Shown here: one piece after another, positions 1 through 64,000 of the stretch | Numbering within the stretch: position 1 is the first letter of the stretch | Layout of the letters: each line of letters starts with the position of its first letter | Source: Adineta ricciae | Lineage: Eukaryota; Rotifera; Eurotatoria; Adinetida; Adinetidae | NCBI GenBank assembly: GCA_905250025.1 | Contig: CAJNOJ010000176.1 | Span: 1-64,000, forward strand | Direction: 5' to 3' | DNA: 64,000 nt | Position numbers and translations under genes: made by a program | The notes under the pieces: generated by a model | The model's database searches: none | Told to the model about the DNA's origin: nothing | Seen by the model: the letters and a program-made list of their open reading frames with translations, nothing else

Positions 1-1931
1 TGCAGGTCATGTTCAATGTTTTCAGACGATTTTCTAATTCATACAAATGCGATTCGGTGTGGGTTCGTTTCTTCTCCGATTCTTTGCTCATCTCGAGTTG
101 TTCTTGTAATTGCTTGGCTAACTGTTCTTTTTGATTTTGAAGGTTTGTTATGATCTACGAAGATGAAGTGAGTGAATTTTGGTAAGAAAAGTTGAATGTG
201 AACTTACAAGGCCTCGATCTTTGCTTGATTGCATTAATAAATGAATCTTTTCTTTAATTTCATCTTCTTTTGGTTCAACTTTGACATATCCATCAGAAAG
301 CAGTTGTCCGACTTGTTGTTTAAATGCTTCGAAGCATGATTTGCTATAAGCTAAATCGTTTTCTAATTGTTTAACATGTAGTTCATTGGTCGAAAATCGG
401 TTTTGTCGTTCGTCTAATTCTCCACGTGTATTCTGCCAGGCTTTCTGAATGGAATCAAGACGAGATTTCACTGTTTCAAGTTCACTTTTGACCATTTCTT
501 TATCATGAAGTGCCGCATCTCGCTCGGCTTTGATCGCATCGATTTGCAAACGATGACCGATGGTATTATGATCATAGGATTGTAATTGATTGGTCATTTG
601 TTGAATGGTTGCACGATTTGTTTGCGAATCTTGTTCTAACAACTTGTTCGTTTCTTCCAATTTGACCATTTTTCCTTTTAGTAAGATATTCTCAGCATTT
701 ATATCAGCAATCTAAATGAATAGTACGGTGAATGTTTGACGAAATGTAAAATGATCCTTGCAGAACAAGATTAGAAACTTCTCGTCAACGTCAACGATAC
801 TTTTGACCTTGGATTGTATTTATTGACTTAGGAAATGATTTCTCTACTAGTCAAGGAGTCTCTCGTGAAGAAAACTAAGTTGATTGATCGCTTACTCTGT
901 TTATAACTGTTTCGAATGCTAATGTACTCGGTTGTCCATAATCATGTCCAAGAGTGACACTTAATTGTGCGAATAATTCTTGTAATTTTTTGTGCAGCAC
1001 ATCCATTTTTCGTTCATTTACTTCTCGTTCTTCCATATGTGCTCTAAAGAAATATGTTCGGTTATAAAAATATGAATTCATTGGCCTTACCTGATTCGTG
1101 TTTGTAATTCTAATAATTGATCTTGTTTTTCTCGAGCATCTTTTTGTAATGATGAGATTGTTAATGATGATTTATTTGCAACTGAATCAAACGAACTCAT
1201 GTTCGTCTCGAGCTCACGAATTCGTAAACGAAATTGATTATTAGTTTGAAGAACAAGTTCATGTTCGCGTTTGAGCGATTCATTTTCATGTCTTAACTCA
1301 TTGATTCGTTCATCTTTCGCCGAACATTTGATCGATGTTTCACGTAACTAAAACGATTTTGATTCATATTTCAATAAGAAAACGAAAGATCGGTGAGTTA
1401 CATCGTGAGTTAGAGCGTCGATTTTCATTCGACATTGGTCTAGGTCACGTTGAGCTGCTGCAAGAGATGTTCGATCAACACCAGATAAAACATCGTATCG
1501 AGACGGTTCGAAATGAACATGTTTATTTGCATCCCTGTTGTGACGAAGAAAAAACGAAAAGATGATTTTGACAAATACAAACTAATGCACATTACTTCAT
1601 TGAAGTTAATTCTTGAACAAGAGCATCTTTATTCTCCAGATCTTTTTTCAAAACGCGTAATTGGTCTTGTAACTATGATGAAGACACTCAAATAGATTTG
1701 ATAAAGAATTCGATTTTTACTTACATCTGCTAGAGCTTTTCTCGATTCCGAATTATCACACGGAGTTGTTCCGTATCCAAGGGGACTAAAACTCGTAGAT
1801 GTAGTTGTATACGGCCCTCGAAAAGTACTATATTGAGATTGTTGTGTAAGAGGAGCATTGGAACTCGCATCGATAATCGCTCTTGCTGAGCCAAGCAATT
1901 CACGTTCAAGCATATAACTTGATGATGTCAT
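1..1931 (-). CDS. CCDC170-like coiled-coil protein (C-terminal part missing at window edge)
   Basis: Seven exons on the minus strand: 1725-1931, 1596-1672, 1402-1534, 1091-1347, 896-1043, 208-711 and 1-154. All junctions are GT-AG and keep phase. The start is the ATG at 1931 (MTSSSYMLERELLGSARAII). After about 70 residues of Ser/Thr-rich sequence the product is almost entirely charged heptad-type coiled coil with no membrane segment. A block around residues 350-425 (QKAW..., a stretch containing AFKQQVGQLLSDG, then VEPKEDEIKEKI) resembles the conserved part of CCDC170, a microtubule/Golgi- and cilium-associated coiled-coil protein. Coiled coils give weak homology, so the family call is tentative, while the gene structure is firm. 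The gene runs off the left edge, so the C-terminus is not seen. It is divergent from the TM9SF3 gene. Confidence 0.7.
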
Positions 1932-2515
1932 TTTTCTAACCAAAACTGAAGAAGTATGTCAAATTAATATGTTTGCGTCTCGTATACAAATATCTCCTGC
2001 CATCATTTCAATTCAGCAACTTGGTTAAGACCTTTAGAGAAATTATTTTGAAAAAGATCTTCGACAAAATTCATATAACTAACTTAGTTTTTCATACATT
2101 TCATTTTCTAATTATTTTAAGAATCTGATTTTCGAAATGCATATTTCAAGTGCATAGGTGCGTTACCGAAGTGCACTATCCAATGAGAATAAACCAGAGC
2201 TTAGTAATCATTATTCGTCTGTTATTTGTTGGCGTTGTTGTCACTTTTTGTCTTGTATTCGAAATATTTTTTTATCTAATTTTCCCTATATACTGTTCAA
2301 ATTCCACAAACTATCAAAAATTGACTACACATATTTGTTGTCCTTGTCTTCATACAGCAGTAGCAGTCAAGCATTACTTCGACTCTTTTTCCTCTTTTCT
2401 TCTTCAGCATGTTGACAATATTTTTCCTCACCGCGGTTTGCCATTCACATTATGTTCTAGATGAAAAATTGAATTTTGTCTTTATTACTCTAGTTGAAAT
2501 AAAACACGTCGAATA
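1932..2515. other. Divergent intergenic region between CCDC170-like and TM9SF3 genes
   Basis: 584 bp between two start codons on opposite strands, so it should hold both promoters. It is AT-rich with T-tracts. An open stretch near 2150-2464 encodes a low-complexity hydrophobic peptide and has no gene-like features. Confidence 0.6.
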
Positions 2516-4900
2516 ATGAATATTTCTGGTCTATGTCTTTTTTTTTGCCTTATCTTCACAATCGTTTCATGTGATGAGCATGATCATAGAGTACGTATTT
2601 ATTGTTTTTTTACAGAGTAAATTTCATTAAGGTTTTCTTTAGTATGAAGATGGAAGTGAAGTTGTTCTATGGATGAATACCGTTGGCCCGTATCATAATC
2701 GACAAGAAACGTACAATTATTTTTCGTTGCCATTTTGCCGAGGAACGAAAACGGAAATCTCACATTATCATGAAACTCTAGGCGAAAATATCTTAGGTGT
2801 AGAATTAGAATACAGTGGAGTAGAGATCAATTTCAAACGTAAGAAAAAAAACAAAGAATTTTGCGATGGAATTTTATGTGAAACTTTTGTAGGAGATAAA
2901 CCTAGAACAGATATTTGCGAAAAAACTATGACACCGGAAGCGTACGATGAATTAACGTATGCAATCAAGAATCATTACTGGTATCAAATGTTTATCGATG
3001 ATTTACCGATTTGGGGTTTGTAGAAATTGAGTTGCATCATTGGCTATTTTAAACGGTTTCCCTCTTTTAGGAATTGTTGGCGAAATGGACGAATCGGGTA
3101 AATCGGCATTCATCTGGACGCATAAGAAATTTGAAATAGCATATAATGAGGATCGAATCATTGATGTTAATTTAACATCGGAAGCGAAGGTTAACATCAA
3201 ACCGAATACTGTATTGAAGTTTACTTATGAAGTTATTTGGAAACCAACATCGATTCCATTTGCCAAACGATTTGATAAATATTTAGATCCAGGATTCTTT
3301 CAACATAAAGTAATTTGACCAGTTAGGCTTGATTCGAACGAAGTAAACATTGAATTTGTTTCATATAGATTCATTGGTTTTCAATCTTTAATTCGTTTAT
3401 GATGGTTTTATTTCTTGTCGGACTTGTCAGTATGATTTTATTGCGAACATTAAGAAAAGATTATGCACGATATGGCAAAGACGATGACTTAGATGATATG
3501 GTAAATAGTCTTCGGTAGTTGAAGGTGTTTTACGTGTTTTTCATATTTTAGGAACGAGACCTCGGTGATGAATACGGCTGGAAACAAGTTCATGGTGATG
3601 TATTTCGTCCTCCAGCTCATCCAATCCTTTTTGCTTCATTAATTGGCTCTGGTTATCAAATCGCCACTGTCTCGACACTGTGTATCTTAACCACCATTGC
3701 ATTTGACCTTTACACCGAGTAAATTTTCAATGAAATTACCTTTAATTTGTTTTCTATTTGATTGTTGGTTCATTTTAGACGTGGATTATTGTTCAGTACA
3801 GCTATATTTCTCTATGCCGCTTCGTCAGTTGTTAATGGTTATGCAGGTGGAAGTTTATACGCTCGAATGAAAGGACAACTATGGATTAAACAACTATTAG
3901 TTGGCGCATTTCTTGTTCCTGCAATCATCTGTAGTGTCGCGTTCTTGGTTAATTTTATTTCAATCTACTATGGTTCATCACGTTCGATTCCATTTACTGT
4001 TATGGTTTGTTGAAAAACTTCTCTTTTCGTTCTCATCCATTCGATGTTTTGATTTAGTTGAGTGTAACAGCCATTTGTTTGTTCATTATCTTGCCATTAA
4101 CAGCCGTCGGAACTGTCTTAGGGCGAAATATTAGCGGAGAACCAAATGTACCTTGTCGAACAAATGCAGTACCACGACCCATACCGGAAAAGAAATGGTG
4201 TGATAAATGATATTTTGATGTTCAGATGAGAATGAGTTGTTTTGATTAGGTTTATGGAACCAAATGTGATTATTCTCGCCAGTGGAATCTTACCATTTGG
4301 ATCAATATTTATCGAAATGTAAGAATATTTTCTAAATGCAAAGCTTTTTCACATGTTAATTCGTTTCAGGTATTTCATCTTCACTTCGTTTTGGGCCTAT
4401 AAGGTACAATGAGGAAGTTTTTTCATCTATACGAAAAAGACATGTTTTTTTTAATTTAGATTTACTATGTTTATGGATTTATGTTACTCGTATTCTTAAT
4501 ACTTGCTGTTGTAACTGTATGTGTAACAATCGTAGCGACCTACTTCATGCTCAATGCCGAAGATTATCGATGGTAAAGAGCAAGAAATCATAAACAATAT
4601 CATTTGCTCGTTTTCCTAGGCAATGGACAAGCTTCTTATCGGGTGCCTCATCCGCATTCTACGTATATTTATATGCTGTTTATTATTTCTTCTTTAAGAC
4701 AAAGTAAATCGCGTTGAAAAATGAATTTGACTTCGAAAACAATGTTTTCGCTATTTAGAATGTATGGAATGTTCCAAACAGCCTTTTATTTTGGTTATAT
4801 GGCTTTGTTTTCTCTTGGTCTTGGCATTATGTGCGGTACATTTGGTTATATTGGCACTCAAGCGTTCGTTCGAAAAATTTATTCAATTAAAATAGACTGA
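2516..4900 (+). CDS. TM9SF3: Transmembrane 9 superfamily member 3 (nonaspanin)
   Basis: Twelve exons: 2516-2590, 2643-3015, 3071-3309, 3369-3500, 3552-3718, 3779-4004, 4058-4197, 4250-4318, 4370-4403, 4460-4572, 4620-4703 and 4759-4900. They total 1794 nt (597 aa), close to the usual length of just under 600. A signal peptide is followed by the luminal domain with [20 protein letters not shown] and [17 protein letters not shown], both hallmarks of TM9SF3. Then come [20 protein letters not shown] and nine membrane segments, including [36 protein letters not shown] and [20 protein letters not shown]. The C-terminus ends in KID. Nonaspanins are Golgi/endosomal membrane proteins implicated in sorting of transmembrane cargo. 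All family blocks are present and no break is seen. Confidence 0.97.
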
Positions 4901-5270
4901 GACACATTTGTTCTTACTCCAGTGATATTATCGTTTCCTTTTTCTTTCTTTGCTTGAGTTTTTTTTTCATTTTTTTCCTTTTGGCTCTTCAAATCTCACA
5001 GAAATTTTCAAAACACAATGAAGATCATCGAGCGTGAGTGACTCTTTCGAACGGAAGATGAAATGAGATTGAAACAAAATGTTTGATGTTTCCTCGTCGA
5101 TATTTATATTAATATTCTCTCTTTATCTTTTCCTTTTTTTCTTTTTTCATTTCATAAATATGTTTGTTTTTGTTATTTGAGGAGTTGGAGACGAAAATCT
5201 TTCTTTTTTGTTCAAAAAAAACACGCCAAACTAAAGTTATTGTGGATTTATGTGGAGAAATATGAGTTCT
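4901..5270. other. Convergent intergenic region, TM9SF3 / chitinase 3' ends
   Basis: 370 bp between two stop codons. It is T-rich on the plus strand with long pyrimidine tracts around 4960-5150, as expected for 3' UTRs. No gene seen. Confidence 0.5.
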
Positions 5271-7350
5271 TTATTCGAAGAAATGAAACACCGATAGAAA
5301 TAATAATAAAAAGAGTGAGTTTAATAGATGAAAATGGTCACCGGCCTCATTGACCATACGAGAATCCAAAATGCTTTTTGTTCGATGCGATGGACTGAGC
5401 ACAACGACGAAGTTCGGTTTATTCGTTCGATTGAATGATGATAATGAAAATTTGGACATATTTGTTGAGGAAATTACTGTCGTCGTCGTTATTTGGGATT
5501 CATTTGTTATAGACAAGGTCGAAGTGGTTAAAACAGAATCAAACATCGTCTCATAGACACGACGAGTAAATGGAAATTCACCACGATTGCAAAATAAGCC
5601 TGTATAATCATCGTAATCTAACGACCATCTAAATTCAACAGATCAAAACGATTCGATGTGTCGATTCTCTCGAGATTTACTTACAGCATCGCACCACCAA
5701 GTCCCATTGCCTTCGCCCAGATGACCTTGAAATCACAAAAGTAGAAATTCTGATTGAAAACGTTTGTTTTTGTTTACTTTCAATGTAACACTTCGAAGTG
5801 AATCGTATCCAACCCATTGACCTGTATCCGAATAAGCATATTGAGATTGAGAATCTAAATCCCATTCGGTTGTCCAATTATGTGCGCGCAACTTTTGACA
5901 AATCTAACAAAACCAAAAAAAAACTTCATTCAATTCGAATTTCAATGACATTTACCTCGAAATACGCAAGAATTCCTTTGTCTTTCGTATACGGTCCAGC
6001 TAAAATCATTCAAATGATCAAACAAGAAGACTGCAAATGAAATTCGATACCTTCTCCACCACCTTCGATGGTCTTTGCGCCAATTGAAGTATTCTGATGA
6101 TCACTTAATGTAAATGATCGTCCATACAGAGCCAAACCAAGATTCATTTTCGATGGTGGACATCCGTGATTAATCCAATAGGAAATTGAAGAATTCTAAA
6201 CAAATCTGTCTTTATCCGTTCACAAAAGAATGTCCAATACTAACTGAATTTTTCCAATCCTCATGATCTTCTAATTCTGCATTACTTCTATACAACGGAC
6301 TATTAATACCTGTGACCAAATCCCACTTTCCTAAAAAAAAACAACTTTCGGTGAAAATTCATTTCCAATCAGGATCTTCTCTCACCATGGTAATCATATG
6401 TCATAACATTGATATAATCCAATGAACTATTGAAAACAAAAAGAAAAAGAAACACTTGCGAAAATGAAAGAAATATGTTTTACTTGCAAAACTCGTCGAC
6501 GATATAACCTTCGTTGACTTTCTTTGGATCGGAGGCAACAGCTGCTGTTAATAATAATCGATTTGATTTATTCATTCGACCAGCTTCCTCTTCAAAGGCT
6601 TGTCGTAATTCTTGTACGAGAATATTGAATTTGAGTTTACTATCAGGTTCTGCATCACGATCGCGTGAACCCGGAAACTCCCAATCCTACAAAAGAAACA
6701 TCCTTCCCTATGCAAGACAAACAAACTTTTACGTACAAGATCCAATCCATCGAATTGCCATTCTTCGAGAAAAGTGATCGTTTGATTAATAAATTTTGCA
6801 CTAAAAATTGTAGCGATTAGTCTGTATGTTTCTTTTGATTGATCTCTTTCAAATTTCTACCGTGTATTATCACTTCTTAATATTGCATTAAAACCTTTAC
6901 TTCTTGCCGACCATCCTCCTACCGATAGAATAATCTTCAAACTTGGATTTCGTCGTTTTAACCCATACATTCTCAAATAAAGTGGCTAAAACTATCCGAT
7001 AAAAACTTCGACACTCTCAAGCTCTTTTCACATTACCATTCCTAACCGATCTGTCCAATGAATATCATGTTCTTCGATTGGCGTAATCGCCAACGTTAAT
7101 GGATCAATATCTGCAAACGCATAATGTATGTGCGTACATAATAACGGATCGATATGATCAGGATAAAGTGTTGGCATTGCTTCACGATATAATGACCAAT
7201 TGGTATAATAACAAACAACACGTAAATCTGCATTGTCTATGATGGGAGAGAAGATTCTGTTAGAATGTTTTCTATTTGTCAAAGAAAATCCTTACGAACA
7301 ACTTTATTCCAAAAGATAATCGTCAATTGTATCAAAAAGAAGAACTTCAT
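5271..7350 (-). CDS. GH18 chitinase with hydrophobic C-terminal tail
   Basis: Twelve exons: 7296-7350, 7037-7236, 6861-6985, 6737-6800, 6484-6686, 6386-6426, 6245-6330, 6051-6195, 5956-5999, 5778-5903, 5685-5725 and 5271-5628; 1488 nt, 495 aa. A signal peptide (MKFFFLIQLTIIFW) precedes the TIM-barrel domain (LRVVCYYTNW). The barrel carries the substrate motif SVGGW, the complete catalytic motif DGLDLDWE with its general-acid Glu, and MTYDYHG. Next come PYTKDKGILAYFEIC and the closing WSLDYDDYTGLFC, so it should hydrolyse beta-1,4-linked chitin. Instead of a chitin-binding domain the last 100 residues are a Ser/Thr/Asn-rich stretch ending in a strongly hydrophobic segment (LLNSLFLLLFLSVFHFF), suggesting a GPI anchor or single membrane span. 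It could serve in jaw, egg-shell or cuticle turnover, feeding or defence; the sequence does not decide. Confidence 0.93.
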
Positions 7351-7808
7351 ATTCACTATCTCGTTCTTTTTTAATGATTAAAAGAAAAGTTTCATTCATT
7401 GTCCTTTCGTTTTCTCCCTTTCTCTCGACATAGATCAACTTCGTTTGTCTGTTTACACAAAGCTCGACCAAAATGACGACGTCGGTGTGTGTTCCTGGAC
7501 ATCAGTGACCGGATTGAACAATATACTTTGAATGAATGTATACGAGATGAAGCACACACGACAAACTTTAGATGAGTTCAGTCGACTATTCACAAGAGAG
7601 ACAAAATAAATGTCATTGACCACTTGTAAGCAATTTACATAGTCTCCTCGTCGCATTTCTTTGTTATGTAAATTTAGATTATGTTCATACTTGCAGACGA
7701 ACATTCTTGATTAACAGTTTTAGCATTTATTTAATAAAACAATCCTGTACACTTTTTACAAAATGACTTGAGTGAAGAAAAAACAAGCAAATTATCTGAA
7801 CAGACATA
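7351..7808. other. Intergenic region upstream of the chitinase gene
   Basis: 458 bp holding the presumed chitinase promoter and the 3' flank of the small membrane-protein gene. No coding signal is recognisable; a short minus-strand open stretch (7453-7704) shows no family resemblance. Confidence 0.5.
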
Positions 7809-8396
7809 TTAAACTTTAGAAGAGTCAGCATCGGAGCTTTTTCGATAATGAGTTTTCAACATTTCTAAGAAATATTTCATGTGTGTCAACACAAAACACA
7901 TTGAAAAGAATATTAGAATGATGTAATAGATAATTATCAACCAAAACGCCATCTGATACAACGTCGAATCGCAATACGTACGAACATCATATGTATTTGT
8001 ATATTGGACTTCGTCTTTTATATGAAATACTAAATAATTTCCGATAATAAACGAAGTGAAGAAGCAAATTAACAGAATCGATTGAAGAACAAAGCAAATC
8101 AAATGAACTATCGATAACCATTGATATTTTTCGTAAAGAAGAGAGAATATGATGAGAAAAATTCCATTGAATGAATAAATCAGTTGAATAATTCCAAAAA
8201 CGAGTAAATAAATGATTATTCGATCATCAATTGTACAACGATCTTCATAAACTTCGCTAAAACGTATCTGAATGATGGCTAATGGTATCAATAAAATAAT
8301 GAATAGATAAAAATAATACGAAAGAATATATTTCGACACGAATTTGGAACGTTTCGTCCACCAATTATGACGCGTTACTTCGATCTCATCATGCAT
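7809..8396 (-). CDS. Small four-helix membrane protein, TMEM272-like
   Basis: Single-exon reading frame of 195 aa starting MHDEIEVTRHNWWTKRSKF. Four hydrophobic segments lie near residues 22-43, 58-85, 95-120 and 150-175. A short loop with Cys and Asp (VYEDRCTIDDRIIIYLLVFG) follows the first segment, and the tail is charged. The loop followed by an I-YLLV-G segment resembles the TMEM272-type small membrane proteins that are numerous in rotifers; no biochemical role is established for that group. The frame stays open upstream to 8609 but that part is low-complexity, Tyr/Ile-rich and crosses an AT dinucleotide repeat, so I chose the internal Met. An intron in the extension cannot be excluded. 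Confidence 0.6.
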   Translation of the reverse strand: MHDEIEVTRHNWWTKRSKFVSKYILSYYFYLFIILLIPLAIIQIRFSEVYEDRCTIDDRIIIYLLVFGIIQLIYSFNGIFLIIFSLLYEKYQWLSIVHLICFVLQSILLICFFTSFIIGNYLVFHIKDEVQYTNTYDVRTYCDSTLYQMAFWLIIIYYIILIFFSMCFVLTHMKYFLEMLKTHYRKSSDADSSKV

Positions 8397-9078
8397 AGTA
8401 AAAAAAAATTGGTAGAAAAAATATACATTTTGGTATCTGCATATATATATATATATATAATATGTGTATGAATGTGCACATGAAACGAAATTATTGTTTT
8501 GACACGCCCGAATGAAAACCGAATACTCTTGACTACGCCCTTTTTTTTCTATATCCGCCGTTTGAACTATATCGAAGGGTAAGAAAGAATCGGTATTGAA
8601 AGTAGTCATTGAGTAGAAAAATAAATTCTAACGACGCTATTGAAAAACGGAAGATCGTGTCAAATGTGATTTCTAAAGTAAACTTTTCAATTTGCTTCGC
8701 GACAGATGAATGAGTAGAAAAGATTTTTTTGCTTTTCTAGACTTTGATTGTTATTATATAAGATCAGTGTAAACGAAAGAAAACAAACCATTGCGTGCTG
8801 TCAGCTTTTCCTCGCATTAAACTAATTAGTTTTTATCCGAAATGAATATGTATGGTTGTTTAAAGAAATGTTTTCTGAATAAATCTACTTATTCTTTTCT
8901 ATTCTCCTCTCATGGTGATATTATTTGAATGCATGTTGAAGAAGAGGATTGAGTAATTAAGGGAGAAAAGCAAAGAAGAAAGGCATTTATAGCAGACAGA
9001 ACCAAACTGATAACAAATATAATTAACACAAAGAAAAAAAAATAAAACTATACAAAAAGAGAAAACATTTTCTTTTCT
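8397..9078. other. Intergenic region between membrane-protein gene and GPCR gene
   Basis: 682 bp including the AT repeat at 8440-8459 and the 3' UTR of the GPCR gene next to 9078. No further gene seen. Confidence 0.5.
8440..8459. repeat. (AT)n dinucleotide microsatellite
   Basis: About ten AT units in the 5' flank of the small membrane-protein gene; likely length-variable. Confidence 0.9.
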
Positions 9079-10813
9079 TTAATCTTCCGTCGATATAGAT
9101 AAACCATGAAATGACATATCTTCACGTTCATAGATCGATGAAACGGGATCGGGTTGGAGTTTAACAATTAGACGATGACTAGTTGGGTTAGTTGATGTTT
9201 CACTGTTTAGTGTTATGGAGTATTTCGCTTTTCCATTGCCATCTGAACGATGACGTTTACTTCGTTTATTACTATTTGATGAACGTGTTTGACTCGACCC
9301 ACCGTGAGTTGTTGTATGTTGTAATCCACTGGTGTCAGTCGTATTTGGAGAACTTGAACGTAATTTGATTTGACAACATTTGAAAAGATTTCGACGAATT
9401 TGTCTTAAACGTGATGAAATTGTTCCATCGTGTTGGAGAAAAGCAAGTTCAGCCGGTGTCAAAGGCTTGCCGATAATGAAATAAAGAACTGCTTGTACGA
9501 AATTTACCATTTCAGTGCGAAATTCTTTCGCTGTTGCCGAATAGATAACAATATTAATCGAATGATTGAGATTCATTAAAATTATACAAAGAACTTTAAT
9601 TAGAACTAAGACAGTTTGTCGATATAAATTCGTGTCATCTTTGACATATTCGTAAACACTTAAGAAGATAACGATCGGTGCTGTTAAGCTAATAAAAACA
9701 AGGTTGACAGTGATTAACATCACAGATATGTTTCGTCGACGGCGCGAACGACGGGCCGACGTCGAACCAGCTCTTGAGGATGAACGAATCAGTGTTAAAA
9801 TAATAATTATTGTACATGCAATCATTGCTAAAACAAAAGAAATGTTTATTCGACCGACAATGTTCGTTGTACTAACCTGTAAATGGGATAAAAACATTCA
9901 TTGCTAAGTCAAACCAAACCCAATACACATACAGATTTCCATGTTCATTGGAATTCTCTAATGAACAATGAATAACATTCACATCGAAGAATGGGATTGC
10001 ATCTTGTTTAATTGCTGTAAGAAGAGTCTCATAAGTTCGCTCTTGATGAATACTTGGAGATGGTGGCCTTGTAAATACTTCGTAAGATAATGATGTATCA
10101 CTTGTTGTTGTGACCCGTTCATGACTTTCACTTGTACCTCCATGGTTTGCTTCTGAATTTGTGAATGAGAATTGCGATTTCGATGATAAGTATCCTTCGA
10201 TAGCTGTGTTATTATGAAGAATTCGTTGTTGATCGTTTCGAGTGTTCACTGATTCTGGATTTCGTTGTTTAATTGAATTATTTTCATAGAGAAGAAAATG
10301 ACTATTTAATATGGTGAGAAACAAACCGAGAATGATCGTCACTAGAACTGAATGTCTTGGTTTAGACCAAGTTTTTGCAAGACGAAGATATTTTGCTGAA
10401 ATAACACGGTCGATGCTGACAGCAACTAATATCCACGAGGAATATTGCGGAAGAAAATAAATGCAAAATGCGAACAATTTACATGGAAATGATTCGGTTT
10501 GAATATCATAATGAAAATGATATAATGAAATGAAATTGACACAGAAGGTGATGATCACTCCGAGATCGACAAGAGCGAGACATGCTAGATAACAGAATGT
10601 TGAATATCGTCGCATAGCTGCACGTAACAGAACACAAAAGGAAAGGAGATTTCCCAATGAACCCAAGACGAGTAGAAGCACCGGATAGACTTTGAGTATG
10701 ACGATAATGGACGTGTACAATGAACGAGTTTTCGCATCGAATAATGAAAGTGTCGAAGGCGGTGCGAATCCGCTAAAGACATCGATGACTTCATCGTGAT
10801 TCTCTGCCGTCAT
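9079..10813 (-). CDS. Rhodopsin-family (class A) G-protein-coupled receptor
   Basis: Two exons, 9877-10813 and 9079-9827, joined through a 49-nt GT-AG intron; 561 aa. Seven hydrophobic segments are visible. TM1 contains GSLGNLLSF (the conserved GN). TM2 contains LACLALVD. TM3 starts after a conserved Cys (FPCKLF) and ends in the DRY-type motif SIDRVISAKY. TM5 follows an exceptionally long, Ser/Thr/Asn-rich extracellular loop 2 of about 130 residues with several N-glycosylation sequons. A basic third intracellular loop (ARRSRRRR) precedes TM6. TM7 reads NLNHSINIVIYSATAKEFR, where the usual NPxxY is NIVIY. The Ser/Thr-rich cytoplasmic tail has CCQ just after helix 8, a possible palmitoylation site. 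Neuropeptide-type receptors are the likeliest relatives; the ligand cannot be predicted. Confidence 0.9.
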
Positions 10814-13800
10814 GTAGAGCTAAAATGTTTCTGTTTAAATGAACAAACATATTGAGCATGTCGTAAATTTTATTTTTAAAGGCATATCTTTAAAAAAAGA
10901 AAGAAGAATATTGAGGTATGTTTTTGTTGAATGGAAGAAGAATTAAAAAAGAATAAATAGTTAAGAGAACATCTTGAATGAATCGGAAAGAAGTGATTCT
11001 CAATGAGAAAAAGAAAATAAACGAATGAAATAATTATTCCTACGCCGTACTTTTCTGACACCAACATACCGAAAAGAACAGCAAATGAAGGTTATATCAT
11101 TCGCGAATAAAAGAGAAAGAAAAGAGAACTGCTTTTCACATGCATTTATGTGAAGATTTATCAGACAAAGGGAAAATTCTCTTTTTTTTTTAATATCAAA
11201 CTGTCATATATTATATTCTTTTTAATTAGAAAATACATATAACGAAGTATTCTTTATGCCATCAGTTAGAATAATTGAGACAGACGAATGAGAAAAAATG
11301 AGAAAAAAAATGATGGTGAATGACTTTTTCTTTATGTAAAGCAAGCTTCATGTTAAACGCCGTAACTAAGATTACCTACGCATGCAAACCATTTTCTAAG
11401 CATGTACTTTTTAAATAGATGTGCGTGCGTTAATGTCATCTTTGAATAGTTCTTTGTGGACTTCCTTCAATCTGAACAAATGAATTGATATGTTCTTATC
11501 TAACTAGTAACGACTCATTAGAAGGAAGTTTTTGTCTTATCTTGCTTGTTGAAAAGAAAAGAAAACGGAAGACGACGACAAGAGATTAAAACAATGTTCT
11601 TTGAGATCATACTTCTCTAAAGCTGATTCGATCACATGATAATAACGGAGTTCTCCTGGCAAAAGAACAGCATAGTTCTGTTTTAATGAAAGACTCTTGT
11701 TTGTTTCGAACAATGTCAGACAATAAAGAAAAATAAATGAATCGATTCGAAGTGAAAAAGAAAACGACGGGAAAATCAGATATGTTTTTGATCTTGATCG
11801 TTAGAAGAAAAATAAATAATATAAAAGCAACAAATGTAATCTCCTGAAAAGATAGAGATGTGTTGATAGATGAGTTGTGGATGATGTGAAATTGATCTGT
11901 CAACTAAATGTTGCCAACAAAGACAGAAAATTGAGTGATATGCACATGTGCGAATGAATGAACCGGCAAATGACAAGTTTTTTCATTAACTTTTCTCTTT
12001 TTTGCGTAAATCTATCGTTGTAGACATGAATATCTATTTAAAGTTGTTTTGTTCATTACTTCCTGTCTCTCCTAGTGAGACGCATTTCACACACTCACGC
12101 GGTCATTGCCTTATCCGTGATGACGTCGAATGAAAATACAAAAGAAAAACAACGTTTTTCTGTCGCGTATCGAAGAAGAGAAGTAACCTTCATTTTAACC
12201 TTGAATGAAAAAAATTGTGAAGACACAAAATCTCTAATTGAAAGTGGAAAGTGTCTGCCACTATTGGAAGGAAAAGAATGAGCGTTGCCAAATGCAAATG
12301 ACGAAGACAATGCCAATGATCAAATTGAATCCCACGGGGAATAAGAATGAAAAGACGCGTATATTGCGAACCTATTCCATTTCGATCGAATATTTGCTTT
12401 TCAAAACATACTAGACCAACGATAATCCTCTCAATTCTGTACAGATGCTCAAATAATAATCCAAAGACATAGAAAAGACATCATGTCATCGATTTATTTA
12501 CTACGTTGACTTCTTCGAAGAAGATGAAGAAGAACAGATGGATAAAGAGATTTCCTCTATTACATCAAACGGCTAACTATTAAGAGATAATCACGTGTAA
12601 TTCTCAAGAGATGCGTTACCCCCAATCAGTTTCTCTTCTGATAGAAGCAAGCAACTAGTCACTATGAACCCAAATAAGGACGAGATGGCATCTAGCGAGA
12701 AAATACACTTTCAGTGCGACTATTTATTTATCTATATATCTATTTTGTCTCGAACGCCTCAAGTTATACCCGATAGAAAAATCAAAACTCAAGAAACAAC
12801 ACATGGGCTAATTAATTTCCTCCCTACCAAAACGAGAAAAAGAAATCAACGATTAAACGAACTAAACTATATCAGTCTCCTATAATAATAACAAACAAAT
12901 GGAGATACTCGACGATTCAAAACACATAGTTGACACATAATTAACCGCATGATTACGTTGTTAAAACAAAAAAAAGAGGAAACTTCCCTTCTCGACCTGT
13001 TCGAATTTATCTGAAAGCGAGTAGAATCTGGGATTGTCCTTTTGAATGCGGATGCAACCAAACTGAAGAAAGCCCCGAACAATAAAAAAAAACAAACTTG
13101 TTCAATTACCAAGTGCTTTCTATTTGTCTCAAGAGAATAAAATACTCTATTTACTGTCTTCATCTAATCAAATTTTTCTTTTTCTCAGAAGAAAAAAATC
13201 TCAGACGAAAATATTTTCTTTTCAAATGAAAATTGGCATCTGTAGTAATTAACTAGTTTGATGAACGTCTCCTAATGTTCTCTTACTTTTCCTGTTTCTA
13301 CTCATAATCATACGTCATTCGACTTGAAAATCCTTTCGCTTCTTTTTTTTTTTAGTAAAAAAAGATTTTTTCTTAATACATTTGTTATACAAAGAAGATT
13401 TAAATTAATCGAAAGAAAGAGAAAAAAAAACATTTCGCAATAGAAAAACTTCATTATTTATTAAAAAACTCACCCGATAAATCTACGCTTTCATTACACT
13501 TGGCTAATCAGCACAAAAGAAGATTCTCTCACACGTACCTTTTCTGCTTTTTAGTCTCTCTTATCACAACAAATACAATCTGATAGGCACACAAGTTACC
13601 CATAATGTTGATTTATCTCTTCCCGATTTTCTCTTCTCCGTCGTAATGTCAATTACATCTAATGATATTACACAATGTACATGAAGAGGATAATTCGAAT
13701 AAGGAAGAACGAAGAGAAAGATTACCATTGAGATTTTGTCACATATACAGAAATTTTCCATTAACTAACTAGTGTCACTCTTCTTTATCTACTTCAAGTC

Positions 13801-15819
13801 AACCCCTTCCAGCCTTTCTTTATCGAACGTTTCTCATTCATCACATCTTAATCTTCAAAGTTATTTCATATCTTTAATCGGAATTATTGACAAAAAGATC
13901 ATCGAAGAAATTCTACTCTATGATCATTTACTTTTGATTGATATACAGGAATCAAAGAATCTTTTTCCGATAAACGGATATAAAGAAAAACATCAACAAA
14001 TAATAATTCTTTTCTTTTCGACTCGTAAGACGCTGAACAAGGAAACTCACGACAAAAAAAAACTTGTCATTGATCGAGTAGTCGGAATATCTCTCCCTTC
14101 TTATTCATATTATCTGTCAAAATGAAGGATATGGAAGTCTGAAGTTGTATTAATATTGTTATTATTGAAGATTTTCTTCTTTGCAAAACAAAACGCGTAA
14201 AAACAACAAAGAAATCCGGATCTCAATTTCGTCTTTTCTTCTTCTCCTGTATTTAGAATAATATTTGCTTTCCTTATTCATTCGTTTATCTTCAATCTGA
14301 GTTGAAAAGACTTTCTAAAGCAGCGCTCTCTTCATGTGTTTACATATCTCGAGACATAGCAATGCCTTGACATTCTATCAGACAAGTAGAAAGGAGAAAA
14401 AAAAACGAAAGATTCTATCAACATTATTCGAATTCTGACATATCTGATTTATGTCTTTATGGAAGATTATGATTTAATAAGAAATATTTGCTTTTGAAAA
14501 TCCCGAGAGATTCCACGATGAATTTAAATATGCAAGGCAATAAAGAAAAGGAAACTGAACGATTTTGTTTCAGTATCTATACCGTGGAAAGGCATTTATG
14601 CAAATGCGATTGCATTCATCGATCCAGTTTCGACAAGGAAGAGGAAAAGGATTGAAAATTAGATTCAGAATTAAGCATCGCTGTGAATCTTTTGTGCAAT
14701 CATTCAAAAGGAAACGTAAACGACGTAACATACATATAAAAAGTTTGTCAATGGTGCGGAGCTTAACTGAAAATGAAAGAATGGATTTGTAGAAGAGAGA
14801 ATCTTTCCTAGACAGACATATTAGTCGGATAAAATAACAGGGAAAATGTATTAACTCGCTTTTCTTCGATCTATTTACCAGTACAGGTCAGAGCTATGAA
14901 AAAAAAGACAATCTGACAATTGATAAAGAATATCGATTCTCAATAGACTCGACATTAGTTTTTCAAGAAAGATATGTATGTTTCCTTTCGGTTGACAAAT
15001 CGATCTCGTTGATCTCCTTCTAGGATATAAAAGAGAGAGAGAGGGAGAGAAGAAAGGAAGTTTTCTATCTGAATGTGAATACTTACGAAACAATCGCTGT
15101 CGTTATTGCATCCTATTGTCGATAAAAGTTCGCGTGTCTGTCTTATGTTTTCTCTTCATTCAATGAGGCATGAGCAACACATTTCCATATCGAAGCTTGC
15201 CAGTCAAGAGTATTATAGAAAGAAAACGCTATTTGCCCGAAATCAACTTAATGATGACATTCGATGGAATAGAATGATAAAAAAAAAAGAAGAGCAAAAG
15301 AGAATATCTTTCTCGAATCATTTTCACGGCTAATTATCTCATATGTAGAGAAGAAAGAAAAGCATCCGCAGATCTGATTAACAATTAGTTGAAGGATTGA
15401 TGAAGTAACGAATTCTTCTGGTTAACGATGCATTGATTTGCGTCGAAATCAACTAACAAGAACTTATGATGTGAAGTCAGACGAAAGTCTATTCGATATT
15501 GTTGATCAAATTTCTTTCCATATCAATATCACTTCCGTTGACAAACGTTATCAGATCGTGTATTTACTCCTATAGATTCATTTCATACTTGTCTGTAGTT
15601 CTTCGAGTAAATCTCTCCAGAGAGACATTGACTTACCTTTGAAGATGTGGATAAATCTGTTTATATATCATCGTTTCGATTGAATAAATAAAGAAATTTC
15701 ATTCTATGATAATAGTATCAATACGTGTGGAAGAATTCGAAACGATACTCAGATGTCTACCATATCATTGTTTGGTGCGATGAGAAAGACAAATAAACAA
15801 TTAATAAACTAGATGAGGA

Positions 15820-15836
15820 AAGAGAGAGAGAGAGAG
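15820..15836. repeat. (GA)n microsatellite
   Basis: A run of AG/GA dinucleotides in the long gene-free stretch; a second, interrupted GA run lies near 15030-15052. Confidence 0.85.
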
Positions 15837-17491
15837 AAAATCTTTTTTATTAGTCGACTTGTCGATTATTATACGCTAACGTTATAGATTAAATTTTTAC
15901 AGGCAACAAATCTTTAATCTCGCGCAATTTAATTACTAAACTTCGATGTCACTGATAATAAGACGATGTATTAAATGTCGACTACACTCGATTACCTGAT
16001 TAGTTGTTAGTAATTAATTTATTTAAGTAAAACATGTCATACAGTGAATGAAACCGACAGATTGCTTTTTGTACTTAAACTGTCTGGCAAGATCATGTTG
16101 TTCGACTGATGTGAAACATAAAACCGAAATTGAATTATCTAATATTTCTCGACGTGATCAACTTATATCTTTTAACAGTCGAAACACATTTTCTCTTCAA
16201 TCATTCAACATCCAAACCTCACAGACATGTGGGCGATACACATAACACACATTTCAATGTCATCATACCTTCTACTCTTAATCATTTCTTTCCATCGCGT
16301 GCTCTTACACGTAAGACTTATGTCATTAATTATCAAATCTAACTAATCGAACTTACTAATAAAACAATCTCTAAAAATAAATTTTGTGAAGGCGATCGAG
16401 CAAATTAAAGAGGAAATCTTCGGTCTACGGAAGATAAAAGATCTTCATATTTAATCATTCATGTCAGATATAATCAAGTGAACAATCTCTCAATTGCAAA
16501 CATTCGTTAATAACCATCGATTTTCTTCGTCATAAAGCATACTAATGAAATTCAATCAATCAAATTATGAAGAAGATTTGTCATCTAATTAATTTTGCTT
16601 TCTTCTGTCGGAGATTTTCAAGAGCGAAGAGACGAAAAGGACGCGAACAATAATCATATCAACGATGACTCTTTTTTTTGTAATTTCTTGTAAAAGGATT
16701 TGTTTCATTTTAAATATTTCAATCCCATCGTCTATCACTGATAACATCATAGTTTAAATATAAATATTGACACATAAACTCAATAGAGAAAAACCTGACG
16801 AAGAAACCCACATGAATCCGCCCACCATTGTATTGCGTAAATGAAAATTGGCTAACTCATTTAAGTAATACGATCCGAGAATTCAATTAAGAGAGCAAAA
16901 GTCAATAATTCACGTTTGCCTTTATTACCTTAACAATAAATTTTCTTCGGTAAATGTCACGTGAAGCACATATGAATTTATCTTTTTTTTTTTGACAAGA
17001 CTTCTGGTATCATCTAACGATTATTATCTTGATTTTTTTCCAGTCTCGATTGTCTTCGTGATCAACTTCAAATGTACAGCTGTTTCTCCGCTGAATGAAA
17101 AAACAAAATCACATTTATTGTATACAAGTGTAGACATCGAGTTAGGGAGAAGAAGAAGAAAAAAGTACGAAGGGCAATAAGAAGACCAAACTATTCGTTC
17201 TATCACAATTATTAACCAATCGAACGAACAAATGTCTATACAATACGTGTGTATGAAACGAAATAGAAAGCGAAGGAAAATGAGAGTGAGAAGGGAGAAA
17301 ACCGAAAGACGAGAGAAAAATGAAGAACGCGTTGGTGTACTATATTGTTGTATGGCGTTTTTTTTTGTTTGTCTTCAAACAGCAGTACTAGACATAAGTT
17401 TCAATCAGATTTGATTTTCAAACACAGGTGATCAAATTGACAAGACGACGAAGACTGATAAGATTATATCTTTCCTTCGTCTTATTTTTAT

Positions 17492-17502
17492 GTCCTTTTT
17501 AG
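17492..17502 (+). promoter_or_regulatory. Candidate splice acceptor in the 5' UTR of the IP3-kinase gene
   Basis: A T-tract ending in AG sits 7 nt before the start codon at 17510. It could be the 3' end of a 5'-UTR intron or a spliced-leader trans-splice site, which rotifers are known to use. Seen only as a consensus match. Confidence 0.4.
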
Positions 17503-17509
17503 ATAAATT

Positions 17510-19360
17510 ATGCATTCGTCCGATGATGATAACAACAATAATTCTCTTCGCAATGTCCTTTTTGATGCTGCTGTACAATTAAGTGTACCGACAGTGACAT
17601 CAACAGCTTCAGCAGCAACAAAATTGCGCGCAAACTCGGCCACAGCAGAAACACTCTTAATTCCTTCACGGTCACGGTCTACTTCAAGTAAATCAAGATG
17701 TAGTCTGTCATCGAAGTCGACCTATTTTCGTCGGAATACAGCTCAGAAAAGCGCCAAAGTTGTACGCGATGTTGCAACACAATCGTCACCCATTTTAACT
17801 GTCGAAAAGGGCGCAAATGAACAATCAGATTTAATCTTAGATAGTAATAACAATCCGACGAAAACTTCATCTATATCGAGTACATCGAAAGAGTATTTGT
17901 CTGTTCCACGCGATGAACATCGTCGATCATCGCCAAGTTCTTCTCCTACACGACACAAACAATCGTTTAAACATACCTTACTTGGACTTTGGCAAGGTTT
18001 AAATAATGACGAAGTTCGTTCAGCGGCTTCATCACCAATCGACTCGAAAAATTTTGATGATCGCGTTCGAATTGTAAGAAGCAGTTCCTCAACAAAATCT
18101 TTTCTCCAAAAACCTTCTCTGTAGAGTTCGCCACGATGGAAAGCGTTTTCTAAAGTCGTTACTTCTCTACTAACATTTACTAGAACAAAAAAAGGACGAT
18201 ATGAATGGATTCAATTAGTTGGTCATCCAGGTAAGAAACGTTTTTACGTATAAATTTTTCGACTATGGTGTTCGGTTATTTTGAAAAGGAACGTTTAAGG
18301 AAGGTTTTCATGATGGTTATATTCTTAAAGAGTTATGTGAATACGAACGATATTGTTGTGAAGTACTTCAGAGTGATCGTTTAAAACATTTTGTTCCCAA
18401 ATACAATGGAACTGTTAAAGACGAAGAAGGAAAATGTAAGAAGAACGAAATCGATACAAATCGTTCCATTGTTTCATTTACCTTTCAGCTTATATTGAAA
18501 TTGAAGATTTATTAGCACCGTTTAATGATCCATGTATCATGGATTGTAAAATTGGCGTGCGAACTTATCTGGAAGAGGATTTAGAAAAATCAGAACGCGA
18601 TCCTGTACCGAGAGCTGTAAGATAAACATGATATATTTTTCCATTTGAATAATTGTGTTTAGGATTTGTATGAAAAAATGATTGCAATCGATTCAAGTGC
18701 GCCAACTGAAGAAGAACATGACGAGAAGAAAATTCTGAAACCACGTTATATGATCTGGCGTGAAACATTGAGTTCCAGTCAAGAATTAGGCTTTCGTATC
18801 GAAGCAATCAAAGTAGATACAAATTTATTTCGTTATTTCTCGCTCATTTCATGTATATAGAAATCTCGTGGATTGATGTCCAAGGAATTCCAGCGAATAA
18901 AATATCGCGAAGACGTACGAAAGCAAATAATGGAATTTCTCGCCAATTCGGTCCCACGCGCTGTAAGAACAGCCAAACATTCTGCTTTTATTCTCATTCA
19001 TAATCCATTTTAGACTCGATATCTGAATCGTTTACTCGAACTACGTTCGACATGTCTTCGTTCGAAATTCTTCGAAACACATGAGGTTTGTTGTTCATAT
19101 ATACATTCCATTGACCTTTCTTCTCCTTTGAAAAGTTAATTGGTTCATCGTTATTATTTGTTCATGATGCCAATCGTGCTTCATTATGGATGATCGATTT
19201 CGGTAAAACGCGAAAATTATCTTCCGACATTCACATCACTCATTCTCAAGCGTGGCAACGTGGTACACATGAAGATGGTTATCTAATTGGTATAGATAAT
19301 CTCATATTACTTTTCCAAGACATTATTGATGAATTGACATCAGGTTCTGTTTCGAATTAG
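17510..19360 (+). CDS. Inositol-trisphosphate 3-kinase (ITPKA/B/C type)
   Basis: Eight exons: 17510-18073, 18125-18230, 18289-18435, 18489-18616, 18663-18812, 18861-18962, 19014-19085 and 19136-19360; 1494 nt, 497 aa. The N-terminal 190 residues are Ser/Thr-rich and probably disordered. The catalytic domain begins at [10 protein letters not shown] and shows QLVGHPGTFKEG, the inositol-phosphate-kinase signature [12 protein letters not shown] (PxxxDxKxG type), [43 protein letters not shown] (metal-binding Asp) and [12 protein letters not shown]. The enzyme phosphorylates Ins(1,4,5)P3 to Ins(1,3,4,5)P4 in the cytosol, ending IP3 calcium signalling; the EEEH insertion and RETLSSS block favour IP3 3-kinase over IPMK or IP6K. 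The first intron (18074-18124) is 51 nt, a multiple of three, and holds the in-frame TAG that would otherwise end the frame. Confidence 0.95.
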
Positions 19361-20622
19361 AATTCGATCGAGACGTTTTTTCGGTTTTCTTCCTGTTTGT
19401 ATATAGAAAAAGAATTTTTTTTTTGTATATGACTTTATCTGGTGATAACGATTCGAATATGAACGTTCTTTTATTCCTACAGGAAGAAAACTTCTTCAGA
19501 GGAAAACTTGTCTTTTTCTCCTTCGATTCATTCTAATGAATGAGTCAGTCTCTCTGTTTTTGTGTTTGTTCAATTAATATTATTTTTGAGATAACTTTTA
19601 ACAAGACTGATAAAAGAAAAAAATCACGCACACTCTATCTTGTCTATCGTTTTTGGTCATCAAATACATTTTTTTATGTCGAAATATTATCCTTACTCAT
19701 GCAGAAAAAAAGTCATTTATTGAATAAACAATTGATGATTGCTTCGAATGAAAGGAGATACTTGGATGTCATTAATGTGTTTTGTGACAAGTCGAAACAG
19801 AGAAAAAAAGGTTATTATACGTTTATTTTGCTTTCGATCAATAATGACGTTTGTGGTCTAATCATAACACCTCAAAATATTTATTCTATTGATAAAACAA
19901 ATGCGAAATCTGAAATAATATTGTTTATCTAACGAATAATTCAGCAGAAAATAACGAATGACGAACGGGAATGTTCTACGATAATTAGGATTAAGCAAAT
20001 ATTGGTTTTTAGTGAATCATTGTCGACGTAATCATGATTTTTTCTTATGACGAAATACTTTTGTCATTGAAAAACAAAGATACGAATAGACAATCCAGTA
20101 AAATCACGAGAAAGTGTTTTGCCGTTATAAAACGTAACAAAAATGCACTAATGCAGAGAACATTAACATAGTTCCTGCGTAAAAAGAGGTCATAAAGTGA
20201 ACTTTTTTCGATTCGGAGAAAGAATGAAAAGTGATTGATGATTTACTATTGATATCGAACGGTACTTTTGAAAAACAAGTTTTGAATTGTTTTACACTTG
20301 TAAATCTTTATTAAATATTGACGTTTAGTTTGCAAGATGAAGATTCTCGACTGATAAGTGAGTTGTTTCGTTTTTTTTTTATGAAGACCTTCACATTGCA
20401 CATAAACTTGTTTCGCGTCTTTGCCTTGAGAAGATTAAAAGACGCGAAAATCGCGATGCGCACAATGCCATTTCATGGATAACTTCCAATAACATTTCAC
20501 CAGATCGGCATTTGAAACAATGTTTTGGCGAGAAAGGCGTGTAATTGTTTCATTTAACATACTCTATCATTGATTATTATCATCTTATGTCTTTGTAAAG
20601 TCCTTTTTGCCAAATCGAAAGC
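19361..20622. other. Intergenic region between IP3 kinase and carbonic anhydrase
   Basis: 1262 bp, AT-rich. An open stretch at 19540-19932 (plus) encodes a low-complexity peptide rich in Ile, Lys and Asn without any domain, and is judged non-coding. No RNA gene recognised. Confidence 0.5.
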
Positions 20623-21573
20623 ATGTTTCGGACATTTTTATTTTACTTCCTATTCTTTTTCTTCTCGTTTATACAACTTTCAAATTTACAAACAGTTTCG
20701 CCATTAGAACATGAATGGGATTATGCTCGAGAAGGACCGGATACTTGGCTTCATCGGTATGAATCGTGTGAAGGTGACGCTCAATCTCCAATCAACATCC
20801 GAACATCACAGGTGAAGTTCGATCCAAAACTCACTTCACCGTTAGTTTTCAATGGTTACAATACGAATTCAACTTTATTAGTTTGGAATTTTACTCATAA
20901 TGGACATACAATCGTTGCGTATCCACCACCGTTAGCTCGTTTATCAATGAGTGGAGGTGGTTTGCTAACTGAATACTATTTAATACAGTTTCATTTCCAT
21001 TGGGGTTACAACGCTTTCCAAGGCTCGGAACATACAATTAATGAGCAAAAATTTCCACTTGAAGTTCATTTTGTACATCGAGCAGCATTTACAAATTCTT
21101 ATGCTGTTCTCGGTATTCTGTTCGAGCGTCAAAGGGATGATAATCCATATTTATATGAGTTACTCTCGATTCTTAATCGAACTGTGAACAGTTCGGTTGC
21201 AATTGAACAACAACTGAATTTGTCTCGCATCATTCCAACAGCATCGCCACCGAAGTTTTATCGTTACAATGGTTCACTTACAACTCCACCATGTACAGAA
21301 GGTGTTATATGGACGATACTGAAACGACCGGTGTCAATTTCTGAATATCAACTTCGTGCATTGCTGAGTAATGCTATTCCATTTAATTTCCGACCGCCAC
21401 AAAAATTACATTCCCGAAAAGTTTACGCGAATTTTCAAGGAGACGATCATGAAGGTGCTGAAGAAGGAGAAGGTGAAGGTCATGGCGGACATCATTCTTC
21501 AGCATCAGCATGCATCGGTGAATTTGTTCTCATATTTATCAGTCTACTAGTTTATTTTTTTCGGATACAGTAA
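20623..21573 (+). CDS. Alpha-carbonic anhydrase, secreted and probably GPI-anchored
   Basis: Uninterrupted 316-aa frame. A signal peptide (MFRTFLFYFLFFFFSFIQL) is followed by the alpha-CA domain: EGDAQSPINI, then the proton-shuttle His region NGHTIVAYP. The first two zinc ligands lie in QFHFHWG, and the third in EVHFVH. AVLGILFE and the active-site SLTTPPCTEGVIW complete the domain, so all three zinc-binding His, the gatekeeper Thr and the shuttle His are present. The enzyme should interconvert CO2 and bicarbonate outside the cell. After an acidic Gly/Glu/His linker the protein ends in a hydrophobic segment (FVLIFISLLVYFF) after a Ser/Ala/Cys patch, like the GPI signal of CA4/CA15. It has no introns, unlike almost all neighbours. 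Confidence 0.96.
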   Translation: MFRTFLFYFLFFFFSFIQLSNLQTVSPLEHEWDYAREGPDTWLHRYESCEGDAQSPINIRTSQVKFDPKLTSPLVFNGYNTNSTLLVWNFTHNGHTIVAYPPPLARLSMSGGGLLTEYYLIQFHFHWGYNAFQGSEHTINEQKFPLEVHFVHRAAFTNSYAVLGILFERQRDDNPYLYELLSILNRTVNSSVAIEQQLNLSRIIPTASPPKFYRYNGSLTTPPCTEGVIWTILKRPVSISEYQLRALLSNAIPFNFRPPQKLHSRKVYANFQGDDHEGAEEGEGEGHGGHHSSASACIGEFVLIFISLLVYFFRIQ

Positions 21574-22281
21574 CAAATTTTTCAAACGTAATTCAGGTTT
21601 ACAATTCCAGATACGTTCAAATATTGATTTTTCTAGAATAATTTTCTATCCCAATTAGTATGTAGCTTTGTGAAATCTTGATAAATATCAATAGTCGTGC
21701 TCCATTTTTGTTCTGAATAAAATCGATTGCAGAATAGACGAAGAGTTCTATTGTATTATTTCTTGTAATAAGTCACAAAAGTGCAAATGTCAATAACACT
21801 CTTGTCTGATCTCGCTTGATGCTATTGATAAAGATCTGTATTATAATGTCCTTTAAGTGATAATTACTCTTGAAAGTTCTCGATTCTTCGTTTTTGATTC
21901 CAGGAAAATAAACACGAATGTTTTCTTGTTTTGTAATACTTTGTGACAGGCGCATCAGTAGCATCTGTTCGGTTGTTCTCGTACCTCGATATTATCGAGG
22001 CTTCGCTATTTCATCTGGCAATTACAATTTTGTCGTTAGTTTCAATCGCCTGGTTATTTAGGGATATTGGCCTCGACCTTTTCGATTGAAACGTGTGTAG
22101 CCAGATACATTTAACATTAACACTTCTATATTTGTCTCATCTCTGCTTATCCGACTTTCTTTTTCTCTCTCTCTCTCCCTCTTGTCTCTCCAACGGAACG
22201 TCCTTTCAGTCTGCTATATCATTTACTCCGTCTGACGAACACAGGATACACTGACTTTTCTCGGTCGTTAAAAAGGCAATC
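21574..22281. other. Intergenic region, carbonic anhydrase 3' UTR and fibrinogen-gene promoter
   Basis: 708 bp. It holds a polyadenylation signal at 21716-21721 for the carbonic anhydrase and a CT-rich tract at about 22153-22186, roughly 100 bp before the fibrinogen start codon, which may be part of the promoter or 5' UTR. Confidence 0.5.
21716..21721 (+). terminator. Polyadenylation signal AATAAA of carbonic anhydrase
   Basis: Canonical hexamer about 145 nt downstream of the stop codon. Confidence 0.55.
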
Positions 22282-23715
22282 ATGCGAGTGTTGACAATTT
22301 CCTTAATGATTATTTCACTAGTCAATACGGCACCATCGCCACCAAGTACTAATGGAACAGGTATGTACAAGGAGAAGGAACAATGATAAGTGTATTGAAT
22401 CAATGGTTTAGGTGCTGGTCTAGTTGCGAATGTCAAAGTTAGCGACGAGCCGACATGTAAAATGGATGATGGGCGAAGTGAGTAGATGACATTGTTCAAA
22501 TAATAATTCTTCACCATTTCGATTTCGTAGTTGAAATTCCTCTCAACGGAAAAATTCGTTTGGGTACCAATCCTTGCAAAGGTAAAGATTTTCTTCATTT
22601 GTTTTTCAAAGCAACTTTGAATCATCATTCCAGTCTGTACTTGTACAATAACTGGGTTTCAATGCGAAGATCAATGTGAGACTATCCCAGCATCAACATC
22701 CATTGGTACTCCTGGAGGTAAGCGAAGACAAATCCTATTTTTCTTTAATTACCAGTTGATTAGAAGGCGCACCAGCGAGTTCTTCTTCAGTAGCACCTGA
22801 CCAAATAATCATTTCTCCATCTCCTTCGCCTTCTCCTATACCAAACACGAATACAAATGTCTCGACGAGTTCAACTCCTACGACACCATTGAGTGGAAAT
22901 ACGGAAGATGATTTAACGTCGATTATTGCAGGTGGCCCATGCTCACGCTTGGCAGCAAACGCTCTAGCAGCAGCACGCGAATACGCCTTCGTTGACTGCA
23001 GCGAAGCTTATTTAGCTGGCAAGCGTACAAATGGCATCTATGAAATTTGGTAAGAGCAAACAAACGAAATTCATTGGACGCTTTTTCTCTATCTCTCAAA
23101 AGGCCTCGAACAAGTCCAAAACCGTTTCGAGTATACTGCGACATGGAGACAGATGGCGGCGGATGGACAGTCATTCAACGCCGTGATGGTTACAGCCAAC
23201 AATCGAATTTTTTCGTTTCGTGGTTATCGTACAAACGTGGCTTTGGCGATTTAACTCGAGACTTTTGGCTTGGAAATGAAAAAATTCATGCATTGACGAG
23301 CCAAGATGAATATCGTCTTTACATAAATTTAGAAGATTTCAATGATCAATCTCGTTTTGTTATTTATGAATGGTTTTTCATAACAAATGAACAAACAAAA
23401 TATACATTAAATTTAGGTCGTTATATGCCGTCGTCAACGGGTGGAGATTCTTTATATTACAATCGTGGAATGCGGTTCACTACACGTGATCAAGATAATG
23501 ATCAATCAATGTCCGGTCAATGTGCTGAAAATTATAAAAGTGGCTGGTGGCATGCTGGATGCACATTAGCCAATCTGAATGGACTTTACTTACGTGGAAA
23601 TGATTCGACAGCAACAGGAATCTTTTGGAATAATTGGTTAGGTGCAAAATATTCACTGAAATCATGCGCAATTAAAGTTCGACCGACAAGTTTCAACAGC
23701 GAAATGCTCTCGTAA
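22282..23715 (+). CDS. Secreted fibrinogen-related protein, complete copy
   Basis: Six exons: 22282-22360, 22412-22477, 22531-22581, 22634-22717, 22764-23049 and 23103-23715; 1179 nt, 392 aa. A signal peptide (MRVLTISLMIISLVNT) is followed by a short Cys module like a von Willebrand C domain (IRLGTNPCKVCTCTITGFQC), a Pro/Ser/Thr linker, and a C-terminal fibrinogen domain. The domain shows YLAGKRTNGIYEIWP, DGGGWTVIQRRDG, the calcium-site motif RDQDNDQ, and CAENYKSGWWHAGC with NLNGLYL. Fibrinogen-domain lectins bind acetylated sugars and act in innate recognition or adhesion in many invertebrates; that role is inferred. Exons 3-6 lie in the duplicated block and recur at 42757-43941, whereas exons 1-2 occur only here. 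Confidence 0.93.
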
Positions 23716-23789
23716 AAGAACCGAAACCGATTTTTCCCATTTGTTTGTTTGAGGTTTTGTATATTGTTGCATATTATTCTTCGAATGAC

Positions 23790-23795
23790 AATAAA
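23790..23795 (+). terminator. Polyadenylation signal AATAAA of fibrinogen-related gene (left copy)
   Basis: Canonical hexamer 75 nt after the stop; conserved in the right copy at 44016-44021. Confidence 0.6.
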
Positions 23796-24261
23796 GAGAA
23801 ATACAATTGCGAGAATTATAGTTTGAAAAGATAATCAGTACAACATATTCGACTACCGTTTTCATAGAACTCTTGGTAGGTTCCGGGAGTTAAAATGAAA
23901 CAAAAGTTTTTAAATTAAACAAGAATCGTTCAAAAATTGACCTTAGGTTTATTTGTTATCACGTAAAAAAGTATGATCAACGCGATCTATTATTTATGTC
24001 TAATCAAAATCCGTCATTTACAGCCGTTGAGCATATATAAAGCCAAGTCGTATCGAGATAGAGGAATATCGATTAGTGTTCGAATCAATCATACGATAAT
24101 TGAGCATTTTGTAAACTCCATCTGATTGATTCATATGCAGTTTGATCTCTTTGACTTGTTAAATTTCCTGTATGTCGATCAGTAACTGTTGCCGTTACGC
24201 AACAGATTTTCTTTTAATATTTCTTTGTAAAATAAACCAACAATACCAATAATCAATGTGA

Positions 24262-24290
24262 AGCTAACACGATGAAGCGGCGTGTTAGCT
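24262..24290. repeat. Perfect inverted repeat (10-bp stem, 9-nt loop)
   Basis: AGCTAACACG is followed after nine bases by its exact reverse complement CGTGTTAGCT. The right copy keeps only the right arm. Confidence 0.8.
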
Positions 24291-24638
24291 GAAAACTTTT
24301 TCGCGAAATAAGTCCCGTTCACCAAGATGAACGTGTGAAAAGTCAATCGGACTACGATGTGTTTTAACTTAGCCTATAGACTTCATGTCTTCATATTAAT
24401 GTTCCTTGTTTTTCTGCATACAGAACTTGAAGATCGATTCCCGTAGTAAAACGACGTCGCGCTACTCGCGACTCCAATTGGTTAATTTCCTAACTGATGA
24501 TGACTCATCTCATCGTTGTGGCGCTCGCTTGCTAGAAAAACGAATATTTTCATTTGATCGATAAATATATATATATATAGAAATATCTGTGTATATTTCT
24601 CCGGTGATTTAATACACCGTTGATTAGACAGTTTGAAA

Positions 24639-27600
24639 ATGGTATTCGAAAATCTCGTTGTGTACCTACTGGACAAATATCTGGGAGATTACATTGAAAA
24701 TCTAGATACAAAGAAACTTAAAATTGATTTATGGAGCGGTAAAAATAGAACCACAATCGATTTTCCATCGAATACATTTGGTATTTTTAGGAAATGTGGT
24801 CCTCGAAAATCTTTATCTAAAATCTAATGCACTAGTATGTAAATTTCTTTCCAAATCTCATGAATTAACTCGATTTTTAATAGGCCGATCTGAATCTGCC
24901 AGTGACTATATCAATTGGGTACTTACGTATGTTAATGTGATGAATTTTGTGATGAAAAAAAAAAGAGTTTCGCTTTAGAAAAATTAACATTACAAGTTCC
25001 ATGGAAGAATTTATATACACATCCAACAAAAGCAACGATTGATGGATTGTTTTTACTAGTTGTTCCGAAGACAGGTTTGTAGATAACTGTGGTGTTGGGA
25101 CTGTTATGATTTGGAAGCTTTTCAGAGGTGGAATATGATGCGAAACGCGATGAAAGAGAACAACACGAAGCGAAAATGAAAGAAGTTCGTAAGGTCGAAG
25201 AGCTTCGAAAAGAAAAGGAAGCTGAAAGTAAGCAAAGATTAGTTCTGTACGAATTGATACGCATCAATTTTGATTTAGAAAATGCCAAGGAGACCGATAA
25301 AAATAACGATACATTTGTCGAGAGAATGCAACTTCAAGTTATTCGAAATTTAGAATTATCTATTCGAAATATTCATATCGTCTATGAAGATAAAACAACC
25401 AAACCAAATCATCCATTTGCATTTGGAATTACTCTCAACTACATTTCACTTCATGTAATCCTGATTAAAAAGATTCAAATTCTCGATCAATTCTGTTTTA
25501 TTTCTCATAGACAACAACACCGGACTGGGAACCCACAATACTCAAGGAAGATACACCATTGATTCACAAGGTAAATGCTACTAAAGACTGAATTTTGTAT
25601 TCAAATGTTGTGTTTTAGCTGGGTGAATTAAGTGCCTTGTCGATTTATTGGAATACAAATGTGAAATCGCGTTCTGACTTGCCACGACAAGAGGCGATTG
25701 TATGTAAACTATTTGATTATCTCTTTGTATTTATTTTTTCGTTTAGAATAATCTACGCGAAAGAATCGCAAGTGACAATCAGTTAGTTCCATCTGATATT
25801 GCTTACAGTAAATTGTTCTTGCGTGTTTTTGGCTTCGTATAACGTTCATTTTTAGTTCTTCGCCCATTGAACGTCAAAGCAAGACTTATCTTAACAATGA
25901 AACCGCGTCAGGAAGATTTCAAACGGCCCATGTTTGATATCAAAGTCGATCTGGACGAAATTAGTCTGAACATGAATCGCGATCAGGTAGAATTTCTTTA
26001 GAAGATCATGGAAATCATTGAATTTTTGTAGTATTCCGATATACTTGATCTACTGGAATTGCAAGATTATCTGAGCATTCAGTCGAAATATATAAAATAT
26101 CATAGAAAGCAGGAACGCGAAGAGAAACCAAGCGTGAAAAGGTACGAATGCCTGATGTTTTCCAATGATTCACCGCGATGTACATATTTTCAGATGGAAA
26201 TTTGCGTATGAAGCAATTGTAAATGAAGAAGTTCGGCCAAGATTTGAATGTTACAAATGGGAAAACATCAAAGCACATCTAGACCGCTGCCGGGAGTATC
26301 GCACGATTCATTTACAAGAACTAACTGGAAAATTAACCAATGAGCAAAAGCAGCGCGCAGAAGTAAATGAAAACTGAGTTGAAATTCAGCGACCCGTGAA
26401 TTCTTCTCGTAGGAACTGGAAAAGAAACTTGATGTGTTTAATTTAACATACATTCGTCGGAGTGCGGAAATCGAAGCGAGAAAGAAGAAAGAACAGGAAC
26501 CGAAAACATGGTGGGGAAGTGTATCGAATTGGTGGGGTGGAAATAAACCTCAAGATGATCCAGGTGAGATCTTTGGAGTTTCAATAAGTTTTCAACTTCT
26601 CTTTCGTCAATTTAGAATTGGACTTAGAAAAAGTCATGTCACCAGAAGAGAAAAACAAATTATTCGAAGCGATTGGTTATGCTGGAGAAGATACATCCAC
26701 ATCAACATATCCTGAAGAAGTTTGTTCATTTGATTTCTCCTGTAAACACGACTACTTTCTCATGTTTCTTTCAGTACGTTGATATCGATTTGGCTATTCG
26801 ATTAAAGATGCTCGACGTTAGCATTTGGTCGAAAATTCAAGAAAACGATGCTCAGTATGATGATCTTCATGAAAATTCTCTCTCTACGAGTAACCCCTGC
26901 TTCTAGATTTCGAGTTATTGCTCGTGGTGTGATACCAGATACTAGTCTAATGTTTCGTCGTCGACCAGCAACTGACGCAATCGCGTATGTGATGGTTCAT
27001 TGCTGATACTTCTAACTTGTTTTCGATTTAGTGTATCGGTAGACTTAGGGTCGTTTCAAGTGTTCGGTATTTCGACAAATATAAGTCAATCTGAATTATT
27101 GAACGAGAATCGACCTGTTCTTGTCCGCCCATCAGGATTATCAACATCTGATCAGCACAAGTTCTTACAAGTCGAATTCGAGACAAATCCATTAGACAAG
27201 AAATCCGATTACCGCGTGAAAGTCGTCTCGCAATCATTAGAAATCAAATACAATGCGGTAAGCATTTTCATTGTTATCAGCAATTTGATTGTGATTTTTT
27301 GATTCCTTCAGCCAACGATTAATAAATTAGCCGAATGTTTCGAACCAGATAGTTCGCGAAATCTACAAGGGTAACAATAATGGAATGTAAACACCTTCAT
27401 AAAGAATTTGAATCTGATTTAGTGTTAAACAAGTTGCATATTCAACTTATACTGATGTTAAACATCGATCGTTCATATTAATGAAACACAATATCGAAAA
27501 AATCAAAGTTTTGGATATTTATATCGATATTCAGTCGTCATATTTTCTTCTACCAGAAAATGGAGTTTACCAAGAGTGAGAAACGAAATGATTTGCGACG

Positions 27601-30600
27601 AAAAATATCTTTGCTTCGTTTGGATTTAGTGGTGTTGCAGCTATTTGTATGGATTTGGGTCATCTAACATTACAACGAGGAACGGACCAAGTTACTGATG
27701 GTCAGAATCTTCACCAACCAAAAGTAAACGTAATTTTCTGATTGTCTCGAATATATTCACTTCGATTTTTGTTTGTAAACAGGATATTGAAGGTCTTCGT
27801 GAATTGTCGTATACTCAATTCAAATTAAAACTTACTGATGTTCAACTAATCTATGCACATCGCAGTAAGTGACAATCTTGTGTGCAAATTAATTCGATCG
27901 AGATCTTCTTTTAGATGAAAGCTGGGAAAATGCACGTAAAGACAAGAACACTCGTTTACATTTGATCAAACCAATGGAACTCGAAATGGATGTAGACAAA
28001 TGCATCTACAGTGATGATGCGGTTTTACCTGCGTAAGCAGTTTCCGTTTCAAACTATAAATTACTTTTCAATTTTTTTCCATATTAGATGGAAAATGGCT
28101 GGAAACATTCCAGGTGTTGAATTACGTTTATCCGATAAACGTCTCTTTCACATTATCAACCATATACAAACGATTCCTTTCCCGGAATCGAAACATCCCG
28201 TCAATGAAATTCCAGCATTAGAAGCTGAAGTTTGTTTTACATTCAATCCGTGAAGTAATTAAAGAATTTCGTCTTGTTTTAGTCAACAACAGCACAATCT
28301 TTACTGAGTAATCCTGAGCAGACACTTGAAACAGTTGAAGGAATGACGCCAGTAAAGAAAAATTTAGAAAAAGCAGAAGCTGATGAAAATAGCGACGAAG
28401 AAGTTGTCAAAAAGCCATTATCAGAAAGAAAAAGTAATTCCGAAGGACAATTGACCCAATTGGAAGCAACATTTACACTTGATAAAGTAAGATTTTCTCT
28501 CAACCAAACTTTCGCTCATATTTTCTTTCATTGTTCTAAAGATTGTTCTACATATTGATGAAGCGTTGAACACCACCAACGAAAACGACGAAGGAGAACC
28601 ATTTCTTCATCTCACTCTCGATTCTATCATTGCCAAAACAAAAATTAAAACATTCGATATGGAATTTAACGCATCTTTGGCTGATTTAGTCGTCTATCAC
28701 GAGCAGTTCATCGGTAAAGATAATCAACACTTACGCTTACTCTCTGCACAATTGAACCAAGACGAAAACGATCCCAAAGATAAAAAATTAGTCAGCTTAA
28801 ACTTTCGTCATACATCTCCGGAGAATCCATTATTTTCCTCGGCAATGTACAACGGAATCGAGAATCATGCCCATGTGCATCTGACTAAACTAGTTGTCAC
28901 ATTACAACTGGAAGCATTGTTATCAATATTAAGATTTCAAGATGCTTTATTGAAAAAGCTACCAAAAGATCTACCGGAAATCGAAATGAAGAAGAAAACT
29001 GAAGAAGAAGAATCAAAGAAGGCACAGCAAACATTGAAAGTACCGGAAGATAATCGAACTTTAGGCAGATCACTTTCGACTTCAGGAAAAGTTGTGAAAA
29101 AGAATGGTAAGAGATTGTACGAGATATACAGATTTCAGAGCAACCAACGTATTTAGATGTACCAGTAACACCCACATTGAAAATTGAAGCTGACTTGGAA
29201 GAATTTCGAGTGATAATTGCATCAAAAATGACTCAACTGTTCGATATACAAGTTCAAGGTTTGATTGCTTCATTAACTCAATGCTTTTTTTCACTGTATT
29301 CTTATGCAGGTGTCAAAGCTGATGTGTCTCAAGCACCGGAAAAGATGTTAATCAATTTGATTCTCTCTGATCTACGTGTTTTCGACCCTTACGAAGGTGC
29401 TCGATTCCGAAAAGTAAGACTTCGTGGACATCTTTCATGTAATCATACATAAATTGCTTTTCTCGAAGATTATCTCCCAACAAGGCACTGACAAAGATTT
29501 ACTTCGTGTTGACTTATGTTTATTCAATTATCCGGAAGGTTACACAAAACCGTTAGATGTCGTCGACTGTCAAGTGAAAGTAGACTTTGCCAAAGCAAAT
29601 CTGATTTTTCTCTTCAAACATATCGATGCGATTCTGGTACGATTTTTTCTTCACAAATTTCCCTCGAAAATTTCATTCTCGTTGTTTTGCCTAGACTTTC
29701 CTCGATTCTTTGAATATAACGAAAGCTGCATTAGATTTGGCATCGACTCAAGCAGATGCTGCTTATGAACAAGTACAAAAACTACAAGAACAAGCTTTTA
29801 AAGTTCATTTGGACATCACATTCAATGCTCCGAACATAATCATTCCAACAAATTCATATTCAGACGAAGCACTGCTGTTTGATTTGGGTAAATTAACAAT
29901 GAAAACGCGTTTTTTCGATGATCCGAAACGATCACTTATTGAACAACAAAATATTCGACTGGAAAACGTGTTGGCAAGTCGAGTAAAACTTAATCGAGAG
30001 AATACTATTCTCGGAGAGATTACTTTACTCGAATGTGCGGAATTGAATGCACTAATCAACCGGTTACTTTACCCAGAAAAAATCCGAACGGAACCCGGAG
30101 TTACGATCAAAGCTGAATGGGAATATATTCACGTAAGGAAAGTTTTCTGTGTTTTGAAGAACTGAAATATTTCGCCTTTTTTTCATGTAGTTTCGATTAG
30201 CCAAAGGTGATTATTCATGTGTGATGAAAGTTTTAATGGAAAACTTTACGGAAAATATTCGAGATCAAATAGCGGAAAGTGCTCAATTGGAACAGTATCA
30301 TTACCGACAAGAAGAACAGGAAAAAGAGGAAGACGCATTACGAAATGCTGTGATTAAGAGACAACAGGGTTTGACTGAAATTTCATTGTATGTATCGAAC
30401 TTATTCTTTTTTGTATTTTCTAGACGCACACGGAGATGAAGTGTTGCAAACAGTGAAAATTCGAGCAGAAATTAAGAAAATGGCTTTGACGCTTTACTTG
30501 GGTGAAGCAAATTTCGTTAGTGGAATTGTGTATACGGAGATCAAAGTTGTATTATTGTGTGTTTAGACTGTTCGTCGCGCTCCACGTGATGAAAATCTAA

Positions 30601-33600
30601 AATTGGCTAATGTTCAAATCGAATTACTCGAAGCATTATTTCGTCAGCAAACAGATGCAAGTTACAAAGCAATGGTTCGCGTGAAGAACTTTCTTCTTGA
30701 TGATCTCCGTGAAACCAATCGATCAACCAGTGTCACACGCATGATGGATCGGCATTTTACTGTCGATCCCAATGCACATATGCTTATTGCTTCATTCGAA
30801 TTCAAACCAAAATCACCAACAAATCCATTAGCACTTCGACAACGTAACTAGTACTTCTCTTATCATTTTCCATTCTCTTCGAATGTTTGTAGTGAGCGCA
30901 CAACTTGAAAGTCTTTATATTTGTATCAGTTTGGATTATCTGATGACGCTACAAGATTTCTTTATTTCTGGTTTACCTACTGGTGGTAATGAAGCAAGAT
31001 CTCGTGCAACAACGACGACATCCGAAGACAATGATGCGAAACCAGACAACGATAAAAATAGATTAACTGTTGATCAGCGAGCAGCTCGGCCATCAATTGC
31101 ATTGCCAAGAACTCCGACACCGTCGAAATGTAAGTTCCTCCAACTCATTTGCATGTTCACCTGAGCCGTTCTGTTTTTGTTTGAATAGCTACGCCGCCGT
31201 CATTCCCATCAACCCCATCAAATGCTGACACAGAAGTCGAAACACGTATTGATGTCATTGTCAAGCATCCTGAAGTGATCCTACTTGAAGATCAACATAA
31301 CTCTAATTCGAATTGTCTCGTACTTGATGTATGCTTAACAACGTGGAGTCCGACCAGTACTAAAGCTCGCTTTTCTTGTTTAGGTTGCATTACAAATGCG
31401 TATGATCAGTGTTGGCGATGATACGAAATTATACCTTTGGTTAAAAGATTTAACGGTCTACAGCTCGAACTTTACCGAATTAAGAGATTCGAAGGATTCG
31501 GGCTCAAAGATCAAATATCGCGTAAATAAGAAAAATCAATTAATTCTCTCAATTGTAATTTCGTTTTCTCATTCAGATTTTACAACCTGCCAAAGCCGAT
31601 GTAATCATGATCATGGACCGAGAACAACAGAAAATTGATGTACGAATCTCTGATATTATTGTTAGCATTGCACCGGCTGCAGTTAAAACATTAATTGCTG
31701 TCACAAGTTCATTGGGAACACTGCAGGTAAATAAATATCTTGACTAATTGATCGATTCATTCAATCGATTTTAGACAACTGTTCTCGAAGAAAAAGAAAA
31801 AGTGAATTCCAAATCTTTGTTCAGTCCTAAACCATTTAAAGATGCTGGCTTTTGGTTCACGAAAGGTATTTCTATTCGAATTGACAGAAGAAGTGACTTA
31901 CATGTTATTGAAATAGATTTCGAAGAGAAAGAAGGACTATTAGAAACAACAGATATATTAGAAACAGTCACAGGGACACCATCCATACAAAAAGCAGTCA
32001 AAGAAGAAGAGAACAAATTGATCGAGAAAGAAGAAAAAGCCGAAACTCAAACTCTTCAAATTCAACAGGTAAATAAATCGTTTTCTCCATCTGATTAATT
32101 AATAATTTATTTTAGTTAATTCTAACACTGGAAACCATCGAATTGAAACTTGAAGTTGGTCTTGGTTCAATAACCAAATCCGTCGTTGCCATGTGTTTAT
32201 CAAATTTAACAGCTGATGTTAAAAACTGGGGAACTGATGTATAACTCGCGAACTTCATTTCCACTTTATATTTCTGTTTACACTTTTAGTTGAGTCTTTC
32301 AGCGACTGTCAACGTCGAAGCCGCATTATTCAACGAACGTATGCTTTCGTGGGAACCTTTAATTGAACCAACAATTGATTCAAATGGTTCCATCCTTTCA
32401 CCATGGTGTCTCATTTGTTCGATTGTACCGGTAAGTAATTTTTTCGCGAAAGATGCGACGCTTTGTCTCCTGATAATTTGCAGATACTTAACGAAGAAAT
32501 GAGAAAGGTAAACACGATTGATACTCCTTTGTTTGGCGATAAGCGCATGTCTAAGCCTTACAGTTGCGACTTGAGTGATAAGAATTTCGAATTCTGATAA
32601 GTTCGAAAGTATCTCTCTATTTAAGATATTAGCACCAACGGATCGACGTGAATCTATTGTGTCGAATGCATCCGAGCGAAAAGAAGAACATCCATCAGCG
32701 AATTCGAAACAGATTATTTTCATTCGTGCTGAACAGCTACTGAATATAACATTAACAAAGACAGGACTCGATTTAGCTCAACGCTTATCAGCTTTATTCG
32801 ATGATGTGTATAATAAACGATTACCGTTTACCGAGGATGACAATCAACCAATGCTGTCATTGTATAATGCAACAGGAAAAGATTTGTTAATTGATGGTTT
32901 GGATGGACTCGAGGTAAGTTTGACATGTGGGCAACAATTTCATCGCTTGGAATTGTTTTCAGTTTGATACAAAGACGTCAGTTATATCATTGGATCTCAA
33001 AGCTAATGATTCGGTTCCATTAGTTGTACCAAATGATCGTCAATCCGCTGCGCGACTTTCAGTTATCGAAGAACAAGATTTTAAACGCCGTCAAGAATTT
33101 TCTGTTCAAGTAAATATAAATAGTCATTTGAAAATACTCATTTCACGCATCAATTTTAGATTGGAAATATTACGAAAACTGTCAGTATCAATCGAACGTG
33201 GAAACGCGTATATGAGTTAGGCCCATCAGCCAACCCACATTGGCCGGTTCAAATACTTTGCGATACTCAAGTACAAAATGATCGTCGGCGTGTTATTCTC
33301 AGTTCAATCGTCAAAATTTATAACAATACTACAATGCCATTGGTGATTCTTGATAGTGATTCGATTGAAACTGACGTTCATCATCGATTGGCAACAGTTG
33401 GTGTGAATGATGAGTATTATGCTCCGATTGATATTATTTATCGACACGCGAGTTCACCGATTTTCATTTCGGTTGAAGAGTGAGATTATTGCAATGTTCT
33501 ATTGAAGAAAACCGAGAATTTCTTTGTAGAAACGATAGTAATGACAAATTTTACGATTTTATTTCATTCGATTGGGAAAAGGAATTTCTATCGGAAAGAA

Positions 33601-36600
33601 AACTTAAGTTGAAAAATGGCAAAAACGCTCATTTTGTGGTGAGATTGGCTAATTCAACTATAAATTCTTCCTTATCAATATAATTCATTTAGATCTTTAA
33701 AGAAGTAACCGAAGCCTACTCGGAAAACACCGATCAGCTCGATCGTCAAACATTTAGTTTACACATCCACCCTGCACTTCATCTAACCAATCTTTTACCA
33801 GTTGAAATCCAATGTTCAATCGATGTAAGTCTAACATCTCATACTTTTCCTCTAACACAACCGATTTCAGATTGATTCTTCAGCAAAAAATCTTTATCCG
33901 GTCTTTGACCGGATCGTTCGTTATGCGACCAATGTTCGTGTACATTTGCTAGCGTAGATTGTCTCAGTCTTGTATAAAACGTTCACTGTCAAGATTTCCT
34001 ACAGCTTGTCGACATGATTTTGCTTTTGATGTTGATAAATTCTCGAAGTTAATTTGAATATTTGCATTTAAGGATGTCGAACAAATCGATTTGAAGCCAA
34101 GTGAGTTGAGTCTGATCACAGCGGGAAATAAACAATCGATATTGACTTTCACGGTAAAGAATTCGCTCTCTGTTTGGATGAAAAAACTAATGCCAATGTT
34201 TTAGGTCCCTTCGTATAATAATCTTAAATGGATATCGGAGCCAGTTGATTTGAAAATTGAAGGCAAAGGTGATCATAATGAACATTTAGTCATCTTTCAT
34301 AATTCAACAGCGAATTCGCAACAAACTTTGGTAAGAAATAAGGAAGAACATATTTCAATCAAAGTGCTTCTTGATTTTATTAGAAAATGGTTTTACGTAT
34401 CGATACATATCATGAATCGTACCGTCTATTATTGTATTCACCATTTTGGATTCTCAATCGTACGGAATTGTCTTTGGAATTTCAAGTAGGAAACAATTAG
34501 TATTGATTTTGCACATCTATCTTGCTCTTCTTCGTGTTGTAGATTGAAAATAACCGTACTTTTCTCGAAGCAACTCACACACCGTTTTTAGTCTGCCCAG
34601 ATAAGTTTGATAGCGAAGCGAACCGAAAAGTAAAATCGATTTCGTTGAATATACTGAAAATGTATACTGATTATCGATTATAGGGCCAACTTCGACTTTA
34701 CAGTGCTGAACAAGGCGATAATACGACCAGTTGGTCGGAGAAATTCTCATTAGATGTGATTAAAAGTACTGGTATGGCATCATGTAAAGTCCCAAATGAT
34801 CGAGTCTATATGGTAAGTGTCGAATGCATATGGAAGATGTTTTGTTTCTGAGAGAGTTTTAGGTTTGCGTGGATATTGTGACTTGTTCATTTGGTTTAAC
34901 AAAAATTGTCACTTTATCACCATCAGTCGTTATAATTAACAATTCATCGGTAGATTTGCGGCATTTTTTGTGAAAATCAATTCGCTTTTCTTTTATTTTC
35001 AGATTGAAGTGGAAGTTGTCGAAACAGTGTCCGACAAAGAACAGGATAAGTGGGGACCAGTTAACTCTGAACAAGTAATGAGAATCTCTCTTCTGCTGAT
35101 TTTTATCTGAGAGTTCGAATATGCTTTAGATAATTCCATTTTGGCCACACAATATCGAAGCTGGTGTGATGCGTGTTCGTTATACACATAATCGCGTAAC
35201 ATCGAGTCCATTTATGATGAATCAAAAGCATCGAACTTTGTTACGTATGAATGATGAAGAGCGTCCAGCAATTTATGTTGAAGTCACAGCAACCGATTTC
35301 GATGGTATTCGAGTGATTTTTGGTGACTATAAGATCGGCGATGCCCCACTCCTTGTGGTTAATTGTTTGAGAAACGATCCAGTATCGTTTTGTCAAGCGG
35401 ACGATGTGTAAGTCAAATGAAGTGCTAATCGATTTTACAGCCGAAATTTCGCTTTAGACGAGCACAAGTCTTACCACCACAAAATTATGTTTACTACACA
35501 TGGTCGGATCCTTTGAAACCAAGACAATTAGTTGTTTCATGCGGTTCAAAAACAACACAAATGGAATTGAATGTAAGAGACACACGGATTATTTTTTGTA
35601 GAAATCGAGTAATGATAGTTCAGTGGTTGTGGAGCTTGACAGACATTTCGAAAGTACTCTGTTCGAATCTCAATTCGCATGCTCACTCTGTGTTCCGTTT
35701 ATTCAATCGAATGGAATCCAATTTTCTCGCATGCTAAATAAAGTGACCCACAGAAGAACGGATTGCTCGAAAGAATGATATTCCATTCCTTGAATATCGA
35801 TCTTCTCAGTCCATTTTCTACACATTCCCATCGGCTTCTTATTCGTTTTTCTCACGTCCATGATGTTTTAGCCTCAATGTGGCTTTCTCGGCAAAGACGG
35901 TGATCATAATGTTAGTTATACAACGTTTATCGATGGTGTTCAAACTGTTCTACTCTTTTCGGATGATACAAAAGTCATTGAAGCAGCTTCTGGCGTAAGT
36001 TTTCTTCTTAAATGTCATGAGAAATTAAAATCCTGGGAAATCTCTACAGATGCCATCATTAGCTGAATCGATGGGTCAACGTGTTCAGATCGGTATTCAT
36101 AATATAGGCCTTTCAATTGTCAATGATATAACCCGAGAGGAGTTGCTTTATGTAAGTCTAAGTAAATCCAAAGTTGTGTGGACGGAAACAAAAAAATCTC
36201 GCGTTCGACCACTGTCACACGAGGTCAACGCACATCTCGAAGAACTTTATAAAACTCACGTTGAACAACATGAAGCGAATCCAGATGACAAACAACTTGT
36301 CAGAAAAACATATCATATGGACCAATTTCGGGTATATTCTTTCATCTTCATCTCGAATCTCATCGTTTTTGCTTTCGATACAGCTGAATTAATCAGTTCC
36401 AAAGGTCAGCGAAAAGTAGCCAAACGACAAGCATTAGATGGTCTTTGGATTGAATATGCTTGGTCGGTCACGAGTGCTGCTTTACATATTCGTATAAATC
36501 GTGTTCAAATTGATAATCAACTTGATTATACAATGTTTCCTGTTGTTCTTTATCCGGTGATTTCGAAAGCAACAGGAACTGATCATGCGGAAAAACCTTT

Positions 36601-38643
36601 CATCGAACTAAGTGTTTTGGAATCGAAAACAAGTCGATCGACTGTTATGCAATTCAAATATTTCAAATTACTCGTTCAAGAATTTGCCGTCAAAATTGAT
36701 CAAGGTTTAATTGTCGCAATTCTAGCATTTTTACGAGCAGAAAAGGTTTGTACTTCTAGTCGAGATTCGTTATCGATCTGTACGAGACTTTTATATAGAG
36801 TGCCGCAGCACCAACCATCAACATGGACACAGATTTAGAACAAATTCAAAAACCACTCAATGCAATCATCAAAGCACAAACAGAGAGTCCGTCTGGTGAT
36901 ACAGAAATGTATTTTGATAACATTCATCTTTCACCGTTGAAAGTACTGTTGTTAGCATTGTCAACATGCACTATTGTGTTGATTTTCATTTCGATGTAGA
37001 TTCATGTTAGTTTTTCAATGCACGGATCAAAAGCAAGTGAAGAACTTTTAGCAGAATATCCATTAGTGGCATTTTTATTACAAACATTGAATGTTGCTGA
37101 AGTACAAGATGTCATTTTACGGTGAGATTCTTTTTTTGAAAACTCGAAGGTAGTTCTCACTAGCATGTGACTTGCATTTAGTTTGGGATATTATGAACGA
37201 ACACAGGATCGTTTTACAGTGACAAAATTAACTAACGAAGTTACATCTCATTATCAAAATCAATTTATGAAACAACTTCATGTTCTTGTTCTTGGTCTCG
37301 ATGTGTTGGGCAATCCATTCGGTGTTATTCGAGGTTTAGCTGAAGGTGTTGAATCATTCTTCTATGAACCTTACAAAGTAAAATGCGTTGACCATGTTGA
37401 TGACAATATCGAACTTTTGTTCCGTATAGGGTGCAATTGAAGGTCCCATGGAATTCGCTGAAGGTGTGGCAACAGGTGTTCGAACATTAGTTGGTTCGGC
37501 TGTAGGCGGTGCTGCGGGTGCGTTTTCGAAAATTACTGGTGTTCTTGGCAAAGGTTTAGCTACATTAACATTCGATGAAGACTATAAAATATCTCGAATC
37601 AGACGCAAAGAACCAGCCACACACGCTACAACTGACATTGCTGTTGGTGGAAAAAATGTGGTTATGGTAAGTTCATACACTAACGATCAGAAATAATGAC
37701 ATTGCCCCCCTCTTATCTGTAAAGGGGTTTGTCGATGGTGTTACGGGTGTTGTAACTAAACCAGTTTCAGGTGCAAAAGAAGGTGGTGCATCTGGATTTG
37801 TCAAAGGTTTAGGCAAAGGTTTTCTTGGTCTTGTTACACGACCAACTGGTGGAATCGTCGACTTTGCCAGCACTTCATTAGATATTATCAAACGGTAAAA
37901 GATCGATAACACTTGTAACATATTGTGATAGAATTGACTTTATTTAGAGCTGCACAACAAGAAGAAGTAGTCCGCCGTGTTCGTTATCCACGCCATGTGG
38001 GTCGTGATGGACTCGTTCGACCATATATTTCGCATGAAGCTATGGGATTCTATATTCTAAACGTAAACAATCACTCTACCCCGAATATTTCTCAGATTGA
38101 TTATTCCTATAATTCAATTCTAGAGATTACACGATGGAAAATATGCGAAAACCGATACTTATGTGGCGCATATAACTTGCTCGGAAAGTCCGCCATCCTG
38201 GTTGTTAGCTACATCAAAGTATAGTTGTTTTGGTTCTTCAGTATGCTGAGAAATTATTGAATGATGATTTTAGACGTTTATTGTTTGTAACGGAAATTTC
38301 CTTTCTTGGTTTATATGAAGTTGATTGGCATATCGAATATGAAGAATTAAAAGAAGAACCTGTTGTGAAACCAAATTTGAATCAAATTCAAATTCTTACT
38401 AAAGTATATCAGTAGCAGAGAAAATCATTTTGATTTCATCCCTGTCTCTTCTAGGAACCAAAGAAAACAGGAACACTAAAATCTACTCGTTCGTTTGGTA
38501 AAATGGTCAAATATCGTAACATATCTGAAGCTCGAGTAAATATCAAAATTTTCGCTTGTTTCTTGTCTTCTGATAATTATTCTTTGAATTTTTAGTTCAT
38601 CGTAGATAAAATAACCAATGCAATGCATACAGTTGGCCTATAA
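24639..38643 (+). CDS. Vps13: VPS13 bridge-like lipid-transfer protein (VPS13A/C type), left copy
   Basis: A gene of roughly 55 exons with tiny introns, encoding well over 3,000 residues. The Chorein_N start [20 protein letters not shown] is followed by exons carrying [29 protein letters not shown] and [17 protein letters not shown]. Further on are the Trp-rich [11 protein letters not shown] (about 26500), long repeating-beta-groove exons, and the VAB adaptor-binding region (roughly 33-36 kb). The C-terminal amphipathic part has [33 protein letters not shown] and [20 protein letters not shown] (37.2-37.9 kb), then a PH-like end that stops at [12 protein letters not shown]13 proteins move bulk phospholipid between organelles at contact sites. 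I saw an acidic linker near 28380 but no clear FFAT core. One intron near 36332 has lost its acceptor relative to the right copy (see findings). Confidence 0.95.
36332..36383 (+). other. VPS13 intron with acceptor deleted (left copy)
   Basis: The right copy has a 54-nt intron ending ACATAG at 56726, followed by exon codons [11 protein letters not shown]. Here 27 bp spanning that acceptor are missing. Splicing at the only nearby AG (36383) would shift the frame into a stop. Retention keeps the frame open and inserts 17 intron-encoded residues, and use of an AG further downstream (before the CGA AAA codons) would skip 17 codons relative to the right copy. Confidence 0.75.
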
Positions 38644-39052
38644 AACAGTGCCTTTTCATTTAAACCAGCCTTTTCTGTTGTATTGTGTATATGAAGCCGC
38701 TCTATAGTCTCTCAAAGCGTGTAATCCAGCGTTGTGAATGAGCTAAACATTTAATCGGTGATAGAATCACATTCTGTCTTCTTCTGATTTTCAATTTTTG
38801 TTAGTGAACTATATTCAAGCATTTATTTCTCATTTTTGCCTTATCAAAATGTTTGTTTACGCTGATTTAGATCTGCGAAGGCTGGAGTCATTTTTTCTTT
38901 ATTCATTTGAAAAACAAGAAAGATATTTTACTTAACCGAATAGAAAATAAAAATCAGTTTTGCTATTGCCAAACAGTAATGGCTGATGTGATGTGTAAAT
39001 CATAACCTTACAGAGATTTCGACGTTAAACAATCGTTAGAGAAACACACAAG
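38644..39052. other. Convergent spacer, VPS13 / F-box gene (left copy)
   Basis: 409 bp between two stop codons, AT-rich, presumably two 3' UTRs; conserved at 59006-59415. Confidence 0.5.
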
Positions 39053-42000
39053 TCAAAACCAAAGGCAAAATCTCGATGTTTTAACATAGACTCGACAACT
39101 TGGAAAACGCGTTTGAACCATTTGACGATAGGATTCCACTTTCATATCCGAAATGACACCATATATATCGAGAAAAAGCAATTCTTTCAATTGATCATGC
39201 AGTTGACAAAGATTTTGTTCAAAAACAATCGTGTGTTCATCTAAATTATAAAAATTTTACGAAATCATCGGACTATCTTGATGAATTGATCTCAAAACTT
39301 ACTAGCACATTCAGCGGTTTTCAAAAATAATCTCCACTTGTGCATAAACATGGCATAGTTTCGTTGTTTTATATATTTTCGTCGCACTTAAAGAAAGAAA
39401 TGAAAATAAGTTCAATATTAGTAATCCAAATATAGTTTTGTTTATTCAGGCAAATGATAATCAAAGCTCATCTGTTTATGTCATTCGATACGCATTCGTC
39501 GAACACCAGCTGTACGAAATGGATGGTTTACAAAAGCCAAAAGGGAGTAACACACCTCAATTTAATGAAGAATTAGCATAATTAATGTAATCTTGTGAAT
39601 TTAAAGCTGAGTCTCTGATACATTATCTTTGACTATATGCTTTATTCGATGCACAACAGTCAAGTAACATTGAAACTGTAGTTTTAGTTAACTAAATTAA
39701 CCATGAAGACAAAACGGTCAGTTTAAATACGTTATGACAAATAAATTTAAACTTTCATTGAAAATCTGAGCGTGAGTAAGACAGATTCAACCTCAACTTT
39801 GCACATTGTATCTAGATCGATAAGTGTCATATTTTTTATCACTAGGATAATGGTGCTACTCTATCTGCAAGTTGACTACGAACGAAATAGACGTAACAAG
39901 TCTAAAAATGATGAGAAAAAGACATCGAGAAGTACAAATAGTTAAGGTTAATTAAATTGCTTCGAAACATCTCACTAATTTTAATTCTATCTCATTAGAA
40001 ATAAGTTGATTATTTATCGTATTTTGATAAAGATTAGCCAAAATGACAATTTAAAAAAGTGATTCATTTCAAAATATACTTACGCGATGTCCATGGAAAA
40101 TCATCAAGTCTCCAAAGCCGTAATATACGTAGATGCGGCATATAAGTACTAAGAACAGGTACAAGATTTGCTCCTAAACCAATCGATTCATTCGACCCAT
40201 AATTACAGCTTGCGAGACCGAATTCAATACACCGAACAGTGTTCAACGCATTCTTGCGCAATTTATCGGCAGCCTAAATAAAGACTACGTTGCTTTTTTC
40301 TATGAACTGACATGCAACTTAAATATTCAAGTGATAGAAAGTTCAACTTTATTGGTATTATTGATTAAATCAGTTCAATGTGCAAGATGACTTACATATT
40401 GAAATAAATATAATAGCCATTCAAATTTTGCAATAAATAGAGATCTTAATTGATTTGGTATTGAAACAAGATGAGCCAGTATTGTCACATACGTTTTAAT
40501 ACTATGTGATAATTGATGACAGGGATCTAAAATTGATGTTTGAATGTAATTATTTCTCAGGAAGTATCAATTGAACAATCTTATTCAAAACTTCATTGTT
40601 TTATCTTCAAGTATGAAGTAGTAGAAAAGGAGTGCAAATGTTTTGTAGTGCATTCCTGATATCTTTAGATGAAAACAATAGACATTTTTAACTGTAATGA
40701 TTTGAGAAGAGATCGAATATTTCCGCATGGCAGTTTTGGAAAAAGAGATAAATTGTACATACGCAGCATGAAAACATTGCAAAAACCAAATCGAAGTATT
40801 GTAACATTTCGAAGTTTAACATCTAAATTATTGATCGTTGTCTCAAATGCTGATAATAATGGTTGCAATGGTATGGGTTCTATACCAGTAGTAACTAAAA
40901 CAAGGACAACAGTTGACGTCGTTTTCTTCAAATGAATAACAATTTCATCTAAGATGAACATAAAACGACGGATTTTGTTTGTTTAGTCTAAGACCTCGAA
41001 TTGCAACTTAAGACAATACGACAGAGGCGAAACAGATCGGTTTGTCCTATCAAACGAACAGATGCGGATTTCACTCATTAGTCTGATGGCTACAAATTAC
41101 ACAGGCTGGATGCAAATATGGCATAGCCAGGAAAACAAATTACAGGAGGATCAATCCATTTTTTGTCCCCGGTGACTATGCCACTAGGCTTAGTACAAAA
41201 GTAAATCACTCTTGTCCAGATGTTTTCAATGGATAATTTAACTGATTTTCTTACCTGGACGAACTGAGATCGATGAAATATTTAAAGATGATTTACTAAA
41301 TTGTTTCAAATCTCGGCAAAACGATTGATCTAAATCAAATCGAATGTTTTGAATATCTGAGCATTCGTATCTATTCTGTTCAACGCTAAATAAAATAGAA
41401 AAAGACTTTAGGAAACTTTTCAATGATGAAATTTCTTACAGTGATTGTGCTAAAAACTGCGATTGATCGAGATTGGAAGAAAAAATATGTTGATAAGATC
41501 TCTTTTGATCATGAATAACTTGAAATTTGATATATTGACCATTAAGGAACAAAAGATTGTTTGTAAATTCATCATTAATCCTTTCCATCTCGATCGTTGA
41601 AGTTGCGAATGGTTGGCCAATATAAAGGTAGAAATCTTTTAAATTAGATAATATCCCAGGTAGACAATATTGACGAATAAAATTCGTATCGATGGTATTA
41701 GATATGTTTGAGTGTGAATTTCTTAACCATTCTACTCGGTATTTTAAATAGATTCGAAGTTTGCTAATATGACGAAGATTATTCAGAAGCCATTTCAAGT
41801 GGTTGAGTTCAGTAGCATCATCTATTCCACTTTTCAGCATAAAATATTTTAATTTTGGCACCTAGTTTACAATGAAAATAAGTGTTTTATAATAGAGAAA
41901 TTCATTTAAATTTGTATGTAAATAATATCGTTGAAATCAACATAAGTAAATTCAAGATATGTTATCGTATAATTTTGCTCCATTGGAAGAGCATACATAT

Positions 42001-42357
42001 CCCTCATTCGTCTTACCTTGTGAATCCAACCTTCATCTGATGCTCTGAATGCTTCAACATCCAAACGACGTACTTCATCACGCTGCAAATGTGTGCAAAC
42101 AACCGACAACTTTTCAAGATTAGGAACATGATGAATAAGATGTTCCAAGAAACACATATATTCAAGATGAATATGTAAACGGCATACATTTACACATTGG
42201 AATTGATGTTGATTGTAGTCGAAACAATCAAAATGTCTCTTTAAGCATATATGCTCCCAATAAGATAAATTCTTCATATCAAGGTAAAGAGATTTCAGTT
42301 TACATTGACTAGAAAATATTTGACGTAGAAGAACAGACATTTCACACTTGGACTGTT
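39053..42357 (-). CDS. F-box/LRR protein gene, left copy, 5' exon missing
   Basis: Exons 2-8 of the gene at 59416-63663: 42017-42357, 41440-41861, 41255-41385, 40396-40526, 40084-40273, 39303-39386 and 39053-39240, all with intact GT-AG sites. The encoded part is leucine-rich-repeat-like (LKSLYLDMKNL, VPKLKYFMLKSG, LSTYMPHLRILRLWRLDDFP) and ends in a rotifer-type tail (QLKELLFLDIYG, VQTRFPSCRVYV). The F-box exon is absent because the sequence stops at the undetermined base 42705 inside intron 1. The reading frame itself shows no inactivating change, so this is a sequence-edge truncation and not a decayed pseudogene. Exon 2 ends at GWIHK, just before a strong GTAAGA donor. Confidence 0.7.
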
Positions 42358-42704
42358 CTATTAAATCAAAAGAAAGATTTTATTAGACTCACTAAATTTC
42401 TAATCACCTTATTCTAACAGGAAACCGACTGTAAGTTGCCTTTGTTACTTGATGTTCTCAAATGCGTGCAACGAAAGACTTATGCTTTTCTCTATCATTG
42501 ACTTTACAAAAGAATACATCTAAATCACCGTAGATGGTTTACATCTTCAATTAAACTGTTACATTTTAAAGATCAAACTCAAATCAATCTGTTTTCGAAA
42601 AACAAGGATTTCCCAAGACAAAATATCGATGAAAATTGACCTAGTGAACTATGATATAACAACGACAAGAAACTCTTTTCACGATACAATAGGCTGAATC
42701 TAAT
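42358..42704 (-). other. Truncated intron 1 of the left F-box gene
   Basis: 347 bp matching 62721-63067 of the right copy, where it lies inside the 434-nt intron between the F-box exon and exon 2. No coding signal. Confidence 0.7.
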
Positions 42705-42705
42705 N
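42705..42705. other. Undetermined base marking a contig join
   Basis: The only n in the window. The sequence to its left is interrupted in the F-box intron, and the sequence to its right begins in fibrinogen intron 2, so it marks the junction of the two block copies. Confidence 0.95.
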
Positions 42706-42756
42706 GAGTAGATGACATTGTTCAAATAATAATTCTTCACCATTTCGATTTCGTAG

Positions 42757-43941
42757 TTGAAATTCCTCTCAACGGAAAAATTCGTTTGGGTACCAATCCT
42801 TGCAAAGGTAAAGATTTTCTTCATTTTTTATTCAGAACAACTTTGAGTCATTATTCCAGTCTGTATTTGTACGATAACTGGGTTTCAATGCGAAGATCAA
42901 TGTGAGACTATCCCAGCATCAACCTCCATTGGTACTCCTGGAGGTAAGCTAAGACAAATCATATTTTTCTTTAATTATCAGTCGATTAGAAGGCGCACCA
43001 ACGAGCTCTTCTTCAGTACCACCTGATCAAATAATCATTTCTCCATCCCCTTCGCCTTCTCCTATACCAAACACGAATATAAATGTCTCGACGAGTTCAA
43101 TTCCTACGACACCATCGAATGGAAATACGGATGATGATTTAACGTCAATTATTGCAGGTGGTCCGTGCTCACGCTTGGCAGCAAACGCTCTAGCAGCAGC
43201 ACGTGAATACGCCTTTGTTGACTGTAGCGAAGCTTATTTAGCTGGCAAGCGTACAAATGGCATCTATGAAATTTGGTAAGAGCAAACAAACGAAATTCAT
43301 TGGACGCTTTTTCTCTATCTCTCAAAAGGCCTCGAACAAGTCCAAAACCGTTTCGAGTATACTGTGACATGGAGACAGATGGTGGCGGATGGACAGTCAT
43401 TCAACGGCGTGATGGCTACAGCCAACAATCGAATTTTTTCGTCTCGTGGTTATCATACAAACGTGGTTTTGGCGATTTAACTCGAGATTTTTGGCTTGGA
43501 AATGAAAAAATTCATACATTGACAAGTCAAGATGAATATCGTCTTCACATAAATTTAGAAGATTTCAATGATCAATCTCGTTTTGTTGTTTATGAATGGT
43601 TTTTCATAACAAATGAACAAACAAAATATACATTAAATTTAGGTCGTTATATGCCGTCGTCAACGGGTGGAGATTCGTTATATTACAATCGTGGAATGCG
43701 GTTCACTACACGTGATCAAGATAACGATCAATCAATGTCCGGTCAATGTGCTGAAAATTATAAAAGTGGCTGGTGGCATGCTGGATGCACATTAGCCAAT
43801 TTGAATGGACTTTACTTACGTGGAAATGATTCGACAGCAACAGGAATCTTTTGGAATAATTGGTTAGGTGCAAAATATTCACTTAAATCATGCGAAATTA
43901 AAGTTCGACCGACAAGTTTCAACAGCGAAATGCTTTCATAA
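42757..43941 (+). CDS. Fibrinogen-related protein gene, right copy, first two exons missing
   Basis: Exons 3-6 of the gene at 22282-23715: 42757-42807, 42860-42943, 42990-43275 and 43329-43941. The fibrinogen domain is intact, with DGGGWTVIQRRDG, RDQDNDQ and the WWHAGC loop, and differs from the left copy by only a handful of residues. The Pro/Ser/Thr linker differs more (for example Ala to Thr and Thr to Ile changes). The signal-peptide exon and exon 2 are absent because the sequence begins at the n at 42705. As written the model has no start codon; the product is almost certainly the same secreted lectin-like protein as the left copy. Confidence 0.8.
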
Positions 43942-44987
43942 AAGAACCAAAACCGATTTTTCCCATTTATTTGTTTGAGGTTTTGTATATTGTTGCATAT
44001 TATTCTTCGAATGACAATAAAGAGAAATACAATTGCGAACGATTTTTAATCACTATGCTAACAACTGTTTTTCTTTTTTAAACCTTTCGCAGATAACTTT
44101 TTCAATTAATACGGAAACGTTACCGCTGACACTGTTGATTCTAGATAAGATGAACTCCAATAGCGAGAATTACAGTTTGAAAAGATAATCAGTACAACAT
44201 ATTCGAGATATGAGAAGTCGAACTCTTGAATGGTTCTGCGAGCTAAGATGAAAGAAAAGTTTTTAAATCAAACAAGAAATGTTCAAAAATTGACCTTAGG
44301 TTTCTTTGTTTTCACGGAAAAAGTATGATCAACGTGAGCTATTATCGATGTTTAATCCAAATCCGTCAGCTATAGTTATTGAGTATATACAGTCGAGTCG
44401 TATCGAGATAGAGGAATATCGATTAGTGTTTGAATCAATCATACGATCATTTAAGCATTTTGTAAACGACATCTGATTGATTTATATGGGATTTGATCTT
44501 TTCGACTTGTTAAATTCTCTGTATGTCAATCAGTAACTGTTGCCATTAAACAACAGATTTAACACAAAAGTATTCGACAAAGATTTTCTTTTGATATTTC
44601 TTTACAAAATAAACCAACGATGTCAATAATCAGTGTGTTAGCTGAAAACTTTTTCGCTAGATAAGTCCCGTCCACCAAGATGAACGTGTAAATAGTCAAT
44701 CGGACTACGATGTGTTTTAACTTAGCTGATGGATTTCATATCTTCATATTGATGTTTCTTGTTTTGTTGCAAACAGAACTTGAAGATCGATTCCCGTAGT
44801 AAAACGACGTCGCGCTACCCGCGATTCCAATTGGTTAATTTCCTAACTGACGATGACTCATCTAGTCGTTGTGGCGCTCGCTCGCTAGAAAAACGAATAT
44901 TTTCATTTGATCGATAAATATATAGATAGAAATATCTGTGTAACTTTCTCCGGTGATTTAATACACCGTTGATTAGACGGTTTGGAA
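43942..44987. other. Intergenic region, fibrinogen gene to VPS13 (right copy)
   Basis: 1046 bp, longer than its left counterpart mainly because of about 128 bp at 44039-44166 and 26 bp at 44561-44586 that are absent on the left. PolyA signal at 44016-44021. Confidence 0.6.
44016..44021 (+). terminator. Polyadenylation signal AATAAA of fibrinogen-related gene (right copy)
   Basis: Same hexamer and spacing from the stop codon as in the left copy. Confidence 0.6.
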
Positions 44988-47900
44988 ATGGTATTCGAAA
45001 ATCTCGTTGTTTATCTACTGGACAAATATCTGGGAGATTATATAGAAAATCTAGATACAAAAAAACTTAAAATTGATTTATGGAGCGGTAAAAATAGAAC
45101 CACAATGGGTTTTCCATCGAATACATTTGGTATTTTTAGGAAACGTGGTCCTCGAAAATCTTTATCTAAAATCCAATGCACTGGTATGTGAATTTCTTTC
45201 CAAATCTCATGGATTAACTCGATTTTGACTAGGCCGATCTGAATCTGCCAGTGACTATCTCAATTGGGTACTTACGTATGTCAATGTGATGGATTTTGTG
45301 ATGAAAAACAATGAGATTTGCTTTAGAAAAATTAACGTTACAAGTTCCATGGAAGAATTTATATACACATCCAACAAAAGCAACGATTGATGGATTGTTT
45401 TTATTAGTTGTTCCGAAGACAGGTTCGTAGATAACTGTAGTGTTCGGATTGTTATGATTTGGAAGCTTTTTAGAAGTGGAATATGATGCGAAACGCGATG
45501 AAAGAGAACAACACGAAGCGAAAATGAAAGAAGTTCGTAAGGTCGAAGAGCTTCGAAAAGAAAAAGAAGCTGAAAGTAAGCAAAAATTAATTCTATACGA
45601 ATTGATATACATCAATTTTTATTTAGAAAATGCCAAGGAGAGTGATAAAAATAACGATACATTTGTCGAACGAATGCAACTTCAAGTTATCCGAAATTTA
45701 GAATTATCTATCCGAAATATTCATATCGTCTATGAAGATAAAACAACTAAACCAAATCATCCATTTGCATTCGGAATTACTCTTAACTACATTTCACTTC
45801 ATGTAACTTTGATAAAAAAATTCAAATCTCCTATTAATTCTGTTTTATTTCTCATAGACAACCACACCGGAGTGGGAACCTACAATACTCAAAGAAGATA
45901 CACCATTGATTCACAAGGTAAATTCCACTACAAACTGAATTTTATAATCAAATGTTGTATTTTTAGCTGGGTGAATTAAGTGCCTTGTCGATTTATTGGA
46001 ATACTAATGCGAAATCTCGTTCTGATTTGTCCCGAGATGAGGCGATTGTATGTAAACTATTTGATTACTTCCTTGTATTTATTTTATTTCGTTCAGAATA
46101 ATCTACGCGAAAAAATCGCAAGTGACAATCAACAAGTTCCATCTGATATTGCTTACAGTAAATTATTCTTGCGTGTTTTTTGCTTCGTATAACGTTCATT
46201 TTTAGTTCTTCGCCCATTGAACGTCAAAGCAAGACTTATCTTAACAATGAAACCGCGCCAAGAAGATTTCAAACGGCCCATGTTTGATATCAAAGTCGAT
46301 CTAGACGAAATCAGTCTGAACATGAATCGCGATCAGGTAGGATTTCTTTTGAAGAAAATGATAATCATTCAATTTTTTGTAGTATTCGGATATACTTGAT
46401 TTACTGGAATTGCAAGATTATCTAAGCATTCAGTCGAAATATATAAAATATCATAGAAAGCAAGAACCTGAAGAGAAACCAAACGTGAAAAAGTATGAAT
46501 GACTAATGTTTTCCAATGATTCATCATGAAGTACATATTTTTCAGGTGGAAATTTGCGTATGAAGCAATTGTGAATGAAGAAGTTCGGCCAAGATTTGAA
46601 TGTTACAAATGGGAAAATATCAAAGCACATCTAGACCGCTGTCGGGAGTATCGTACAATTCATTTACAAGAACTAACTGGAAAATTAACCAATGAACAAA
46701 AGCAGCGCGCAGAAGTAAATAAAAATTGAGTTGAAATTCAACAACACATGAATCCTTCTCGTAGGAACTGGAAAAGAAACTTGATGTGTTTAATTTAACA
46801 TACATTCGTCGGAGTGCAGAAATCGAAGCGAGAAAGAAGAAAGAACAGGAACCGAAAACATGGTGGGGAAGTGTATCGAATTGGTGGGGTGGAAATAAAC
46901 CACACGACGATCCAGGTGAGATCTTTAGAGTTTCAATAAATTTTCAACTTCTCTTTCGTCAATTTAGAATTAGATTTGGAAAAAGTCATGTCACCAGAAG
47001 AGAAAAACAAATTATTCGAAGCGATTGGTTATGCTGGAGAAGATACATCCACATCAACGTATCCTGAAGAAGTTTGTTCATTTGATTTCTCCTGTAAATA
47101 CGACTACTTTCTCATGTTTCTTTCAGTACGTGGATATCGATTTGGCTATTCGATTAAAAATGCTCGACGTTAGCATCTGGTCGAAAGTTCAAGAAAACGA
47201 TACACAGTATGATGATCTTCATGAAAATTCTCCCTCTACAAGTAATCACTGCTTCTAGATTTCGAGTTATTGCTCGTGGTGTGATACCGGATACTAGTTT
47301 AATGTTTCGTCGTCGACCAGCAACTGACGCAATCGCGTATGTAATGATTCATTGCTGATATTTCTAACTTGTTTTTGATTTAGTGTATCGGTAGACTTAG
47401 GATCGTTTCAAGTGTTCGGTATTTCGACAAATATAAGTCAATCTGAATTATTGAACGAGAATCGACCGGTTCTTGTCCGTCCATCTGGATTATCAACATC
47501 TGATCAACAGAAGTTCTTACAAGTCGAATTTGAGACAAATCCATTAGACAAGAAATCCGATTATCGAGTGAAAGTCGTCTCGCAATCATTAGAGATCAAA
47601 TACAATGCGGTAAGCACTTTCATTGATATCAGCAATCCGATTGTGGTTTTTGCTTTCTTCAGCCAACGATTAATAAATTAGCCGAATGTTTCGAACCAGA
47701 TAGTTCGCGAAATCTACAAGGGTAACAATAATGGAATGTAAACACCTTCGCACAGAGTTTTGATCTGATTTAGTGTTAAACAAGTTGCATATTCAACTTA
47801 TACTGATGTTAAACATCGATCGTTTATATTAATGAAACACAATATTGAAAAAATCAAAGTTTTGGATATTTATATCGATATTCAGTCGTCATATTTTCTT

Positions 47901-50900
47901 CTACCAGAAAATGGAGTTTACCAAGAGTGAGAACGAAATGATTTGTAACGTAAACTATCTTTTCTTTGTTTGGACTTAGTGGTGTTGCAGCTATTTGTAT
48001 GGATTTGGGTCATCTAACATTACAACGAGGAACGGACCAAGTTACTGATGGTCAGAATCTTCACCAACCAAAAGTAAACGTGATTTTCTGATTGTCTCGA
48101 ATAGATTCACTTCAATTTTTGTCTGTAAATAGGATATTGAAGGTGTTCGTGAATTGTCGTATACTCAATTCAAATTAAAACTTACCGATGTTCAACTAAT
48201 CTATGCGCATCGCAGTAAGTTGAAATTTTGTATGAAAATCGATTCGATCGAGATCTTCTTTTAGATGAAAGTTGGGAAAATGCACGTAAAGAGAAGAACA
48301 CTCGTTTACATTTGATCAAACCAATGGAACTCGAAATGGATGTGGACAAATGCATCTACAGTGATGATGCTGTTTTACCTGCGTAAGCAGTTTCCGTTTC
48401 AAACTATAAATTACTTTTCAATCTTTTTCCCCTATTAGATGGAAAATGGCTGGAAACATTCCAGGTGTTGAACTACGTTTATCAGATAAACGTCTCTTTC
48501 ACATTATCAATCATATACAAACGATTCCTTTCCCGGAATCGAAACATCCCGTCGATGAAATTCCAGCATTAGAAGCTGAAGTTTGTTTCACATTCAGTTC
48601 GTGAAGTAATCAAAGAATTTCGTCTTGTTTTAGTCAACAACAGCACAATCTTTACTGAGTAATCCTGAGCAGACACTTGAAACGGTTGAAGGAATGACAC
48701 CGGTAAAGAAAAATTTAGAAAAAGCCGAAGCTGATGAAAATAGCGGCGAAGAAGTTGTCAAAAAGTCATTATCAGAAAGAAAAAGTAATTCCGAAGGACA
48801 ACTGACCCAATTGGAAGCAACCTTTACACTTGATAAAGTAAGATTTTCTCTCAACCAAACTTTCGCTCATGTTTTCATTCATTATTCTAAAGATTATTCT
48901 ACACATTGATGAAGCTTTGAACACCACCAACGAAAACGACGAAGGAGACCCATTTCTTCATCTCACTCTTGATTCTATCATTGCCAAAACAAAAATTAAA
49001 ACATTCGATATGGAATTCAACGCATCTTTGGCTGATTTAGTCGTCTATCATGAACAGTTCATCGGTAAAGACAATCAACATTTACGCTTACTCTCTGCAC
49101 AATTGAACCAAGACGAAAACGACCCCAAAGATAAAAAATTAGTTAGCTTAAACTTTCGTCATACGTCTCCGGAGAATCCATTGTTTTCCTCGGCAATATA
49201 CAACGGAATTGAAAATCATGCCCATGTACATCTGACCAAACTGGTTGTCACATTACAACTGGAAGCATTGTTATCAATATTGAGATTTCAAGATGCTTTA
49301 TTGAAAAAGCTACCAAAAGATCTACCGGAAATAGAAATGAAGAAGAAAACTGAAGAAGAAGAATCCAAGAAGGCACAGCAAACATTGAAAGTACCGGAAG
49401 ATAATCGAACTTTAGGCAGATCACTTTCGACTTCAGGAAAAGTTGTGAAAAAGAATGGTAAGCGATTGAACGAGATATATAGATTTCATAACTACCAACA
49501 CATTTAGATGTACCAGTAACACCCACATTGAAAATCGAAGCTGACTTGGAAGAATTTCGAGTGATAATTGCATCAAAAATTACTCAATTGTTCGATATAC
49601 AAGTTCAAGGTTTGACTGTTTCATTAATTTAATGCTTTTTTTAATGTATTTCTATGCAGGTGTCAAAGCTGATGTGTCTCAAGCGCCAGAAAAGATGTTA
49701 ATCAATTTGATTCTCTCAGATCTACGTGTTTTCGACCCTTACGAAGGTGCTCGATTCCGAAAAGTAAGACTTCGTGAACAACTTTCATGTAATCATACAT
49801 AAATTGCTTTTCTCGAAGATTATCTCCCAACAAGGCACTGACAAAGATTTACTTCGTGTTGACTTATGTTTATTCAATTATCCGGAAGGTTACACAAAAC
49901 CGTTAGATGTCGTCGATTGTCATGTGAAAGTGGACTTTGCCAAAGCGAATCTGATTTTTCTCTTCAAACATATCGATGCGATTCTGGTACGATTTTTTCT
50001 TCACAAACTTTCCTCGAAAATTTCATTCTCGTTGTTTTGCCTAGACTTTTCTCGATTCTTTGAATATAACGAAAGCTGCATTAGATTTGGCATCCACTCA
50101 AGCAGATGCTGCTTACGAACAAGTACAAAAATTACAAGAACAAGCTTTTAAAGTTCATCTGGACATCACATTCAATGCTCCGAACATAATCATTCCAACA
50201 AATTCATATTCAGACGAAGCATTGCTGTTTGATTTGGGTAAATTAACAATGAAAACGCGTTTTTTCGATGATCCGAAACGATCACTTATTGAACAACAAA
50301 ATATTCGACTGGAAAACGTTTTGGCAAGTCGAGTAAAACTTAATCGAGAGAATACTATTCTCGGAGAGATTACTTTACTCGAATGTGCAGAATTAAATGC
50401 ACTAATCAACCGGTTACTTTATCCAGAAAAAATCCGAACGGAACCCGGAGTCACGATCAAAGCTGAATGGGAATATATTCACGTAAGAAAAATTTTCTGT
50501 GTTTTCAAGAATTGGAATATTTCGTGTTTTTTTCATGTAGTTTCGATTAGCCAAAGGTGATTATTCATGTGTAATGAAAGTTTTAATGGAAAACTTTACG
50601 GAAAATATTCGAGATCAAATAGCGGAAAGTGCTCAATTGGAACAGTATCATTACCGACAAGAAGAACAGGAAAAAGAGGAAGAAGCATTACGAAATGCTG
50701 TGATTAAAAGACAACAGGGTTTGACTGAAATTTCATTGTATGTATTGAGTTTATTCTTTGTATTTTCTAGACGCGCATGGAGATGAAGTGTTGCAAACAG
50801 TGAAAATTCGAGCAGAAATAAAAAAAATGGCTTTGACGCTTTATTTGGGCGAAGCAAATTTCGTTAGTGGAACTGTATATGCGGAGATTGAAGTTGTATT

Positions 50901-53900
50901 ATTGTGTGTTTAGACTGTTCGTCGCGCTCCACGCGATGAAAATTTGAAATTGGCCAATGTTCAAATCGAATTACTCGAAGCATTATTTCGTCAGCAAACA
51001 GATGCGAGCTACAAAGCAATGGTTCGCGTGAAGAACTTTCTTCTTGATGATCTTCGTGAAACCAATCGATCAACTAGTGTCACACGCATGATGGATCGGC
51101 ATTTTACTGTCGATCCCAATGCACATATGCTTGTTGCTTCATTCGAATTCAAACCAAAATCACCAAAAAATCCATTAGCACTTCGACAACGTAACTAGTA
51201 CTTCTCTTGTCATTTTCCACTCTCTTCGAATGTTTTTAGTGAGCGCACAACTTGAAAGTCTTTATATTTGTATCAGTTTGGATTATCTGATGACACTTCA
51301 AGATTTCTTTATTTCTGGTTTACCTACTGGCGGTAATGAAGCACGATCTCGTGCAACAACGACGACATCCGAAGACAATGCTGCGAAACCAGACAACGAT
51401 AAAAATAGATTAACTGTTGACCAGCGAGCAGCTCGACCGTCCATTGCATTGCCAAGAACTCCGACACCGTCGAAATGTAAATTCCTCAAAGTCATTTGTA
51501 TGTTCAGCTGAATCATTCTTTTTTGTTTGAATAGCTACGCCGCCGTCATTTCCATCAACCCCATCGAATGCTGATACAGAAGTCGAAACACGTATTGATG
51601 TCATTGTTAAGCATCCTGAAGTGATTCTACTTGAAGATCAACATAACTCTAATTCGAATTGTCTCGTACTTGACGTATGCTTAACAACATGGAGTCCAAC
51701 CAATACTAAAAGTCGTTTTTCTTGTTTAGGTTGCATTACAAATGCGTATGATCAGTGTTGGCGATGATACGAAATTATACCTTTGGTTAAAAGATTTAAC
51801 GGTCTACAGTTCGAACTTTGCCGAATTAAAAGATTCGAAGGATTCGGGCTCAAAGATTAAATATCGCGTAGATAAGAAATCAATTAATTCTCTCAATTGT
51901 AATTTGATTTTCTCATTCAGATTTTACAACCTGCGAAAGCTGATGTAATCATGATCATGGACCGAGAACAACAGAAAATTGATGTACGAATCTCTGATAT
52001 TATTGTTAGCATTGCACCAGCTGCAGTTAAAACATTAATTGCTGTTACAAGTTCATTGGGAACACTGCAGGTAAATAAATATCTTGACTAATTTGTCGAT
52101 TCATTCAATCGATTTTAGACAACTGTCCTCGAAGAAAAAGAAAAAGTGAATTCCAAGTCTTTGTTCAATCCTAAACCATTTAAAGATGCTGGCTTTTGGT
52201 TCACGAAAGGTATTTCTATTTGAATTGACAGAAAAAGTGACTTACATGTTATTGAAATAGATTTCGAAGAGAACGAAGGGCTATTAGAAACAGCAGACAT
52301 ATTAGAAACAGTCACAGGGACACCATCCATACAAAAAGCAGTCAAAGAAGAAGAGAACAAATTAATTGAGAAAGAAGAAAAAGCCGAAACTCAAACTCTT
52401 CAAATTCAACAGGTAAACAAATCGTTTGCTCCATCAGATTAATTAATAATTTATTTTAGTTAATTCTAACACTGGAAACTATTGAATTAAAACTTGAAGT
52501 TGGTCTTGGTTCAATAACCAAATCTGTCGTTGCCATGTGTTTATCAAATTTAACAGCCGATGTTAAAAATTGGGGAACTGATGTATAACTTGCGAACTTC
52601 ATTTCCACGTTATACTTCTGTTTATACTTTTAGTTGAGTCTTTCCGCGACTGTCAACGTCGAAGCCGCATTATTCAACGAACGTATGCTTGCGTGGGAAC
52701 CTTTAATTGAACCAACAATTGATTCCAATGGTTCTATTCTTTCACCGTGGTGTATTATTTGTTCGATTGTACCAGTAAGTAATTTCTCAGCGAAAGATGC
52801 GAAGCTTTGTCTCGTGATAATTTGCAGATACTAAATGAAGAAATGAGAAAGGTAAACACGATTGATACTCCTTTGTTTGGTGATAAACGCATGTCTAAGC
52901 CTAACAGTTGCGACTTGAGTGATAAGAATGTCGAATTCTGATAAATTTGAAAATATTTCTCTATTTAAGACATTAGCACCAATGGATCGACGTGAATCTA
53001 TTGTATCAAGTGCATCCGAGCGAAAAGAAGAACATCCATCAGCGAATTCAAAACAGATTATTTTCATTCGTGCTGAACAACTATTGAATATAACATTAAC
53101 AAAGACAGGACTTGATTTAGTTCAACGCTTATCAGCTTTATTCAATGATGTGTATAATAAACGATTACCGTTTACCGAAGATGACAATCAACCAATGCTG
53201 TCATTGTATAATGCAACAGGAAAAGATTTGTTGATTGATAGTTTGGATGGACTCGAGGTAAGTTTGATATGTGGCCAACAATTTCATCGCTTGGAAGTGT
53301 TTTCAGTTTGATAAAAAGACGTCAGTTATATCGCTGAATCTCAAATCTAATGATTCAGTTCCATTGGTTGTACCAAGTGATCGTCAATCAGCTGCGCGAC
53401 TTTCAGTTATCGAAGAACAAGATTTTAAACGACGTCAAGAATTTTCTGTTAAAGTAAATATAAATATTCATCTAAAAGTACTCATTTCACACATCAATTT
53501 CAGATTGGAAATATTACGAAAACTGTTAGTATCAATCGAACATGGAAACGCGTGTATGAGTTAGGCCCATCAGCCAATCCACATTGGCCGGTTCAAATAC
53601 TTTGCGATACTCAAGTACAAAATGATCGTCGGCGTGTTATTCTCAGTTCAATCGTCAAAATTTATAACAATACTACAATGCCATTGGTGATTCTTGATAG
53701 CGATTCGATTGAAACTGATGTTCATCATCGATTAGCAACAGTTGGTGTGAATGATGAGTATTATGCTCCGATTGATATTATTTATCGACATGCGAGTTCA
53801 CCGATTTTCATTTCGGTTGAAGAGTGAGATTATTGAAATGTTCTATTGAAGAAAATCGAGAATTTCTTTGTAGAAACGATAATAACGACAAATTTTATGA

Positions 53901-56900
53901 TTTTATTTCATTCGATTGGGAAAAGGAATTTCTATCTGAAAGAAAACTGAAGTTGAAAAATGGCAAAAACGCTCATTTTGTGGTGAGATTGGCTAATTCA
54001 ACTATAAATTCTTCCTTATCAATATCATTCATTTAGATCTTTAAAGAAGTAACCGAAGCCTACTCGGAAAACACCGATCAGCTCGATCGTCAAGCATTTA
54101 GTTTACACATCCACCCTGCACTTCATCTAACCAATCTTTTACCAGTTGAAATCCAATGTTCAATCGATGTAAGTCTAACATCTCATACTTTTCCCCTAAC
54201 ACAACCGATTTCAGATTGAATCTTCAGCAAAAAATCTTTATCCGGTCTTTGACCGGATTGTTCGTTATGCGACCAATGTTCGTGTACTTTTGCTAGTGTA
54301 GATTGTCTTAGTTTTGCATAAAATGTTCACTGTTCAAATTTCCTATAGCTTGTCGACGTGATTTTGCTTTTGACGTTGATAAATTCTCGAAATTCATTTG
54401 AATACTTACATTTAAGGATGTCGAACAAATCGATTTGAAGCCAAGTGAGCTGAATCTGATCACATCGGGAAATAAACAATCAATATTAACTTTCACGGTA
54501 AACAATTTGCTGTCTGTTTGGATGAAAACTAATGCCAATGTTTTAGATTCCTTCGTATAATAATATTAAATGGATATCGGAGACAGTTGATTTGAAAGTT
54601 GAAGGCAAAGGTGATCATAATGAACATTTAGTCATCTTTCATAATTCAACAGCGAATTCGCAACAAACTTTGGTAAGAAATAAGGAAGAACATATTTCAA
54701 TGAAAGTTCTGGTTGATTTTATTAGAAAATGGTTTTACGTATCGATACATATCATGAATCGTATCGTTTATTATTGTATTCCCCATTTTGGATTCTCAAT
54801 CGTACAGAATTGTCTTTGGAATTTCAAGTAAGAAACTATTACTATTGATTTTGCACATCCATCTTGCTCTTCTTCGTCTTGTAGATCGAAAATAATCGTA
54901 CTTTTCTCGAAGCATCTCACACCCCGTTTTTAGTCTGCCCAGATAAGTTCGATAGCGATGCGAACCGAAAAGTAAAACCGATTTCATCGAATATAGTGAA
55001 TATGTATGCTGATTATCGATCATAGGGTCAACTTCGACTTTATAGTGCTGAACAAGGCGATAATACGACGAATTGGTCGGAGAAATTCTCATTAGATGTG
55101 ATTAAAAGTACGGGTATGGCATCATGTAAAGTTCCAAATGATCGAGTGTATATGGTAAGTGTCGAATGCATATGGAAGACGTTTTGTTTTTGAGAGAATT
55201 TTAGGTGTGCGTGGATATTGTGACTTGTTCATTTGGTTTAACAAAAATTGTCACCTTGTCACCATCGGTGGTTATAATTAACAATTCATCGGTAGATTTG
55301 CGGCATTTTTCATGAAAATCAATTCGTTCTTTTGTTTCTAGATTGAAGTGGAAGTTGTCGAAACAGTGTCCGACAAAGAACAGGATAAATGGGGACCAGT
55401 TAACTCTGAACAAGTAACGAAAATCTCTCTTCTGCTGATTTTTATCTGAGAGTTCGAATATGCTTTAGATAATTCCATTTTGGCCACACAATATCGAAGC
55501 TGGTGTCATGCGTGTTCGTTATACACATAATCGCGTAACGTCGAGTCCATTTATGATGAATCAAAAACATCGGACTTTGTTACGTATGAATGATGAAGAG
55601 CGTCCAGCAATTTATGTTGAAGTCACAGCTACAGATTTCGATGGTATTCGAGTGATTTTTGGTGACTATAAGATCGGCGATGCTCCACTCCTCGTGGTTA
55701 ATTGTTTGAGAAATGATCCAGTATCGTTTTGTCAAGTGGATGATGTGTAAGTCAAATGAAGTGCTAATCGATTTTATAACCGAAATTTCGCTTTAGACGA
55801 GCACAAGTCTTACCACCACAAAATTATGTTTATTACACATGGTCGGATCCTTTGAAACCAAGACAATTAGTTGTTTCATGTGGTTCAAAAACAACACAAA
55901 TGGAATTGAATGTAAGAGACATACGAAATATTTTTTTGTAGAAATCAAGTAATGATAGTTCAGTGGTTCTGGAGCTTGACAGACATTTCGAAAGTACTCT
56001 GTTCGAATCTCAATTCGCATGCTCACTCTGTGTTCCGTTTATTCAATCGAATGGAATCCAATTTTCTCGCATGCTAAAGAAAGTGACCCACAGAAGAACG
56101 GATTGCCCGAAAGAATGATGTTCCATTCCTTGAATATCGATCTTTTCAATCCATTTTCTACACATTTCCATCGATTTCTTATTCGTTTTTCTCATGTCAA
56201 TGATGTTTTAGCCTCAATGTGGCTTTCTCGGCAAAGACGGTGATCATAATGTTAGTTATACAACGTTTATCGATGGTGTTCAAACTGTTCTACTCTTTTC
56301 GGATGATACAAAAGTCATTGAAGCAGCTTCTGGCGTAAGTTTTCCTCTTAAATACTCCTGATAAATTATAATCTTGGGAAATCTATACAGATGCCATCAT
56401 TAGCTGAATCGATGGGTCAACGTGTTCAGATCGGCATTCATAATATAGGTCTTTCAATTGTCAATGATATCACTCGAGAGGAATTGCTTTATGTAAGTCT
56501 AAGTAAATCCAAAGTTGTGTGGACAGAAACGAAAAAATCTCGCGTTCGACCACTGTCACATGAAGTCAACGCACATCTCGAAGAACTTTATAAAACTCAC
56601 GTTGAACACCATGAAGCGAATCCAGATGACAAACAACTCCTCAGAAAAACATATCATATGGATCAATTTCGGGTATATTTTTTCATCTTTATCTCGAATC
56701 TCATCGTTTTTGCCTTCGATACATAGGAAATCGTATTTCATGGTGATACAGCTGAATTAATCAGTTCCAAAGGTCAGCGAAAAGTAGCCAAACGACAAGC
56801 ATTAGATGGTCTTTGGATTGAATATGCTTGGTCGGTCACGAGTGCTGCTTTACATATTCGTATAAATCGTGTTCAAATTGATAATCAACTTGATTATACA

Positions 56901-59005
56901 ATGTTTCCTGTTGTTCTTTATCCGGTGATTTCGAAAGCAACAGGAACTGATCATGCGGAAAAACCTTTCATCGAGCTAAGTGTTTTGGAATCGAAAACAA
57001 GTCGATCCACAGTTATGCAATTCAAATACTTCAAATTACTCGTTCAAGAATTTGCCGTGAAAATTGATCAAGGTTTAATTGTCGCAATTCTAGCATTTTT
57101 ACGAGCAGAAAAGGTTTGTACTTCGAGTTAAGATTCGTTATTAATCTGTACGAGACTTTCATATAGAGTGCCGCAGCACCAACCATTAACATGGACACAG
57201 ATTTAGAACAAATTCAAAAACCACTCGATGCAATCATCAAAGCACAAACAGAGAGTCCGTCTGGTGATACAGAAATGTATTTTGATAACATCCATCTGTC
57301 ACCATTAAAAGTACTGTTAATAGCATCGTTAACATGAACTATTGTGTTTATTTTCATTTCGGTTTAGATTCATGTTAGTTTTTCAATGCACGGATCAAAA
57401 GCAAGTGAAGAACTTTTAGCAGAATATCCATTAGTGGCATTTTTATTACAAACATTGAATGTTGCTGAAGTACAAGATGTCATTTTACGGTGAGATCCTT
57501 TCTTGAAAATTCGAAGGTAGTTCTCACTAAGATGTGACTTGCATTTAGTTTGGGATATTACGAACGAACACAGGATCGTTTTACAGTAACAAAATTAACT
57601 AACGAAGTTACATCTCATTATCAAAATCAATTTATGAAACAACTCCATGTTCTTGTTCTTGGTCTCGATGTATTGGGCAATCCATTCGGTGTTATTCGAG
57701 GTTTAGCTGAAGGTGTTGAGTCATTCTTCTATGAACCTTACAAAGTAAAATACATTGACCATGTTGATGAAAATATCGAACTTTTGTTTCGTATAGGGCG
57801 CAATTGAAGGTCCCATGGAATTCGCGGAAGGTGTGGCAACAGGTGTTCGAACATTAGTTGGTTCGGCTGTAGGTGGTGCTGCGGGTGCATTTTCGAAAAT
57901 TACTGGTGTTCTTGGCAAAGGTTTAGCTACATTAACATTCGATGAAGACTATAAAATATCTCGAATCAGACGCAAAGAACCAGCCACACGCGCTACAACT
58001 GACATTGCTGTTGGTGGAAAAAATGTGGTTATGGTAAGTTCATACGCTAACGATCAGAAATGATGATATTTCTCTCCTCTTATCTGTAAAGGGTTTTGTC
58101 GATGGTGTTACAGGTGTTGTAACTAAACCAGTTTCGGGTGCAAAAGAAGGTGGTGCATCTGGATTTGTCAAAGGTTTAGGCAAAGGTTTTCTTGGTCTTG
58201 TCACACGACCAACTGGTGGAATCGTCGACTTTGCCAGTACTTCATTAGATATTATCAAACGGTAAAATATCGATAACATCGATAATATATTGTGATAGAG
58301 TTGACTTTGTTTAGAACTGCACAACAAGAAGAAGTAGTTCGCCGTGTTCGTTATCCACGCCATGTGGGTCGTGATGGACTCGTTCGACCATATATTTCAC
58401 ATGAAGCTATGGGATTCTATATTCTAAACGTAAAATAATCACTCTACCCGAATATTTCTCAGATTGATTACTCCTATGATTCAATTCTAGAGATTACACG
58501 ATGGAAAATATGCGAAAACTGATACTTATGTAGCGCATATAACTTGCTCGGAAAGTCCGCCATCCTGGTTGTTAGCTACATCAAAGTATAGTTGTTTCGA
58601 TTATTCCATATGCTGAGAAATTATTGAATGATGATTTTAGACGTTTATTATTTGTAACGGAAATTTCCTTTCTTGGTTTATATGAAGTTGATTGGCATAT
58701 TGAATATGAAGAATTAAAAGAAGAGCCTGTTGTGAAACCAAATTTGAATCAAATACAAATTCTTACTAAAGTATATCAGTAGCAGTGAAAATCAATTTGA
58801 TCTCATTCGAATCTCTTCTAGGAACCAAAGAAAACAGGAACACTAAAATCTACTCGCTCGTTTGGTAAAATGGTCAAATATCGGAACATATCCGAAGCCC
58901 GGGTAAACATAAAATTTTCTTTTTCTTCTCCTTTGATAATTATTCTTTGGATTTTAGTTCATCGTAGATAAAATAACCAATGCAATGCATACAGTTGGCC
59001 TATAA
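44988..59005 (+). CDS. Vps13: VPS13 bridge-like lipid-transfer protein, right copy
   Basis: Same exon chain as 24639-38643, from [20 protein letters not shown] to TNAMHTVGL. All domain landmarks are present: the Chorein_N start, the Trp-rich [11 protein letters not shown] (about 46860), the VAB region, the Gly-rich C-terminal helices (57.6-58.2 kb) and the PH-like end. The intron at 56673-56726 is a normal 54-nt GT-AG intron and the following exon reads [17 protein letters not shown], which matches what I expect of the family and suggests this copy keeps the ancestral structure. Apparent in-frame stops, such as the TGA at 52221, fall inside 51-54 nt introns (here 52210-52260). No inactivating change was found. 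It is probably the other allele of the left copy. Confidence 0.95.
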
Positions 59006-59415
59006 AAACAGTTCTTTTTCATTTAAACCAGCCTTTTCTGTTGTATTGTGTATATGAAGCCTTTCTATAGTATCTCGAAGCATGTAATCCAGCGTTGTGA
59101 ATGAGCTAAACATTTAATCGGTGATAGAATCACATTTTGTTTTCCTCTGTTTCTCAATTTTTGTTAGTCAACTATATTCAAGCATTTATTTCTCATTTTT
59201 ACATTATCAAAATGTTTGTTTATGCTGATTTAGATCTACGAAAGCTGGAGTCATTTTTTCTTTATTCATTTGAAAAACAAGAAAGATATTTTACTTAACC
59301 GAATAGAAAATAAAAATCAGTTTTGCTATTGCCAAACAGTAATGGCTGATGTGATGTGCAAACCATAACCTTACAAAGATTTCGACGTTAGACAATCGTT
59401 AGAGAAAAACACAAA
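59006..59415. other. Convergent spacer, VPS13 / F-box gene (right copy)
   Basis: 410 bp between stop codons; counterpart of 38644-39052 and highly similar to it. Confidence 0.5.
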
Positions 59416-62400
59416 TCAAAACCAAAGGCAAAATCTCGATGTTTTAACATAGACTCGACAACTTGGAAAACGCGTTTGAACCATTTGACGATAGGATTCC
59501 ACTTTCATATCCGAAATGACACCATATATATCGAGAAAAAGCAATTCTTTCAATTGATCATGCAGTTGACAAAGATTTTGTTCAAAAACAATCGTGTGTT
59601 CATCTAAATGATAAGAATTTTACGAAATCATCGGACTACCTCGATGAATTGATCTCAAAACCTACTAGCACATTCAGCGGTTTTCAAAAAATATCTCCAC
59701 TTGTGCATAAACATGGCATAGTTTCGTTGTTTTATATATTTTTGTCGCACTTAAAGAAAGAAATGAAAATAAGTTCAATATTAGAAATCCAAATATAGTT
59801 TTGTTTATTCGGACAAATAATAATCAAAGCTCATCTGTTTATGTCATTCGATACGCATTCGTCGAACACCAGCTGTACGAAATGGATGGTTTACAAAAGC
59901 CAAAAGGGAGTAACACACCTTAATTTAATGAAGAATTAGCATAATTAATGTAATCTTGTGAATTTAAAGCTGAGTCTCTGATACATTATCTTTAACTATA
60001 TGCTTTTTTCGATGCACAACAGTCAAGTAACATTGAAACTGTAGTTTTAGTTAACTAAATTAACCATGAAGACAAAACGGTCAGTTTAAATACGTTATGA
60101 CAAATAAATTTAAACTTTCATTGAAAATCTGAGCGTGAGTAAGACAGATTCAACCTCAGCTTTGTACATTGTATCTAGATCGATAAGTGTCATATTTTTT
60201 ATCACTAGGATAATGGTGCTACTCTATCTGTAAGTTGACTACGAACGAAATAGACCTAACAAGTCTAAAAATGATGAGAAAAAGACATCGAGAAGCACAA
60301 ATAGTTAAGGTTAATTAAATTGTTTCGATACATCTCACTAATTTTGATTCTATCTCATTAGAAATAAGTTGATTATTTATCGTATTTTGATAAAGATTAG
60401 CCAAAATGACAATTAAAAAATGTGATTCATTTCAAAATATACTTACGCGATGTCCATGGAAAATCATCAAGTCTCCAAAGCCGTAATATACGTAGATGCG
60501 GCATATAAGTACTAAGAACAGGTACAAGATTTGCTCCTAAACCAATCGATTCATTCGACCCATAATTACAGCTTGCGAGACCGAATTCAATACACCGAAC
60601 AGTGTTCAACGCATTCTTGCGCAATTTATCGGCAGCCTAAATAAAGACTACGTTGCTTTTTTCTATGAACTGACATGCAACTTAAATATTCAAGTGATAG
60701 AAAGTTCAACTTTATTGGTATTATTGATTAAATCAGTTCAATGTGCAAGATGACTTACATATTGAAATAAATATAATAGCCATTCAAATTTTGCAATAAA
60801 TAGAGATCTCAATTGATTTGGTATTGAAACAAGATGAGCCAGTATTGTCACATACGTTTTAATACTGTTTGATAATTGATGGCAGGGATCTAAAATTGAT
60901 GTTTGAATGTAATTATTTCTCAGGGAGTATCAATTGAACAATCTTATTCAAAACTTCATTGTTTTATCTTCAAGTACGAAGTAGTAGAAAAGGAGTGCAA
61001 ATGTTTTGTAGTGCATTGCTGATGTCTTTAGATGAAAATAATAGACATTTTTAACTGTAATGATTTGAGAAGAGATCGAATATTTCCGCATGGCAGTTTT
61101 GGAAAAAGAGATAAATTGTACATACGCATCATGAAAACATTGCAAAAACCAAATCGAAGTATTGTAACATTTCGAAGTTTAACATCTAAATTATTGATCG
61201 TTGTCTCAAATGCTGATAATAACGGTTGCAATTGTATGGGTTCTATACTAGTAGTAACTAAAACAAGGACAACAGTTGACGTCGCTTTCTTCAAATGAAT
61301 AACAATTTCATCTAAGATGAACATAAAACGACGGATTTTGCTTGTTTAGTCTAAGACCTCGAATTGCAACTTAAGACAATAGGACAGAGGCGAAACAGAT
61401 CGGTTTGTCCTATCAAACGAACAGATGCGGATTTCACTCATTAGTCTGATGGCTACAAATTACACAGACTGGATGCAAATATGGCATAGCCAGGAAAACA
61501 AATTACAGGAGGATCAATCCATTTTTTGTTCCCGGTGATTATGCCACTAGACTTAGTACAAAAGTAAATTACTCTTGTCCAGATGTTTTCAATGGATAAT
61601 TTAACTGATTTTCTTACCTGGACGAACTGAGATCGATGAAATATTTAAAGATGATTTACTAAATTGTTTCAAATCTCGGCAAAACGATTGATCCAAATCA
61701 AATCGAATGTTTTGAATATCTGAGCATTCGTATCTATTCTGTTCAACGCTAAATAAAATAGAAAAAGACTTTAGGAAACTTTTTAATGATGAAATCTCTT
61801 ACAGTGATTGTGCTAAAAACTGCGATTGATCGAGATTGGAAGAAAAAATATGTTGATAAGATCTCTTCTGATCATGAATAACTTGAAATTTGATATATTG
61901 ACCATTAAGGAACAAAAGATTGTTTGTAAATTCATCATTAATCCTTTCCATCTCAGTCGTTGAAGTTGCGAATGGTTGGCCAATATAAAGATAGAAATCT
62001 TTTAAATTAGATAATATCCCAGGTAGACAATATTGACGAATAAAATTCGTATCGATGGTATTAGATATGTTTGAGTGTGAATTTCTTAACCATCCTACTC
62101 GGTATTTTAAATAGATTCGAAGTTTGCTAATATGACGAAGATTATTCAGAAGCCATTTCAAGTGGTTGAGTTCAGTAGCATCATCTATCCCACTTTTCAA
62201 CATAAAATATTTTAATTTTGGCACCTAGTTTACAATGAAAACAAGTGTTTTATAATAGAGAAATTCATTTAAATTTGTATGTAAATAATATCGTTGAAAT
62301 CAACATAAGTAAATTCAAGATATGTTATCGTAGAATTTTGCTCCATTGGAAGAGCATACATATCCCTCATTCGTCTTACCTTGTAAATCCAACCTTCATC

Positions 62401-63663
62401 TGATGCTCTGAATGTTTCAACATCCAAACGACGTACTTCATCAAGCTGCAAATGTGTACAAACAACCGACAACTTTTCAAGATTAGGAACATGATGAATA
62501 AGATGTTCCAAGAAACACATATATTCAAGATGAATATGTAAACGGCATAAATTTACACATTGGAATTGATGTTGATTGTAGTCGAAACAATCAAAATGTC
62601 TCTTTAGGCATATATGTTCCCAATAAGATAAATTCTTCATATCAAGGTAAAGAGATTTCAGTTTGCATTGACTAGAAAATATTTGACGTAGAAGAACAGA
62701 CATTTCACACTTGGACTGTTCTATTAAATCAAAAGAAAGATTTTATTAGACTCACTAAATTTCTAATCAACTTATTCTAACAGGAAACCGACTGTAAGTT
62801 GCCTTTGTTACTTGATGTTCTCAAATGCGTGCAACGAAAGACTTACGCTTTTCTCTATCATTGACTTTACAAAAGAATACATCTAAATCACCGTAGATGG
62901 TTTACATCTTCAATTAAACTGTTACATTTTAAAGATCAAACTCAAATCAATCTGTTTTCGAAAAACAAGGATTTCCCAAGACAAAATATCGATGAAAATT
63001 GACCTAGTGAACTATGATATAACAACGACAAGAAACTCTTTTCACGATACAATAGGCTGAATCTAATGACAATATTTTCTAATGTATATTTCTATCGAAC
63101 TAACTTTATAATATGAATTGCATCTACGTATTGATTTAGATATTTTCATCTTACCTATGTCGTCGATAATTGGCGACTTTCCTCGTACATTATTAAGTAC
63201 ACGCACTGCGTCGTGATCAAATTTCAATGTGAGATGATTTAACTGATGTTGAATGAGCGAAGACAGGGTTTGCAGTAACGATGTCGATATTAAACATCGA
63301 TAAATAGAAAGCGATTTAAGATTCGGGAAAAATAGTTTGTTCATTGCAGTCGAGAAATAACAATTGATGACAAAAATCAAATGAAACTGACTTCCACCCA
63401 TCGAAATGAACAGATTCTATCATTGTGTAAAAAGACATTGATGAATCAAATAATAATGGTATTAATGTTGATGAAAATGTGGCATAGGAACAGTTTAAGT
63501 AATCGAAAGTGAATTTAATGACACGAGATGAAAACAACGTTCGAATTATACAATCGAATCTTCTGTTGATTTTGGATAATGACACTAAAATTTCATCCCA
63601 TGTTAAATACGAAAATATGCTGAGTAATATTTCATTTGGTAATTTCTCCAATGTGTTGACCAT
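59416..63663 (-). CDS. F-box/leucine-rich-repeat protein, right copy with all exons; one-base frameshift in exon 1
   Basis: Eight exons: 63155-63663, 62380-62720, 61803-62224, 61618-61748, 60759-60889, 60447-60636, 59666-59749 and 59416-59603. The start MVNTLEKLPNEILLSIFSYLTWDEIL is a typical F-box, which recruits Skp1/Cullin-1 ubiquitin ligases. LRR-like segments follow (FPNLKSLSIYRC, LKSLYLDMKNL, VPKLKYFMLKSG, MPHLRILRLWRLDDFP) and a conserved tail ends in VQTRFPSCRVYVKTSRFCLW. Exon lengths total 1996 nt, one more than a multiple of three. The surplus falls near 63328-63332, where five A (T on the coding strand) split the F-box frame from the LRR frame. With a correct count the protein would be about 664 aa. 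Such F-box/LRR genes form large families in bdelloids; the substrate is unknown. Confidence 0.78.
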
Positions 63664-64000
63664 TTGAAATCTTAAATAAAAATATTTTGTTGTTAAACTC
63701 CCATATTCATCAAAACAGGGTGGTCACCCCAGCATTAGATTTCCTTTAGTGATCATCTGTTTCTCACTCAAAAGATGATACTACAAAGTCTCGGAAGCTG
63801 ATTGGTACTTTATCTTTTACTCTTGATAAATTCAACTTCTTAAACTTATCTCTTCAAGAAGATTAAAGATAAAGGTTTTTCAAAATTTCATTGGCAGTGA
63901 TCGGAGCCAAAGAAATCTAATTGTCTAACGATTACCGTCCGAGCAAATAACTTAGCCATAAAATACTGGTTCTATCCTTCTCGTGATTATCCATTTACCG
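63664..64000. other. Upstream flank of the F-box gene
   Basis: 337 bp to the window edge, presumably promoter of the F-box gene. No gene recognised. Confidence 0.5.

Follow-up and report, generated by a model that had tools for sequence, protein, structure and literature searches.

Two alleles laid end to end very probably account for an apparent 20-kb tandem duplication in the Adineta ricciae assembly

Results

The apparent 20-kb tandem duplicate in the window (the whole 64,000-base stretch analysed, positions 1 to 64,000 of scaffold C176) almost certainly represents two alleles of one region laid end to end by an assembly error. The sequence-only reading had proposed that two allelic contigs overlapping by 20 kb were placed in tandem, and this proposal is supported by a matching hole on the sister scaffold, C122, and by copy counts. 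The strongest support for allelic contigs is the paired hole. Window coordinates are those of C176; the 20-kb repeated stretch is termed the unit, its left and right copies L and R, and the homoeologous scaffold C45.

The window has a GC-content of 34.8% and a single non-ACGT base, the N at 42705, which is also the join between L and R. The two copies matched end to end at 95.4% identity, up to the final base before the N and from the first base after it. Self-comparison of the window (BLASTN, word 20, E 1e-20) returned two colinear same-strand matches longer than 100 bases and none besides: 22480–23812 with 42706–44038 (96.2%) and 23794–42704 with 44147–63067 (94.8%). In the global alignment of L (20,225 bases) with R (20,362 bases), 927 of the 20,166 aligned columns were mismatches (4.60%; 671 transitions versus 256 transversions), and 33 indels were found, the largest of 128 bases and located in R. 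Chance cannot account for a 20-kb match at 95%. The earlier reading had placed the repeated block exactly, according to both BLASTN and global alignment, and had correctly put the sole N at the join. Its description of the copies as colinear with small divergence can be refined, as divergence was uneven, ranging from 1.9 to 8.7% per 1,000 columns, with ~2% in the last three full 1,000-column bins, falling to 0.7% in the final 421 columns. The 221 bases preceding the N were identical to 62847–63067, and the 121 bases following it to 22480–22600.

Table 1. Features of the window; contigs A to D are the proposed allelic contigs described in the text.
Feature	Position	Strand	Evidence
Left flank, other allele on C122	1..22479	+	matches to C122
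X1, putative shared stretch of 759 bases (no difference between the alleles, a single assembled copy); contigs C and B would stop here	21842..22600	.	exact runs of 221 and 121 bases; middle 417 bases putative
L, 20.2-kb terminal part of contig A, putative unit allele	22480..42704	+	BLASTN and global alignment
Fibrinogen C-terminal domain ORF, L	23044..23715	+	PF00147, E 5.4e-63
VPS13-like gene, L	24628..38355	+	extent from match to C45 homoeolog, without gene model; PF12624 3.3e-18, PF25033 2.1e-10
F-box gene, L, cut by the join, F-box part absent	41436..42704	-	same gene as in R
Single N, putative false join of contigs A and B	42705..42705	.	base composition, flanking exact runs
R, 20.4-kb initial part of contig B, putative other unit allele	42706..63067	+	BLASTN, global alignment, short query
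Fibrinogen C-terminal domain ORF, R	43270..43941	+	PF00147, E 7.4e-64
VPS13-like gene, R	44986..58881	+	extent from match to C45 homoeolog, without gene model; PF12624 1.9e-17, PF25033 2.7e-10
F-box gene, R; domain in 63319–63723	61799..63723	-	extent inferred from neighbouring ORFs; PF12937 E 3.8e-7, over cut-off
X2, putative shared stretch, 808 bases; contigs A and D would stop here	62847..63654	.	exact runs at ends; middle 466 bases putative
Right flank (start), other allele from C122:173513 = C176:63534	63068..64000	+	matches to C122

Scaffold C122 carries the second allele of both C176 flanks at 92–98% identity. The left flank C176:13514–17398 matched it at 93.6%, and C122:172013–173511 corresponded to C176:20582–22062 at 94.5%, the match stopping at C122:173511. 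The next base, C122:173512, is a single N located right where the flank alleles meet, and C122:173513–175482 corresponded to C176:63534–64499 and 68903–69991 at 93–96%. Across this N, C122 passes directly from the allelic counterpart of C176:22062 to that of C176:63534; the unit is missing and, judging by the coordinates, so are 417 and 466 bases outside its two ends. The 221 bases at the end of the left-hand C122 contig (to 173511) were identical to C176:21842–22062. Since C122 holds both flank alleles but no unit at its N, it provided no third unit copy.

Copy number was counted in 1033 contigs totalling 130.46 Mb, with ~5 Mb of assembly scaffolds, where a third unit copy could sit, lying outside this set. 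Short queries were used, as those of 10 kb failed to recover either their own position or the allele on C122; the lack of further matches to the long queries was disregarded. All seven short C176 queries counted two alleles: each of the four flank queries had exactly one partner at 92–98%, always on C122 (one additionally matched a 72% homoeolog), while the three unit queries each found two places on C176 and zero on C122. The only matches of the unit query 30000–30900 were L itself, R (95%) and, on C45, a homoeolog (68%). No third unit copy was found by short queries in the searched 130.46 Mb, where unit and flanks each occupied two places, the diploid count. The locus follows the degenerate-tetraploid pattern of bdelloid genomes, with a 92–98% allele on C122 and a 63–83% colinear homoeolog on C45. 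A query from the C45 VPS13 homoeolog (C45:225000–225900) matched only itself and the C176 copies, the latter at 69–70%; as this query lacks a close allele, collapse or loss does occur and the two-allele count is no universal rule. The telomere-type repeat TGTGGG gave 38 matches of four repeats versus 44 for the reversed control pattern.

The divergence between L and R (4.6%) fell inside that between the C176 and C122 flanks (2–8%), and close to the median of 4.55% between homologous copies of A. ricciae given in the available text of PMC5916493. The coding Ks of 0.128 (Ka/Ks 0.14) lay inside the allelic class of A. vaga, for which mean Ks is 0.2 or less (PMC7749112).

In the proposed scenario, the assembler would have split one diploid region into allelic contigs, and the scaffolder would then have joined the wrong ones. 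Contig A (C176:1–42704) would comprise the left flank and one unit allele, contig B (C176:42706 onward) the other unit allele and the right flank, and contigs C and D (C122 to 173511 and from 173513) the second allele of the left and of the right flank, respectively. The contig stops would fall in two short stretches identical between the alleles (X1 and X2). The expected true molecules would be A–D and C–B, although the data leave the pairing of flank and unit alleles unfixed; the scaffolds would hold A–B, with the unit twice, and C–D, with the unit absent. The joins may have been padded, with ~100 bases of the pad filled by read extension and one N remaining.

Exact runs were scored in parts of three scaffolds (C176, C122 and C45), at the 12 contig ends that have a partner, using the best partner. 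Nine of these showed runs of 121/129 or 213/221 bases identical to the second copy: 121, 121, 121 and 129 at contig starts, and 221 (four times) and 213 at contig ends. The three off-pattern ends (runs of 5, 11 and 50) included both ends of a second hole on C122, described below. For the ends at C45:241173 and 242623, a close partner was not found in the sequences compared. As a background, runs of at least 121 bases begin at 3.2% of positions in the L/R alignment, and runs of at least 221 at 0.9%. The run lengths add up consistently (121 + 221 = 129 + 213 = 342 = 2 × 121 + 100), which would fit graph contigs with k = 121 joined over a 100-base pad that was filled to one N. We infer de Bruijn contigs with k = 121, a pad 100 bases long (the default of RaGOO) and ordering by reference start position, as RaGOO does. 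According to the available text of PMC6816165, RaGOO sorts contigs by alignment start and then end, and concatenates them with N padding; if it was used here, such sorting would put overlapping allelic contigs end to end. The available text of the published methods for ARIC003 states neither the scaffolding procedure nor k = 121 for the reference assembly. The presumed source DNA had undergone whole-genome amplification, which may make read depth noisy.

The same artefact could have arisen through read-pair scaffolding, in which a negative gap was predicted and one n was written, without reference-guided fixed pads; we consider this route possible but rather unlikely. Scaffolders of the SSPACE/LINKS family do write a predicted overlap as a single n. 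The available text of the presumed source study mentions SSPACE for other samples. However, a piece of C45 (241175–242621) sits 23 kb off its allelic position, as ordering by alignment start would give, and the run sums suggest a filled 100-base pad.

A second paired case was found on the same two scaffolds. On C176, the blocks 121055–134149 and 134151–147248 flank an N at 134150 and differ by 4.8% mismatches; on C122, the allele of C176:120065–120546 is followed by an N at 226168 and the allele of C176:147369–147700. This pair lies 91 kb downstream on C176, measured from N to N, and repeats the pattern of block versus hole. Ns were read in 269 kb (C176:1–149000 and C45:170001–290000), and all five single Ns had a second copy at 93.5–97.5% on at least one side; the C45 stretch was chosen for its window matches, and the sample is therefore non-random. 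The C45 piece mentioned above, 1,447 bases between two single Ns, is 94% like C45:218201–219648 and is probably another misplaced allele piece. An ancient tandem duplication, considered for a second fibrinogen-type match 23 kb off on C45, was rejected because the match falls in this N-bracketed piece.

Against the joining of allelic contigs, a genuine local duplication in tandem, 20 kb long, with ~5% divergence and an assembly gap that falls between the units by chance, is highly improbable. The geometry of the two units and their flanks is equal under both readings, and a low Ka/Ks is kept by both copies. However, the C122 haplotype should then hold at least one further copy, whereas only a single-N hole was found, and the same coincidence would be required again at C176:134150. 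Copies diverged by 5% should require no boundary gap, the contig ends sit in stretches of 121 and 221 bases that are identical between the copies, the unit is no more numerous than its flanks (2 versus 2 in the searched contigs), and the unit-unit junction is interrupted by the N. A real reciprocal unequal exchange between homologues, leaving the unit twice on one and absent from the other with both kept in one asexual lineage, is just as improbable: C176 and C122 do show the expected reciprocal duplication and deletion, but all four junctions of both cases carry single Ns, the two end stretches of the unit share no match longer than 100 bases in the window self-BLASTN, and the extra 417 and 466 bases missing on C122 fit contigs stopping in shared stretches, not one exchange point. 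It is scarcely credible that such an exchange was retained in a clonal rotifer lineage twice within ~125 kb.

Domain matches in the VPS13-like gene were all below Pfam's curated cut-off in both L and R, those to PF12624 and PF25033 in L lying on single exons. Coding decay of one copy was considered and tentatively set aside. Of the 33 L/R indels, 10 fell in a crude conserved-exon set, and most of these, inspected by eye, lay within short intron-like stretches bounded by GT...AG, leaving one indel of 27 bases at 36377 and seven in-frame stops in R, both within that set, unaccounted for.

Discussion

The sequence-only reading warned of spurious extra VPS13, fibrinogen and F-box genes. As it stands, C176 would indeed show VPS13-like and fibrinogen-domain genes falsely paired in tandem, but this is half of the picture, since C122 would carry a false deletion of the VPS13-like, fibrinogen-domain and F-box genes. 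For the F-box gene, part is repeated, but the F-box domain itself (PF12937) lies outside the block; the left copy consequently lacks its first part, and C176 would show a broken F-box gene.

The case very probably falls under false heterotype duplication, an error type already described, and is here coupled with a false deletion. As in the available account of PMC9516828, both alleles stand next to each other on a single scaffold as if they were paralogues, separated by an assembly gap, and genes are spuriously gained; here, a gap separates the pair at 42705 and again at C176:134150, and the copies behave as alleles (4.6% divergence; two places for the unit and two for the flanks in the searched contigs). 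Beyond what that account states, the sister scaffold here has the complementary false deletion, so that gene totals would be right and both scaffolds wrong. The exact runs beside single Ns point to a simple read-free screen for such swaps in assemblies.

The available text of PMC5916493 reports, for the A. ricciae assembly of 2018, two tandem cases of homologous blocks on one scaffold, as well as many collinearity breaks spanning scaffold gaps, which suggested scaffolding errors. The present case resembles these tandem allelic blocks on one Adineta scaffold; here the error could be traced to contig ends and a reciprocal partner. The same text discusses alleles linked on one scaffold in bdelloids as an indication of ameiotic evolution. 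As linked alleles can be read in this way, the scaffolding route to linkage traced here, together with its mirror-image deletion, would serve as a practical warning.

Repeat Structure and Divergence

The window (GC content 34.8%) contains one large repeat, whose left and right copies lie colinearly on the same strand with 95.4% identity and 33 indels. The match extends up to the bases directly adjoining position 42705 on either side, the site of a single N and the only non-ACGT character in the window. The sequence-only reading had described colinear copies abutting the sole N, and both its coordinates and its description were correct. Divergence between the copies (4.6%) is near the 4.55% published as the median for A. 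ricciae copies that were assembled separately (PMC5916493). Across the final 3.4 kb up to the join (39284-42704 against its right-copy counterpart), divergence falls from ~5% to 2% and then 0.7%; candidate readings are a gene conversion tract or a haplotype switch within the contig.

Each copy has a VPS13-like gene, with PF12624 and PF25033 on single exons, both under the curated cut-off, and an ORF with a fibrinogen C-terminal domain (PF00147). An F-box gene is truncated in the left copy. Between the copies, Ks was 0.128 and Ka/Ks 0.14 over 4,119 codons picked by conservation with the C45 homoeolog, a crude exon set that includes some intron sequence.

Features of scaffolds C176 (which holds the window at 1-64000), C122 (sister scaffold with the other alleles of the flanks) and C45 (distant colinear homoeolog); positions are on C176 unless stated, and exact runs are mismatch-free matches with a second copy
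Feature	Position	Bases	Strand	Remarks
Left copy	22480-42704			ends contig A (1-42704)
Right copy	42706-63067			begins contig B (42706 onward)
F-box domain	63319-63723		minus	past the end of the right copy
Second block	121055-134149 / N / 134151-147248			4.8% mismatches
Putative shared stretch	21842-22600	759		assembled once, in contig A
Putative shared stretch	62847-63654	808		assembled once, in contig B
Single N	C45:212195			colinear overlap of 6-8 kb, ~94%; LTR-type element on one side
Single Ns	C45:241174 and 242622			one on each side of a 1,447-base piece that copies C45:218201-219648 at 94%
Run of ten Ns	C45:179739-179748	10		adjoins long G homopolymers; unlike single-N joins
Contig start, exact run	42706	121
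Contig start, exact run	134151	129
Contig start, exact run	C45:241175	121		better of two partners
Contig start, exact run	C122:173513	121
Contig end, exact run	42704	221
Contig end, exact run	134149	213
Contig end, exact run	C45:212194	221		better of two partners
Contig end, exact run	C45:242621	221
Contig end, exact run	C122:173511	221

Copy Number and the Allelic Scaffold

Copy number was counted with eight short queries (four from flanks, three from repeated units, one from the C45 homoeolog) against 130,461,839 bases in 1033 contigs of A. ricciae ARIC003 (GCA_905250025.1; 135.6 Mb, N50 283.8 kb at index 129, GC 35.5%; PMC7943196 Table 1). All four flank queries (15000-15900, 63068-64000, C176:100000-100900 and C176:147300-148200) had exactly one partner, at 92-98% and always on C122. 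All three unit queries (30000-30900 and 42000-42704, plus C176:128000-128900 from the second block) hit C176 at two places and C122 at none; two of them additionally matched a homoeolog on C45 at 68-72%. A true tandem duplication predicts more unit than flank copies, so the equal counts argue against it; the unit count of two covers the bases searched, and the remaining ~5 Mb of the assembly could carry a further copy. For the VPS13-type homoeolog query (C45:225000-225900), no close allele was found in the searched bases, the matches being itself and C176 at 69-70%, which implies that some regions are collapsed or lost. Candidate readings for this allele are collapse, loss, or placement in scaffolds outside the sequence searched.

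The last 467 bases of the right-flank query have a second place at C122:173513-173982, next to a single N at C122:173512. Left of this N, C122 carries the allelic counterpart of C176:20582-22062 (94.5%), and right of it that of C176:63534-64499 and 68903-69991 (93-96%). Both unit flanks are thus present on C122, and the unit itself is missing there, at the N. Together with the two-allele copy counts, this supports the proposal of the sequence-only reading that contigs from different haplotypes, overlapping by 20 kb, were scaffolded in tandem.

A 4.4-kb stretch at C176:64500-68902, starting 500 bases beyond the window's right edge, is absent from the C122 allele. It contains a 704-aa ORF (65293-67404) with no Pfam match; the alleles may differ by the presence or absence of this gene-bearing stretch, or the stretch may be a mobile insertion.

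Recurrence at Other Joins

The second block on C176 has a like form, and a second hole in C122, at the single N 226168, is flanked by alleles of C176:120065-120546 and C176:147369-147700. The 269 kb of C176 and C45 covered contain five single Ns, namely the two C176 joins and three on C45, plus one run of ten. Each single N is bordered on one or both sides by sequence that has a second copy; the sample is not random, the C45 stretch having been chosen for its matches to the window. No second copy of the sequence beside the ten-N run was found within the stretches compared.

At C45:200573-212194 and 216738-218430, one apparent allele has an LTR-type element (direct repeats of 939 bases, 97.4%, ~10.7 kb apart, with a reverse transcriptase domain in between) and the other a single repeat copy. 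Candidate readings are a full element versus a solo repeat, or an assembly shortcut.

Contig Ends and Proposed Origin

Exact runs at contig ends recur at set lengths; in the alignment of the left and right copies, runs of at least 121 bases begin at 3.2% of positions and runs of at least 221 at 0.9%. For the two ends scored on the better of two partners, the runs were 121 against C45:202060 and 42 against 218201 (C45:241175), and 221 against its own upstream repeat and 12 against 217655 (C45:212194). Three ends are off the pattern (C45:212196, 11; C122:226167, 50; C122:226169, 5), and no close partner was found for ends C45:241173 and 242623.

The lengths satisfy 121 + 221 = 129 + 213 = 342 = 2 × 121 + 100. 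Such sums would arise if de Bruijn graph contigs with k = 121 ended at shared vertices and were separated by a 100-base pad, and gap filling then lengthened them by 100 + 0 or 92 + 8 bases, leaving one N. PMC7943196 reports a final k of 121 for its maxhap (alternative) assemblies and the use of RaGOO on part of its samples; its methods section is silent on scaffolding of the A. ricciae sample, and we infer the use of RaGOO here. RaGOO orders contigs by where they align to the reference, first by start and then by end, and strings them together with Ns as padding (PMC6816165). Sorting of this type would set overlapping alleles one after the other and would place a contained piece behind a longer contig, matching the C45 arrangement.

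The contig-end runs also point to two stretches with no difference between the alleles. By coordinates, the gap from the end of contig C (C122 up to 173511) to the start of contig B is 417 bases, and that from the end of contig A to the start of contig D (C122 from 173513) is 466 bases. The correct joins are expected to be C-B and A-D; contig A may have switched phase within the first stretch, and contig B within the second.

Implications

The C176 case is a false heterotype duplication as described in PMC9516828, one mark of which is a gap between both copies on one scaffold; the C176/C122 case adds the mirror-image false deletion on the scaffold of the other allele. Two tandem allelic blocks were reported in the 2018 A. 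ricciae assembly, with scaffolding errors suspected where gaps coincide with collinearity breaks (PMC5916493). Our results support the conclusion that the tandem arrangement of the unit has no biological basis. A later chromosome-level A. vaga assembly reportedly shows ordinary homologous pairs. In a check for telomere-type TGTGGG repeats, four-repeat arrays gave 38 hits, and the reversed control pattern 44.

C45:170797-289994 and C176:2638-137188 are homoeologous and colinear over a long region (63-83% DNA identity), within which C176:105415-110245 is inverted. The colinear C45 copy at this identity is consistent with the prediction from bdelloid tetraploidy, and the region may be used for dating the old tetraploidy.
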